Source of the DNA: Actinomucor elegans
Taxonomy: Eukaryota; Mucoromycota; Mucoromycetes; Mucorales; Mucoraceae
DNA length: 64,000 nucleotides
Direction: 5' to 3'
Assembly (NCBI GenBank): GCA_026027325.1
Contig: JAMSLZ010000019.1
Coordinates: 310,001 to 374,000, forward strand
The position numbers were made by a program, and so were the translations under genes. Position 1 is the first letter of the stretch. Each line of letters starts with the position of its first letter. Below the pieces are notes generated by a model. The model was not told the origin of the DNA and searched no databases. It was given only the letters and a program-made list of their open reading frames with translations. Shown here one piece after another: positions 1-64,000 of the stretch.

Positions 1-96
1 AGTTATTCCTCGATAAAAACCTTATGTAAAAAACCCGTAGGATAAAAGTGAAGGAAAAGAAGAATAACAAACAAGACTGTATAAAAAGTCTATGAT

Positions 97-3000
97 CTAT
101 TGTTGGTTTCTACTGCGTTTGTTCCGAGTAGCTATCTTACGTGTATTGACTGTCATAGGAGCCTTACGTTTCTTGGAAGAGGATTGCTTATGATCAGCAT
201 TGCGACGTCCCCAATATATTTCAATTGGTTTCTTTGAATCGAAGTGTGATGGAGGTTCCCATGTATCATCTTCATCGTTTGGATATCCTTTCCATTTGAC
301 TCTGTATAAATAATTACCAGGTGAACCAGAATGATCAATGACTGCTTGTATTTCAAAGTGATCTTCTTTAAGCTTTTGATATTCTTCAGTAGATATATTA
401 TCTGAGGAGATGAATATAATATGCGATGTAGGTACATCTCTAGATAAGAGAGTACCCGCTTTATCTTTCAAGATATAGCTACCGTTCTTTGTGATTCCAT
501 GTATATAAAATGGACCGAGATTACGCGCATCTAATTTGCTTAATCGTGTTACATTCTTAATCATAACTTTACTTCCAACAGGAAACTGCTTAGTTACAAT
601 CCTATGCGTTTTTACGAATCTGTCGTGATCACGTTCTTGCGTATCTCTTATGCGTTTAGACAATGCTGGTATAACGACTTCATTGACAAATTTGAATTTT
701 TCATCAATCATTTTCGTGTCAGTTTCTTCTAGTTGCAATACAGGTTTAGTATTTGAGTAGTCTTCAAAGCCATTTGGTTGTCTATTGAATAACACTGTAT
801 AAGGACGAGACTTATGTAACCGTGCGTATTTACAATTCATAGCGTATTGACAATAATTCAAATAATAATCCCAGTCAGCGCCTTTACCGCGTAATTCCTT
901 AACAATTGTACGTTTTGCCAAACCGACATATGCTTCGTTTACCGAGTTACCCGTAGGAGAGTATGGTAATGAAAGTCTTCGATCAATGCCACTCATCTCA
1001 ATCATTTTTGCTACAATATCAGCTGTGAACTCTGCACCATTATCCGAATTCAAGATCTTTGGAAAGCCAAATAACGAGAATATAGATAAAAGTTCGGCAG
1101 CGATAGTCGTACTATGTTTATCAGGTAATGCTCTAAGAACAGTAAACCTTGAATAATAGTCTACCATGACTAACATAAAGTTATTGCCGCGAGAAGAGGT
1201 GACATCAAAAGTACCTAAATCCATACACCAATGATCAAGTGGTTGATCAGGCAATACAGATTTTGGTGGGTGATAACCAACTTTGGATATGTTGAACCTA
1301 TTGCATTCAGTACATTCGCCCAAGATTCGTTGAATATCTTTTCGCATGTTTGTCCAGTGAATACCATCATGGTGTAATTGGTTCTCGATGCTTTGTAAAC
1401 CATAATGTCCTAAAAGGTGTGCTTTAAATACGAGATTATCACGTTCATTTTTAGGTGGTGTAATATAATCAGCAAACTTTAATGTTCGAAGAATCAGGTC
1501 TTCATCGTCATTAGAAGTTTGTTGTGGAGATATAGTAGCGCAAGTATCATTACTCTGATCAGTAAGTAATATTGGTACTGTTGAAGAAGAAGCTAAGAGA
1601 GAAGTATTATTTTTATAAATACTAGGGCGTGACTGTTGAGCAAATTGCTTTTTGCTTTTAGCCATAGATCCCTTTTCACTATCTTTCAAGCTTTTCTTTT
1701 TGTTTGAAATGCTACCAACATCACCAAGCGCGACTATATCGAGACAACTACCCCCCTCCAGAACATTAATCGGTTGATCCTCGTCCGTATAAAGGCGTGA
1801 GAGAGCGTCAGGAATAAGATTTTTGAATCCAGGCAGGTGAACTGTATTGAACGTATAGCCAAAAATACCCTCATACCAACCAGCCATTAAAGCATTAGGT
1901 ACTTCTTGAGTCTGCAAGTAAATGAGACTTTTATGATCAGTATGCAACGTAAAGGGAATAAGATACAGCCACTTGTGGAATTTCGCAAATGCATAAACGA
2001 CAGCTAACAATTCACGTTTGGTAGTGCTATAGTTGCGTTCGGAAACACTAAGCTTTCGAGAAGCCAAGGCAACAAACTTAACTTCATTATCGATAATTTG
2101 ATACAGCATAGCACCAATACCAGACACACTTGCATCTGTTGCAACATGAAATCGTTGACCGATAACTGGAGGCGAGATAACAGGAGCATTGGCCAGAGCG
2201 TATTTAAGAGCTGCAAAAGCTTGTTCGTGTTTGTTTGACCAGACTTTAGTAATATCTTTTACGTTACGTAGGTCATCTAAATCAGCAGCGAGTTTAGCAA
2301 AGAAAGGAATGGATGAACGGAAGAAGTTCATAAACCCGAGAAACTGTTGGATATGACGTCCAGTAGTCATTTTAGGCCAGCTTTCTAAGCTTGCTACTTT
2401 GCGAGGATCAGGGATCAGTTTACCTTTTATCAACGACCAACCCAATATGTGTATACTCTGTTGAGCGAATACGATCTTATCAGGATTCAGTACGAGATTA
2501 GCACTAGTAAGACGTTTGGTCACTTCAGCAACGCAATCTGCATGATATGATAGCGGAGGAAATGTAGAAACAACGATGTCATCTACATACACGTTGACGT
2601 AAGGAAGATCTTCAAAGAGTGTTGTCAAATTGCGTTGGACGACCGATCCAACGAAACTTATGCCATAGCACGCTTTGATAAAGCGCATCTGCCGATTGGT
2701 ATAGGGACAAGTAAAGGACAGTTTCTCGCGATCTTCATCAGCAACTTTAAAACTTGTAAAGCAAGCATGAATGTCCAATATAGTGTGGATTGGAGCAGAG
2801 CCAATACGTTGATGTATTTCTGAGATGAGAGGTAGTTGTTGTCTATCATTTACAATCAGCAATTGGTTAACTAGACGAACATCACAAACCACTCTAGGTT
2901 TAGCATACGTGTAATTACCGAATGAGTCCTTCTTTTTGACGCAAAGGATTGGACTATTCCACGATGTATGAGAAGGAGCTCTTTCAATGACACCTTCCTG

Positions 3001-3261
3001 TAACCATGTTTCTATTTGGTCAAGGACCGCAGAACGATAGGCTTCAGGCAATGCGTATTGTTTTCTGTAAGCAACACTTCCAGGCTTCGTTTTGAGATGA
3101 ATAATAGCGCCTGGTAAATTGCAGTATGTATTTTTCATATCAATAGAAGAATTGACCTGTAACAACTTGTTTATTTTATCAAGCAAAGGCTTTCGCTCAG
3201 TAATCGTTCCGTATGGATTATCATTTGGTTTGACCTGATCAGGATCAATTGGGTCTGGGAG
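97..3261 (-). CDS. pol: Pol polyprotein: RT, RNase H, integrase, chromodomain
   Basis: This 1029+ aa frame is open right up to the Gag stop, in the same frame as Gag. The first listed start (TTG at 3186) is not a credible initiator, so expression most likely needs readthrough. Numbered from 3186, the polymerase motif YVDD is near residues 200-203 and the RNase H motif TDAS near 350. An HHCC zinc region (HLLGH then CTEC) lies around 590-640. It is followed by the integrase core with D in MDLG, D in SDNGAEF and the E in the SVNEAYV segment. A chromodomain (YRVKWKGY, DDTWEP) closes the protein near 945-1000. The product copies RNA to DNA and integrates it; the chromodomain is expected to steer integration to marked chromatin. 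I see no frameshift. Confidence 0.93.
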   Translation of the reverse strand, partial: LPDPIDPDQVKPNDNPYGTITERKPLLDKINKLLQVNSSIDMKNTYCNLPGAIIHLKTKPGSVAYRKQYALPEAYRSAVLDQIETWLQEGVIERAPSHTSWNSPILCVKKKDSFGNYTYAKPRVVCDVRLVNQLLIVNDRQQLPLISEIHQRIGSAPIHTILDIHACFTSFKVADEDREKLSFTCPYTNRQMRFIKACYGISFVGSVVQRNLTTLFEDLPYVNVYVDDIVVSTFPPLSYHADCVAEVTKRLTSANLVLNPDKIVFAQQSIHILGWSLIKGKLIPDPRKVASLESWPKMTTGRHIQQFLGFMNFFRSSIPFFAKLAADLDDLRNVKDITKVWSNKHEQAFAALKYALANAPVISPPVIGQRFHVATDASVSGIGAMLYQIIDNEVKFVALASRKLSVSERNYSTTKRELLAVVYAFAKFHKWLYLIPFTLHTDHKSLIYLQTQEVPNALMAGWYEGIFGYTFNTVHLPGFKNLIPDALSRLYTDEDQPINVLEGGSCLDIVALGDVGSISNKKKSLKDSEKGSMAKSKKQFAQQSRPSIYKNNTSLLASSSTVPILLTDQSNDTCATISPQQTSNDDEDLILRTLKFADYITPPKNERDNLVFKAHLLGHYGLQSIENQLHHDGIHWTNMRKDIQRILGECTECNRFNISKVGYHPPKSVLPDQPLDHWCMDLGTFDVTSSRGNNFMLVMVDYYSRFTVLRALPDKHSTTIAAELLSIFSLFGFPKILNSDNGAEFTADIVAKMIEMSGIDRRLSLPYSPTGNSVNEAYVGLAKRTIVKELRGKGADWDYYLNYCQYAMNCKYARLHKSRPYTVLFNRQPNGFEDYSNTKPVLQLEETDTKMIDEKFKFVNEVVIPALSKRIRDTQERDHDRFVKTHRIVTKQFPVGSKVMIKNVTRLSKLDARNLGPFYIHGITKNGSYILKDKAGTLLSRDVPTSHIIFISSDNISTEEYQKLKEDHFEIQAVIDHSGSPGNYLYRVKWKGYPNDEDDTWEPPSHFDSKKPIEIYWGRRNADHKQSSSKKRKAPMTVNTRKIATRNKRSRNQQ

Positions 3262-5199
3262 TCAATGGCCAATTTGTTCAAAGTGTGAACTAACAAGACC
3301 AGTGATACCAATGTTCAATTGAGGTAAGATGTCAAGACCAAAGCAAATAGGAACATCTTCATGAGTAAAGAAAGGAAAAACTTCAAAAGTATGGTAAAAG
3401 GATTTTTTATTATAGAATACTTTTAGAGTGCAAGACCCTATTCTACTGATCGCATTATTGACGTGGCCAAGCTGGATTGTGCCTTCTTGCTTCACCAAAG
3501 GAATAGGTGGAACAAGTGAGTTAAAAAACTCTGGCGTAACCATAGAAAAGCTCGAACCCGAATCGATCAAACTGTAGGTAGTAATATTCTCTATAATAGC
3601 CGGTACAAAGAGAGAATTAGAAATCTGTCTTGGTGGCAATGAAAATCCTTTGTGATACTTACAAGCTTGTGCCTGCGCGGCGACCAGAAGCGATTCTTCA
3701 TCTGAAATATCCATATCGTTGATGCGTTGTGTGGCAACAGCCACAGCAGAAGAAGAAGAAGCATTGGTTGATCCAGCAGAAGAAGCAACAGAAGTATTAG
3801 TCTCGACGGTAGTGGAAACCGGAGCACGAGGAGCAGCAGAAGAAGTAGTAGTAGTGGTGCGAGAGGCAGAAGAGGAAAAACGTTCGGGCGACGTGGACAT
3901 AGCTCTCATTACCAGATTACTGGCAGATTTACCAACACCATTCACTGCAGCAGATGAATCACAGCGATGTGATGGGTTCCAATTCTTAGCGCCACAACGA
4001 CGGCAGTCACCAGGACCAGGCTTGGGTACACCTCCCAGTTTAGCAGCGCGACAAGAGTCCGTGCTATGCGTAGTCGATCGGTGGAAAGAACAGAACAACC
4101 CTTTCTTTTCTCTTGTACTAGACGAAGAAGAAGGTTTTGATGCGTACTTCGAGGCAGCAGCACCATTAGGAAACGATGACGACGATGGTTCATCAGAAAC
4201 CTTTGACTTTTTCGTGCCAAGAGATTCCCTTTGATCGTCACCAGTACGCTTGTTAGCACGCATAGAAGCCAAACGACTGTCCAAGTTACGAGCCACAGCG
4301 CAAACATACTCGAGATTCTGCATCTGAGTTTCAGTTCCCATATTCATAGTATATGCCATACGTTCTTGGAATGAGTCAGGCAATCCACGCAAGAAGGTAG
4401 ATATTAACAAGAACGAATCATTCAAGTCAGCACGACGACGTAACGCGTTGAAGCGGTCAATATACTGTTCAATTGTCTCGGTTGACCGTTTGGTAATGGC
4501 CATGAGCTCGTTAGCAGCAGTAGAGCGATCTACACTTGCATTCACACCAAACTTCTTCAAGAAGGCATCTTTTACAATGGACCAAGTAGCAGCAACACCA
4601 GGCACAAAGAAGGTTTCTTTCAAGAATGTTTGATGATCCTCGTTTAAGCAACAGTACTTAAGTAGGCGAGCACCATTGACGTCCAAGTCAAGACCATGAC
4701 ACTCTACAACGACTTCGAAGCGAGAAAGACAGGTACGCAAGTCAGTGAAGATGGTAGACTTGTTGTCAGAAACCATACCAACCCATTGGATAATAGGTAA
4801 GTCATTGGGCACAAACTCAGTACGTAACATAGTACTCTTAGTAGGACCCAGAGAAGCAGAAGCAGGACTAGCAGCAGAGCTACCAAGGGATTCTTCCATA
4901 GCCAGAAGAGATTCCTTAAATAGCTTCAAATCCTTTTGACGAAGAGCAAGATCACCACGAAGTTTCTTGGCAGCTTCTTCAGAGAGAACACCAGGAGTCA
5001 CCAACTGGATAGTCATCTTGGCGATTTGAGCAGAGGCTTGACGGATAGCGTCCTTGATCACCTCAACGGAGTCAGATACGGATAAACCGTCATCACAGTT
5101 GTTCATCTCTACGTCTTGATCAGCAGAGGATTCAATAGCAACAGGAGGATTAATGACAACGTCATTAGAACCAGAAACAGTAGAGATAGGAGCAGACAT
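3262..5199 (-). CDS. gag: Gag with C-terminal aspartic protease
   Basis: This 645-aa frame starts MSAPISTVSG and ends at a UGA (3264-3262). The middle, around residues 160-330, has the look of a retrotransposon Gag domain. Two Cys/His clusters follow near 370-415 (FCSFHRSTTHSTDSC and CRRCGAKNWNPSHRC), an unusual pair compared with the standard CCHC knuckle. A Ser/Ala/Thr-rich linker precedes a retropepsin-like domain whose catalytic motif LIDSGSSFSMV is near residue 545. The protease is therefore encoded with Gag and not with Pol. Pol continues in the same frame directly after the stop. The GA-rich opposite strand opens a long antisense frame, which I treat as a shadow. Confidence 0.9.
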   Translation of the reverse strand: MSAPISTVSGSNDVVINPPVAIESSADQDVEMNNCDDGLSVSDSVEVIKDAIRQASAQIAKMTIQLVTPGVLSEEAAKKLRGDLALRQKDLKLFKESLLAMEESLGSSAASPASASLGPTKSTMLRTEFVPNDLPIIQWVGMVSDNKSTIFTDLRTCLSRFEVVVECHGLDLDVNGARLLKYCCLNEDHQTFLKETFFVPGVAATWSIVKDAFLKKFGVNASVDRSTAANELMAITKRSTETIEQYIDRFNALRRRADLNDSFLLISTFLRGLPDSFQERMAYTMNMGTETQMQNLEYVCAVARNLDSRLASMRANKRTGDDQRESLGTKKSKVSDEPSSSSFPNGAAASKYASKPSSSSSTREKKGLFCSFHRSTTHSTDSCRAAKLGGVPKPGPGDCRRCGAKNWNPSHRCDSSAAVNGVGKSASNLVMRAMSTSPERFSSSASRTTTTTSSAAPRAPVSTTVETNTSVASSAGSTNASSSSAVAVATQRINDMDISDEESLLVAAQAQACKYHKGFSLPPRQISNSLFVPAIIENITTYSLIDSGSSFSMVTPEFFNSLVPPIPLVKQEGTIQLGHVNNAISRIGSCTLKVFYNKKSFYHTFEVFPFFTHEDVPICFGLDILPQLNIGITGLVSSHFEQIGH

Positions 5200-5253
5200 A
5201 TTGAGTAGTAAGTGTATAATAAACCAAAAAGTAGCAGATAAGGTTAAAAAAAA

Positions 5254-5617
5254 TGTTATATCGAATATAATAAAGACTGTAAAAATAACCAGACTGATAA
5301 AACGAATTAATTTATTAAAGCATTAAAATGATGAGCTATTTATACAAAATTGAAGTTCGGATTTAACTTGATATTATAGACGATTGAGTTAGTCAAAGAC
5401 TGCGCTCATGGAGTTAACAAGGATTTATAGTAATCCATTCTAGTACGACTTTATATTCGGTGATAGATAGTTTATGAAGGTTAGCTGCACTAAGCATTGA
5501 TTTCCATATATATCTCTTAACCGACGTTACAAAGCTGTCAAAGCACAAGCTGAGTATAAGCATTGTCGAACATTGACCTGATTGGTGACGGACACTGAAC
5601 AAGTCATGTTTACAACA
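5254..5617 (-). repeat. LTR family A, 5' LTR of the chromovirus
   Basis: This 364-bp copy begins TGTTGTAAACATGAC and ends TTCGATATAACA on the minus strand, so it has TG..CA ends. It lies directly upstream of gag in the same orientation. Other copies are at 24589-24953, 47625-47988 and 50107-50470. Confidence 0.88.
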
Positions 5618-5887
5618 TCAGCCATTATCCTTTCTTCTTTCTTAACCATACTTCGTTCCATATAATGCCTTATAAAATCTCTCATAACAAGCACGACAGC
5701 ATCAAATCACTGGTACTAAAACAAGAGCCAATCAGTATTATTGCGCAACGTGTAGGAGTTTCAAAATGGACAGTAAACCGAATGAAAAACGAAATAGACC
5801 CAGAATACGTTCGACCTACCGGTAGTGGGGCCGTAGAATAGTGCCTCAACGTATTATGGTAACACTGAAATACAAACTTCGAAGCTT
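5618..5887 (+). pseudogene. Tc1-delta transposase N-terminal fragment
   Basis: The reading frame from the ATG at 5665 gives a Tc1-type helix-turn-helix (KISHNKHDSIKSLVLK, then VSKWTVNRMK). It is nearly the same as the copy at 44555. A small indel near 5822 shifts the frame. The left side is cut by the chromovirus LTR at 5617 and the right side by LTR-B sequence at about 5888, so both ends of the element are missing. Confidence 0.75.
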
Positions 5888-5983
5888 AATGAGTTACACC
5901 TTCAAGCTATTCATAAAGGTGGACATATGGCTACCAAAGCCTATACAACCTCTTTACTGATATAATTATGAGCGTTTACAACA
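5888..5983 (-). repeat. LTR family B, truncated
   Basis: On the minus strand this begins TGTTGTAAACGCTCAT and matches the copies at 7981-8542 and 45992-46226. It is broken at the Tc1 fragment on its left. Confidence 0.7.
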
Positions 5984-6153
5984 CTGGCAAATCGTAATAT
6001 GAATTTAGAATCAAGTGCCGATCGTGAAAAAGTATATAAGAGATGCGTTTTATCACCTTTTGACCAGTTAATCAATTCTTGATCTATAATAAAAACTATC
6101 CACAGTTTTAAAAGTATTTCTATCTTTCAAAATCGCTATCTACCACCTTTACA
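5984..6153 (-). pseudogene. Fragment of the gene seen at 8543-8922
   Basis: Positions 6106-6153 match the 3' coding part of the hypothetical gene at 8543-8922 (peptide VVKVVD.DFE). This copy contains stop codons. It abuts the same LTR-B sequence as the longer copy and is cut on the right by LTR F. Confidence 0.55.
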
Positions 6154-6583
6154 ACAGACTCTATCTCTGATAACCCAATCAGATTAACGAGGCCTGCATA
6201 AATACAAGCGATGTGTCATCCTTAGAACTATTAGCCAATAATCATTACAAGATACACGCGGCATCATACTATCGAGTAGTATCGAGTGTATCTCAAGATA
6301 AGACCTGAATATCGAATAACGCGTGGGTTATACAATTACAACAATGCGTGGTTGAAAGGCTTATTAGTGGCTGCTGGGATTGGACTCCGTCGTACGGCCA
6401 TGCGTGATGATAGATTGAATGCTACATTATTAAGCTCTGATGAAATATATATAAAGAAGACTTGATTTTGAATTGTGAATAAAGATTAGAATAACTTTTA
6501 CTATCAGGATAGCTGATTCCATTTACTGTCTATTCTTTTATTATTATATTTTAAATTATATCCTTCGTCTTTAGCACCGGATA
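6154..6583 (+). repeat. LTR family F, 5'-truncated
   Basis: This matches most of the complete copy at 30344-30847 and ends CACCGGATAT at the junction with the gene fragment at 6584. The first ~95 bp of the LTR are missing. Confidence 0.75.
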
Positions 6584-6935
6584 TTAACGCTAGCATCTTC
6601 ATCGTCCGTTTAACTGTATTGATTTTGCCACTTTCGTTGTTATAAAGAATGATTTCTTCTACGGCAGAGCTATATTCCGGATCAAGAGAACGTCTTGGTC
6701 GACCAACAGGTTTATATTCGGAAGCTTCCGCAGGGTGATTATACATATGAATGGCCTTTCTTGCGACATGTTCAGAAACACCACAGACCTTCATTAGAAG
6801 GTCCCGTTTTTTAAGGTCGCGATACTTTCTGTCTTCAAATTTTGTTTTCAAAAGAATACCATAAACATGGGTCAAAATCTTGTAAACGTCATTTGACAAA
6901 TGTACATTTGTTGTTGTTCCAATGGGAGATTGCAT
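6584..6935 (-). pseudogene. N-terminal fragment, DNA-binding transposase-like protein
   Basis: From the ATG at 6935 about 117 codons can be read before the sequence enters LTR F at 6583, and the open frame continues into the LTR by chance. The fragment contains an AT-hook-like VGRPRRS, preceded by a helical segment and followed by a possible second helix-turn-helix (INTVKRTMKMLA). This resembles the N-terminal DNA-binding part of DDE-type fungal transposases, but no catalytic domain remains and the family cannot be fixed. The 3' end was lost when LTR F sequence arrived. Confidence 0.45.
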
Positions 6936-7132
6936 TTTTTTAACTGAATATGATTAATGAAAACAATTAAGGTAAAAAAATACTAATGAAACTCAAGTAG
7001 TTAGATTTTTGTCTTTTTTTTTAAGGAGCAATGGCTTTTTTTTAAAAAAAATGAAGAATTTCGGGGAGATAATTTTTGAAAACGACTATATCATGACAAT
7101 TATATACAAAGTGAGGTGACTTGCTTATGTGA

Positions 7133-7341
7133 TTATATCTGCTTCTTTCTTTTGATATTTCGTCTGGTGATTGAAGTATTCGGCGTAAATCGCCTCTTCT
7201 TGGATTGTTTCTTACGTAGCTGTATTTCAAGCTCGACCGGAACATCTTTCATTAGTTCATCCATTGAAGAGGTAATACCAGAAGTTACTTGCTGAGGATT
7301 AATCACCGGAAGCTTGACAATTGTGAAACGTGGTGTAGTAG
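7133..7341 (-). pseudogene. C-terminal fragment of an unidentified basic protein
   Basis: The minus strand, entering from LTR E at 7342, is open for about 68 codons to a TAA at 7133. It encodes a tail very rich in Lys/Arg (RKKQSKKRRF, then RRNIKRKKQI), like a nuclear localisation signal. The start is missing, replaced by LTR E. Another overlapping open frame on this strand (7042-7245) has no such composition and is probably a shadow. I do not recognise the gene. Confidence 0.4.
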
Positions 7342-7980
7342 TGTTGTGTTTGCACAGTGAAATAATAAAGAAGACTAAAAAGAATACTTTTTGAGACTGT
7401 GCTTTATTAACAAAGATGAATATAAAGATGAAGATCCTATAACTATGTCTAAACTAAACCTATTTATACTAATCGTCTATCTAAGTGTGGTGAAGAGGAT
7501 TTAAGAAGATGTTATGTTATAGGTCTATGAGAAACATTTTAATTCACAAGATTTTTTTACAAAATAAAAAAAGAAAAAAAAAGTTAAAAGTATATTATTT
7601 AATACAATTAATACTATTTTCATAAATACAGTAAATTGTTTAAAAAATTGTTAATGTAAAAATAATCATTATTTAAAATTTAAAAGTAAAATAAAAATTT
7701 TGATAAATTCCAAAATTAATCAATATATGTTAAATTAGTGTTAATATTGAAATTTTCACAAACCCACATAATTTGCATAATGTTACAATTTATATTAATA
7801 TCAATTCTTGTGATTTATTTTAAATTCGATTTTTTTTATAATAAGAACATTCCTCTATGTTCTAGATATATATCCATCTGAGACATGAATCTTAAACATA
7901 TCAACTCATAAGTGCTTCCGTAAAGATGAGATTGATAATGAATAAGTTATTATTCATACAATAATCTCTATTCTATAACA
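7342..7980 (-). repeat. LTR family E carrying a 325-bp insertion
   Basis: Read on the minus strand it starts TGTTATAGAATAGAG (7980) and ends GTGCAAACACAACA (7342). Compared with the uninterrupted copies (12569-12877, 20358-20666, 56365-56670) it is split by foreign DNA at 7530-7854. No matching 5-bp flanks are visible. Confidence 0.85.
7530..7854. mobile_element. Unidentified AT-rich insertion with 5-6 bp target duplication
   Basis: Positions 7525-7529 (CTATG) are repeated at 7855-7859, and three other LTR-E copies show the uninterrupted site. The insert is about 325 bp and very AT-rich, with no open frame. Its ends are only weakly inverted (AGAAACATT.. against AGGAATGTT..). A T before each CTATG could make the duplication 6 bp. 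I cannot assign it to a family. Confidence 0.7.
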
Positions 7981-8542
7981 CCGACATACTGCGGTACCAT
8001 ATCGAACTGTAAATAAAGGTAAGCATTTCATCTCGGCATAACACTCGATTAGGAATTTGTCTTTTACTGCTATTTCTTGTTTTATAATAAAGTGTGTGGT
8101 GAAATAGCCACATAATTGAAGTACAGACAGACTAGAGGCCTGTGCGCCCTAGCTGTAGCACATACATACTAAAGCATCATTGATTACCTTATACAGCGAT
8201 ACAGTCCTTAAACAGAGATACGTCCTTCTTATACTTTTTATATGAACACAAGTAAATAACCTTCAGTCACAATTCAACGAGTATAAATACAAGCTAGAAA
8301 AACTAGTTAGAAATAATTAATCACATTTAAGTTGAATAAACTATAACCAAGTTATAATCGACTTACTACCTGCTTTTATATTTTAATTTTACCGCAAAGT
8401 GTAATAATTACACAGTTGTTCATATTCTGGATTCGGGTAATAATGAGTTTTACATCTTCAAGCTATTCATAAAGGTGGGCATATGGCTACCAAAGCCTAT
8501 ACAACCTCTTCTTTACTGATATAATCATGAGCGTTTACAACA
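7981..8542 (-). repeat. LTR family B interrupted by another LTR
   Basis: On the minus strand this starts TGTTGTAAACGCTCAT at 8542 and runs to the edge of LTR E at 7981, with a 302-bp LTR nested inside. It is inserted in the same orientation into the hypothetical gene ending at 8543. The 3' boundary is blurred by the junction with LTR E. Confidence 0.7.
8095..8396 (+). repeat. Solo LTR related to family C, with 5-bp target duplication
   Basis: It begins TGTGGTGAAATAGCC and ends TTTTACCGCA. The flanks AAGTG (8090-8094) and AAGTG (8397-8401) are a perfect 5-bp duplication. It has a TATA-like TATAAATACAAG and the same ends as LTR C (25114, 44992), but the interior differs. Confidence 0.88.
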
Positions 8543-8922
8543 GAAACACTTTTTTTTTCGCATACAGTATTTCTATCTTCGAAATCTCCATCTACCACCT
8601 TTACAACACACTTCTTGAGGTCATCAATAAACTCCTTGTTGAGTTGTGGATTCTTTGTCCACCCCTCATGATTGTATCTGGGGATTTGTTTCTTGTATCG
8701 TCTAATATCGTCTTTAAGATCAGAGGTTGGTGTTGTGTCCAAAATCTCTCTGATCCCTTCTGGAAGTTGTTTTCCCTTATAACTGAGTTCTCTTTGTTCG
8801 TCTCTTTGTCGTTCGAATTCCCTGAGGATGTTGTTAACATCATCCCTGGTGTAAATAGGGACTTGTGCTTGTTGTTGTTGATTAGTTTCATTATTATTGA
8901 TACCACTCATAATTTGTTCCAC
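8543..8922 (-). pseudogene. Hypothetical protein, 3'-truncated by LTR B
   Basis: The ATG at 8922 opens a frame of about 126 codons before LTR B begins at 8542; the remaining residues and the stop are LTR sequence. The protein is hydrophilic and charged, with a Gln-rich stretch (NNNETNQQQQAQ) near residue 10. A coiled-coil-like segment (ILREFERQRDEQREL) follows, then a Lys/Arg-rich middle. A fragment of the same gene lies at 5984-6153, also next to LTR B, so this may be part of a mobile element (for example a Gag-like protein). I recognise no domain. Confidence 0.4.
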
Positions 8923-8937
8923 GATGCGCGGCTTTGA

Positions 8938-9289
8938 AAGATATAGGGAAGAAAGGGATTTTATTGGATATTATTATTATATATTAAAAAATAAAGCGTG
9001 GCTCTGAGAGCATTTATCACATTAGGAGCTGAAGCGGAGGAAACCGAGATTGTTATAGGTACGACTAACAATTAATATTTATACTACTTACAAAGGTTGC
9101 ACACCAAGACCGTGTGTACCTGACAGTATAAATATCAAATAGAACGCTAAGAGCATCCGCAGCGGTCACATTAACTTTTATATTACATTTAATGTAAAAA
9201 TTGGCAGTCGGCGTTTGAATTAATAAATAATGTGCTCTGCGAAAAAGCGGTTACATTAAATGTAATACTTTTTTCCTGATTTATATTTG
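8938..9289. other. Non-coding stretch with palindromic MITE-like sequence
   Basis: No credible gene is present. Positions ~9145-9270 hold two imperfectly repeated blocks. Each has an AGCGG-type motif next to a palindrome of the form TTACATTWAATGTAA, suggesting a short inverted-repeat element. On the minus strand, 9060-9115 resembles the TGTCAGGTACAC..TATAAATAT module found downstream of two tRNA genes. Confidence 0.4.
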
Positions 9290-9462
9290 TCGTATACACG
9301 CTTATATTCACAGGCTATGCATACGACATGTCTCAATTAAAGCTATATCTAACTGCGTAACTGATTGACCCGTCAAACAGGTTTCACCAATCAAGCAATC
9401 ACGCATAATCAATTAAGCTTCTAGATCGATTCATCATCACTTGTCATTAACATTACTCATCA

Positions 9463-9694
9463 GAGGGATATCTTTTTTTATATGAATTTAATATATATAT
9501 TAGTAGAAAACATAAATATAATGTTGTTTTTTCATGCATAATGGAACAGTTGCCTTCTTGATAATGTTTATTATACAGAATAATCATTTTAATTTATAAA
9601 AAAGGTTATAAAGATATAAAAACTATGGATATATTAAAAAGTTTAAATATATATAGAAAAGATAAAAATGATGTAATGTCTGTATATATCCGTC
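9463..9694 (+). repeat. F1 terminal unit, left copy
   Basis: This 232-bp AT-rich unit starts GAGGGATATC and ends TATATCCGTC. On the minus strand it encodes a short conserved frame with MHEKTTLYLC. It is essentially identical to 11472-11702, and a diverged solo copy lies at 28097-28328. Confidence 0.85.
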
Positions 9695-9770
9695 TACTAT
9701 AATAATAATAACAGATTATTACTAATTTTTTTCTCTAATATACAAAAATTGAATTTTCTAACTAATAAAA

Positions 9771-10942
9771 ATGGAAACTATTAATATTAAATATAATTTA
9801 CTAAGAGAATATCAAACTTTAACAAATGAATATTGGAAATTTTTAAATTATGGTTTGCCAATTATTAATCAAAAAAAATATCATACAAAAAGGCCAATTC
9901 CTATTAATAAAATCAAGGAAATTAAAAAGGTTTTATTTGAGAAGTTGGGAATTATACCAGTTTATTTCTTTTTAGTTACATTGTTTGGTGATGGAAACTA
10001 TAGAGGATATAGTTTATATGTGGAGCCAATAATAAATAATTCAGAATTAAATGATTTTAACTTTGTATATCTTATTAGAAAAGATAAAAATATAAATTTA
10101 GATGATGTTGAATTAAATTATAATGATCAATTTGGTAGTTTTAGATCAAAAATGGAGAAAGTTTTTTCTGATATTGGATTCATATTTCAGAGATTAAATA
10201 ATAAAAAATCATTTTTAACATCTAATATAAATATATATAATATACAATTAAAAATTGCATCTGTACTTCTAAATATTAAAAGATATGTAAAATGGACATG
10301 TTTATGTAACATTATAAATCATGTGATTTATAATTGTGTAACCAAACATTAATTGTTTTAAATAGAAAATAATAAAAATATAAAACACTTTTTAAAAAGT
10401 GTTCTAAATTGTTTTAAGAAGAAAATATAAATTATTAAAAAATGTTGACATGAATGGCAACTTTTTAATTTTTATTATTTTCAAATGACAAACAATTTGA
10501 TAATATTTTTATATTTTCAGAAAGACAAACAATTAAATAATATAGAACATTACAGTTTTCAATCAAATTGGATGAATGATAACTTTGATTTCGAATATAA
10601 AAATAATTTAACTAGTAATATAGATAGCTATAGTGCACCTCCAAAATTAAATGATAGAATAAATAATTTAGATAAAATGAAATTGTTACAACATCAATTT
10701 TTAGGATTACAATTATCAAATGTTATAAATGATTTAATAATAATATGGATTTAGAGATAGTTGTAAATGATGATGAAAATATTTATGAGATTGATATTAT
10801 TTTAGATCATAAAGGATTAGTAGTTGAAGATAGTTTTTATCTCATAAAATGGAAAAATTACGATAATAGTGAAAATTCTTGGATACATTATACTAAATTT
10901 AATACTTTTGAATGTATTAATGCTTATTGGAACAGTAAATAA
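9771..10942 (+). pseudogene. F1 DDE transposase with chromodomain, internally deleted
   Basis: The N-terminus (LGIIPVYFFLVTLFG) aligns with the intact proteins at 16638 and 52156. Codons that should encode the first two catalytic Asp residues are missing after about residue 80. Sequence resumes near the third acidic motif (GSFRSKMEKVFSDIG). Around 10290-10520 a foreign or intron-like stretch ending TTTTCAG separates this from the next coding part (QLNNIEHYSFQSN). A last segment in another frame (10745-10942) is a chromodomain (YLIKWKNYDNSENSWI). It cannot encode an active enzyme, so F1 would need a transposase from another copy. Confidence 0.75.
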
Positions 10943-11001
10943 GTAATATTTTCGGAATAAATATCAATGTTGAAAAAAATATTACAATATTAAATACAAC
11001 T

Positions 11002-11304
11002 TTATTTAAAATCCCATATTTCTTTAATACTAATATAACCTTTTCTGAGAAACCATGATTTGAAATATGTTTTTCTAATTTCTTCTGTACTTTTCAATGT
11101 TGTTTTTATAACTAAATTTGCATGTACATTTGTATTATTATCACAAAAATCATAAAATGGACCACTATATAAAATATCTTCAATATTCTTAATGTTTTTA
11201 ATCCAAAATAATATTTTCTTGCTTAAAATTTCAAATTTTTTTCCATTAACGTCTTTTTTTTCAGGATCGAGTGTCAATACAACAGCGTAATAATGATATG
11301 TCAT
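11002..11304 (-). CDS. Small accessory protein of F1 (conserved with F3)
   Basis: This 100-aa frame starts MTYHYYAVVLTLDPEKKDV, chosen because the F3 homologue starts at the equivalent Met (38612). Conserved blocks are YYAVVLTL.PEKKDV, ILYSGPFYD, NNTN.HANLVIKT, YFKSW.LRKGY and SIKEI. It ends early at DFK, whereas the F3 protein continues about 20 residues. The gene faces the transposase in F1 but runs with it in F3. The order 'LT..P' motif, single-His 'HANLV' motif and C-terminal helix faintly recalls HUH/Rep endonucleases. That is only a hypothesis, since the second His is absent. I do not recognise the family. Confidence 0.6.
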   Translation of the reverse strand: MTYHYYAVVLTLDPEKKDVNGKKFEILSKKILFWIKNIKNIEDILYSGPFYDFCDNNTNVHANLVIKTTLKSTEEIRKTYFKSWFLRKGYISIKEIWDFK

Positions 11305-11471
11305 TGTAAAAAGATTAAATGTTTTTTTTTGTAAATATATAATAGAATATGTCAATATTTATATTTTTTTTACAAGATATTTTTAGAAATACCAAGAAAT
11401 TTATTTTTGTAATGTTCATGTGATTATTTTTAATTAATATAACAACTTTGTATTCCCTATGCCCTATAGAA

Positions 11472-11702
11472 GAGGGATATCTTTTTTTATATGAATTTAA
11501 TATATATATTAGTAGAAAACATAAATATAATGTTGTTTTTTCATGCATAATGGAACAGTTGCCTTCTTGATAATGTTTATTATACAGAATAATCATTTTA
11601 ATTTATAAAAAGGTTATAAAGATATAAAAACTATGGATATATTAAAAAGTTTAAATATATATAGAAAAGATAAAAATGATGTAATGTCTGTATATATCCG
11701 TC
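11472..11702 (+). repeat. F1 terminal unit, right copy
   Basis: Direct repeat of 9463-9694 with one A fewer in a homopolymer run. It is followed by the TCA target duplication. Confidence 0.85.
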
Positions 11703-12055
11703 TCAGTAATAATACAAGAACCAATACAAGAACAGTACGTTTACTTGTATAAACTAATTCTACCGTAACTTGCAAGTAATCGGCTAAACATGAATTATTG
11801 TTTCATTCATTCATTCTCAGCAGTACCTGTCAATCGGTTAAACATAAGACCTTTAACCAATATAAATACATCTTCATTTTATGACCGAAATAAAGAACAA
11901 TCAATAACTATCTTATTACCAATCAGTAATCTGATTATATATACAAGTCTTATTATTATATTATTACGTGAATCTTTGGTCTTTAGCTACTTCGGATTCA
12001 ACAATATTGATGTTATTATATAAAATGTACATTCTGCATTAAAAGTATTACTAAA

Positions 12056-12568
12056 ATGGATACTCAAGAAGTTATAGATATTTTCCAAGAAGTCATGATG
12101 AGTATGAACGACTTTCTCCTGTATAAAGCAACAAAACGTACATCAGATGCTGAAAAAGCCGAAGCAATCATAAAGAAGCCTCGTAGCATGATTTACCGCA
12201 AAAGACAGCGAGCTCACGTACAGTTATGTGAGGATTACTTTAATGAAGACTGTACGTATACAGAAGACCAATATCGGAGAAGATTCCGAATAAGTGAAGA
12301 CGTTTTCTTTCGCATACTGGACGCTGTCCAAGAAAAGGACGGTTATTTTAAGCAGAAAACCGATGCTGCACGCAGACCTGGTTTCTCTGCTTTACAAAAA
12401 ATATCGGTTGCAATCCGCCTGCTTGCTTATGGAGTATCGGCAGATTCTTTGGACGAATCTTTCCGAATGGCAGAATCAACTTCTCTGGAATGTCTTAAAC
12501 GTTTCTGTTCTGCAGTTGTCTCAATTTTCAGTGATGAATATCCGAGGGCACCAAATGAAGAGGATATC
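12056..12568 (+). pseudogene. PIF/Harbinger-like transposase, N-terminal part
   Basis: 171 codons from an ATG precede the LTR at 12569; the open frame then runs a few codons into the LTR. The segments DYFNEDCTYTEDQYRRRF, RISEDVFFRIL and ISVAIRLLAYGVSADSLDE match the N-terminal half of Harbinger-type ('plant transposon protein') transposases, where a helix-turn-helix precedes the DDE core. The catalytic domain is absent because LTR E replaces it. It was cut by the same LTR that cuts an unrelated Tc1 on the other side. Confidence 0.75.
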
Positions 12569-12877
12569 TGTTGGGTTTGCACAGTGAAATAATAAAGAAG
12601 ACTAAAAAGAGTACTTTTTGAGACTGTGCTTTATTAACAAAGATGAATATATAGATGAAGATCCTATAACTATGTCTAAACTAAACCTATTTATACTAAT
12701 CGTCTATCTAAGTGTGGTGAAGAGGATTTAAGAAGATGTTATGTTATAGGTCTATGTTCTAGATATATATCCATCTGAGACATGAATCTTAAACATATCA
12801 ACTCATAAGTGCTTCCGTAAAGATGAGATTGATAATGAATAAGTTATTATTCATACAATAGTCTCTATTCTATAACA
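12569..12877 (-). repeat. LTR family E, solo, between two different broken genes
   Basis: This 309-bp LTR has TG..CA ends. Its flanks (ATATC on the left, GCTAG on the right) do not match. The sequences on its two sides belong to different transposons, so the copy marks a recombination junction and not a simple insertion. Confidence 0.85.
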
Positions 12878-12984
12878 GCTAGAGAAATGTCTGGTAGTTG
12901 TTTCTGAATTCTTGAGTAAGGAGTGTTTCTTGACAACAGTGACTTGAGAGTGTCTTGCTTATCTTTAGTAATAGAACGAACCAT
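12878..12984 (-). pseudogene. Tc1-type transposase, N-terminal fragment
   Basis: From the ATG at 12984 about 35 codons give a typical Tc1 helix-turn-helix (SITKDKQDTLKSLLSRN, PYSRIQKQLPDIS). It then meets LTR E at 12877. It differs from the four better-preserved Tc1 families in this window. Confidence 0.6.
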
Positions 12985-13273
12985 GATGTTAATTTTTTTT
13001 ATAAAAAAAAAAGTGGTGAAAATATTCAATTTGGACAGGACGAGCCAGCTTCTTTTATTCTTTATTTTAATTTTCCTACTCATAAAGAATGTCCCATTGT
13101 TTTGGACCATGTTTTAAATTTCTTCGATAGCTCAATTTAAAATAATTTTATGCGATGTTAAGTAACGACATATTTTGAAAAATCAAAAAATCAAAAATTC
13201 TCAACTTCTCCTTAACTCCCTAGTTTTAAATACAGTTCAGAATGAAGAAAAAACTATAGAAAAAAAGGTTAAA
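12985..13273. other. AT-rich spacer
   Basis: I see no gene here. It is the upstream region of the truncated Tc1 fragment and the left flank of the Merlin element. Confidence 0.5.
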
Positions 13274-13405
13274 TGCTAATATAAGGACACCAGGTGGATT
13301 TGGACGAATTGAGACCCTAAGGGGCTTTCCTAATTTGGACGAGGTCACGTGGTTTAAACTCCGGTCGGTAGGGGCAAAAATTATAAGTTTTAAAAATATA
13401 AAGTT

Positions 13406-13475
13406 GCGCACTTAGTAAAGTGGTAGTAATGCAATCTGACGCTGATGAGGCCTTAGGTTCAATACTGGCTCAAGT
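13406..13475 (+). other. tRNA-like segment in the left subterminal region of Merlin
   Basis: An A-box-like TTAGTAAAGTGG and a B-box-like GGTTCAATACT lie at tRNA-like spacing, but the acceptor stem does not close well. A counterpart lies inverted near the right end. Confidence 0.35.
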
Positions 13476-13657
13476 CAGTTGTATTTTTTTAGTAGGTGGT
13501 AGTGCATGTAGTCAACATTATTATTGTGAAAGTCTATGAAAATGGATATTGTTTTGTATTTTATAAGACTTAAGATGCTGTACTTTGATTAGTAACTTAA
13601 AGTGTCATATATACATATATAAGTTGAATTTTAACATACAAATTTATTAATTTTAAT

Positions 13658-15189
13658 TTAATTTAGCCTTCTTCTTCTATGGCGTCGTCTTTCAATTGGT
13701 ATATCTTCTTCTGTTTCACGTTCTTCTATTACTTGAGTATATACTGGAGGATTGAACTCCCTACGGTTGAATTCAACCTCTCTCAAAGTCTTCAGAAGCC
13801 CTCCAAATATGTCGGCGTTGTATTTTCGACGCCACATAAACTCGAGCAATATCCAAGGCATTTCTTCAGCGGTACGTTGGCGTGGTTTTGCATGGAGTTT
13901 AATACCATTCCAATTACCTAAAGTTTATAAATTGTGTTAATTAGGCGAGTTTATATTAATGTATTAATAAAAATACCTTCAATTACTTGAGTATGCACCC
14001 CAGTTCTTGATACAAATTCCGCTGAATGGTTTACTGTTTCATGCGAAAAGTCACCCCATTGAGGAATATTGTTATATGCCCTCCAGCAGTCTGAGTGGAT
14101 AATCGTACCTGGTTTTATAAACCTTTGGATGATAACCTTCATCGTTTCAGCACTACGATTTGGTACTGTCACCATAAAACATCTTCGTTTGTTGGTGATC
14201 TCTACACCACCAACAACCCAAATACCATCAACTCGGTGGCCTCGATTATATTTTCGTTTACCAAATTTGGATTCGTCAATTTGGACGATAATGGGATTTC
14301 TATTATCGTCCAGACCTCCTAAGGAGTTAATTTAATGTAAGTAACGTAAATTTATCTCGCTTCCTTAGCTGGTACACTTACCAATTTTAAGATCTTCTTC
14401 CGTTTGATTACCAGATAAAAAGTCCTCTTGCATTATCTGGTAAAAATCATCTATTACGCCTCTAATGGTGTCAGGATGGATACCAGTAGATAGAGTAATT
14501 GTATTACGAGGAGCCTTACAGCATAGCCAGTAATACAAAACAATAAACTGATCACGGAGAGTGCTTTTACGTTCAGCAAAGAACGATTGAAAAAGAACCG
14601 AACATCTACTTTTGTTGCAGCATTTGCTCTTGTGACAACGCCAAACATAGCCGCGATCGCTATTAAAGGTTAGTTTCATGGTGATACCATTAGGACACTT
14701 TATTCCTGTGTGAGTATAGTCATAAAGTATTTTTTGTTCCATGAGATAACTAAATAAAATGAATTCAGTTAATTATACTTTATGCTAGGTGAATGTATAT
14801 ACGTACCGCACTGTACTATTGTCGTCTTTTAACTGATTTCCAATAAGTTCAAAGATAGTGATCATTTTAGTGGTAGGTTTTCTAGACCAAAGCTCTATTT
14901 CACCAAGCTGACTAAGAGGCAAAGCCGTTGGGAGAGAAACGCCACTAAATGTACTTGGTTCAACTTGCTGAGGTTGAAGACTATCCAAATAAGCCAAATA
15001 AGCATCACCATCATCCTCCTCGTCGCCAGAGGATCTGGTTGAAGTCACAGTATTCTGCTCCAGACTTAGGTCATCCAATAATTGAGGACTAGTCGAGCGA
15101 ACTTCAATAGAAGAAGTAGGAATAGGAGTTGAGAGAGAACCAGAAGCGTTGGTAGAACTGGAATCAAAAGCATGGAATGAGGAGAACAT
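13658..15189 (-). CDS. IS1595/ISXO2-like (Merlin) transposase, 4 exons, intact
   Basis: The spliced model is exons 15189-14807, 14749-14382, 14318-13977 and 13917-13658, all with GT..AG introns of 57-63 bp. It gives a continuous 450-aa protein. The first exon is acidic and Ser-rich, probably a fungal extension. Exon 2 has a zinc-ribbon-like C..C (VWRCHKSKCCNKSRC) typical of the family. The catalytic triad is D in VQIDESKFGKRKYN, D in IIHSDCWRAYNN and E in QVIEGNWNG. The G-H-R-V-(D/E)-G-x-W-V-x-G-G signature is also present. A basic tail (RRRHRRRRLN) could act in nuclear import. All splice phases agree, so this copy may still be functional. The introns argue against a recent bacterial origin. 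Confidence 0.88.
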
Positions 15190-15464
15190 CTTGACAAGAA
15201 GCTTAGATAAAATGAAGATAGTAAATACTTGATAAAAGAGATAAAGAAAGGGGAGAAGGTGGAAAAAGGCACCTTTTTATTACTTTTTTTCTACAACTAG
15301 CAGTCACAATGAGTCATAATATGTCATACTGAGCTATATAAGCCAGCCAATTACTAACTACAAAAGAAAATGAGTCATTAAGACTCAAAATTGATGAGTA
15401 AGCCAGATAAAAGACTACATACACTACAGAGCAATGGAAAAATAATAATGTTGACTACTAGTAT

Positions 15465-15530
15465 TGAACTCCCAACCGTTTCAATATAACTGAACCGAGC
15501 CTACACCTAGGCCAAATGCGCACTCTTTTA
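15465..15530 (-). other. tRNA-like segment in the right subterminal region of Merlin
   Basis: On the minus strand an A-box-like TTGGCCTAGGTGTAGG is followed by GGGAGTTCAATACT, which is B-box-like. It is inverted relative to the left-hand segment. Confidence 0.35.
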
Positions 15531-16348
15531 CAAATAAAAAAATGGTAACAGCCCAACAAGGACATATATTAATCACGTGACCATCACGTGGTCTCATCCG
15601 AATTAGGTAACCCCCTTATGGTCTCAATTCGTCCAAATCCACCTGGTGTCCTTATATTAGCACTGATCCAAGTCTTTTTAATCTATGTTCATTCTTCATT
15701 AATTGTATTTTCAGCGGTGATTCAAAACTCCCTCTTTTGATGGATAGTTATTAAATGAATCCCGTCTTTTTAATATAATGTAAAATGTTATACAGTGGGT
15801 GAAAAAACTGTTCACGTGTTTAGTGATTTCGGATAAATCATTCCAAAACTCAAGAACTACTCGACATATAATTATGTAAAAATATCCATAAGAAACTTCG
15901 ATTGAATATGCAACTATGATAAAAAATATGCATTGATTACTTTATTGGTTGTTGCGTAATGTACTAAACAAATAAGGTACTACACGTGAACAATTTTTTC
16001 CCTATTAAACTAATATCTAGTTGGTCCACCTTTCGCATCCAAAACAGCTTTAATTCGAGCTGGCATACTTTCAATGTACCTCCTACATTCCTCCTCAGTA
16101 AATGTATTCCATTCTTCGTCACACCGTTTCCATAGACCATGTACACCGGTTGGCTTCGTGTCGTATGCGCTTAGTTTAAGCTTAAGGTGATGCCACAGGT
16201 GTTCAATTGGATTCATATCAGGGCTTTGAGGTGGCCAATCGTCAATCCAGTTGACATTATGTTCAGAGAACCACTTTTTTGTGGAATTAGCCGTATGTTT
16301 TGGGTCATTATCTTGTTGAAAGTAGATATCCTCCCATTTCAAACCATA

Positions 16349-16571
16349 GAGAAACGATTTCATATTTTAATAAATTAAGGAAAATATATATTGTTATATA
16401 AAAAAAAGAAATTAGAAATAAAATAATAATCCATGAAATATTTTTTGTTTCTGTAAAAAGTTACATCCGTAAGAATTTTAATGTTATATAAAATATTCAA
16501 ATTATATAAAAAAGTTACATAACAATGTTAATATTACACATGCTAATATTTATGAAATAAAATCGTTTCTC
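16349..16571 (+). repeat. F2 terminal unit, left copy
   Basis: 223 bp, starting GAGAAACGATTTCATATTTT and ending AAATAAAATCGTTTCTC. The first and last ~12 bases are inverted repeats. It has no open frame of note. Confidence 0.9.
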
Positions 16572-16637
16572 TAGCTTAATATTTTAGAAGAAGTAATAAA
16601 AGTCTAGACTTTGAATGAATAATGATATAAAAGTTAA

Positions 16638-18134
16638 CTATTCGTCCATTAAATATGCATGATAATCTTCTATAATTTTCTTTTGATAGAAGTCACTTTC
16701 TTTAACCCATGAGTTATATTTTTTATTATATTTTTTCCATTTAACAAAATATTCTTTTTCAGATGTATTGTCATTTACTTTATGCGTTATGATATATTGT
16801 ACTTCATATATATTTTTTTGGGGAGTATTTTTTTTAACATTTTCATTTAAGACATTATGACATTCAAGTATATTATTGTTATTGTTAATATTCATATTAT
16901 TAATATTATATATCATAGCATTTAATAAATCCATTTGCTTATTTTTAATACTCTCTGCTAAATTAATTCTATATTTTACTTTATCTGTTTTTGGAATAAT
17001 TCCTTTTTCTGGATAATCAAAAGATTTTTTTGTCCATAAATAACATTTTTCAGGTATATTAAGTTTACTTATTTCGGAAAATTGTTTTATATTTGATAAT
17101 AAACATACAAGTCTTAATTGAATATTATATGTTTTTAATTTTGTTACTCTTACATTATTTTGTCCTGAAAATCTTTTAAAAGAACTACCTAATGTTGCAA
17201 AGTATGTTTCGATTGTAGACCTAAACCCAGCACAATATTTGTTCAATTGTTCTTCTGAATCATCTAAATCAATATTTTTTTCTTTTTTAATTGGAAATGT
17301 AAAATTATTTATATTCATTTCAATATTGTTTGTTTGATTATATTTTAAAGTTGTTTCTAAAAGCGTATTTTCATAAAGTCCGTCAAAACATATATTATCA
17401 TAAATACTAAAAAACTTATTAAAATCAATATTATTTATAAACATTAAATCATCATTATTATCACGGCAAGGTAATGATTCAGAAACGTAAACAACTATTT
17501 TATTTAAATCTATTATAAATTGCGTGTTTAAACCTGGTTTTTTGAGTTTCCAAGAATACATTTCCTCTCTATCAACATCTATATCTTCATATATAATTTT
17601 ATTATGATGTCCATCTAGTAATAATGTAACATGTTTTACCATTTTAGGATTTTTTAAATAAGATGTTAATATTCTAATTCTTATATTTGAAAAGCAATTA
17701 TCCATTATATTTGTAATCCATGCATCCAATTTATCAAAATTTTTAATAAAGATATATTTGTATATTTTAAAATAATTTGTTACATTTATATATAATATCA
17801 TTTTATTAATTGAAAGACCGCAGATCATATGATATAAAACTATTAATGCTTTATCAATGTCTTTATATGGTCCTGGTAATTTAAATTTGCTGCAAAAATC
17901 TGTTATAAAAACATATGTAGCTAAAACACCAATTTTTTGTTCTATTTCTAATTTTATTTTATTAATATGATTTATTTCAATTAATTCTGTTCTGTGATAC
18001 CCTCTTTTTTCTAACATATATTCGTTATGCAAAAAATACCATTTTTTATTTATTATACTTTCATATTCCATTTGCAACATTAATTCTATTTTTTCTTTAT
18101 CATTATCATGATGTATAACTTCCATCTCATCCAT
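16638..18134 (-). CDS. DDE transposase with C-terminal chromodomain (F2), intact
   Basis: This uninterrupted 498-aa frame starts MDEMEVIHHD. Three acidic residues sit in IS5/Harbinger-like contexts: D174 in LLLDGHHNK, D251 in ICFDGLYEN, and E309 in FRSTIETYFATLGSSFKRF. The block between them (YSWKLKKPGLNTQFI and SESLPCRDNND) is shared with F3 and F4. Residues ~436-490 form a chromodomain (IYEVQYIITHK, YFVKWKKYNKKYNSWV). I expect it to cut at the GAGAAACG-type ends and to use 3-bp targets. Codon use is extremely AT-rich compared with the surrounding Tc1 gene, pointing to a different recent host or element lineage. The exact named superfamily is not certain. Confidence 0.85.
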   Translation of the reverse strand: MDEMEVIHHDNDKEKIELMLQMEYESIINKKWYFLHNEYMLEKRGYHRTELIEINHINKIKLEIEQKIGVLATYVFITDFCSKFKLPGPYKDIDKALIVLYHMICGLSINKMILYINVTNYFKIYKYIFIKNFDKLDAWITNIMDNCFSNIRIRILTSYLKNPKMVKHVTLLLDGHHNKIIYEDIDVDREEMYSWKLKKPGLNTQFIIDLNKIVVYVSESLPCRDNNDDLMFINNIDFNKFFSIYDNICFDGLYENTLLETTLKYNQTNNIEMNINNFTFPIKKEKNIDLDDSEEQLNKYCAGFRSTIETYFATLGSSFKRFSGQNNVRVTKLKTYNIQLRLVCLLSNIKQFSEISKLNIPEKCYLWTKKSFDYPEKGIIPKTDKVKYRINLAESIKNKQMDLLNAMIYNINNMNINNNNNILECHNVLNENVKKNTPQKNIYEVQYIITHKVNDNTSEKEYFVKWKKYNKKYNSWVKESDFYQKKIIEDYHAYLMDE

Positions 18135-18373
18135 TTTTATATTATAATATAATAATCAGTTTTTATTAAAAAAATACGCACAAATTAATTTTGTGTAACC
18201 TTGAAAATAAAAATAAATAAATTCTTAACGATAAAAGCGATGGAATTTATGTTTTTTATTCTATGGATTACTTTTATATTAATATAATTAAGATCCATAT
18301 TTTATATTTCTAACTTTTATTTTACATGTCGGACTTTAAAACAGATTTCGGAGATGGAAAAATTAATTGGCTA

Positions 18374-18596
18374 GAGAAACGATTTCATATTTTAATAAAT
18401 TAAGGAAAATATATATTGTTATATAAAAAAAAGAAATTAGAAATAAAATAATAATCCATGAAATATTTTTTGTTTCTGTAAAAAGTTACATCCGTAAGAA
18501 TTTTAATGTTATATAAAATATTCAAATTATATAAAAAAGTTACATAACAATGTTAATATTACACATGCTAATATTTATGAAATAAAATCGTTTCTC
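18374..18596 (+). repeat. F2 terminal unit, right copy
   Basis: Direct repeat of 16349-16571; I see no difference between them by eye. Confidence 0.9.
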
Positions 18597-19941
18597 ATAG
18601 TAATCGAGGCTCTCTCGAAGTGTTGTGCCCAATATACCTTGGTAATCTTCGGTATTCATTGCTCCATCGTAAATTTGGCAAGCATATCCAGGCCCCCAGT
18701 AGGTCATGCAGCCCCACATCATAAGGCTGCCATTCCCATGCTTAACTGTAACGTCTATATAATGGGGTTTTAATGGGTTACCGGGCCTAGACCAGTAGTA
18801 CTTGCATCCATCGGAACCCCAAACATTTATCTTCGTTTCATCTGACCAAACTACACGTTTCCAACCGTCTACAGTCCAATGCTGATACTTTTTGGCCCAG
18901 TTGTATCGCTTTAGGCGATTTCTATGGCTGATGAATGGCTTCTTTTTCTTTATTTCTGCATGGGAATCCCATTGATCTCAAAATATTTGTGGCTGTTTTG
19001 TATGACAAATGGTAACCAAGTGACAAAAACTCTTTGTAGGCATCTTGGGCCGTCAAAAGCCTACCAAATAGTATCTTCCGTCTAACTAAAGCCTTGCTTG
19101 TATCGTCCACAATAGCGGGTCTACCACCAGTAGCACGTTGACCATCTGGGAACCATCTCTTGTTGTACTTAGATACAACTCCAGCAGAGACGCCAAACCT
19201 TTTTGCAATCACTGAGTAGGGTGTTCCTTTGATAAGAAGAGCTTTCATGTCCATTTGGGTGTCGATAGATAGAGAATGAGTCATATCTGATGTATAATGA
19301 AGAGTATTAGTTGTAAGGTCTGAAAAATAACATATAACCGAACGAATATTGGTTCTTTTATACTTTACAGTACCTTACGTCATTGCTTGGTATATTCGGA
19401 TCATTTCGGATCAACAATAATGGATTTACAGCACCATTGTTATGTTATATTACGTTTGGCGCCGGTGAGGAAAAAACTGTTCACGTGTATGCCCTATATT
19501 CAATCAGCTGTGTAACATTCTGTATTACCCTGACATATCAATGAATATATTGGCGTGATAGCACTTTACTTAAGCATTCTAATGATAGTTTTTCATAGCC
19601 GTATATCCATTTGGGGTCGAAAGCCCTATAAAAATATGTAAAAATACAAAACACGTGAACAGTTTTTTCACCCACTGTATGTGGATTTCACCACAGAACT
19701 GATAAAGGCAATTAAAGTGAGCAGGATTGATGAGAGTTTCGCGGTCGATATTTGTTGGATTGCAGGATGGGGGAAGTGATTCAGAACCAGTCAACAACAG
19801 ATTTGATCTGGTTGAACTATCGACAAATTGGCAGTAATCAAAATCATTGCTGGTGGAGGAGGGGATGGTATGCAAGAAGACAGAGTGTAAAAGGTTGATC
19901 ATAGTGGGATTATTGGATATTTGGTCGGGAAGATTCCTAAT

Positions 19942-20162
19942 GAAGAACATTTAGTATTACAGAAATATGTTCAAAATAGTACAATATATAAAAAAATTAG
20001 GAAATAATAGATTTTTTTGAATACAAATAATAATATAAATAAATTTTATTCTAAAATAGAACAAGTAACCAACATTTTATTTATGGATAAAAAGGCAACA
20101 TTATATTTATGCCTTGATTTTTTAGGAAAGTTAAAAATATTAAGTAGTTGTAAATGTTTATC
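19942..20162 (+). repeat. Solo F3 unit with 3-bp target duplication
   Basis: This 221-bp sequence starts GAAGAACATTTAGTATTACA and ends TAAATGTTTATC, with no visible difference from the two units of F3. The flanks are AAT (19939-19941) and AAT (20163-20165). Its removal rejoins the K1 reading frame. Confidence 0.92.
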
Positions 20163-20357
20163 AATGAAATCTTCTCCATGAACTAATTCCAAATATTTTC
20201 GCATATATGTGTATTCAAGTCCCTGCTTAAAGTTAATTGATAAATCTTTTATATCACCGTTAGCACGCTCCAAACTGAATAGCCAAGTTGTATAAATAGG
20301 ACCAAAATCTCGGATTGTTTGAGCAAGATGGAGATGAAGGTGCATATTGGGTGTAAT

Positions 20358-20666
20358 TGTTATAGAATAGAGACTATTGTATGAATAATAACTTATTCAT
20401 TATCAATCTCATCTTTACGGAAGCACTTATGAGTTGATATGTTTAAGATTCATGTCTCAGATGGATATATATCTAGAACATAGACCTATAACATAACATC
20501 TTCTTAAATCCTCTTCACCACACTTAGATAGACGATTAGTATAAATAGGTTTAGTTTAGACATAGTTATAGGATCTTCATCTTTATATTCATCTTTGTTA
20601 ATAAAGCACAGTCTCAAAAAGTACTCTTTTTAGTCTTCTTTATTATTTCACTGTGCAAACTCAACA
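20358..20666 (+). repeat. Solo LTR family E with 5-bp target duplication
   Basis: 309 bp, TGTTATAGAATAG..CAAACTCAACA, flanked by GTAAT (20353-20357) and GTAAT (20667-20671), inside K1. Confidence 0.93.
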
Positions 20667-22803
20667 GTAATATAATTTTTGCCGTAAATCTCCACACAAC
20701 CGATACCAAATTCTAGGAAGAGTTGATGAGCTTCTTCGATTTCGGCATAAGTAATTGATGGAGCACTTAGAATGAAGTTTGCTTGGACAAACTTCAACCA
20801 GTTGTCCATAGCACGGCCAACAATCCTTCCCTTCAATAATGAACTAGAATACACCAGTACCCAGCTACGCCATTCATCACCTTTCATATTACTGAAACCA
20901 GAAGCAATCTTGTCACCCAAAGGTGTGAACTGGGGAGGAACTACAATCCGTTTTGCTTCTCGAGCCATTGCAATAAAATCAGTAGTATTAAGGTAGTATT
21001 GACCACTGCTGATTAGGGTTTTCTATCGTTTTCCACATTTGGATCATCTTCTTTGCGGTACCGAGATAAAGATTGTGCAAACCATCAATGACTGTGCACC
21101 GTACAGCATCAAAGTATTCCAAGCGATGAAGCTCACTCCAGCGTGTACCAAATTCATGTTCAATTTTTTCGCGCTCGGCCATCGTTCCAGCATTTATCCA
21201 TAAGTTGGCTTGTTCACGGTTACTGATGTTATCTCTTTTTTTCAAAGTCTTTTCATCGAAATTACCAAAGCAACGCAAGTTCATGTGCATTCGTTGAGCT
21301 GGAAAAACATTTGAACATTTGTGGCAAGGAACCATTGAATTGATGGCAGTGAAACCAGATACTTTTTTAGCAGCAGGAATATCACAATTGACTAACATCA
21401 AGGCTCCACGAATATCATCTCCAAGGGTCGTATTACAGTTATACAGATCAAGCAATTCATCAACCAGTGGTCTCAAAAGTGGTTGATCTCAGAAGTTTTT
21501 GGTTCTTTAGGCCCTGGCATTAATCCAACAAGGATCATGTTTTGCCTTTTGAATCTCTGGTCTCGAGGAAGATTGTTGACAACAAGATAAATTGCTCCGA
21601 TACTATATTGCATTGTTTTTGTTGGGTTGAACCAGTCTACATTTAGAGAAAACATCAATGATTTAGGCTTGCTAACAAAAGATGCATCTTCGTCCTCCTT
21701 TTTGAATTGATTCCAGTAATCACCATCGTACACATCAAAATCATGCCTTCAACAGGTGTACGCTTTCTCCATGCTTCGATAGACTCAGCAAAAGATGGAC
21801 GTGTAAAGAATCGATGTAAAGTTTGAATAACAGAATTATACACAAACTCTTTTTTGGGTTTGATGGTCTTTTTGTTACATGGCGACACAAAGAGTTCGTT
21901 CCTACATGGGTTGGCTTCGGAGTAAGGTAGTTTTGTGTTGCTGCAGTTATGTTGGATGATAGTTGATTCTTTGACTATATCATCATATTTGTAAGTGCAA
22001 TTGCAGACGGAACATACAACGTGGCGAACGATACCTATAATATTATGTTATTATTTGATTTGATCTACGAATATGGTAGCAAAGTTTTTCGTACCTCGAT
22101 GGGCATAATCAGACTTGACAATTGCTTTGATCGTATTAAACTTGGCAGGAAAACTGGATTGAATGTTAAAAAGAACCAAAATGACATTGAAAAATTTAAA
22201 CAAAGTTTCAACAGCAAGGATTGAGAGATGATTTGTCTGAAATAAAACCATAAACACCATAATAAAATACATAATATCGTTGAAATTGTTTTGTTCGATT
22301 GGTGGCATATCCCCTACTACTACTTGGTCTAAAATTTGCAAAATTAAATATCAAAAAAAAAGTTTATAATCTAGATTATTATTTGAGTTTTTACCTTCTT
22401 CAACGATTGTTTCTTCTAAAGTGTAATCAAAATCAGCTTCTACAATTGAAATTTCTTGGTCCTCTTGTACTGATATATCGCAGACATTATTGTTTGCATC
22501 AATAAACGTTTCTTCAAACATATCATCAACTATCATATCATCATTGAGTGACTTTTCTTCAGATATTTTGGTTTTAATTAGTAACGGTAGCCCATATTAT
22601 TCAATTCCTAAATGAAATACGGTACGTGTTTGTGCGGTTGGCTGGCTTGATAGTGCTGAAGTGCTGGAAGAGCTTGCCTGCAAAATGGCATTGGCCATTG
22701 CTCTATGATTGCTCGCGGTATTTTTCGACACGAAAATTGGACGCGGTGCTTTTGCGCATGAAGGGCAATTACAAATAATCTGATCCTTTCGCTTGGGTGG
22801 CAT

Positions 22804-24190
22804 TTTTTATAAAAAGTATTTGTAAAAGTTTATCTACAAGAAAAAAAAAAGAAATAATTTGTTCTTCTTAAATAACATCCAATCCAATCTTTGCATAATA
22901 AATAACAATTTTTTAAGGAATGTAATTAATATATTTTTTTTAGGACTTTTTTCCCTTATTTACATGGTCTGTGGTAAAAATATAGAATAGTAGCCTGTTT
23001 TATACTCTATGTGGAACCTAATCTAAGCGCATAATTATAATGATATATCAATAATAACAATAACAGGTAGGAGTAGTAGCAACAATGATAATAACAACAC
23101 CAAACAAAGCTGGGAATAATTGAATTGAATAGATAGAAAACATATGAAATATATCAAATTAGAGGCATCTAAAAGAACTTTACTCTATTTTGAATAAACA
23201 TCATCCATAGAAGACTTTGAGATATTTTTTAGTTTTTATATAACAATTTTCTACATGTTCAATAAAATTTGATTAGTATATAATTATTAACATTATCTAA
23301 TAAGCTCAATAATACATGTAAGATTCCCCCTACCTATCAAATGGCCTGTGCATCACGATATAATCTCTTTAAACTGTAAAATTAATTTTAGTTAGGTATT
23401 TATATTTGCATTTTATTTTATTTTTTAATTTAAAACTACAATTATATTCTCTAAATTGTACGAAATAAAATTGGGTTATAAGCATTGTCACTAGAATGCG
23501 TTATTAATTTATGAGAAATTAAAAACAGTATGACTGGATTAGGCTTTAAAAATATGCCCTTTGAAAAAAAAAATTCATTTTGAACATTTCTTCATGCATC
23601 TCATTCAAATGTCGCATCTGATCTGCAATTTATGTTTGAAACGAACTGCGAAGTTTAATAAACCGTTATTTGCGCCGTTAGTAATGAGTATTTTATGCCT
23701 TTACGGCACACAGTAAATTGCACATGCATTAAATGTGAAATAAGGTCTAATAATTTCTTAATTTCAAATTCAAATGTCACAATTAGCTCCATTTAATTGT
23801 ATTCAAAATAAATAATAGTATATATATTGAAGCATTTATTTAGCTCCAAAATAACTAATGTATATCTTTTTTCATAAACTAAGTGATATCAAATTGCGCT
23901 ATGTATAGTTCTTCACTCAGAGTACTAGTCCTACAGCCAATCAAAAGGAATAAAAATATTTTGAACCCCTCTTAAATATACAAGTTTTAAGGGTTAAGTG
24001 GCACTGAGGATTAAAGCGGTGATTTACGCAAGACGTTACTAATTTCCTTACATAATCAATTATGGTATTGCTGATATCTCGACAACCAATATAGCATACT
24101 GGACGAAAAAAAAAGTATTTTATAATAAAAAAAAGGCTACTATTCATTTATTGATTAAAATAGTCATTATTTCAACAAAAAAAATAAAAC
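22804..24190. other. Upstream region of K1, no gene seen
   Basis: AT-rich sequence with short homopolymers. The small open frame at 23941-24147 on the minus strand has no recognisable features. Part of this probably belongs to the K1 element, but its end could not be found. Confidence 0.5.
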
Positions 24191-24243
24191 CTGTAGAACT
24201 ACTAATTCTACAACTGTAGAACTCCTAATTCTACAACCTGTAA
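24191..24243. repeat. Tandem hairpin repeat upstream of tRNA-Gln
   Basis: Two tandem ~23-bp copies of CTGTAGAACTMCTAATTCTA, each a near palindrome (GTAGAA..TTCTAC), followed by a third partial CTGTAAAAG. Confidence 0.65.
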
Positions 24244-24332
24244 AAGTACTGTAAAATCAGATAAAACGTGCAGTGTTCTATTATTAAAAAGTAAACATCT
24301 TTATCATCTGCAAGACTGACACAATAACATCA

Positions 24333-24404
24333 GGTTTCATAGTGTAATGGTTATCATATCGGTCTTTGAATCCGGTGATCCGAGTTCGATTCTCGGTGAG
24401 ACCT
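24333..24404 (+). tRNA. tRNA-Gln (TTG anticodon)
   Basis: 72 nt. The acceptor arm GGTTTCA pairs with TGAGACC. The A box TAGTGTAATGG and B box GTTCGATTCTC are present, the anticodon loop reads CTTTGAA (anticodon TTG), and a T run follows as pol III terminator. No intron and no encoded CCA, as expected for a eukaryotic nuclear tRNA. Confidence 0.93.
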
Positions 24405-24422
24405 TTTTATAATAATTATGCG

Positions 24423-24533
24423 GTGTGTGTAGCACAATTAAAAACTTGTGAAACTTTTGTAATTCCTGTTGTATCAGGTACACATAGACTTGCGTGTTAC
24501 CTTCAATTAATTATAAATATCAAATGAAATGGA
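24423..24533 (+). repeat. tRNA-downstream LTR-like module
   Basis: A ~110-bp block (GTAGCACA.., TCAGGTACAC.AGACTTG, TATAAATATCA, ATGAAATGGAA) that recurs after the tRNA-Asp gene at 43431-43549. It is probably a remnant of an element that inserts beside tRNA genes. Confidence 0.5.
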
Positions 24534-24588
24534 AAACAATAAAAGGCATCTTTTTATCTCATATATATTCTTTTGTACACATTTATTG

Positions 24589-24953
24589 TGTTGTAAACAT
24601 GACTTGTTCAGTGTCCGTCACCAATCAGGTCAATGTTCGACAATGCTTATACTCAGCTTGTGCTTTGACAGCTTTGTAACGTCGGTTAAGAGATATATAT
24701 GGAAATCAATGCTTAGTGCAACTAACCTTCATAAACTATCTATCACCGAATATAAAGTCGTACTAGAATGGATTACTATAAATCCTTGTTAACTCCATGA
24801 GCGTAGTCTTTGACTAACTCAATCGTCTATAATATCAAGTTAAATCCGAACTTCAATTTTGTATAAATAGCTCATCATTTTAATGCTTTAATAAATCAAT
24901 TCGTTTTATCAGTCTGGTTATTTTTACAGTCTTTATTATATTCGATATAACAT
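24589..24953 (+). repeat. Solo LTR family A with 5-bp target duplication
   Basis: TGTTGTAAACATGAC..TTCGATATAACA, 365 bp, flanked by TATTG (24584-24588) and TATTG (24954-24958). The small open frames in it are LTR sequence. Confidence 0.94.
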
Positions 24954-24958
24954 ATTGG

Positions 24959-25113
24959 AACCAACTGCGGTAAAATTAAGATATAAGCAGGTAGTAAGTC
25001 GACTATTATGAGTCACGTTTATTAGTATATTGTAGTTGTAAGTTTCAAAAATAACTTACTACGTGCTTTTTTAATTGATTTTTTAAAGAAAAAAAATTAT
25101 GAAATATGTTTTG
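24959..25113 (-). repeat. 3' fragment of a family-C-like LTR plus spacer
   Basis: On the minus strand 25010-24968 matches the 3' end of the LTR at 8095-8396 (TTACTACCTGCTTATAT..TTTTACCGCA). The rest is AT-rich and unassigned. Confidence 0.5.
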
Positions 25114-25398
25114 TGTGGTGAAATCCACATATAACATTCTACATTATATTAGAAAGACGGGATTCATTTAATAACTATCCATCAAAAGAGGGAGTTTTGA
25201 ATCACCGCTGAAAATACAATTAATGAAGAATGAACATAGATTAAAAAGACCTTTGATTGTTACTAAGAGGCCATTTCTTTGGAAGTATAAATACAAGAGA
25301 TACAAGCTAGATAGAAAAACTTAACTCACTTTGAATCAATAAAACCCCATAAAACGGTTCTAACTGATTCACTCGCTTTTTATTCAATTTTTACCGCA
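25114..25398 (+). repeat. LTR family C
   Basis: 285 bp, TGTGGTGAAATCCACATAT..TTTTTACCGCA, with a TATAAATACAAG box. The flanks do not match. It cuts the 3' end of the gypsy-2 gag/pro frame. Confidence 0.85.
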
Positions 25399-27264
25399 CA
25401 TGTACTTTAATATCGTATTGTTTGAGCCATGTCATTCCCAACAATACCACCGGATCGGGCTTCTTGATCGCCTTAGAGTCATCCTTGATAACAAAATGCT
25501 CTGCTCGTAGTTTACCACCAACTCTGATTGGAACAGCAGCAGTTACTTGACAGATGTTGAATCGTTGCCCTTTCTTAGTAGCGTCCAGTGTAGTAATCGG
25601 TATTTGATCCGCACTTGCAACAAGATTAAACCTTTCGGCAACTGACTTACTCATAACGCTCACAGCAGCCCCTGTATCGATCACCATCTTCACGGGTTGA
25701 TCGTGAATGGTACCGATTATCTTCAACGGAGACGACGCTTCTAAAACCGCCTTATGATAAGGGTATTCATAAATCGTGTCATCGTCACTGTCATCGCCAT
25801 ACACGTTCACCTCCTCAGAAATGCCACTAGTACTATCTTCGTCACCATAATCGCTAGGCGAATCGTATTCATTTTCGTTTGTAGACGATATAGGACCCCC
25901 AGAAATCAAATTGATAGCCACTGGATTTGCAGCATTCTTTCCTTTACTGGGTTTTCGAGCATCCAAGAAACGTATACCATCCTTTAATTGCTTTCGGGCA
26001 TTTTTATCATTTACGATCCAATCTTTAAATGATATTGGCGCAGCAACCATGTATTTAGCTCTCGTTTATCGATCTTTAACCTTTTGGGTGGTGCACGCAA
26101 TTTCTTCCTTGGTATATCCACCAATAGTCTACTACTACCTGCAACAGCGGCAACACTAGAAGCTTCTACCATACCAGAAATATCCATAAGCGTTGCTAAC
26201 GAAACTCCAACATACCAGTGTTTACTTTCTTGTTAGGTCCATGAGCTACACCAACCGTAGATTCCAACGAATTTGCGTCACGATGATTTCTCTTTGCTAC
26301 AGTGAAAACTTCTACGCCTACAGCATTATTACTCGCACCTTGTTCTTCCCTTGCTGTTGTCTCCACGTAATAACTTTCAGATCCTTCACTACTACCACGG
26401 TTCACTTGTCCATTTGATGGGACACTAGAGGTGGACATTCTTACTGGCGTCCCAAGCCTTTTCCCTGGCTTGATTGGGATGGGCCTTGAACTAGCGCTGA
26501 ACCATTATTAGGAAATTGACGCCGTTATTGTATTGAACTTCTTGAGGAGGTTGGTTTCCCTGTTGAGGTCGTGGACAATACCAAGCTATGTGTCCCATCT
26601 GACCGCACGCGTAGCATTTCGGCTCATTACTATGATATCGTTGTTCATTCACCCGAAAGGATGGATAACGAGTAACATTTGCACTACCAGAATCAGATCC
26701 ACTATTGAAATGGGTATTCACCGAAAGACGTAGGTCTCTAACACCCTTGTAGTGGACATAACTACTTTACATAGAATAGCAATAGAAGTGTGCCTGAATA
26801 GTTAACTTGTGTAATCGTGACTAGTTATATTTACTATATGTAACCACCACCCAGCCTATTAATAACAGAAGGCGGGCAGTGGTAGAATACAGTGACTCGC
26901 AAAACTGTTCAAATGTTTGACATTTTTTTATAAATCGCATTCAAAATCAAACTTTTCTATCGCTGATTTTGATGTCACTTATATTGTTGTAAAGAGCAAA
27001 TCGTGTAGATTACATTCAAAAAAACTTTGGTCAAATATTTCCATTTATGGAATAGTTATTGTGACTTCAATTTGATTTATACATTTGAACAGTTTTGCAT
27101 GCACAAGCTAAAATGGAAAAATCGTTGAACCACAAGTTGGCTTTTATTCCAAGGTCTCTTATATTTAACATATGTCTTGGCTAACATATGAAGAAAATTT
27201 TACTACAATTATACGCTCACATTATATATCAACTTTTCCAATTTAAGTCTAAATATTGTTGGAC

Positions 27265-28531
27265 ATGCGCGCTATATCAACCGATCAACGTAACCAAATC
27301 ATATCTCTTCTAAATTCCGGTCAAAGTGTTCGTAAAGTATCTGAAAAGGTTGGAGTTAGCATCGGTACTGTATTCAACATCAGTAGATTAGAATGTTCTG
27401 GAAGAAAACTGTGCAAAAGTGGTAGACCCGAGGCCCTGTCTGGTGCTGATAAACGATATTGTGTACGTTTGATTACTAAAGACAGAATGGATAACGCTGT
27501 TAAAGTCAAGAAACAGCTTCAAATTGATCATGGAATTCATGTTAGCGCTGATACTATTCGTAGAGCTCTCCGTAAGGAGGGTTTGGGAGCTATTGAAAAG
27601 AAGAAGAAGCCTATGCTAAGTGTAAAAAATGCCAGAAAAAGGCTCGCATGGTGTAAAGCTCATTGTTATTGGACAATTGATGACTGGAAACGTGTGGTAT
27701 GGTCAGATGAGACCAAAGTAAATCGCTTCAATTCGGATGGACGCACTTGGGCCTGGATTCGGGATGGTCAAACGTTGCAACCGCGACATATTAATGCTAC
27801 GGTAAAACATGGAGGAGGTAGTATTATGCTTTGGAGTGCGATTACATACGCTGGTGTTGGGTGGATGTGCAAAATTGAAGGCCACATGGATAAAACACTA
27901 TATAAGGAGATCTTAGAAGACGAACAGAGACAAACGATCGATTTTGCATGCGAAAATTTGGGTCTCCGGCGTGACCAAATCATATTCCAGCAGGACAACG
28001 ACCCCAAACACACTTCAAATCTCGTAAAAGACTACCTTAAAGAACAGGAGTACCAAGTCATGGACTGGCCACCACAGTCACCAGACCTCAATCCTAGACG
28101 GATATCTACAATTAATATATCTTTTAAATCTATTGTATATGTCCTATTTTTTTTTAATATATCCATATATTTTATAATTTATAACTTTTTTTCATGAATT
28201 AAAATTATTATTAAGTATAATAAACATTATCAAGAAGGCAACTGTTCCATTTTGCATGAAAAAGCAATATTATATTTATGCTTTCTCCTAATATACGTAC
28301 CAAATTTATATGAAACAAGATGTCCGTCCTATCGAGAATATGTGGAGGTTATTGAAACTGCGCTTAAATGAGCATGAAGCACCTGCAAAAGGTATGAACG
28401 ACCTGTTCGAAAGATCGAAGGAAGTTTGGTATGACATCATTAAGAAGGAGGAGTGCCAAAAGGTTATAGAAAGCATGCCAGAGCGTATTCAACAGTGTAT
28501 CAAGGCAAAAGGTTACTGGACAAAGTATTAA
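27265..28531 (+). pseudogene. Tc1-beta transposase, intact frame apart from one insertion
   Basis: The best start is the ATG at 27265 (MRAISTDQRNQIISLLNSG); an upstream TTG only extends the frame. A bipartite HTH (VRKVSEKVGVS and IHVSADTIRRALRK) is followed by KKKKPMLSVKNARKRLAWCK and the DDE core: D in VWSDETKV, D in IFQQDNDPKHTSN, and E in PPQSPDLNP-IENMW. The solo unit at 28097-28328 separates NP from IE; without it the frame runs on to GYWTKY at 28531. No other lesion is seen, so inactivation appears due to this single insertion. Confidence 0.9.
28097..28328 (-). repeat. Solo F1-family unit with 3-bp target duplication
   Basis: 232 bp with ends GACGGATATCT and AGATGTCCGTC, flanked by CTA (28094-28096) and CTA (28329-28331). 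It is a diverged, inverted relative of the F1 units and has the same length. It keeps the short frame HEKAILYLC. Confidence 0.88.
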
Positions 28532-29596
28532 ATGCCGTTTAAACACTGATATTTGTCATATTTGATATCCGTGCAAAACTGTTCAAATGATATTCTGATT
28601 TTCTGTGTCCGATTAAATTCCTTAAAATAGCAATTTATTAATAAATTTTTTTTTGAATACATTCCTGACTCTTTTCTCTTTCGAATGATATTAATTATAT
28701 GGTATGTTGATAATGAAGAACTTCAGGTTTGAACCCGATATTTAAAAAAGTATCAAACATTTGAACAGTTTTGCGAGTCACTGTAAATCTCTCTCTTGTT
28801 TTCTGTCTCGTTAATTAAACACGTACCTAATTAATTACGAACATCTCAGGAAACATCTCAATCCTCACAAAGTTCCTTCATGATCGTGGACAACGATCCC
28901 AAAGAAGCCACCGAGTCATCATCCCTTGTAACTACTTGGTTGTTTCGTATAGTACTGGTTTCAACATTGTTCACTCTAAGTGGATCACCATTTTTAGATT
29001 CTCGCGTACTTCAGGAATAACTCGGACGTAACGATTTGCAATTTGCGGTCCACCATACTTCTTCATGCTAGACTCAACCCTCTTAGCCGATGCTGTAATG
29101 GCATCCCAATCGGACGAGCTATGCCCAAGTTCGGTAACTCTTTGAGCAATAACAGGTTTTAAAGCTCTCAAAAAGTACCTTACTCTAACGGTAGCAGAAT
29201 TAACACCAAGAACGCCGAATAATTCCACACAACGAAACTTCAACGCATCGACCGACTGTCCTTCACCTTGTTTCAATCTCTCCAATTCTTCCCACCAAGC
29301 ATCCACCTGATCATCGCTAGCAAACTGCTTGGTAAACTCACGTACAAAATCATTGTACGTATGTACATTCTCCTCGATGGATTCCCACCATAACCCTGCT
29401 GGTCCTACCAGGTATGATGTAGCCACCATAAGAATCTCATCATCAGAGAATTCAAAACCCTTCTTCAATTTTTCGATCGTTTTCAACCACGCCTTAGGTA
29501 AAATACCTTGATCCTCACCATTAAAGCACACCGGCTTTGGCAAAAACTTCTCCATTTTGGCGGTATTATTAGATATCACATTCTCCAATACTGGTC

Positions 29597-29905
29597 TTAA
29601 CGCAGCAGACGATGCTCGAGCTTCAGACATAGCTTCTCGATAAATAACTTAACTTGATTTCTAGGTAAAACACACACCAAAAAGAGACAAAAGAACGCAA
29701 GGTATAGCAAGTTTCCAATATTAACGGTAGATGTATCACGGATTCCTCTCCAAAATGTAATGCCGTTTAGCGAATATAAGGGTTTTTGATCGGTTTGACC
29801 AAATGTGTGCGATAACAAGAATAATATGAATGTGATCAGAGAATTATAACAGCCTATTAAGCCCAAGAACCAAAAGGCAAAGTTAATATTCTTGATCAAA
29901 TCCAT
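29597..29905 (-). CDS. Hypothetical membrane protein frame overlapping gypsy-2 gag start
   Basis: A 102-aa frame overlaps the first ~34 bases of the gag gene in another frame. Two or three hydrophobic segments are visible (INFAFWFLGLIG, SLITFILFLLSHTF, NIGNLLYLAFFCLFLVCVL). It may be a leader-region frame of the retrotransposon or chance. I know no homologue and there is no second copy in the window to test conservation. Confidence 0.25.
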   Translation of the reverse strand: MDLIKNINFAFWFLGLIGCYNSLITFILFLLSHTFGQTDQKPLYSLNGITFWRGIRDTSTVNIGNLLYLAFFCLFLVCVLPRNQVKLFIEKLCLKLEHRLLR

Positions 29906-30343
29906 AGTAATATCGGAATTTGTAACCTACGTTTGATTTCACGTAAAAGATCTTCCTTTCTCCAAGAATCAACCACTGAGTAGACTTTCTCCAAAAAATA
30001 AAATAAAATAAAACTGATGATGATGTTTATTGAATAAACCTTTTGGGGATATATATATGATTTAAAATTTAAGACAAAACTATGTTTCCAAAACAACATA
30101 TTGACCATAAGCTTGAGAATTTCGATCTTTAGAATTTGACCGACCGAGATTCCTCCAAAAAATGTCCAGATATGTCAAGATAAATAAAAGAGTTAATAAA
30201 TGAAAATATCTAACAAAAAACTAAATGAACTAAGAAATAAAATAAAACAATATAAAATATAAAATAAAGAAACCAAAGTATTTAGAAAGAGTCGATATAA
30301 AGCAAGGTTGAAAGTATAACAGATGAGACCAAAGTAGTAAAAA
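29906..30343. other. AT-rich region upstream of gypsy-2, no gene
   Basis: This probably contains the leader and LTR remains of gypsy-2, but no TG..CA pair repeated elsewhere was found. The open frame at 29896-30108 looks fortuitous. Confidence 0.4.
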
Positions 30344-30847
30344 TGTTGTATTCCACCTACTATTTTGCATCGACATAATAGTAAGGAATCAACTGTTCAT
30401 TTATGTCATACACGGACTCTATCTGATAACCCAATCAGATTAACGAGGCCTGCATAAATACAAGCGATGTGTCATCCTTAGAACTATTAGCCAATAATCC
30501 TTACAAGAAACACGCGGCATCATACTATCGAGTAGTATCGAGTGTATCTCAAGATAAGACCTGAATATCGAATAACGCGTGGGTTATACAATTACAACAA
30601 TGCATGGTTGAAAGGCTTATTAGTGGCTGCTGGGATTGGACTCCGTTGTACGGCCATGCGTGCTGATAGATATTGAATGCTACACTATTAAGCTCTGATG
30701 AAATGTATATAAAGAAGACTTGATTTTGAATTGTGAATAAAACATTAGAATAACTTTTACTATCAGGATAGCTGATTCCATTTACTGTCTATTCTTTTAT
30801 TATTGTATTTTAAATTATATCCTTCGTCTTTAGCACCGGATATAACA
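30344..30847 (+). repeat. LTR family F, complete solo copy
   Basis: 504 bp, TGTTGTATTCCACCTAC..CACCGGATATAACA, flanked on both sides by AAAAA (a duplication in simple sequence). Confidence 0.82.
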
Positions 30848-30977
30848 AAAAACAACTATTTCGAAATCAGTAGCCAATGATATCAGACATATAGAAAGCT
30901 CGTCCGCAACCAATAACCACTAGAAGAAATTTGTACCTCCGTTATCCAATAAAGTTACTAACTGGGATTGAAAAAAG

Positions 30978-31260
30978 CACTGCAAATAATTGATCACGAA
31001 CATCATCACGAATTTGGCCCGAGTTTTATGGTGTTCGGGGTAATGGTCGTGATCACGAATATAGGGTAAATAGCTGGACGGAGTTCGGGGTGGCCCGATG
31101 TTTGCATAGAACATCGGGGACAATCTCTCTACGCTTTTTTAGCAGGCAATTATGCCCTAAGCTTGCACGAACTCGGTAGGTTCTTATTACACTCTTAGCA
31201 GGCAATTGCTCCCCGAGTTTCAGCATATAAATTGGCATTCTATCCAATAGTTTCTTAGAA
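30978..31260. repeat. K2 left subterminal repeats
   Basis: Contains TGTTCGGGG, AGTTCGGGG, CATCGGGG and two TTAGCAGGCAATT copies. The right end (43212-43258) has TGTTCGGGG and CCCCGAA. These are probably transposase or companion-protein binding sites. Confidence 0.6.
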
Positions 31261-32400
31261 TTTAGACGCTTTACACGCTTAATTATTGGTCTAAACTGAT
31301 GGTATGTACTGCTTTCAATTGGTTTATATTATATCTTTTTTATTGTTATGTTTATACTTCATTGGCCCATATATCATTATAAATAAGTTTTGTAATTTTT
31401 CAATTGGTTTTTATTTTAATCAAATTGAATGTTCATTTGCTCGATTCAAATCAAATAGAACTATAATTATCGCTATTATAAGCGCAGAACTATAGCAATA
31501 TAGACTCGTATATATAGCAAAATTTGATACTACACTATTGGCTAGCGTTTCCAGATATCAAGCTTCAGTATACTCACCTTGAGATCGAGGGAAAAGAGAG
31601 AGCAGCAGCCAGCCAAGTCATTTTTACATATTCTAGTTAATAAACAAGCGTTAGTAATAAGCATTGAACACAAATATTCAATCTAATTACCTTAATAAAT
31701 GCGATTTGAGACTAATCGTCAGCCATGATCGAACAAGTACGCGAATTAAAACTAATGAAAGAATGAAATTAATAAAGAGTTGGGAAGATTGTTCAGTTTT
31801 AGTTTATAACTTACATTGATTAGAGGGAAAAGCTAATAGTATTTAGCCTAAAAGTTGTATGTTAGATAATGTCAAAAAAAAAGGATCTGTTAAGCATACC
31901 TTGAAATTACGACACCAAATAGACATTACTAGTCCAATACAAGATCGAAACTAAGAACACATTGAATGGAAGAATGCTAGAAGATAGTCAGGAATACATA
32001 ATTTCAAACTTCAAAGTAGTAAGTTAATTTACCTTGCGCAGTAGTAAATGTGTTCGTTATTCTGCTTCTAATGGAAAAATATTAGTGTTAATTCATTTAA
32101 ATCGTAGAGTACAATACTATGTTTAGCTTTGCTATCTATAAATGTATTGTTACAGTAGCAGCCTTTGACATTCATCATTAAGATATCTAAGTTAAAAAAA
32201 CCAGTTAGAAAAAAAGGGTTGTTTTTGTGCAGCAAGAATAGTTTAGAATCACCAGATATATGAGTCTTGAAAAAGTCAACAGGGTTTTTGAACAAATGCA
32301 TTGGCATATACTAGGATAGAACAATAATCGTCCAGAAGATTAAAGGTTGAAGTGAAAGAATACGCAGCAGAAGAAGATAGAAAAGAAGCTAAAAAAAATT
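31261..32400. other. K2 non-coding region
   Basis: AT-rich with no gene. The open frames at 31304-31495 and 32068-32307 have no recognisable features. Confidence 0.5.
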
Positions 32401-32407
32401 TTTTTTA

Positions 32408-32476
32408 TTACTACGCATACTAATTATATTGATGTCTACTACGCATACTTATTACCTTCGCGTTTACTACGCACAT
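32408..32476 (+). promoter_or_regulatory. Three TACTACGCA repeats upstream of the companion gene
   Basis: TACTACGCATAC near 32409 and 32437 and TACTACGCACAT near 32465, spaced ~28 bp, end about 125 bp before the ATG. They may be promoter sites or element-protein binding sites. Confidence 0.5.
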
Positions 32477-33754
32477 TTATTATGTCCGCAATATCATTAA
32501 ACCAATGAAAGGAAGCTGCCAAATAACTATTTAATGCTGTAAGCCGTAGCAACTTCCTTAACCCATCTTTATTACAAACCTTTTATTTGAAAAACAAAAA
32601 ATGTCCAACAATAACGGTATCCCCAATGTCCTGAACGTTGCTTCTTCTGCTCGTAGAACTATATCTCCTAGATATAGAAACAGAAATTCATCTATTGAGG
32701 ATGAATTGATAGTTCTTCAGGAACGACTTGCTCAAGTCGAAAAAAATGGCCAACGCACTGAAGAACTATTGAAGAAACAAATCGAGCTTAATCAAGCATA
32801 CGAAGAGAAGCTTACTATTCTTCAAGCCAATTACTGCAGCACCAACAAGAGTAATAAGAAAAGTAGTCGAAGACCATCCTTTCATGGCTGCCAGAAAGAT
32901 CAAAATGCTCTGACGGTAAATCATTATAATATGTTAATAAATGCATCACCATACAAATGTATTAACGTTTGTTTCACAATACTGTATACATAGTCGCGCC
33001 TTCGAACAATTGAAACCTCTATAATCAATGACAGAAAGTTGAATTGGAATGTAAACGGCTCGTTAAAGGGTGATGAAACGAATCATCGTCTTTTGATTGC
33101 CATGGAGAACAAAGCAATGGATGATCTGTTGATCAACAAAGCAGTTGTGGGCTGCAATTGGGATCTTCATCAAAAGAAGCAATTTATCGAGGATTATTAT
33201 AGAAAGAGACTGGAGTTTGCCAAGAAGAAGGCAAATAATGAAAAAGCTGGCCCAGAAGTAAAAGATGCAAAGAAAAAGGCAAATGCGTACAAGTCTAGAA
33301 AAGATAGAGTAAGCTTAATTGATTGATATCATTTGAAATCAGACTTAACCATTTAATACTAATAGCTAAAAAGAAATCGTACTACTGCCTTTAACATGCA
33401 TCAAAATCATTTTGGGCTGAATGGCTTTAATATTAACGGGTGATTACCAAACGAGGTCTCAGATTTAATTTATACTAATAATACATAATATTTTATTTTA
33501 CACTTCATAGGGAAATGCTTAACATTTTTTGTTTTTTAAGCTTTTAATATGACCAATAAATATATCAAAAAGTATTTAAATAATTACTATTACTAATTTC
33601 TAAAATAATTCTTTTTTTCATATTTTTATCATAAATTCTACTTTTTCCTTTATTTTCAATATTTTATTTTGTTTTTCTATTAAAACTATTTAATTTTATA
33701 TATCAAGTAATAGATAATAAAAATATTAATTAAAAATATATAATAACAATAAAA

Positions 33755-33944
33755 TTATATTTAAAATGTTTCTCATATGATGAATATAATGAAAATTTAT
33801 TAGAAATAGATATTGTGAAGGAAGAAATAAAAAACTTAGAAAATAAAAATTTAATTTAGATAATAATTATCAGCATGATATAAATGTTAAAATTAATGGA
33901 ATATATATTGAAAAATTTAATTTAGAAAATATATTTAAATTATA
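33755..33944 (+). pseudogene. Broken AT-rich passenger frame in Merlin-2
   Basis: Coding-like codons (SYDEYNENLLEIDIVKEEIK, then INGIYIEKFNLENIFKL) are broken by a stop or shift near 33859. Nothing recognisable. Confidence 0.3.
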
Positions 33945-34236
33945 ATTTAAGTTTTTTCATGATGGGTGCGATTTCATCAAGTATCATATTATTCTTATTA
34001 TCTAATGTTTTTCTTTTTATACCTTTGTTTTTATCTTTATTATATGTCTTAAATTCATATACTTTTCTTAATCTTTTATTTGAACCATTTTTTTTCATGT
34101 AGATTTCATAACACCCATCTGTTTGCTTTATTTTGTATTCTGCTAAATCATATTTTTTCATATCTTTTATAATTATACTTCGTTTAATATTGTATTTATA
34201 TTTATCATCTACAATAATATTAAATATTTCATCCAT
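33940..34236 (-). CDS. Hypothetical basic protein in Merlin-2
   Basis: This 98-aa frame starts MDEIFNIIVDDKYKYNI, is Lys-rich and ends APIMKKLKL. Base composition is the same AT-rich type as the neighbouring transposase, so it probably came with the element. Function unknown. It lies downstream of the transposase on the same strand, with ~270 bp between. Confidence 0.4.
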   Translation of the reverse strand: MDEIFNIIVDDKYKYNIKRSIIIKDMKKYDLAEYKIKQTDGCYEIYMKKNGSNKRLRKVYEFKTYNKDKNKGIKRKTLDNKNNMILDEIAPIMKKLKL

Positions 34237-34507
34237 TTCTTTTTTATATTATTACTTTTTCAATTTTTTTTATTTTTTTATAATAGATATATTTAATCCC
34301 ACTCATAATGTAATACCCAATTGTCTCTGATCTATTACATAATCATTGTGTCTTAAATAGGCTAGTTTACTGACTTAGTCAGGTCCTTGTAATAAGAATA
34401 ATGAATATCAAATATGCATTTCACATTTATAACTATCAATATATTTTCTATCATATTTTTAATAAATATAAAAATTCAATTTTTTGCATTTTTTATGTAA
34501 ATTAAAA

Positions 34508-35389
34508 TTAATCCTTTAAAAACTTTTTCCATACGTTATACTCTCTATTTTTCTTACGCCATTGATATTCTTTTAAATACAATACTATATCTTTTTTATT
34601 TCTATTTCGTGGTATTATACTTTGCTTTAAGCCATTCCATGTGCCTTCAATTGTATTTGTATGCACACCTGTATTTGGATCTTTAAAATGCTTTGAATGA
34701 TTTACAGTTAAATGTTTGTATCCTATATTTTTCAAGTTATTATACCCTTTCCATAAATCCGTATATATTGTTGTACCTTTTTTTACATATCTTTTTATAA
34801 TTAAATCAATATTATCAACATTTCTTTCTTCAATGGGTAATAAAAACATTTTTTTGTTTTCATTTTTTATTTTATTTTTTAGCATACTTCTTTCGATACC
34901 ACCAATTACCCAAGCACCTTCTACCTTATGCCCCTTATTATATTTTCTTTTTGCAATTTTACTTTCATCGATTTCTACAATTTTATTTCTACCTCCAATT
35001 TTAATATTTCTGTTACCTAACAATTGTTTATTTTTCAAGTATTTTCTGAATATTTTATTGTATGATGACACTGTATTTTTGCTAATTTGCAAACTTGATG
35101 CTATAAAGGAAGAAGGTGCTTTTCCAAGAAAAAGATATAATATGTGTAATTGAGTATTTAAAGGTAAAGTTAAATTATTAAAAATTGTTCCTTTCAATGG
35201 TGATATTGCTTTCCTACATTTATAATATCTACAAACATATAATTTTTTATTTAAGTTTAATTTAGTTTCATGTTCACATTTATTACACTTTATATGTTTA
35301 TTAACGTAATCATTACTAATTAAATATAATAGTGCTTCTTTTTCATCGTCGAATATTTTTTTTAAAGATTTATATGGTTCTATAAACAT
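34508..35389 (-). CDS. IS1595-like (Merlin) transposase, intact frame
   Basis: The frame is open from the antisense of the companion gene, so I chose the first Met inside the element (35389, MFIEPYKSLKKIFDD), giving 293 aa. A zinc ribbon (IKCNKCEHETKLN and YVCRYYKCR) is followed by an HTH (LQISKNTVSSYNKIF). The catalytic triad is D in VEIDESKIAKRKYNKGHK, D in TIYTDLWKGYNN, and E in NTIEGTWNG. It is single-exon, unlike the Merlin at 13658, and far more AT-rich. The two are distant relatives. Activity is possible, but the element ends are degenerate. Confidence 0.85.
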   Translation of the reverse strand: MFIEPYKSLKKIFDDEKEALLYLISNDYVNKHIKCNKCEHETKLNLNKKLYVCRYYKCRKAISPLKGTIFNNLTLPLNTQLHILYLFLGKAPSSFIASSLQISKNTVSSYNKIFRKYLKNKQLLGNRNIKIGGRNKIVEIDESKIAKRKYNKGHKVEGAWVIGGIERSMLKNKIKNENKKMFLLPIEERNVDNIDLIIKRYVKKGTTIYTDLWKGYNNLKNIGYKHLTVNHSKHFKDPNTGVHTNTIEGTWNGLKQSIIPRNRNKKDIVLYLKEYQWRKKNREYNVWKKFLKD

Positions 35390-35941
35390 CTGCAATTTTA
35401 TTAAATCCTTTTTATTTTTAATTTTAATTTGTAAAAAAAATTCAATTTTTTCATATAACAATAAAATTTGTGGTAGTAGGAGTTTCAATATGGACCTGAG
35501 AGTTCCTTTGGGATACATCCATATTAACGACTGCCAGATCTTGCTTCAAGCTGCCTGTATGTCTGATGAAGAAGATAATGATGGTGATCGAAAGACCATC
35601 AGACGCATTCGTCCTTGTTGGAGATCACAAAAGGTAAATATGCGTAAATTATAAACTATCTGATAGATACTTATCTTGTATAATATATGTCTAGGCTGAC
35701 GAGTTCTATGATCTTTGCGACCGTTTGTTTGCCTCAAATCGTCAATCAGAGACGGAGAGTAAGCCTCGTCTCCCTATTCGCAGCACGGAAGATTCATTAA
35801 ACCAAAAAATCTTCAAAAAGCTTCCAACATGGGCTGTTGATCCAAGCTATAAAATAATACCAATTAGATATAAATAAAAATGCCCATAATACTTATCATC
35901 TCACCTTGTGTTTCACTAAAAATGTATCCATAAATCCATCA

Positions 35942-36763
35942 TCAAATAATCATTGCATTATCTAATTTATTAAAAACCTTTCGAGGCAGAAAAAGAACGA
36001 TGTTGATATTAGTCAAATATTCCATCTTCATGTGAATACCCGAGTAAAGTTTGTGTACTGGCAATATACAGTCTTGAGACATGTCTTCAAACTTATTTTG
36101 CCAACAGGATACGTTATTACCATTGTATGATGACAAGTCTTCTGTACCTGGATTTGGATACTTGAACCACCGTACAAAAGCAAACATATGGTCTAACAAT
36201 CCATTTTCTTCGTCTTCCTCAACACTTTCGACTTCTTGAGTATGTTGAAAAAAGAATTGAATCTGACCAGGTCGAAGCTCCAACACGCCATTGTCATTGT
36301 AATGGTAGGCACAGAAATAAGTATTTTTGTTTCTATTTGCTTCTGCAGAGTAATATTTGTATCCAAGAATTTGTATACGATCAAACCGTTTGATGGTATT
36401 TTTGACCGTTATTTCGTTATATTCTATCATGTCGTCGTCTCGTTTCAAAAGAAAGCCATAAACATCACAGTAGTATTCAACAAGACAACTATATTCATCC
36501 AGTGTCTGTCCTTGCTCGATTATCTTGTTTAAATTCGTGGAATTGCTGCATGACCAACGAATGGAGTTCAAGCTGAACTGCGGTAAAGGCTCCAAGCCAC
36601 TGCAGTACTCGTTATCATTAGTTGGTGCTTCAGAATACTTCATACACTGAAATAATTCTTCTGATGGTTCAATCGAAACAGATTCAAGAGAATCAACTGC
36701 ATTGCTGAGATTTAAGAAAAGCCTTTTGATTTCTTGGTAAGAGTTGTTGTTAACGTTATTCAT
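35942..36763 (-). CDS. C-terminal region of CACTA K2 transposase (separate frame)
   Basis: This 273-aa frame starts MNNVNNNSYQEIKRLF and contains ILGYKYYSAEANRNKNTYFC, RPGQIQFFFQHTQ and MFAFVRWFK, which I associate with the C-terminal part of this transposase type. The related region in K1 is continuous with the core, so in K2 it is either a downstream part cut off at the stop at 36888 or a second gene. A purine-rich tract (36784-36824) and TATATAT lie just upstream of its ATG. It converges with the companion gene, leaving 64 bp between stops. Confidence 0.6.
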   Translation of the reverse strand: MNNVNNNSYQEIKRLFLNLSNAVDSLESVSIEPSEELFQCMKYSEAPTNDNEYCSGLEPLPQFSLNSIRWSCSNSTNLNKIIEQGQTLDEYSCLVEYYCDVYGFLLKRDDDMIEYNEITVKNTIKRFDRIQILGYKYYSAEANRNKNTYFCAYHYNDNGVLELRPGQIQFFFQHTQEVESVEEDEENGLLDHMFAFVRWFKYPNPGTEDLSSYNGNNVSCWQNKFEDMSQDCILPVHKLYSGIHMKMEYLTNINIVLFLPRKVFNKLDNAMII

Positions 36764-38235
36764 AATGTTATATAACTTTTTTTTAAAAAAAAAAAGAGAG
36801 AGAAGGAGAGAGAAAGAAAGAAAATGCTTTTGACAGAATATATATCAAATTAGTACAAGAATACACTTGTGACTTAAATTATTTATTCTATATATACTTT
36901 TCAAAAAGGCCCGCATAATCTTCAGCATGAATTATTCGAAGCATTTGAACCATAAAGGTTTTTTCAAATCCCTTTTTATGATTTGTTCGAACCATTTTAA
37001 CAAACATATTATAACGTTCGAAATTAAACGCCCAAAAACAGGAAATAGGACCGTACATTCGTATACACTCTGCAAGATGGAGATGAAAGTGCATATTAGA
37101 GGTGACATTGCGCTTTCCATACAAATGCTCAAAACCAATGCAGAACTCTCGCAACTTTGCATGGCAAGTGTCAATGTCAGTCAAACGAATAATGTTTCTT
37201 TCCAAGATTTGCAAAGCATCAACAAAAAGCATAAAATTGTTGAATCGTTCAGTATCAAGTACTTGTCTTAAGATCAGTGGAGACATTGTTGAGCACCAGA
37301 TTTTCCATTCGGCTGCTTTCAAATACGAAAAACCTGGTCCGATGTTAATTTTTCTGACAATAGATCGACCATCGCTTTCATCCTTGAACGAAAAATTGGA
37401 GAAGAAATCTTCAAATCTTGCAAGACTTTGCTTATCAATCAATGGCTCTGCTGTTGATCGTTTTACCCAGCTGTTTCTTGTATCTCTGGATAACCACAAG
37501 TTCATCATATGTTTAGCGGTACCAAGATAGAGATTGTGCATTGGTTCAATAACAGTGAATGCGGGCGCGTCAAAGTAAGGCAATTTATGTAAAGAACTAT
37601 AGCGTGTACCATTTGCGTCTTCTAACGGCTTTACATTTTGTCCAGAATCTTTCTTGATTTTCCACGCTTCTGCTTCTGATTTATTCTCTTCTTTAGTGCG
37701 AAGGATCCAATCATCACTATTCCAACCAGACCAGTCTCTTCTACCTTCATTAGCAAGGATGTTAAACCTGGATTTGCAACGATGGCAGCCACAGATAGCA
37801 TGGAATGAGACAAATCCAGAAGTTTTTTTTGCAGCAGGTAAATCACAACATACCATGGAAAGTGCAGCCTTGACCTTTTGCGCTTGGATCTGTCCATCTG
37901 GCATCATTGCATTCATTGTAACACCGTTCATCAGCAGCAAGAGCTCATCAACTAGAGGATCTAAATAATGGTTCATGTCTGAGGTAGAAGGCTCTTTAGG
38001 GCCTGGAATAATGCCTACGAGTACAAGATTCCTTTTGAGATCGCGACCATCGGCTTTGGGAAGATTTTGAATGGTCATATAGATGCTACCACAAGAACCA
38101 CCAGAAGATCCATCAACATTGTACCAATCGACGTTTAAAGTAAGCATCAGGTTAAATATAGATTGAGAAGTGAATGCAGGAAGATTAGGCCCTAACGAAA
38201 AATTCTTGAATACAGATCCATCATAAATATCATAT

Positions 38236-38456
38236 GAAGAACATTTAGTATTACAGAAATATGTTCAAAATAGTACAATATATAAAAAAATTAGGAAATA
38301 ATAGATTTTTTTGAATACAAATAATAATATAAATAAATTTTATTCTAAAATAGAACAAGTAACCAACATTTTATTTATGGATAAAAAGGCAACATTATAT
38401 TTATGCCTTGATTTTTTAGGAAAGTTAAAAATATTAAGTAGTTGTAAATGTTTATC
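38236..38456 (+). repeat. F3 terminal unit, left copy
   Basis: The ends GAAGAACATTTA and TAAATGTTTATC are imperfect inverted repeats. It contains a short frame MDKKATLYLCLDFLGKL, comparable to that in the F1 units. Confidence 0.9.
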
Positions 38457-38611
38457 TTGTCCTATTTTTAGACTTCCATTGCGTTTAATCACATTGAGAA
38501 ATCTAAAAACAACTTCCTTGGCATCTAATTCTTGGCATGATATTTTGGAAAATATAAAAGTATCTATAATATTTGAGAATTATTTTTAAAATAACATCAA
38601 TATTATATTTA

Positions 38612-38980
38612 ATGGAAAAAATCTATTATTATGCTGTGGTTTTAACTCTAAATCCTGAAAAAAAAGATGTCAAGAATAAATCATCCGAAATATTAAACAA
38701 GAAAATACTGCAATGGGTTGGAAATATAAAAAATATTGATAAAATTTTATATAGTGGTCCTTTCTATGATGTTGGTGAAAACAATACAAATATCCATGCC
38801 AATTTAGTGATAAAAACAATTTTAGATGATAACGAAAAAGTTAGAAATGAATATTTCAAATCCTGGTGTTTAAGAAAAGGATATGTTAGTATTAAAGAAA
38901 TTTATAATTTTAAATCATGGTTAGATTATGCAAAAAGAAATCATAAGTTCTTGGAAAATATAGAAAATATTAAAAATTGA
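38612..38980 (+). CDS. Accessory protein of F3, full length
   Basis: This 122-aa frame starts MEKIYYYAVVLTLNPEKKDV. It is clearly homologous to the F1 protein at 11002 (shared YSGPFYD, NNTN.HANLVIKT, YFKSW.LRKGY.SIKEI). It keeps a C-terminal helix lost in F1 (FKSWLDYAKRNHKFLENI). The alternation of hydrophobic beta-like stretches and the conserved YYAVVLTL and HANLVIKT blocks suggest a small alpha/beta nucleic-acid-binding fold, possibly Rep/HUH-like. The catalytic pattern is incomplete, so this is unproven. It lies ~90 bp before the transposase on the same strand. Confidence 0.7.
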   Translation: MEKIYYYAVVLTLNPEKKDVKNKSSEILNKKILQWVGNIKNIDKILYSGPFYDVGENNTNIHANLVIKTILDDNEKVRNEYFKSWCLRKGYVSIKEIYNFKSWLDYAKRNHKFLENIENIKN

Positions 38981-39070
38981 ATTTTCATATATAAATAAAA
39001 GTTTATTAAATATAGAAAATATTAAAAATTGAATTTCTCTTTATATAAAAATACATCATTTTATTTGTTT

Positions 39071-40506
39071 ATGAACACTCATATAGACTTATTAATTGAA
39101 AATGAATACAGAAATATTTACAATAGGTATTGGAAATTTATGAAAAATGAATATATATATAAAGTTGAATTGAAATATCATAGATCTAAAATAACGAGTA
39201 TACCAAATATTGATAGAATTAAAAAAAATATATATATTAAATTAGGAAGTATTGCTCCATTTGTATTTTTGACAGATTTATGTAACAATATAAAACTACC
39301 AGGTCCATATATAACAGCAGATAAAGTATTGATATTATTAGAACATTTATTAAATGGAAAATCTATAAATGAAATGGAAATGTATATTCCATCTACTAGT
39401 TTTTATAAATTATATCAATCATTATATATAAATAATTATGATTTATTGGAAAAATGGATAAATAATAAATTAGAAAAATGTTTTTCTACACATACATTGA
39501 GATTACTTTGTGCTAAGAAATTTAATCCAATGATGTTAGATAATGTAACATTACTAATTGATGGTCACCATAATCGTATAACATATCAAGATATTAATCT
39601 AGATAAAAAGAGTTATTCTCGTATAAATTAAAAAGAAATGGATTAAATACACAATTTATTATAGATATTAATAGAATATGTGTTTATATATCTGATTCCT
39701 TACCTTGTAGAAATAATACTGATGATAAAATGCTTTTAGACATAAATATCAATAAGTTTTATAATGAAATAGATTGTATATGTTTTGATGGATTATATGA
39801 AAACACAGTAAAAGAATTTATAGAAAAATTTAGTAATATTGGATTTAATATATCCTTGAAAAATTTTTGCTATCCTATAAAAAAAGATAAAGGAGTTGAA
39901 TTAACCATAGATGAAAAAAAATTCAATGAAGAATTAGGTGGATTAAGGTCAAAAATAGAAAAATATTTTGCAGAATTAGGTAGTATTTTTAAAAGATTTA
40001 GTGGACAAAATAAGATTAGAATAACAGATAATAAGACATATAATATACAGCTAAAATTAGCAATAGTATTACTGAACATAAAATATTTTACAGAGTTATT
40101 TGGAATTGAAGAAAATGCCCATTACAACAAATGGCTAAATGATAATTTTGATTATTATTATAAAAATAATATTGAAATGAATAAAGAAGTAACATTAAAA
40201 ACACAATATAAAATAGAAAATATCGTTGATATAAAATCATTACAAAATCAATTTTTAAATAATTTAAATATAAATGAAGTGAATATAGATATTATGGATC
40301 AAATGGAGGAAGATATCACTAGTAATAATGATCAAAATATATATGAAATACAATATATAATTAAACACAAAAAAGTAAAGAACTTATATGAATATTTTGT
40401 AAAATGGAAAAAGTATGGTAAAGAACATAATTCATGGGTAAAAGAAAAAGATTTTACATCACATGATACTATTTTGAATTATTGGAAATCAATAGAAAAT
40501 AATTAA
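39071..40506 (+). pseudogene. F3 DDE transposase with chromodomain, one frameshift
   Basis: It starts MNTHIDLLIENEYRN. The first catalytic Asp is in LLIDGHHNRITY. A one-base loss in an A run near 39607 shifts the frame before YKLKRNGLN. The second part has D in CICFDGLYEN, E in LRSKIEKYFAELGSIFKRF, and a chromodomain (YFVKWKKYGKEHNSWV) at the end. Apart from this single homopolymer shift, which could also be a sequencing error, it aligns over its whole length with F2 (16638-18134). Confidence 0.85.
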
Positions 40507-40517
40507 TCAATTAATAA

Positions 40518-40738
40518 GAAGAACATTTAGTATTACAGAAATATGTTCAAAATAGTACAATATATAAAAAAATTAGGAAATAATAGATTTTTTTGAATAC
40601 AAATAATAATATAAATAAATTTTATTCTAAAATAGAACAAGTAACCAACATTTTATTTATGGATAAAAAGGCAACATTATATTTATGCCTTGATTTTTTA
40701 GGAAAGTTAAAAATATTAAGTAGTTGTAAATGTTTATC
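40518..40738 (+). repeat. F3 terminal unit, right copy
   Basis: Direct repeat of 38236-38456; no difference seen by eye. Confidence 0.9.
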
Positions 40739-41775
40739 TATAGATAGCCATCCAAGGAAGGACGTGAACACCATTTCGAGATTTCTCTGACAAAATTTGG
40801 ACGCATAAACATTTTTTTGAGAGTGGAAATAATAGAATTGTATGGATACACCTTTCTTGGGACAAGATGGTTGGCTAGGGACGACTTTTCATGCAGACTT
40901 TCATTGCAAGCAATAACTGTTCTATCTGACAAAACTTTTGTGATGTGATTGCAGTATTTTTTGGAGGATGTAGGTAAATACATTTGATGGCATGTAGGAC
41001 ATACAGTATAATAGGTAATGCCATTGCAGAATACTTTTTGAGCTTGATCTCTTCTTGTTAGTGTTATGATTTTTTTAGGAAAACGAAATGGATCATTGGC
41101 AAGGTTAAGAGCAGCATTCAAAAAAGCCATAACAATTTCAGCACATTCATCAGTTAGATGGTTATTGATTCGCAACATCACAACCATAAGGTATAGGACA
41201 AAGGAGAGAGGAGAAGCCGGAAATATGTTATTAGCTATCATTGACAAAAATAAATGTGAGTATATGATATCAGTATTTAGTATGATAGCTACTAGACTTA
41301 CAAGCATTATAAAGCTCTTTTTCACGCAACTCTTGCTGTTCATTATCATAATCAAAGGAACTGGTATTGATTTCAGAATTATATCCATCATCATACATAT
41401 CAGTACCATCAGTATCATTATCAGCTACAACTATATATAAAGCAGAATTAGCACATATGTCACTAATTGATTTTAAATAGTTACCTTCTTCTTGTTGGAT
41501 AGATGAACTACTCTGTATATCATCAAAATGATCATCAGGCATGGTGGCTTGTTTACCTTCTAATGTATTTGATAAAGAATTAGATGTCATATTATGGAAA
41601 GTATTTTAATATCAACAAACTTGCCATTAGTTTTTTTCCAAACTTTATAATTCAAGCCATTATATGTATGTAATCTCTTGTGGAGGGTAATAGATGACAT
41701 GGAGATGAAGCGAGCTTGATAGCCTAAATACCTACATTTATCACAGTGGCAATAATAGGAAGTGGTTGATTTCAT

Positions 41776-43279
41776 CTTTTTTTAACTTGAGGCAGAGTTT
41801 AATAATAAAAGTAATCAATTAATATTGATTGAAGAATATCGCATTTAAATATTTTTCTACACTGATCTGCTGCGTATTTATAGACTTCGCTTCAATAATC
41901 CGCAGCTCTTTTAAAAGCAATTGGAAACGATATGATTCGTTCAAACCGCTGGCCTTTTTTTTATTTATTTTTAATTCGGAATTTGGTGTAGTTTTTTATC
42001 TTTGTCATCTATTCTTTTAGTTACAATAAACTGCTTTAAAACTCGACATGAATGCAACATTTAAATAGAATTTGGCAACTAAGACTCAAAATTAGTCCAA
42101 CAACGCTTGAAAAATCCGCAGCCATGTTTTATATAAAGACGATTTCGGTAAAATCTCGCACTTAATTACTACATCAGCCTCAGAATGAACTCTTAATGAA
42201 AAAGAATTTCAAAATTGTAGCCCCAATGCTTTTGTCTGGTCAAATGCCTTGTACATAAAAGTTGAATTGTAACTAACATGGCAAAAGTACATGCTTTTTA
42301 AAAAAAACTCAGTGATGACTATCAACCATTTGACATTCATTGAAATGGCATTTATTTTGCACGTTAATTAACCAATTCAAACGCATTTTAAGCAAGACAT
42401 GTATTCTTCAGTGCTAATAATACTTGAAGAATTCTCGATACTTGCTTGACAATGTAATATTTTACAGTAAAACAGTATTATAATAAGGGAATGCAATTGC
42501 AACAGCTGTATCATAGTGTCTCTTTTTTAAAAGCTATATATGAATAGGCTCTTTTGCATATATCCATGTTCTTAAAGTCCTTGAGGTAATTTATGTTAAT
42601 TTTTATACCTTGTTTTTTTTCTCAAATATTGTATAGCTTGTAGTAATTGTGGCATCTCTATTAAAACTCATTACATTTAATCAGTCATTAGGCTTTTTTC
42701 TTTTTGTTTCTCTTTGTTTCTCTTTTTTTTTTTTCCTCTTTTTTTTTCACTCTTTTTTCACTCTTTTTTTTTTTTTTTTTTTTTTTACTAAAGCTACATT
42801 TTTATACTTATACTACACCAACTATATTTCACCAACAAGAATAACTAGTTTATTCACTGTTACAATTATCTATATATACATATATATACTATTATAACTT
42901 ATTATATTTTAATAATTAGTAGTTTGAATAAGCATTAATTATTTAAAAAACGCGCTTTTTTTTTTATGTTTTAAAAAACTTGCAATTCTTTATGAAAATC
43001 AGTCTGATCGGAAAGCGAAAGGTTCACGTAAAAATTATGCCTGAAATTGATACTTATATAAAAAATGTCAAATATGGCATAAAAATATTGTTTTTTTTAT
43101 ATAAAAACAATTGAATACAACCAAAGACAATATTTATTTAAAAAAACAGAATGTTTATAATCAAAGTAACGAATTATATGAAAAAAACAGTTTTCTCAGT
43201 TTTGGCAGAAGCATGTTCGGGGATACTCTCTACTGGCTCAACCCCGAATTTCATGCTGGAATTCAAATTATTTGCAGTG
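41776..43279. other. K2 5' non-coding region and right terminus
   Basis: Nearly identical (inverted) to 51200-55113 of K3 once F4 is removed there. It contains a long pyrimidine tract (42720-42790) and TTCGGGG/CCCCGAA subterminal motifs (43212-43258). Position 42814-42816 is the empty target of F4. The open frame at 42649-42897 is low-complexity and rejected. Confidence 0.7.
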
Positions 43280-43336
43280 TAAGAAGCTATTTTCACCAGC
43301 CGATATCACTACTACACCACGTTTCAAAATAAGAAG

Positions 43337-43408
43337 TCTTCGGTAGTATAGTGGTGAGTATCCCCGCCTGTCACGCGGGAGACCGGGGTTCAATTCCCCG
43401 CCGGAGAG
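43337..43408 (+). tRNA. tRNA-Asp (GTC anticodon), copy 1
   Basis: 72 nt. TCTTCGG pairs with CCGGAGA, A box TAGTATAGTGG, anticodon loop CTGTCAC, B box GGTTCAATTCC, followed by TTTTTT. Identical to the copy at 50661-50732. Confidence 0.95.
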
Positions 43409-43430
43409 TTTTTTCTTCACACTCACTGTA

Positions 43431-43549
43431 GAGGTGTACGTAGCACATTATGCTTTCATTGTCGTGTGCCGAGATTTACGTTTTGTCGTGTCAGGTACAC
43501 CCAGACTTGTGCGTTAACTTCAATGAATTATAAATATCATATGAAATGG
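43431..43549 (+). repeat. tRNA-downstream LTR-like module
   Basis: Same module as 24423-24533 (GTAGCACA, TGTCAGGTACAC, TATAAATATCA). It fuses into a truncated LTR F at ~43545. Confidence 0.5.
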
Positions 43550-44185
43550 AATCAGCTATCCTGATAGTAAAAGTTATTCTAATGTTTATTCACAATTCAA
43601 AATTAAGTCTTCTTTATATACATTTCATCAGAGCTTAATAGTGTAGCATTCAATATCTATCAGCACGCATGGCCGTACAACGGAGTCCAATCCCAGCAGC
43701 CACTAATAAGCCTTTCAATCACGCATTGTTGTAATTGTATAACCCACGCGTTATTCGATATTCAGGTCTTATCTTGAGATACACTCAATACTACTCGATG
43801 TAATGGACATAACTACTTTACATAGAATAGAAATAGAAGTGTACCTGAATAGTTAACTTGTGTAATCGTGACTAGTTATATTCACTCTATGTAACCACTA
43901 CCCAGCCTATTAATAACAGAAGGCTGGCAGTGGTAGAATAAATCTCTCTTGTTTTCTGTCTCGTTAATTAAACACGTACCTAACTAATTACGAACATCTC
44001 AGGAAACATCTCACTCGATAGTATGATGCCGCGTGTTTCTTTTAATGATTATTGGCTAATAGTTGTAAGGATGACACATCGCTTGTATTTATGCAGGCCT
44101 CGTTGATCTGATTGGGTTATCAGATAGAGTCCGTGTATGACATAAATGAACAGTTGATTCCTTACTATTATGTCGATGCAAGATA
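43545..44185 (-). repeat. LTR family F, truncated, split by LTR G and ended by Tc1-delta
   Basis: Inverted copy of 30344-30847 lacking ~65 bp at its 3' end. LTR G is inserted at 43799-44013, and Tc1-delta begins at a TA near the LTR start (44184-44185). Confidence 0.8.
43799..44013 (+). repeat. Solo LTR family G with 5-bp target duplication
   Basis: 215 bp, TGTAATGGACATAAC..AACATCTCA, flanked by CTCGA (43794-43798) and CTCGA (44014-44018). Confidence 0.93.
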
Positions 44186-44554
44186 CAGTAGTTTTACTGG
44201 CCGGTGCACAAAACTTTTAGCTGCTATTATTCCGTCAATTTTTAAATTTAACCATATCAAGTAATATTGAGCTATAGCTCTAACATACTGCATGAAAATA
44301 CTAAATGTTTAGGCTAGGGTTTATGTTACGTCATAGTGATAAAATGATGATAAACCGTTTTTTCAACTTTTAAAATTTGAGGGCTTTTCCGTTTTATGAC
44401 GTAAATAGACCATAATCACTAATAATAATTCCGTTTATCTATTGATACTAATGAAACATTGCCTATGGCAACGGAAAATTATATAAAGAAGCTTATTCTG
44501 ATTAATTTCAGCCATTCTCCTTTCTTCTTTCTTGACCATACTTCGTTCCATATA

Positions 44555-45870
44555 ATGCCTTATAAAATCTCTCATAACAAGCGCGACAGCATCAAATCAC
44601 TGGTACTAAAACAAGAGCCAACCAGTATTATTGCGCAACGTGCAGGAGTTTCAAAATGGACAGTAAACCGAATGAAAAACGAAATAGACCCAGAATACGT
44701 TCGACCTACCGGTGATGGCCGTAGAATAGTGTCTTAATGTATTATGGTAACACTGAAATACAAACTTCGAAGCGGATACTTAAGGAATGGTCGAGATGCA
44801 CACAAATATTTAAACTCCCTCGGCTATTCAATCAGCTATAATGGGACTATAAAGTTGATCCATCAAACTGGACTTAAGGCTTATATTATGAAAAAGCGAC
44901 CATATACCAAGGTTGATTATATGAAGGATAGACTCCAATACGCCAGAAAATACCATGGTTGGACTGTTGAGCAATGGAAGAAAGTTGTATTTGTGGTGAA
45001 ATCCACATATAACATTCTACATTATATTAAAAAGACCGGATTCATTTAATAACTATCCATCAAAAGAGGGAGTTTTGAATCACCGCTGAAAATACAATTA
45101 ATGAATAATGAACATAGATTAAAAAGACCTTTGATTGTTACTAAGAGACCATTTCTTGGGAAGTATAAATACAAGAGATACAAGCTAGATAGAAAAACTT
45201 AACTCACTTTGAATCAATAAAACCCCATAAAACGGTTCTAACTGATTCACTCGCTTTTTTATTCAATTTTTACCGCAGTATTTTCGGATGAAACGAAAAT
45301 AAACATGTGGCAGTCTGATGGAGCTATTTATACATGGAAAGAGCCAGGCCAGAGAGATCTTCCTCATAATACTCGTATGACTAAAAAGTTTGGTGGCGGA
45401 AGCCTAATGATATGGAGCTGTATGACATCACGGGGAGTAGGCTACGCTAGTCAAGTACTACAAAAAACTATGGATTCAGGCTGTTATATTGAAATCTTGG
45501 GTACATTGTTTAAGGATATACTTTGGACTACTACGGCTGGAATCCTGATGATGTGATTCTTCAGCAAGATGGCGACTCAAAACATACATCCAAAGTAACT
45601 AAAAAATGGCTTAAAGCAAACAACATACAGTATATGAATAAGTGGCCACCATATAGCCCAGACTTAAATCCGATAGAACATCTATGGCATCATGTTAAGT
45701 CAAAACTAGGCCAATATGACACCCCTCCAAAAACAAAGCAAGAACTATTCAAACGATTTGAGACGGAGTGGTACAAATTTACCAAAGCAGACATGGAGCC
45801 GTACTATAACAGTTTACCTAAAAGAATAGAGCAAGTCCTTAGAGATAAAGGTGGCTATACTCGATATTAA
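44555..45870 (+). pseudogene. Tc1-delta transposase, nonsense, frameshift and LTR insertion
   Basis: The first ATG (44555) opens the HTH part. At 44735 a TAA replaces the CAA of the fragment at 5665, a C-to-T change next to a second one (CGT to TGT). The frame resumes to VVF, where LTR C (44992-45277) is inserted with a GTATT duplication. It continues SDETKINMWQSDG. A short indel near 45515 shifts the frame before DYYGWNPDDV. The D in LQQDGDSKH and E in PIEHLW remain. It ends GGYTRY. Confidence 0.85.
44992..45277 (+). repeat. Solo LTR family C with 5-bp target duplication
   Basis: 286 bp, TGTGGTGAAATCCAC..TTTTTACCGCA, flanked by GTATT (44987-44991) and GTATT (45278-45282) inside the Tc1-delta gene. 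Confidence 0.94.
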
Positions 45871-45922
45871 AAGACAACACCTTTAATTCTCTCAGCCAAA
45901 AAATTCCAAAATATAATTTTAG

Positions 45923-45991
45923 TGTCGTATACACGCTTATATTCACAGGCTATACATACGACATGTCTCAATTAAAGCTATCTAACTGCGT
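45923..45991 (+). repeat. LTR family H, start fragment
   Basis: TGTCGTATACACGC.. matches 9290-9359, then is cut by LTR B. Confidence 0.65.
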
Positions 45992-46226
45992 TGTTGTAAA
46001 CGCTCATAATTATATCAGTAAAGAAGAGGTTGTATAGGCTTTGGTAGCCATATGCCCACCTTTATGAATAGCTTGAAGATGTAACTCATTATTACCCGAA
46101 TCCAGAATATGAACAACTGTGTAATTATTACGCTTTATTATAAAACAAGAAATAGCAGTAAAAGACAAATTCCTAATCGAGTGTTATGCCGAGATATAAA
46201 TGCTTACCTTTATTTACAGTCCGATA
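45992..46226 (+). repeat. LTR family B, cut by Tc1-alpha copy 2
   Basis: Begins TGTTGTAAACGCTCAT and matches the split copy at 7981-8542. It ends at the TA into which Tc1-alpha inserted. Confidence 0.72.
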
Positions 46227-47624
46227 CAGTGGGTGAAAAAACTGTTCACGTGTTTAGTGATTTCGGATAAATCATTCCAAAACTCAAGAACTACTCGACA
46301 TATAATTATGTAAAAATATCCATAAGAAACTTCGATTGAATATGCAACTATGATAAAAAATATGCATTGATTACTTTATTGGTTGTTGCGTAATGTACTA
46401 AACAAATAAGGTACTACGCGTGAACAATTTTTTCCCTATTAAACTAATATCTAGTTGGTCCACCTTTCGCATCCAAAACAGCTTTAATTCGAGCTGGCAT
46501 ACTTTCAATGTACCTCCTACATTCCTCCTCAGTAAATGTATTCCATTCTTCGTCACACCGTTTCCATAGACCATGTACACCGGTTGGCTTCGTGTCGTAT
46601 GCGCTTAGTTTAAGCTTAAGGTGATGCCACAGGTGTTCGATTGGATTCATATCAGGGCTTTGAGGTGGCCAATCGTCAATCCAGTTGACATTATGTTCAG
46701 AGAACCACTTTTTTGTGGAATTAGCCGTATGTTTTGGGTCATTATCTTGTTGAAAGTAGATATCCTCCCATTTCAAACCATAGTAATCGAGGCTCTCTCG
46801 AAGTGTTGTGCCCAATATACCTTGGTAATCTTCGGCATTCATTGCTCCATCGTAAATTTGGCAAGCATATCCAGGCCCCCAGTAGGTCATGCAGCCCCAC
46901 ATCATAAGGCTGCCATTCCCATGCTTAACTGTAACGTCTATATGATGGGGTTTTAATGGGTCACCGGGCCTAGACCAGTAGTACTTGCATCCATCGGAAC
47001 CCCAAACGTTTATCTTCGTTTCATCTGACCAAACTACACGTTTCCAATCGTCTACAGTCCAATGCTGATACTTTTTGGCCCAGTTGTATCGCTTTAGGCG
47101 ATTTCTATGGCTGATGAATGGCTTCTTTTTCTTTATTTCTGCATGGGAATCCCATTGATCTCAAAATATTTGTGGCTGTTTTGTATGACAAATGGTAACC
47201 AAGTGACAAAAACTCTTTGTAGGCATCTTGGACCGTCAAAAGCCTACCAAATAGTATCTTCCGTCTAACTAAAGCCTTGCTTGTATCGTCCACAATAGCG
47301 GGTCTACCACCAGTAGCACGTTGACCATCTGGGAACCATCTCTTGTTGTACTTAGATACAACTCCAGCAGAGACGCCAAACCTTTTTTCAATCACTGAGT
47401 AGGGTGTGGTTCCTTTGATAAGAAGAGCTTTCATGTCCATTTGGGTGTCGATAGATAGAGAATGAGTCATATCTGATGTATAATGAAGAGTATTAGTTGT
47501 AAGGTCTGAAAAATAACATATAACCGAACGAATATTGGTTCTTTTATACTTTACAGTACCTTACGTCAATGCTTGGTATATTCGGATCATTTCGGATCAA
47601 CAATAATGGATTTACAGCACCATT
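46227..47624 (-). mobile_element. Tc1-alpha copy 2, outer end lost to LTR A
   Basis: The left end CAGTGGGTGAAAAAACTGTT is at 46227 and follows TA. The other end is replaced by LTR A at 47625. This copy shows the uninterrupted F2 target at 46780-46782. Confidence 0.88.
46444..47470 (-). pseudogene. Tc1-alpha transposase copy 2, frameshifted
   Basis: HTH part 47470-47105 (with an extra codon giving KGTTPYSV), then the same one-base shift as copy 1 before the DDE part, which runs uninterrupted to GGPTRY at 46444. It contains FQQDNDPKHTANS and QSPDMNPIEHLW. Apart from the shared shift it looks intact. Confidence 0.87.
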
Positions 47625-47988
47625 TGTTGTAAACATGACTTGTTCAGTGTCCGTCACCAATCAGGTTAATGTTCGACAATGCTTATACTCAGCTTGTGCT
47701 TTGACAGCTTTGTAACGTCGGTTAAGAGATATATATGGAAATCAATGCTTAGTGCAACTAACCTTCATAAACTATCTATCACCGAACATAAAGTCGTACT
47801 AGAATGGATTACTATAAATCCTTGTTAACTCCATGAGCACAGTCTTTGACTAACTCAATCGTCTATAATATCAAGTTAAATCCGAACTTCAATTTTGTAT
47901 AAATAGCTCATCATTTTAATGCTTTAATAAATCAATTCGTTTTATCAGTCTGGTTATTTTTACAGTCTTTATTATATTCGATATAACA
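47625..47988 (+). repeat. LTR family A, no target duplication
   Basis: 364 bp with standard ends. The flanks CCATT and CCTAG differ, and it truncates Tc1-alpha on its left. Confidence 0.88.
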
Positions 47989-48155
47989 CCTAGTTTTTTT
48001 TTTGCGTATAAGTTTTCTAGTTTGCGTGCTTATTCTTCTCAGGATTTTTAAAAGTTTTATTTATAACATACTTTACTAAAGCATTGGCTCAAGAGCCAAA
48101 CACCTATCAAAAAATGAAACAGAATGCTTAATCCAGTTGTGACTGTCTTCCACAG

Positions 48156-48174
48156 TGTTGTATTCCACCTACTA
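48156..48174 (+). repeat. LTR family F, first 19 bases
   Basis: TGTTGTATTCCACCTACTA then a Tc1-delta-type end, at the same TA as in the copy at 44185. Confidence 0.6.
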
Positions 48175-48270
48175 CAGTAGTTACACTGGCCGGTGCACAA
48201 AAATATAAATTTGCTTTTTTTAATGTTTCTTAACGTACAGTCACTCGAGTAAGCCCAAACTTTAAATGTA
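48175..48270 (+). mobile_element. Tc1-delta-like end fragment
   Basis: Starts CAGTAGTTACACTGGCCGGT, as at 44186, then diverges. It is interrupted by Tc1-gamma at the TA 48269-48270. Confidence 0.6.
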
Positions 48271-49920
48271 CAGTGGGTGGAAAAATGGTTCGGGTGTTTT
48301 CCAAAATTTTATATAATCTGGAATAAAACAAGAACTACTAATCTGATCAATGTAAAACTAACTTTGTTAGAAAGCTGAAGCCAATATCAATTATATGTCG
48401 GAATATGATATCCCTATATTAGCGGAAGTTTATTTAAATTGAGATTAAAAAAATAGTATGCACCCGAACCATTTTTCAGGGTCGATGCTAATCATAGCTA
48501 GTACTTAGTATATCCACCTTTTGCTTTAATAACTGCTTCGATTCTTTTTGGCATACTATCAATATACTTTTGGCAATCCTCTTTTGTAAAAGTATCCCAT
48601 TCTTTTTCAACTCTTTCCCACAAATCATGGACTCCTTTGGCCCTATCCGGATAAGCGCTAAGTTTGAGCTTTAGGTGATGCCAAACATGCTCGATTGGAT
48701 TTAAATCAGGGCTTTGGGGTGGCCAACTATATGTCCAATCAATGTTAAAACCATTGTCCTTGAACCATTGCTTTGTAGCCTTGGCAGTATGCTTTGGGTC
48801 CTTGTCTTGTTGGAAGTAGACTTCTTTGGGGTCATATCCATACCACTCCATGGTGTCCTTTAAAGTTGTCTCTAGGATATGGATGTAGTCCTCCTTCTTC
48901 ATAGTACCATCAAATATCTGGCAGGCATATCCAGGACCATCGTAAGTGATGCAACCCCACATCATTAAGCTTCCACCACCATGCTTAACAGTAAGATCCA
49001 AATGATGGAACTGGAGCTTATCATCAGGTCTTCTCCAGAAATACTTGCAGCCGTCGGAGCCCCAAACATTGATCTTGGTCTCGTCGGAGAAAACCATTCG
49101 CCTCCAGTCATCGCTAGTCCAACTTCTATGGGCTTTGGCCCAGTTTAACCTTTGAACCATGTGCTTTTTGCTAAGGAAAGGTTTTTTTTTTTATCTCGGC
49201 TTGAAAATCCATCGATCTGAGCAACTTCAAGCATCCAGAGTAGCTTATTTTCATTCCCAGATCATCAAGGTGCCTTTCTACATCCTTGGCAGTTTTAAAA
49301 GTTCCAAATATAAGCTTCCTGCGAATGTAATTGCGACTTGTAGCATTTACAATGGCATGGCGACCAGATGGCAATGGCTTCATTTCTGGAAACCACTTGC
49401 GTTTATAACTATTGATCGTAGTTTTTTTGACTCCAGGGATACGCTTCATGATTTGGGAGTAAGAATAGCCAGATTCCAACAAGTTTTTGATGTTGTTTTG
49501 AGTATCTTTGGGAATGCAGCGTGTCATAGTTGAAAAGTGAAAAAATTGAAAATTGGTGAGCTTATCTCTCAACAAAAACGCTTCTTTTTATACTTTTTTT
49601 TTAAATTTGAGGCGCAACATAGTGATTATTAATCACGAATATTAATTAGTAATCCATTGGGGCCTTTTTATCCTGAGATTTCTAGAAGTTTCGATTTCTA
49701 AGCTTGACCCTGAAAAATGGTTCGGGTGTACACCTTATATTTTTACTCTCTGATATATACAAACTCAGTTATCCAATCAGTACAAAGTTAAGAAGATACA
49801 TTACTAATAGTTTGTGCTTTCTAATAAAGCTAGTTTGGCGTTGATAGGATTCGTAGTTCCCTGTATATTCCTTTTTTTGTAAAATTTTGGAAAACACCCG
49901 AACCATTTTTCCACCCACTG
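48271..49920 (-). mobile_element. Tc1-gamma, complete
   Basis: 1650 bp with inverted ends CAGTGGGTGGAAAAATGGTT flanked by TA (48269-48270 and 49921-49922). One transposase gene. Confidence 0.94.
48498..49527 (-). pseudogene. Tc1-gamma transposase, one frameshift in an A run
   Basis: The start MTRCIPKDTQNNIKNLLESG (49527) leads through an HTH to MDFQAEIKKK. A run of 11 A at 49182-49192 has one base too many for the frame to continue into KPFLSKKHMVQRLNWAKAH. The DDE part has D in VFSDETKINVWGSDG, D in YFQQDKDPKHTAKAT, and E in QSPDLNPIEHVWHH, ending GGYTKY. It is otherwise intact. The shift falls at nearly the same protein position as in Tc1-alpha and could be a true mutation, a sequencing error or a slippery site. 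Confidence 0.85.
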
Positions 49921-50002
49921 TATGTTTGTTGGTATATTTAAATGATATATGCCAAATTTAAACATGAGCTGTATAGTAACTACATTTGGAAACTTTACTA
50001 AA

Positions 50003-50106
50003 TGTTGAATCCGAAGTAGCTAAAGACCAAAGATTCACGTAATAATAATAATAAGACTTGTATATGTAATCAGATTACTGATTGGTAATAAGATAGTTAT
50101 TAATTG
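50003..50106 (-). repeat. LTR family H, end fragment
   Basis: TGTTGAATCCGAAG.. is the inverse of 11895-12003, cut by LTR A at 50107. Confidence 0.65.
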
Positions 50107-50470
50107 TGTTATATCGAATATAATAAAGACTGTAAAAATAACCAGACTGATAAAACGAATTGATTTATTAAAGCATTAAAATGATGAGCTATTTATACAA
50201 AATTGAAGTTCGGATTTAACTTGATATTATAGACGATTGAGTTAGTCAAAGACTGTGCTCATGGAGTTAACAAGGATTTATAGTAATCCATTCTAGTACG
50301 ACTTTATGTTCGGTGATAGATAGTTTATGAAGGTTAGTTGCACTAAGCATTGATTTCCATATATATCTCTTAACCGACGTTACAAAGCTGTCAAAGCACA
50401 AGCTGAGTATAAGCATTGTCGAACATTGACCTGATTGGTGACGGACACTGAACAAGTCATGTTTACAACA
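50107..50470 (-). repeat. LTR family A between two unrelated elements
   Basis: 364 bp with standard ends. LTR H lies on the left and Tc1-beta on the right, with no target duplication. Confidence 0.88.
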
Positions 50471-50591
50471 ATCTACACGATTTGCTCTTTACAACAATAT
50501 AAGTGACATCAAAATCAGCGATAGAAAAATTTGATTTTGAATGCGGTTTCTAAAAAAATGTCAAACATTTGAACAGTTTTGCGAGTCACTG
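50471..50591 (-). mobile_element. Tc1-beta end fragment
   Basis: Inverse of 26890-27010 including the terminal CAGTGACTCGCAAAACTGTT, followed by TA. It is truncated by LTR A. Confidence 0.82.
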
Positions 50592-50660
50592 TAGCTCTAC
50601 ACACGGCACTAAAGTAAATACACTACACACTGCACTTATAGAGTGTGCGGTAAAAAAAAT

Positions 50661-50732
50661 CTCTCCGGCGGGGAATTGAACCCCGGTCTCCCGCGTGACA
50701 GGCGGGGATACTCACCACTATACTACCGAAGA
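50661..50732 (-). tRNA. tRNA-Asp (GTC anticodon), copy 2
   Basis: Exact inverse of 43337-43408, followed on the minus strand by a T run. Confidence 0.95.
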
Positions 50733-51199
50733 TAGATGTTTTGATACGTAGCGTGGTGTATAATCCCCACTCTAAACTAAAAGAACCCTAGACGCACACC
50801 ACCTACTATATTAGGCCCTTAAGGTCCGACCTTAATATTTTACTTACACTACGAAATAACTTAGTTACACACTCTACTCTCTGATAATTTAAATATCACT
50901 ATAATTTAACTTATAAATAAACAAGCTTTTCTTTTGATTATAAATTGAATAAGACGTTTTGACGAGTTTGGAATTGATACTTGGAAGGATTTGAAAATAT
51001 AATCGTGAATCATTAACTTAATAGAACAAATATACATTTATACATCAATATTCGATATAAATTCATATTAATCTCGGGTGAATTGTATCAGAAGAACCGT
51101 AAAGCAACTCAAATCAAGAATTCACACTTTAGTACCGTAAACGTATCAGTTTTGATATGTGTCTAGTTTGTTGGTTCGCTGATCTCGCTCGTTCAGTGA
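50733..51199. other. Spacer between tRNA-Asp and K3
   Basis: No gene seen. A short CACCACG-type motif upstream of the tRNA resembles that before tRNA-Asp copy 1. Confidence 0.5.
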
Positions 51200-51666
51200 C
51201 ACTGCAAATAATTTGAATTCCAGCATGAAATTCGGGGTTGAGCCAGTAGAGAGTATCCCCGAACATGCTTCTGCCAAAACTGAGAAAACTGTTTTTTTCA
51301 TATAATTCGTTACTTTGATTATAAACATTCTGTTTTTTTAAATAAATATTGTCTTTGGTTGTATTCAATTGTTTTTATATAAAAAAAACAATATTTTCAT
51401 GCCATATTTGACATTTTTTATATAAGTATCAATTTCAGGCATAATTTTTTACGTGAACCTTTCGCTTTCCGATCAGACTGATTTTCATAAAGAATTGCAA
51501 GTTTTTTAAAACATAAAAAAAAAAGTGCGTTTTTTAAATAATTAATGCTTATTCAAACTACTAATTATTAAAATATAATAAGTTATAATAGTATATATAT
51601 GTATATATAGATAATTGTAACAGTGAATAAACTAGTTATTCTTGTTGGTGAAATATAGTTGGTGTA

Positions 51667-51948
51667 GGAGGTCATACAGATACTCGCAATTGTTGTACAA
51701 TTACTCGTACAGGTTCTGGGTTAGTGGATGACCTTAGGTATTTACTCATGGGCATATTTTTGGCTGCTGTGATGTTCTCTGGATATGTGTACCCATTTAA
51801 ATGGCTATTTCCAATTTTTAAAACGGCTAGAAATATTTGGAATGCCGGAGACATATTGTATAACCACATTCTATTGCACCCGGTCATCCACTAACCCAGA
51901 ACCTGTACGAGTAATTGTACAACAATTGCGAGTATCTGTATGACCTCC
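51667..51948 (+). repeat. F4 terminal unit, left copy
   Basis: 282 bp, itself a MITE-like structure with ~67-bp inverted ends (GGAGGTCATACAGATACTCG). Identical by eye to 53786-54067. Confidence 0.92.
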
Positions 51949-52090
51949 TAGTGGGATATCTCACCACACACTGGTAGACATACGTTCCATAGCAAGGTAG
52001 TAGAGAGGGGGGGGGGGCAAAAGGGATGATCTTGTCCAGAGACCTGAATAGTTTCAGCCCCCCTGGGAATGGAAACTAAGGAGCCTAAGG
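51949..52090 (+). repeat. F4 core inverted repeat, left arm
   Basis: ~142 bp starting TAGTGGGATATCTCACCACA, containing a run of 11 G. The right arm is 53645-53785. Confidence 0.9.
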
Positions 52091-52155
52091 TTGTAGTACG
52101 AGTAACATGTGTTGACAGTTGGGCGAAGCTTTTAAAAAGAATCCCCTTGTGGAAC

Positions 52156-53565
52156 CTACTTCTTCCGCCTTCTTCTAACGTCTTTCTCATACTCGATAAT
52201 AATATCAGAGTCGTCGAAGTTGTTAGGAGAAAGCCAACTATTGCTACTCTCATCATAGCCTACCCACCTAACCAAATACTCTCTACGATGCTTTGGTCCA
52301 CGATGCCCAACAATGGCCTCAACCTCGTAGTGTCCTTGTGGTAAGTCCTCGTCGATGGGTTCGTCATCAGAGCCATTATCTTCGTTCACCCCCAAAGAGA
52401 GAAACTGCTGCTGTATTTCTTTTACCATCTCAGCATCTTGGGACTTTTCCGCAATTGTAAGGGTACTTACTACGTCATAGACATTCTTACTGCTGCCATT
52501 TGGAAAGTCGAAGTTAGGCTGCATCCAAAAAGTATGTTGTTCAGAGCTAGAAACACACCCAATGTTAACAAACTTCTTGATGTTTGCAAGAAGACATGCA
52601 AGCTTGAACTGTACCGTGAATGTCTCCATCTCGGTAACTCGAATAACGCCTTTACCGTTGAATCGTTGAAATAAGGTTCCAATCTCTCCAAACGTTGCTT
52701 CTATCGAGGAACGAAAGCTTCCAAGAATGGAGTTGTAATTAACTTCTTCTTGTTTCAGACCCACTCCTCGAGACTTACGGATAGGGAATACAAAATTATG
52801 GCGATCCAGGTGACGATTATTTGCTACAATACGATCTATAAAAGTAGTGTATCCACCATCAACGACAACACAATCGTACTTACTAATCTTCTTCTTCAAC
52901 CGCATATCAGCAAGCATAGACCCATCGTTGTTATCTGAACATGGTGCCGCATCGGAGACAAACAACACCATCCCATTAACATCTGTACATACTTGTGTTC
53001 GGAAGCCAGACTTCTTAAGCTTATACGAATAGAACATGGCATGATCTGCAGCGTTGATATATGTTGCTCTAGAATCATGTCCATCTATCATCAAGGTAAC
53101 ATGCTTAAAATCTTCAGGGTTTCGGTGAAGAGCACACATAATTCGCAGCTTTGTTGAGGAGAACATCTTTCGTAGGCAATAGTCCAAACAGGTATTCAGC
53201 TCCTCTCCGTATTTTGTATAAAAGGCATTGTAAATAGCATGGTAGCTACTAGAAGGGATGAAACGTGCCATATGCGCAATAGAACAACCGGTAAGAAGCT
53301 GGTAGATTATCAACAATCCTTTGTCCACGTTGGAATATGGACCAGGATATTCTTGGTTTGCAAACAGCTCTACGAGAAAGAAAAAAACAGGTATGTAGCC
53401 AAGATGCTCCAACACATAAGTTTTTACATGCTGGATATCTTTTACAGGCTTAACCTCAGACCGGTGATACTTAGTCTTTTCCAACACTGGCCAATCTTTA
53501 GAAAGAAACTGCCAGTAAGTCGCCATAAGCAACGTAAACGCATCTACTATTTCTTTCGGAAACAT
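52156..53565 (-). CDS. DDE transposase with C-terminal chromodomain (F4), intact
   Basis: This 469-aa frame starts MFPKEIVDAFTLLMATYWQF with no lesion. Putative catalytic residues are D161 in LMIDGHDSRATY, D236 in CVVVDGGYTTF, and E289 in FRSSIEATFGEIGTLFQRF, the layout of IS5/Harbinger-type DDE enzymes. The segment YSYKLKKSGFRTQVCTDVNG and SDAAPCSDNND is the family hallmark shared with F2 and F3. Residues ~411-465 are a chromodomain (EAIVGHRG, YLVRWVGYDESSNSWL), and the protein ends in a basic KDVRRRRKK. Base composition is close to the host's, unlike F1-F3. With perfect ends and an intact gene, it is the best candidate for an active copy. Confidence 0.88.
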   Translation of the reverse strand: MFPKEIVDAFTLLMATYWQFLSKDWPVLEKTKYHRSEVKPVKDIQHVKTYVLEHLGYIPVFFFLVELFANQEYPGPYSNVDKGLLIIYQLLTGCSIAHMARFIPSSSYHAIYNAFYTKYGEELNTCLDYCLRKMFSSTKLRIMCALHRNPEDFKHVTLMIDGHDSRATYINAADHAMFYSYKLKKSGFRTQVCTDVNGMVLFVSDAAPCSDNNDGSMLADMRLKKKISKYDCVVVDGGYTTFIDRIVANNRHLDRHNFVFPIRKSRGVGLKQEEVNYNSILGSFRSSIEATFGEIGTLFQRFNGKGVIRVTEMETFTVQFKLACLLANIKKFVNIGCVSSSEQHTFWMQPNFDFPNGSSKNVYDVVSTLTIAEKSQDAEMVKEIQQQFLSLGVNEDNGSDDEPIDEDLPQGHYEVEAIVGHRGPKHRREYLVRWVGYDESSNSWLSPNNFDDSDIIIEYEKDVRRRRKK

Positions 53566-53644
53566 GTTTATTTAAGAATGCTGTAGTATAATAGGAGTTG
53601 TATGCTACCAAATGCTGTTGTTCACTCCCAGTCCTACAGTGTAG

Positions 53645-53785
53645 CCTTAGGCTCCTTAGTTTCCATTCCCAGGGGGGCTGAAACTATTCAGGTCTCTGGA
53701 CAAGATCATCCCTTTTGCCCCCCCCCCTCTCTACTACCTTGCTATGGAACGTATGTCTACCAGTGTGTGGTGAGATATCCCACTA
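53645..53785 (-). repeat. F4 core inverted repeat, right arm
   Basis: Inverse of 51949-52090; the poly-G run is one base shorter. Confidence 0.9.
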
Positions 53786-54067
53786 GGAGGTCATACAGAT
53801 ACTCGCAATTGTTGTACAATTACTCGTACAGGTTCTGGGTTAGTGGATGACCTTAGGTATTTACTCATGGGCATATTTTTGGCTGCTGTGATGTTCTCTG
53901 GATATGTGTACCCATTTAAATGGCTATTTCCAATTTTTAAAACGGCTAGAAATATTTGGAATGCCGGAGACATATTGTATAACCACATTCTATTGCACCC
54001 GGTCATCCACTAACCCAGAACCTGTACGAGTAATTGTACAACAATTGCGAGTATCTGTATGACCTCC
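53786..54067 (+). repeat. F4 terminal unit, right copy
   Basis: Direct repeat of 51667-51948. Confidence 0.92.
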
Positions 54068-55113
54068 GTAGTATAAGTATAAAAATGTAGCTTTAGTAAA
54101 AAAAAAAAAAAAAAAAAAAGAGTGAAAAAAAAGAGGAAAAAAAAAAGAGAAACAAAGAGAAACAAAAAGAAACAAAAAGAAACATAAAGAAAAAAGCCTA
54201 ATGACTGATTAAATGTAATGAGTTTTAATAGAGATGCCACAATTACTACAAGCTATACAATATTTGAGAAAAAAACAAGGTATAAAAATTAACATAAATT
54301 ACCTCAAGGACTTTAAGAATATGGATATATATGCAAAAGAGCCTATTCATATATAGCTTTTAAAAAAGAGACACTATGATACAGCTGTTGCAATTGCATT
54401 CCCTTATTATAATACTGTTTTACTGTAAAATATTACATTGTCAAGCAAGTATCGAGAATTCTTCAAGTATTATTAGCACTGAAGAATACATGTCTTGCTT
54501 AAAATGCGTTTGAATTGGTTAATTAACGTGCAAAATAAATGCCATTTCAATGAATGTCAAATGGTTGATAGTCATCACTGAGTTTTTTTTAAAAAGCATG
54601 TACTTTTGCCATGTTAGTTACAATTCAACTTTTATGTACAAGGCATTTGACCAGACAAAAGCATTGGGGCTACAATTTTGAAATTCTTTTTCATTAAGAG
54701 TTCATTCTGAGGCTGATGTAGTAATTAAGTGCGAGATTTTACCGAAATCGTCTTTATATAAAACATGGCTGCGGATTTTTCAAGCGTTGTTGGACTAATT
54801 TTGAGTCTTAGTTGCCAAATTCTATTTAAATGTTGCATTCATGTCGAGTTTTAAAGCAGTTTATTGTAACTAAAAGAATAGATGACAAAGATAAAAAACT
54901 ACACCAAATTCCGAATTAAAAATAAATAAAAAAAGGCCAGCGGTTTGAACGAATCATATCGTTTCCAATTGCTTTTAAAAGAGCTGCGGATTATTGAAGC
55001 GAAGTCTATAAATACGCAGCAGATCAGTGTAGAAAAATATTTAAATGCGATATTCTTCAATCAATATTAATTGATTACTTTTATTATTAAACTCTGCCTC
55101 AAGTTAAAAAAAG
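54068..55113. other. K3 5' non-coding region
   Basis: Inverse of K2 41776-42815. Contains a purine-rich tract (54098-54190). No gene. Confidence 0.65.
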
Positions 55114-56364
55114 ATGAAATCAACCACTTCCTATTATTGCCACTGTGATAAATGTAGGTATTTAGGCTATCAAGCTCGCTTCATCTCCATGTCATCTATT
55201 ACCCTCCACAAGAGATTACATACATATAATGGCTTGAATTATAAAGTTTGGAAAAAAACTAATGGCAAGTTTGTTGATATTAAAATACTTTCCATAATAT
55301 GACATCTAATTCTTTATCAAATACATTAGAAGGTAAACAAGCCACCATGCCTGATGATCATTTTGATGATATACAGAGTAGTTCATCTATCCAACAAGAA
55401 GAAGGTAACTATTTAAAATCAATTAGTGACATATGTGCTAATTCTGCTTTATATATAGTTGTAGCTGATAATGATACTGATGGTACTGATATGTATGATG
55501 ATGGATATAATTCTGAAATCAATACCAGTTCCTTTGATTATGATAATGAACAGCAAGAGTTGCGTGAAAAAGAGCTTTATAATGCTTGTAAGTCTAGTAG
55601 CTATCATACTAAATACTGATATCATATACTCACATTTATTTTTGTCAATGATAGCTAATAACATATTTCCGGCTTCTCCTCTCTCCTTTGTCCTATACCT
55701 TATGGTTGTGATGTTGCGGATCAATAACCATCTGACTGATGAATGTGCTGAAATTGTTATGGCTTTTTTGAATGCTGCTCTTAACCTTGCCAATGATCCA
55801 TATCGTTTTCCTAAAAAAATCATAACACTAACAAGAAGGGATCAAGCTCAAAAAGTATTCTGCAATGGCATTACCTATTATACTGTGTATGTCCTACATG
55901 CCATCAAATGTATTTACCTACATCCTCCAAAAAATACTGCAATCACATCACAAAAGTTTTGTCAGATAGAACAGTTATTGCTTGCAATGAAAGTCTGCAT
56001 GAAAAGTCGTCCCTAGCCAACCATCTTGTCCCAAGAAAGGTGTATCCATACAATTCTATTATTTCCACGCTCTCAAAAAAATGTTTATGCGTCCAAATTT
56101 TGTCAGAGAAATCTCGAAATGGTGTTCACGCCCTTCCTTGGATGGTTATCTATATGATATTTATGATGGATCTGTATTCAAGAATTTTTCGTTAGGGCCT
56201 AATCTTCCTGCATTCACTTCTCAATCTATATTTAACCTGATGCTTACTTTAAACGTCGATTGGTACAATGTTGATGGATCTTCTGGTGGTTCTTGTGGTA
56301 GCATCTATATGACCATTCAAAATCTTCCCAAAGCCGATGGTCGCGATCTCAAAAGGAATCTTGT
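55114..56364 (+). pseudogene. CACTA/TNP2-type transposase K3, 5' part
   Basis: Near-identical to the 5' half of K2 (MKSTTSYYCHCDKCRYLG onward, same intron sites). It extends past the K2 F3 site without interruption (DGYLYD across 56145-56160) to LKRNL at 56364, where LTR E starts. An indel near 55885 (YTVYVLHAIKC against YTVCPTCHQM in K2) and another near 56072 shift the frame. The remainder of the gene is expected after the nested retroelement, outside this window. Confidence 0.82.
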
Positions 56365-56670
56365 TGTTATAGAATAGAGACTATTGTATGAATAATAACT
56401 TATTCATTATCAATCTCATCTTTACGGAATCACTTATGAGTTGATATGTTTAAGATTCATGTCTCAGATGGATATATCTAGAACATAGACCTATAACATA
56501 ACATCTTCTTAAATCCTCTTCACCACACTTAGATAGACGATTAGTATAAATAGGTTTAGTTTAGACATAGTTATAGGATCTTCATCTTTATATTCATCTT
56601 TGTTAATAAAGCACAGTCTCAAAAAGTACTCTTTTTAGTCTTCTTTATTATTCACTGTGCAAACACAACA
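56365..56670 (+). repeat. LTR family E, 5' LTR of a retrotransposon
   Basis: 306 bp, TGTTATAGAATAG..CAAACACAACA. A gag-like frame follows 37 bp later, so this is a 5' LTR. The 5 bp before it, CTTGT, predict the duplication at the far end. Confidence 0.88.
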
Positions 56671-56707
56671 TTTTACTTTTTGAATTCAACGCTTTATTCT
56701 ACTTACT

Positions 56708-56912
56708 ATGTCTGCTCAAGCCCCTGTTACTGATTCTGGTGTCTCTACCATGGATGGTGTCATTTCTGGTCCTATTGGTGAAGTCGAACAAGTCTTCTCT
56801 GATAATCAATCAACCATTGATTCACCTCCTGATGATGCCTCGGATGTGGTTCAAGCCTTAACTGATAACTCTAGGATGTTATTCACTCGTTTGGCCACTT
56901 TGGTTCGTCAAG
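56708..56912 (+). pseudogene. Gag N-terminus of the family-E retrotransposon
   Basis: ATG then SAQAPVTDSGVSTMDGV, 68 codons, cut by the CACTA end at 56913. The start context and the MSA(P/Q) opening resemble the gag at 5199, linking LTR families A and E to related elements. The open frame beyond 56912 is CACTA sequence. Confidence 0.7.
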
Positions 56913-56949
56913 CACTATGGCGAAAATATTGTCGGTTTTTTGCCCAAAA

Positions 56950-57240
56950 GTTGATAATATTAGGGGTAAAATCGACTATAGTTCTGCTAATAATTATTGT
57001 CAATTTCTAGGCAGTGTTTTTTCGGCGGTTGATAATATTAGTGACTCTTATTCGATAATATTATGGGTAAATACTATAATATTAAGGGTTTTCCTTCAAT
57101 ATTATTATGGGTAAATTGTATAATAGTAGTGGTTTCCAGTCAATAATAGTATGGATTAATCCCTCCATATTGATGATTTATAATCAATATTATTATTAGT
57201 TTTCTATCATATATTCACAATACACTACTAATAATATTAT
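56950..57240. repeat. K4 subterminal degenerate tandem repeats
   Basis: At least eight variants of an ~28-bp motif with core ATAATATTANGGGTAAA or its near inverse (around 56953, 57025, 57052, 57076, 57098, 57120, 57140, 57165). Such arrays bind the accessory protein in plant CACTA elements; here this is inferred. Confidence 0.6.
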
Positions 57241-58215
57241 AGTCATTTTGGTTATTCAGATAATAATTTAATTGCTATTTTTTTTATTTATATAATATAT
57301 AACTTCAACAGATATTACTCTAATACACACTAGCCTTCAATAGCTGAATATACAATAACCAGCTTTCTATCACACACGAACAGTATTTAACTTACCTTAT
57401 TGTCATACAAGTATAAAAGAATTTATGTCCCACTGGCAAGTAACAGGTAAATGAATTAAGCAAATAACTGTATAAATAATGTCAGTTATCGTTGATGAAA
57501 CAATATTTTAAGAGTATATTTGAACTAACCTTTAGAAGAATGGCCCACGCTTGTATAATAGCATATTTTAATCATCTTTTCCTAAAGTAAGTAATGATTA
57601 GATTCTTGAATGAAACTCGCTATTGCTACAGACTTACCAACACTATATCAGACACAATCAATTATAATTCACTGGGCTACAGTTTTAATAGTCTTCGTCT
57701 TGTATATATACACAACTAAATCTATTATAACAGTATTAGATTAATATACAAAGAAATTAATGGATTAGTAATCATTGCACTTACTTAATGGTTATTAGCT
57801 TTAAAACTAATAGTAAAGGTTCAAAAGCTATATGGCATTACTGGCTATAAGTATTACTGAAGTGGTATAAGTATTTAAGAATACAAGTCAGTATAAGAAT
57901 ATAAGCAGTATGAATGACGACGTATTTATAGATAATTACGACATTAAGAACGAGGGAAATATTCGAAAGCTTGGAAAAAAAAACACAATTACAAGCTGAC
58001 ATTGAGGTTAATTCCTATTATACAGAAGCTTCAGTTAAAGTGTTGTGCGCAATAAGAGTGACAAATGTCAAGAAACCTTACGTTTAATGTGCCAATTTAG
58101 CAAACGAAAAAAAAGAAAGAAACTCAAGATTGGTGTAAAAAAGTTTTTCTTAATACTGAAAAGCCGCAGAAAAATGCTACGTCAGCTACTTAAACCAATA
58201 AAAAAACGTCTATAT
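57241..58215. other. K4 non-coding interior
   Basis: AT-rich. The open frame 58045-58353 on + is antisense to the companion gene's 3' end and is rejected. Confidence 0.5.
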
Positions 58216-59298
58216 TTATTTCGTTTTTTTTGTATTTTTCTTAGAGCGTGGTTTACGCTTATTGGAATCCGCTTCTTTGGAACGATTGTCAGATCCAGCC
58301 TCCTCATCTTCACCAACGTCAGGTTGAACCGTAATGGCTTTTCTTTTCGTTGATGAGCGAGCAGAATGTAGATCCAACAAGCTAGCAATTGGAGATGCAA
58401 GACCAACTGGAGCAACAGAAGTAGCTAGACGATCAACAAGGATATGCTGATTATCCACACTATTTGCATAACAAGCATATTAATAAAGATATAAAAACAG
58501 AAATAAAAAAGCATCTAACCTGAAGAACGATTCAATCTCATTGTCTTCAACAGATTCTTGATTTTGTTGACTTTCACCTTCTTCAGCAGAATTACTTCTG
58601 GTACGTACAGTCTTCTTGTTTTTGAGTGCTTCAGATAAAAGTAACTTGGCAGCCCACATCTCTACACAGAGATGCAGATGCAAGCCCACATCTAAAGCAC
58701 GTTTCTCTAAAAGCAAAGCATAACGTTCTTGAATGCTGGTATCCTCTTCGCCAATTTCACTCCAAGTTTTACCAACAATATTTATATTTGCCCTTTCCAT
58801 GTCTTTCAAGACATCTCTTGCCAAGTATTTCAACGTATTGTATTGCGGTTGAACATCATCATCGGTCAGTTCATTTTGTTGGCCTTTTATATACTTGAGG
58901 TGTTTCAAGAGGGCATATAACCTTAATGGTGCAGAAGGGGTGACATTTGTCTTGGTTGCCTTTTGTTGATAACGCACTTTTGCTTCTTCTAGCACTTTTG
59001 GGATTGACCGTTTACTACGTAAATTAGGATTCAAAGCATTTGCAATTGCTTCTCGTTCAGCTATATATGACAAGCTAAGAGGTTAATAAAACTGAATGTA
59101 GTAACATGCTTCAGATATGATTGTACCATCGTCAAGTGCTTGTTCAATTTCTTCGTTAGATGAAACCCTCGAAGCTTCTCGAGGAAATAGAGGTGCTAAT
59201 ATTTGGATCAAATCTTGAATTAAACGACGGTTGATTAAGATTTCTTGTTCAATCTTCTCAAAGTAGACGCTCCAATTATTGTTGTTGTTGTTTGACAT
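58216..59298 (-). CDS. K4 companion protein, 3 exons, 318 aa, intact
   Basis: Exons 59298-59127, 59060-58520 and 58459-58216 join in frame with GT..AG introns of 66 and 60 bp. The N-terminus is Asn-rich (MSNNNNNNWSVYFEKIEQEI), followed by a helical region. The middle (LRLYALLKHLKYIKGQQNEL, EERYALLLEKRAL-like segments) is predicted helical. The tail is strongly basic (KRKPRSKKNTKKTK) and suits nuclear import or DNA binding. It is divergent from the transposase, with ~405 bp between starts, mirroring the two-gene layout of K2 although the proteins are not obviously alike. No known domain recognised; a TNPA-like accessory role is inferred. Confidence 0.75.
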
Positions 59299-59703
59299 AG
59301 CTATAAAGTAAATATATTATAAAGAAAAGTGATTGAATGATTTGAGCTATTTAACTGTTTTATAAGCGTACTTTACCATTTATCCATTAGTAATCCTTAC
59401 TAATGTCCAAAGAGCTTTCTGGAAAGTAAGCTTACTGACAGGTATGACTGACTTGGAAAGGAATTAGCTTGATTAGAAATCATAAGGATCCATTAAAATG
59501 TATTCGATATCTGAATAATCTGGAAGGCTGAGTAATATGAAAAGCTGATTAGTTCAAAGGATTCAACAGCCTAAAACAATGAATTACCATTGAGAACTCT
59601 GTCAATTGTAGACCAAGCAAACGTATTTAAGACCTGCTTTTTCTAAACAACAAAACCGCTATTCATTAATTCGATATATTTACTTGTTTTTACTTATCTT
59701 TAA

Positions 59704-62676
59704 ATGGGCAAAGTTTCCTCTTCTGCTACACCATATAAATATACTTGCGCTACTTGTTTGAGGCCATTCAAAACTGTTAAAGCTAGGAGTAATCACTATA
59801 GCCATAATCGTGATCATAGAAAACAAAGGGTCGTCCAAACGCAAGAAGCTAGCATTCCTGTCCAAGGTGAGTTAACAGATATATTACTAAAGCTTTTAAT
59901 TTAACAATATACCTTGTTTGAAATAGAGCCTACTCCAATTGCTTACAACGTCAAATCCTCGGATCAAAACCTTTTCACCAATACGGAATTAAATAGCATC
60001 CAATTGAGAGATATTTGCGACACGTATGGTATTCCTCGAGAGGCTCAAAGAGAACTTGTCTATCTAATGCGTACCATAATCAAAAACAATGAAGAGAGCC
60101 GTAAAACCGATGGATTGGGTATGTATCTATTCAAATAGAGTTAAAAAAAAAGTACTTATCAGCTTTTATTCCCATTATATATAGGTTACCTACCATCCAC
60201 TCTCATGTTCCCTGATACCTTGGATCGTACTCTTAAAGCAAAAACCAATATTCAATGTCATTTTCATGATGTCTGCGTCAATGGTTGCATGCTGTTTGAA
60301 AAGGAAGATATAGAGACTATTCAATGTAAAAACCCTGCTTGTAAAGAAAATCGCTTTGATGATCATGGTAAACCTCGTCGCTCTATGAAGATGCTTCCTA
60401 TTGGTGAACAAGTCGCTCAAATGCTTGCGAATGCAAAGACAAGAGACTTGATGAAATACCGCTACAACTATAAATCAACTGACGGTGAATATAAAGATTA
60501 CTTTGATGGTGCAGCATACAAGTACTTTAAGGATAATAGCATTCTGTTTTCCGGTGAAGATGATGTCGCAATGGTTCTTTTTGTCGATGGTTTCTGTACT
60601 AGCAAGAATCATAAAGGGGACAAGTTAACAATCATCCATCTCTTGAATATGAACATTCCCCCAGAATACCGCTACCAAGACGAATACATGCTTCAATTGG
60701 CGATCTTGCCAGGTCCAAACTACCCAAAGTACATGCATACCTTTTTAAAGCCTATTATTGATGAGTTTCATGCTCTGTCTACCAAAGGCATGCTTGTACA
60801 AAAGGATGGTGTAATTGTTTGTCAAGCTAAAGTCAACTTGGTGATGGCTACTGGTGATCTTCCTGCTGCAGCTGAGCTTGCAAATCATATTGGTCATATG
60901 GCTACGTTTGGTTGCCGTATTTGTCGTGTCCAAGCTGAACGTCATGATTATCATAATTGTTTTTTAACGATCGACAATGAGATCAGAAGCAGAAACGATT
61001 TCATTTCCCCAGATGCAGCGAATGTAAGTACTATAATCAGCATTAATCTTTACAAGTTTTTAACATTTCTTTTTCTTTTTACCTCATAGAGCTACAGTAT
61101 CAAGTCTGCAACACCATTTGCAATACTTCCCAGTTTTACTGGCGCTACTTTTTTTGGTTTAGACGAAATGCATCTTCTCGGACAAGGTATCGCTCAACAC
61201 GTATTCAATATGCTGACAGTCGACATGGGTAAAGAGTACAATGCAGCAAGAAAAACTCGATATAAGCCCAATGAAGATGAATTGAGTGATGCCCGATTGA
61301 AGTCTGCTGATGAATGGCCGTATACTTTCTATATTCCAAAATTATCGCTCATCAAAATTGGTAAACTTGTTGAAGCTTCTAGAGCCACTGTACCGACATC
61401 CTTTTCATCCAAATGGGAAGATCCAATTATCAAGAGTGGTGGCAAACGTGCTGTTGACTGGATTGATATTTTCTTATATATGATTCCCACCTTGTTCGTT
61501 CCTGAATTGATTCAAGAATCCGCTAAGAAACCATTGATTCATCTGACAAAAGCTGTCGCATTGGCTCTTAAATGGGAACTTTCTATTGAAGACCTTATTC
61601 TGATGGAAAGGTAAATATATTTTTTTTGTACTCATAAATCTAGTTTACTTACATACTTTCCAAAGATATATCAAAGAATGGCAAGAATTTTTGTTGGCAG
61701 AAATCAAGGCAAAGCGTATTCATTCCGGTGTATTCAAGCCTGTTCAACACTACCTTTCGCATATAGTCTATATGATCAAACAACAAGGTGTGTTGAGAGC
61801 ATATTCCGCCCGATCAATGGAAAGAAGCATCGGAAAATACAAAAAGCTCATCAAGTCAAAGGTTGATGCTGGCGCAAACGCTGGTAATATCTTGGAAAGA
61901 CTCATAACGCGTAATCATATAAACAGCCAGACTTGGGATGTTCATACTGAGCTTGACCTGATCACTCCTCGAAAATACAGCGAATCCACTTTCAGGAATA
62001 ACCCTTCTGGTGATGCTAGTGATCCACAATTATGGGCTCCCTTTAGTAATATTTCAGTGGATACTCTTCCCTTTGGTGTCTCCACTCAAACTTTTTTGAA
62101 GGCGCTATTGCATTACTATCGCCGTACTGAAGCAAATGGTGTAAATATTGCTGAAATTGATTCGTTGAATAGTATTTCCATCGCTGGTCGTGCCTGGGCA
62201 TATGGCAATGTATATACGTCTACCATGTATAAAAGCCATATAAATGAATATCGTCGAGGAAACAATTACGTGATGATCACTGCCAGCTACTTGAAGTAAG
62301 TAATTAGCTCAAGAACAAAAACCTCTTTGATTAACCAACCTTTGTTAATAGTCGAAATAATTCCATTCGTGAAAGCTGGTTCATTGGTTCTATCGTTTTC
62401 TTTTTCGAGCATTCATTCAATGGTAGACCACAGTATTTGGCTTTGGTTGATTTAGCGAAAAAGAATGCAACTACCAAATATGACAAGACTATTGCTTTGG
62501 TTGAGCTGCACAGTAGCGGTGCACACAGTTACGCTGTCTGTCGGTTTGAAGATATTGTTGCCAGTGTAGGTCTTGTGCGTTCAAGTGAATCTAATGAGAA
62601 AGAGTTCAAGATCATCTCTCATCATATATTTAAACAAGATCTAGAGCAAAATGCTGGCATATTAAGTCGTTTGTAA
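59704..62676 (+). CDS. CACTA/TNP2-type transposase K4, 6 exons, 889 aa, intact
   Basis: Exons 59704-59866, 59927-60118, 60185-61023, 61090-61610, 61666-62295 and 62352-62676 all splice in phase with GT..AG introns of 55-66 bp. The N-terminus has a C2H2-like finger (YTCATCLRPFKTVKARSNHYSH). The TNP2-like core contains LQLAILPGPNYPKYMHTFLK, VMATGDLPAAAELANHIGHM, FGCRICRVQAERHDYH, and FFGLDEMHLLGQGIAQHVFN. The C-terminus (SWFIGSIVFFFEH onward) corresponds to the C-terminal module of K1/K2. There is no stop or shift, so this copy could be active or co-opted. The missing right terminus in this window leaves open whether it is still a mobile unit. Confidence 0.87.
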
Positions 62677-63417
62677 ATAGCATGAAGACAAGAGCAAAAA
62701 GCGTTTTATTTTGAAATAAAATTGTTCTCTGAATTGATTATGTATTTAAACCACCGAAAATAATATAAAGCTTCCCTCCAAAAGGACTTCATCATAATAT
62801 AGCAAAAGTAAAATAGGTATTTACACTTTCTGTAGTAGATATAAACTATAGATAATTTAACTCGTTTTTATATATCATGTTATTAATTCGAGAGAAAGGT
62901 ATTAGCAATCTTGCAACAGAATGTAAAAACATTTCTTAATCAAAAATTTAACCCATTTCCCTGATGTTTAAGAAATTATTTCATAATATCAGAAATATAG
63001 AACCAGGATAACCCAAGTTATACAGTTCTATATTCATCATTCAATAATGTTAATTGACTATTTAGTTGCTCCAGTTAATCTTTAAAACCAAATGTAAAAT
63101 ATGATTAATGCTCTTGTTTATCTTTATAGTAAAATTAGTTTATTATCAAGCAATGCGGATTAATTTTCCAACAGACAGCAAAAATGTTCATCGATTGTAG
63201 TTTTCTAGCACCTAAAAAAACGTGCATGTTTTTGAAGCTTTCGATCGTCATTAAGAATTCTATCATAATCATCAATTACTCGAAAGTCCAAAAACGAACG
63301 CGTTTTTTTGTAGTTTGAGAAGTGGATATATGATTTTGACAATAAATCATCTAGTTAAATAACCGCCTAGCAATAATGACTAAGATTACTGGCAATTAAT
63401 AATCGCTACTTGACCTA
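62677..63417. other. Region downstream of K4 transposase
   Basis: No gene. An imperfect inverted repeat with ~33-base arms lies at 63208-63320 (CTAAAAAAACG..CTTTCGA). Confidence 0.5.
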
Positions 63418-63540
63418 TTTTTTTTTTACACAATAATTTATCTCTTTTTTTACGCAATATATTTCTTTTTTTTTACGCAATGTATTTCTTTTTTTTTTAA
63501 CGCAATGTATTTTCTTTTTTTCTTTCTTTCTTTCTTTATT
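63418..63540. repeat. T-rich minisatellite
   Basis: About four tandem ~30-bp copies of TTTTTTTTACGCAATGTATT variants followed by a TTTC microsatellite. Possibly the right subterminal repeats of K4. Confidence 0.65.
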
Positions 63541-64000
63541 CTATAATTTTACTAAACATAAAATTGAGTAAATTAGACACTTAATGGCAGCTCATTCTTA
63601 ATGTCATTCAGCATTTTAAATACACAGCTATTAGCCAAAGGCTAAATCACGGCAATGAAAGTGCTCAGCTTATTAAATGGAACTAGCGATTCGTTCTTGT
63701 TTCCAAAAGAGTAATTTACAAGAGAATTTTTTGCAACCTGACCTGTATAAGAGACTTTTCAACGAATAATAAACGCATTTGAAAGACAATTGTTCAACAT
63801 TATTTTTGACAAACGTTGAAATTAAACGTTTCTAGGAATTTACATAAAAGATCGTTGAAACGAAAAGCAGAGTTCATTTTAGTAAATAAAATAAACGAGG
63901 ATTATGTTGTTGCGTACAAGCATCAGAATTTCATGTACTCATTTATAAGAAGTTTGCAAGATTTGGCTTTCATCGGCAAAAGACAAGAATACATAAAAAT
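63541..64000. other. No feature seen
   Basis: AT-rich sequence with no gene or recognised repeat up to the window end. Confidence 0.5.

What the first reader, a model, noticed from the sequence alone, without database searches (positions are those of the whole stretch)
9463..54067. New transposon architecture: chromodomain DDE transposase between LTR-like direct repeats with 3-bp target duplications
Four separate elements (9463-11702, 16349-18596, 38236-40738, 51667-54067) share one plan. A DDE transposase of IS5/Harbinger type with a C-terminal chromodomain lies between two direct copies of a 221-282 bp unit. Each unit is bounded by its own inverted ends, and the whole is flanked by 3-bp duplications TCA, ATA, TAT and GTA. 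Within each pair the units are identical by eye, or differ by one base, but units of different families are unrelated in most of their length. DDE transposons normally end in inverted repeats, not in paired direct repeats, so the plan recurring in four families argues for a mechanism and not for accident. I know of no described family with this layout.
Basis: partly seen in the sequence, partly recalled or inferred. Interest (0 to 1): 0.95.

Follow-up and report, generated by a model that had tools for sequence, protein, structure and literature searches.

The report
Fungal transposons with copied end units
A fungus carries many families of transposons whose two ends are copies of one small unit, and proteins inside some of them that resemble rolling-circle replication starters suggest that they may be copied out as circles before being pasted back.

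Summary
All four elements have paired units with their own inverted ends and 3-bp duplications; paralogous empty sites exist for 4 of 4. Of 11 related families resolved in this genome, 9 share the plan; F6 and F11 do not. The layout is not unknown: KolobokP (PMC9587614) has it in animals, with another transposase and a homing nuclease. Here the transposase is DDE_Tnp_4 plus chromodomain. New here: (1) left and right units are copies of one template (2 of 2 private substitutions shared within an insertion; 30 of 31 E1/F5 differences shared by both units, none grouping left with left). (2) Some families encode proteins resembling two unrelated rolling-circle initiators: HUH-like (E3, F9, truncated in E1) and Rep_trans-like (long F4). 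(3) Units of E1, F5 and E3 share a hairpin with conserved loop and compensated stem; 198 genomic sites, 0 for the reversed pattern. Best reading: unit-core circles are copied out by rolling-circle replication from an origin in the unit and pasted in by the DDE transposase. Against it: E2, F7, F8 and F10 show neither initiator nor hairpin, fold matches are weak, and no circle was seen.

The parts
9463..11702 (+). E1 element (DDE incomplete), TSD TCA at 9460-9462 / 11703-11705
9463..9694 (+). E1 left unit, 232 bp
11472..11702 (+). E1 right unit, 231 bp (one A fewer)
9507..9530 (+). candidate origin hairpin in E1 left unit
11516..11539 (+). candidate origin hairpin in E1 right unit
9771..10352 (+). 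E1 DDE remnant
   Evidence: weak DDE_Tnp_4, E 0.08
11005..11304 (-). E1 HUH-like ORF, ends before the motif III Tyr
16349..18596 (-). E2 element, TSD ATA
16349..16571 (+). E2 left unit
18374..18596 (+). E2 right unit
16638..18134 (-). E2 DDE + chromodomain protein, 498 aa
   Evidence: Chromo 8.6e-10; DDE_Tnp_4 2.6e-5, 24.3 bits against a cut-off of 24.8
38236..40738 (+). E3 element, TSD TAT
38236..38456 (+). E3 left unit
40518..40738 (+). E3 right unit
38386..38409 (-). candidate origin hairpin in E3 left unit
40668..40691 (-). candidate origin hairpin in E3 right unit
38612..38980 (+). E3 accessory ORF, 122 aa, HUH (Rep)-like fold
39071..39631 (+). E3 DDE protein, first part (frame interrupted in this copy)
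39730..40506 (+). E3 DDE protein, second part with chromodomain
51667..54067 (-). E4 element (short form of F4), TSD GTA
51667..51948 (+). E4 left unit, 67-bp perfect inverted arms
53786..54067 (+). E4 right unit
52156..53565 (-). E4 DDE + chromodomain protein, 469 aa
19942..20162 (+). solo E3 unit, TSD AAT, with hairpin 20092-20115 (-)
28097..28328 (+). solo F5 unit, TSD CTA, with hairpin 28261-28284 (-)
46633..46932 (+). paralogous empty site for E2
56000..56301 (-). paralogous empty site for E3
42669..42963 (-). paralogous empty site for E4

Best explanation
A lineage of eukaryotic DDE_Tnp_4/chromodomain transposons whose integrated form is unit-core-unit. SHOWN: unit-core-unit (and one dimer) sits in a target with a 3-bp duplication, and the two units are copies of one template. 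INFERRED: the mobile form is a unit-core circle. In families with an initiator, that protein nicks a hairpin origin in the unit; replication runs across the core to the identical origin in the other unit and frees a unit-core circle while the chromosomal copy stays (copy-out). The DDE transposase then joins unit ends of a circle or concatemer to a target with a 3-bp stagger, giving unit-core-unit (paste-in). Solo units arise by recombination between units, by transposition of the unit, or both.
For: Insertion: 23 of 28 copies listed have a 3-bp duplication at G...C ends (20 at my coordinates; L041, L044, L045 after moving ends by 1-2 bp, which eases chance matches), and 4 of 4 F4-long copies read in two pieces (ATT, AAT, AGT, TGA). 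From the window's base composition a 3-bp match has a chance of about 2%. Dimer L054 has TSD ATA and empty sites. One template: private substitutions A183G (L007/L025) and T75C (L008/L051) are in both units of their insertion, 2 of 2; E1 vs F5: 30 of 31 differing sites agree between L and R in both families, 0 sites group L with L. Initiators: 122-aa ORF, pLDDT 84.7; against BFVD 2 of 848 hits have E<=0.001, both unnamed; of 11 named rows among the 50 shown, 6 are replication proteins by name and one is a parvovirus nonstructural protein; Thr12 in strand 1, H62 in strand 3, Y106 with K/R at +3 in a helix. 555-aa F4-long protein, pLDDT 92.8: Foldseek ranks 5 and 6 are rolling-circle initiators (4cwc, 4cwe; E 2.0e-3 and 2.6e-3); the longest of the 50 VIA alignments shown is to 4cij, 179 residues; D43, D163, Y218xK220xxQ223 and R263xE265 are invariant in 50 sequences and recall the Rep_trans motifs quoted, with Y218 and E265 in strands. 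Origin: hairpin in E1/F5/E3 units, 2 of 6 pairs compensated (18 of 500 shuffles as high); the only shared-loop hairpin among nine units (2 of 20 shuffled sets had any); 198 sites against 0 reversed; on the strand opposite to the HUH-like ORF in both E1 and E3.
Confidence: 0.45

Rival explanations
1. Plain cut-and-paste of a long element whose ends happen to be two MITE-like units; the units stay identical through gene conversion or unequal crossing-over between them.
For: Units have complete inverted ends and occur alone with 3-bp duplications (11 of 15 true solos). The two orientations of the F4 middle segment suggest recombination between short identical arms.
Against: Needs conversion to homogenise every family: 30 of 31 E1/F5 differences are shared by both units, and L and R agree to within one base in the nine families. 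Gives no role to the initiator-like proteins or the hairpin.
Confidence: 0.22
2. DDE-only replicative transposition as in IS6/IS26: a unit-core circle made by recombination inserts through its single unit as a cointegrate, duplicating the unit.
For: Predicts unit-core-unit, 3-bp duplication outside, identical units, dimers; works also for families without an initiator. The KolobokP authors discuss the same analogy.
Against: Eukaryotic relatives of this transposase are held to be cut-and-paste (recalled); leaves the initiators unexplained.
Confidence: 0.17
3. As proposed for KolobokP: the accessory nuclease nicks or breaks the unit and induces unequal exchange, multimers and homogenisation; movement itself is cut-and-paste.
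For: Dimer L054, an E3 spacing that suggests another (HUH-like ORFs at C22:11745 and 14027), solo units.
Against: The accessory folds look like replication initiators, not homing nucleases. Multimers look rare: among the first 100 of 198 hairpin sites listed, 38 pairs and no site in two pairs.
Confidence: 0.12
4. Assembly artefact or misread LTR retrotransposon.
For: Direct repeats and identical copies are where assemblies fail.
Against: 27 contigs for 36.5 Mb, distinct flanks, 3-bp duplications and paralogous empty sites. The six ORFs of 120 aa or more inside the four elements match DDE_Tnp_4 and Chromo, or nothing convincing, and no reverse transcriptase.
Confidence: 0.01

Closest known systems
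KolobokP (Kojima and Bao 2022, PMC9587614)
   Same: Internal region with DDD/E transposase between long terminal direct repeats that carry their own inverted ends; short duplications outside; solo units; multimers sharing units; second ORF encoding a nuclease (abstract, passages and section 8 seen).
   Different: There: Kolobok transposase in seven animal phyla, repeats about 450 or 660 bp, solo TSDs 3-5 bp, His-Me homing nuclease, core ends left bare by unit excision. Here: DDE_Tnp_4 + chromodomain, units 221-293 bp, 3-bp TSDs, initiator-like proteins; none of 130 probe hits on core ends lacked a unit.
PHIS superfamily (PIF/Harbinger, Pangu, ISL2EU, Nuwa, Spy; PMC4482050, passages seen)
   Same: DDE_Tnp_4 type transposase, 3-bp duplication, ends beginning with G.
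   Different: The paper's main text has 0 matches for 'chromo' and for 'direct repeat'. No group TSD motif fits: TWA 4, ANT 10, TNA 6 of 38 TSDs. No Myb/SANT match among the ORFs scanned.
IS6/IS26 translocatable units and pseudo-composite transposons (recalled; discussed in PMC9587614)
   Same: Direct copies of one unit around a core, from a circle with one unit.
   Different: There the transposase lies in the repeated unit; here in the core. Other superfamily and domain of life.
Rolling-circle replicons (CRESS and pT181 type; PMC8780604 and PMC5714925, passages seen)
   Same: HUH-like or Rep_trans-like protein and a hairpin with a conserved loop; two tandem origins would release one period.
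   Different: Integrated in a chromosome with a DDE transposase; the 122-aa ORF is too short for the Rep ATPase domain; motif departures.

Membership tests
KolobokP | Long terminal direct repeats with own TIRs around the core | tested here: met
   (F4 units are inverted in part of the copies)
KolobokP | Kolobok-type DDD/E transposase | tested here: not met
   Pfam hits are DDE_Tnp_4 (E4 1e-11; F5 3e-10 and F10 5e-10) plus Chromo; no direct comparison with a Kolobok protein was made
KolobokP | His-Me finger nuclease ORF | tested here: not met
   no His-Me/HNH family in Pfam for the accessory ORFs; folds resemble other proteins
PIF/Harbinger and other PHIS groups | DDE_Tnp_4 transposase with DDE triad | tested here: met
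   D161, D236, E289 invariant in 19 sequences (the choice of the triad is mine)
PIF/Harbinger and other PHIS groups | 3-bp duplication | tested here: met
PIF/Harbinger and other PHIS groups | Group TSD motif (TWA recalled for PIF/Harbinger; ANT Pangu, TNA NuwaII) | tested here: not met
   TWA 4, ANT 10, TNA 6 of 38
PIF/Harbinger and other PHIS groups | Place in a DDE tree with named group members | not tested
   no named reference proteins fetched; the tree holds only this lineage and its hits
LTR retrotransposon | Reverse transcriptase / gag-pol in the core | tested here: not met
   the six ORFs of 120 aa or more in the four elements
HUH Rep endonuclease (122-aa ORF) | Fold of the HUH endonuclease domain | tested here: inconclusive
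   named BFVD hits favour it; PDB hits tie with S6/Lrp/ACT folds
HUH Rep endonuclease (122-aa ORF) | Motif I Thr on strand 1 | tested here: met
   T12 at least 90% conserved, strand 5-13 (definition)
HUH Rep endonuclease (122-aa ORF) | Motif II H-U-H or H-U-Q on strand 3 | tested here: not met
   N60-x-H62-x-N64; therefore called HUH-like only
HUH Rep endonuclease (122-aa ORF) | Motif III Y-x-x-K/H on a helix | tested here: inconclusive
   Y106, +3 is R or K, helix 100-110; 16 of 16 E1-type rows stop before it
Rep_trans initiator (555-aa ORF) | Motif III YxKxxE with Tyr in a beta-strand | tested here: inconclusive
   Y218xK220xxQ223, strand 212-219 (definition)
Rep_trans initiator (555-aa ORF) | Motif IV W/LxRxE | tested here: inconclusive
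   R263xE265 invariant in 50 sequences, but the residue two before R is M in the query
Rep_trans initiator (555-aa ORF) | Motif I RxD | tested here: not met
   D163 invariant, no R two before it; therefore called Rep_trans-like only
Rolling-circle replicon | Initiator nicks the hairpin; circular or ssDNA intermediate | not testable with these tools
   needs biochemistry or reads

The most novel reading that the evidence does not exclude
A eukaryotic transposon that joins two replication logics: it is copied out as a unit-core circle by a rolling-circle initiator acting on twin origins in its end units, then pasted in by a DDE transposase. Two unrelated kinds of initiator would have been recruited by the same transposase lineage, and the paired-unit layout would be the footprint of the copy-out step.
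Probability: 0.4. Interest if true: 0.93.

Novelty: new variant of a known kind. Interest (0 to 1): 0.8.

Why it matters
The KolobokP paper says that long terminal direct repeats are unlike any other DNA transposon and that its molecular pathway is unknown. A second, unrelated superfamily with the same plan says that the plan is a workable strategy. Initiator-like proteins and a covarying hairpin inside the unit give a concrete, testable source of the repeats, and would explain how a DDE transposon multiplies without losing its donor copy.

Tried and rejected
Composite by accident: rejected as the sole cause by the E1/F5 comparison. AAV-like flip-flop hairpin ends for F4: considered because the middle segment faces either way; set aside because E1-E3 units have only short arms and 14 of 14 E3 pairs among the 40 scored places are direct. 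A geminivirus-type nonanucleotide: scattered matches in AT-rich DNA, not used. Unit-excision footprints as in KolobokP: none; all 130 probe hits on core ends abut a unit and 2 more lie at a locus edge (F4 ends are hit by both probes and L001 repeats the window, so distinct ends are fewer; cores that lost their ends were not examined). Relatives in IMG/VR: none by pattern scans. GTDB genomes gave two rabbit-gut MAG contigs (L056, L057), too short to show paired units. Pfam, PHROGs and PDB by sequence found nothing convincing for the accessory ORFs. The DDE tree has no named outgroups; paired-unit families lie on both sides of its midpoint root, F6 and F11 within one of them; a single origin is not excluded. 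Diverged E1 copies (L078-L080) proved to be solo units with like flanks, of no use for the L/R test. That the 555-aa protein goes with this DDE in other species rests on 11 contig lengths shared between two hit lists (null mean 2.5-2.6; highest of 5000 draws 12; 0 of 20000 reached 11), not on contigs read.
Full report
WHAT IS THERE. The four elements are as described. Ends, unit lengths and 3-bp duplications were recovered by self-BLAST and re-measured. For each, the flanks joined minus one duplication match an uninterrupted paralogous copy: E1 in L025 (98.7%), E2 at window 46633-46932 (99.3%), E3 at 56301-56000 (98.7%), E4 at 42963-42669 (95.3%). So each unit-core-unit went in as one block, or as a unit that was later filled. 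The transposase is DDE_Tnp_4 with a C-terminal chromodomain. E2 and E4 have an open frame; E3 is split in this copy; E1 keeps only a remnant.

HOW COMMON. The window lies in an unnamed 36.5-Mb genome of 27 contigs. The E4 protein finds at least 91 places (91 of 425 candidates scored). The unit searches for E1, E3 and E4 scored only 40 of 108, 101 and 65 candidates; of those 40 places, 31 (E1), 28 (E3) and at least 17 (E4) lie in pairs at one element period; E2, fully scored, has 13 places: 4 pairs and 5 single ones, 2 of them partial. Of the relatives whose DNA I read, E1, E2, E3, E4, F5 (L022-L030), F7 (L036, L037), F8 (L040, L041, L050), F9 (L042, L043) and F10 (L044, L045) have paired units. 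F6 (L031-L035) consists of two modules, each with its own inverted ends, and F11 (L038, L039) of one; neither has paired units. F6 has a 3-bp duplication in the 2 copies tested (L033, L034), F11 in both by eye (ATA, TTG). That is 9 of 11 families. Protein relatives bear names of Rhizomucor, Cunninghamella, Apophysomyces, Lichtheimia, Mortierella and kin (120 of 213 rows shown).

DUPLICATIONS. Among 28 copies, 20 have a 3-bp duplication exactly at my coordinates and 3 more (L041, L044, L045) after moving ends by 1-2 bp to the G...C ends; L053 has 4 bp, L046 lies in a TA repeat, and L003, L027 and L028 have none. Four F4-long copies read in two pieces all have one (ATT, AAT, AGT, TGA). I fetched 20 places that looked single in the capped lists: 5 adjoin a core and are not solo; of the 15 true solos 11 have a perfect 3-bp duplication.

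ONE TEMPLATE FOR BOTH UNITS. In F4, two insertions carry a private substitution in the unit, and in both it is present left and right: A183G (L007 and L025) and T75C (L008 and L051). Between families E1 and F5 the units are homologous over about 178 bp; of 31 differing sites 30 agree between left and right within each family (the other falls in E1's one-base gap), and no site groups left with left. Left and right therefore do not evolve apart. Against this, run-length changes in A/T tracts differ between units of one insertion (window E1, L054, L024; four more E1 pairs by length), as slippage or sequencing error would give. L054 is a dimer, unit-core-unit-core-unit, with TSD ATA and empty sites.

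F4 PECULIARITY. The F4 unit has 67-bp perfect inverted arms; its 148-bp middle faces either way: 6 direct and 4 inverted in the 10 copies read on both sides; by hit strands one more is inverted (L006) and one more direct (C13:380745/384920). The 14 E3 pairs among the 40 scored places are all direct.

HAIRPIN. Units of E1, F5 and E3 share a 12-base loop, TAAATATAATRT, in a 6-bp stem that reads AAAACA, AAAGCA and AAGGCA with matching 3' sides: two of six pairs change on both sides (18 of 500 shuffles as high; with 4 rows this control is weak). A scan of nine units for hairpins with shared loops finds only this trio; 2 of 20 shuffled sets gave any. The 16-base core occurs 198 times in the genome, the reversed spelling never; among the first 100 places listed, 76 form 38 same-strand pairs at one element period and 24 are single. 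Eight stretches fetched around places not known to me all hold units of E3 or F5; in one, L085, a degenerate E3 unit, the stem is down to 3 bp. In E1 and E3 the hairpin lies on the strand opposite to the HUH-like ORF, though opposite ways relative to the transposase. F9, whose ORF is 39% identical to E3's, lacks it.

HOW IT MOST LIKELY WORKS. Two direct origins around a core are what a replicon needs to free one unit-length circle from a chromosome: nick in one unit, copy across the core, close at the next (general knowledge; PMC8780604 describes nick, extension past the start and re-closure). The circle holds one unit and the core; the DDE transposase, using unit ends of a concatemer, or of one unit by strand transfer and replication, pastes unit-core-unit into a 3-bp target. 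Insertion and templating are shown; the circle, the nick and the choice of ends are inferred. Families without an initiator would need help in trans, another origin, or the IS26-like route.

WHAT IS KNOWN. KolobokP (PMC9587614) has the same plan with other parts; its authors propose transposition plus nuclease-induced unequal crossover and discuss circles. 'KolobokP' is in 1 paper of the library; 'LTDR' with 'transposon' in 5, the other four being streptococcal or staphylococcal papers by title. Searches for related layouts or for an initiator with a DDE transposase listed no other such element, judged by titles and starts of abstracts of the rows shown only; subscription papers and Repbase were not searched. 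PMC4482050 and PMC12730594 were seen by passages.

Noticed in passing
G000 C21:2358212-2366250 (L009, L010): Inverted F4-long dimer: unit, core, shared unit, core in the opposite direction, unit; the outer flanks show no matching 3-bp duplication.
   Followed up: partly
L031-L035 (family F6): Two inverted-end modules side by side, one with the transposase and one with a 201-aa ORF without known relatives (KIDLDI stretch), move as one block with a 3-bp duplication in the two copies tested.
   Followed up: partly
window 11005-11304: 16 of 16 E1-type rows match only the first part of the accessory ORF, short of the motif III Tyr, while a full-length relative exists elsewhere (P0007); the E1 read here also lacks a whole transposase, so it may be moved in trans, perhaps by F5, whose ends are alike.
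   Followed up: partly
window 24333-24404, 43337-43408, 50661-50732: Three tRNA genes by Rfam.
   Followed up: no
L045 239-746, 4694-5203, 5383-5888: Three copies of a repeat of about 507 bp with ends TGTTGTAAA and TTTACAACA, probably another mobile element.
   Followed up: no
L056, L057: Two contigs binned as rabbit-gut Bacilli encode relatives of this fungal transposase; probably contamination by fungal DNA.
   Followed up: no
L078, L079, L080: Solo E1 units with the same flanks and TSD TGT on C5, C18 and C4: duplicated host DNA.
   Followed up: partly
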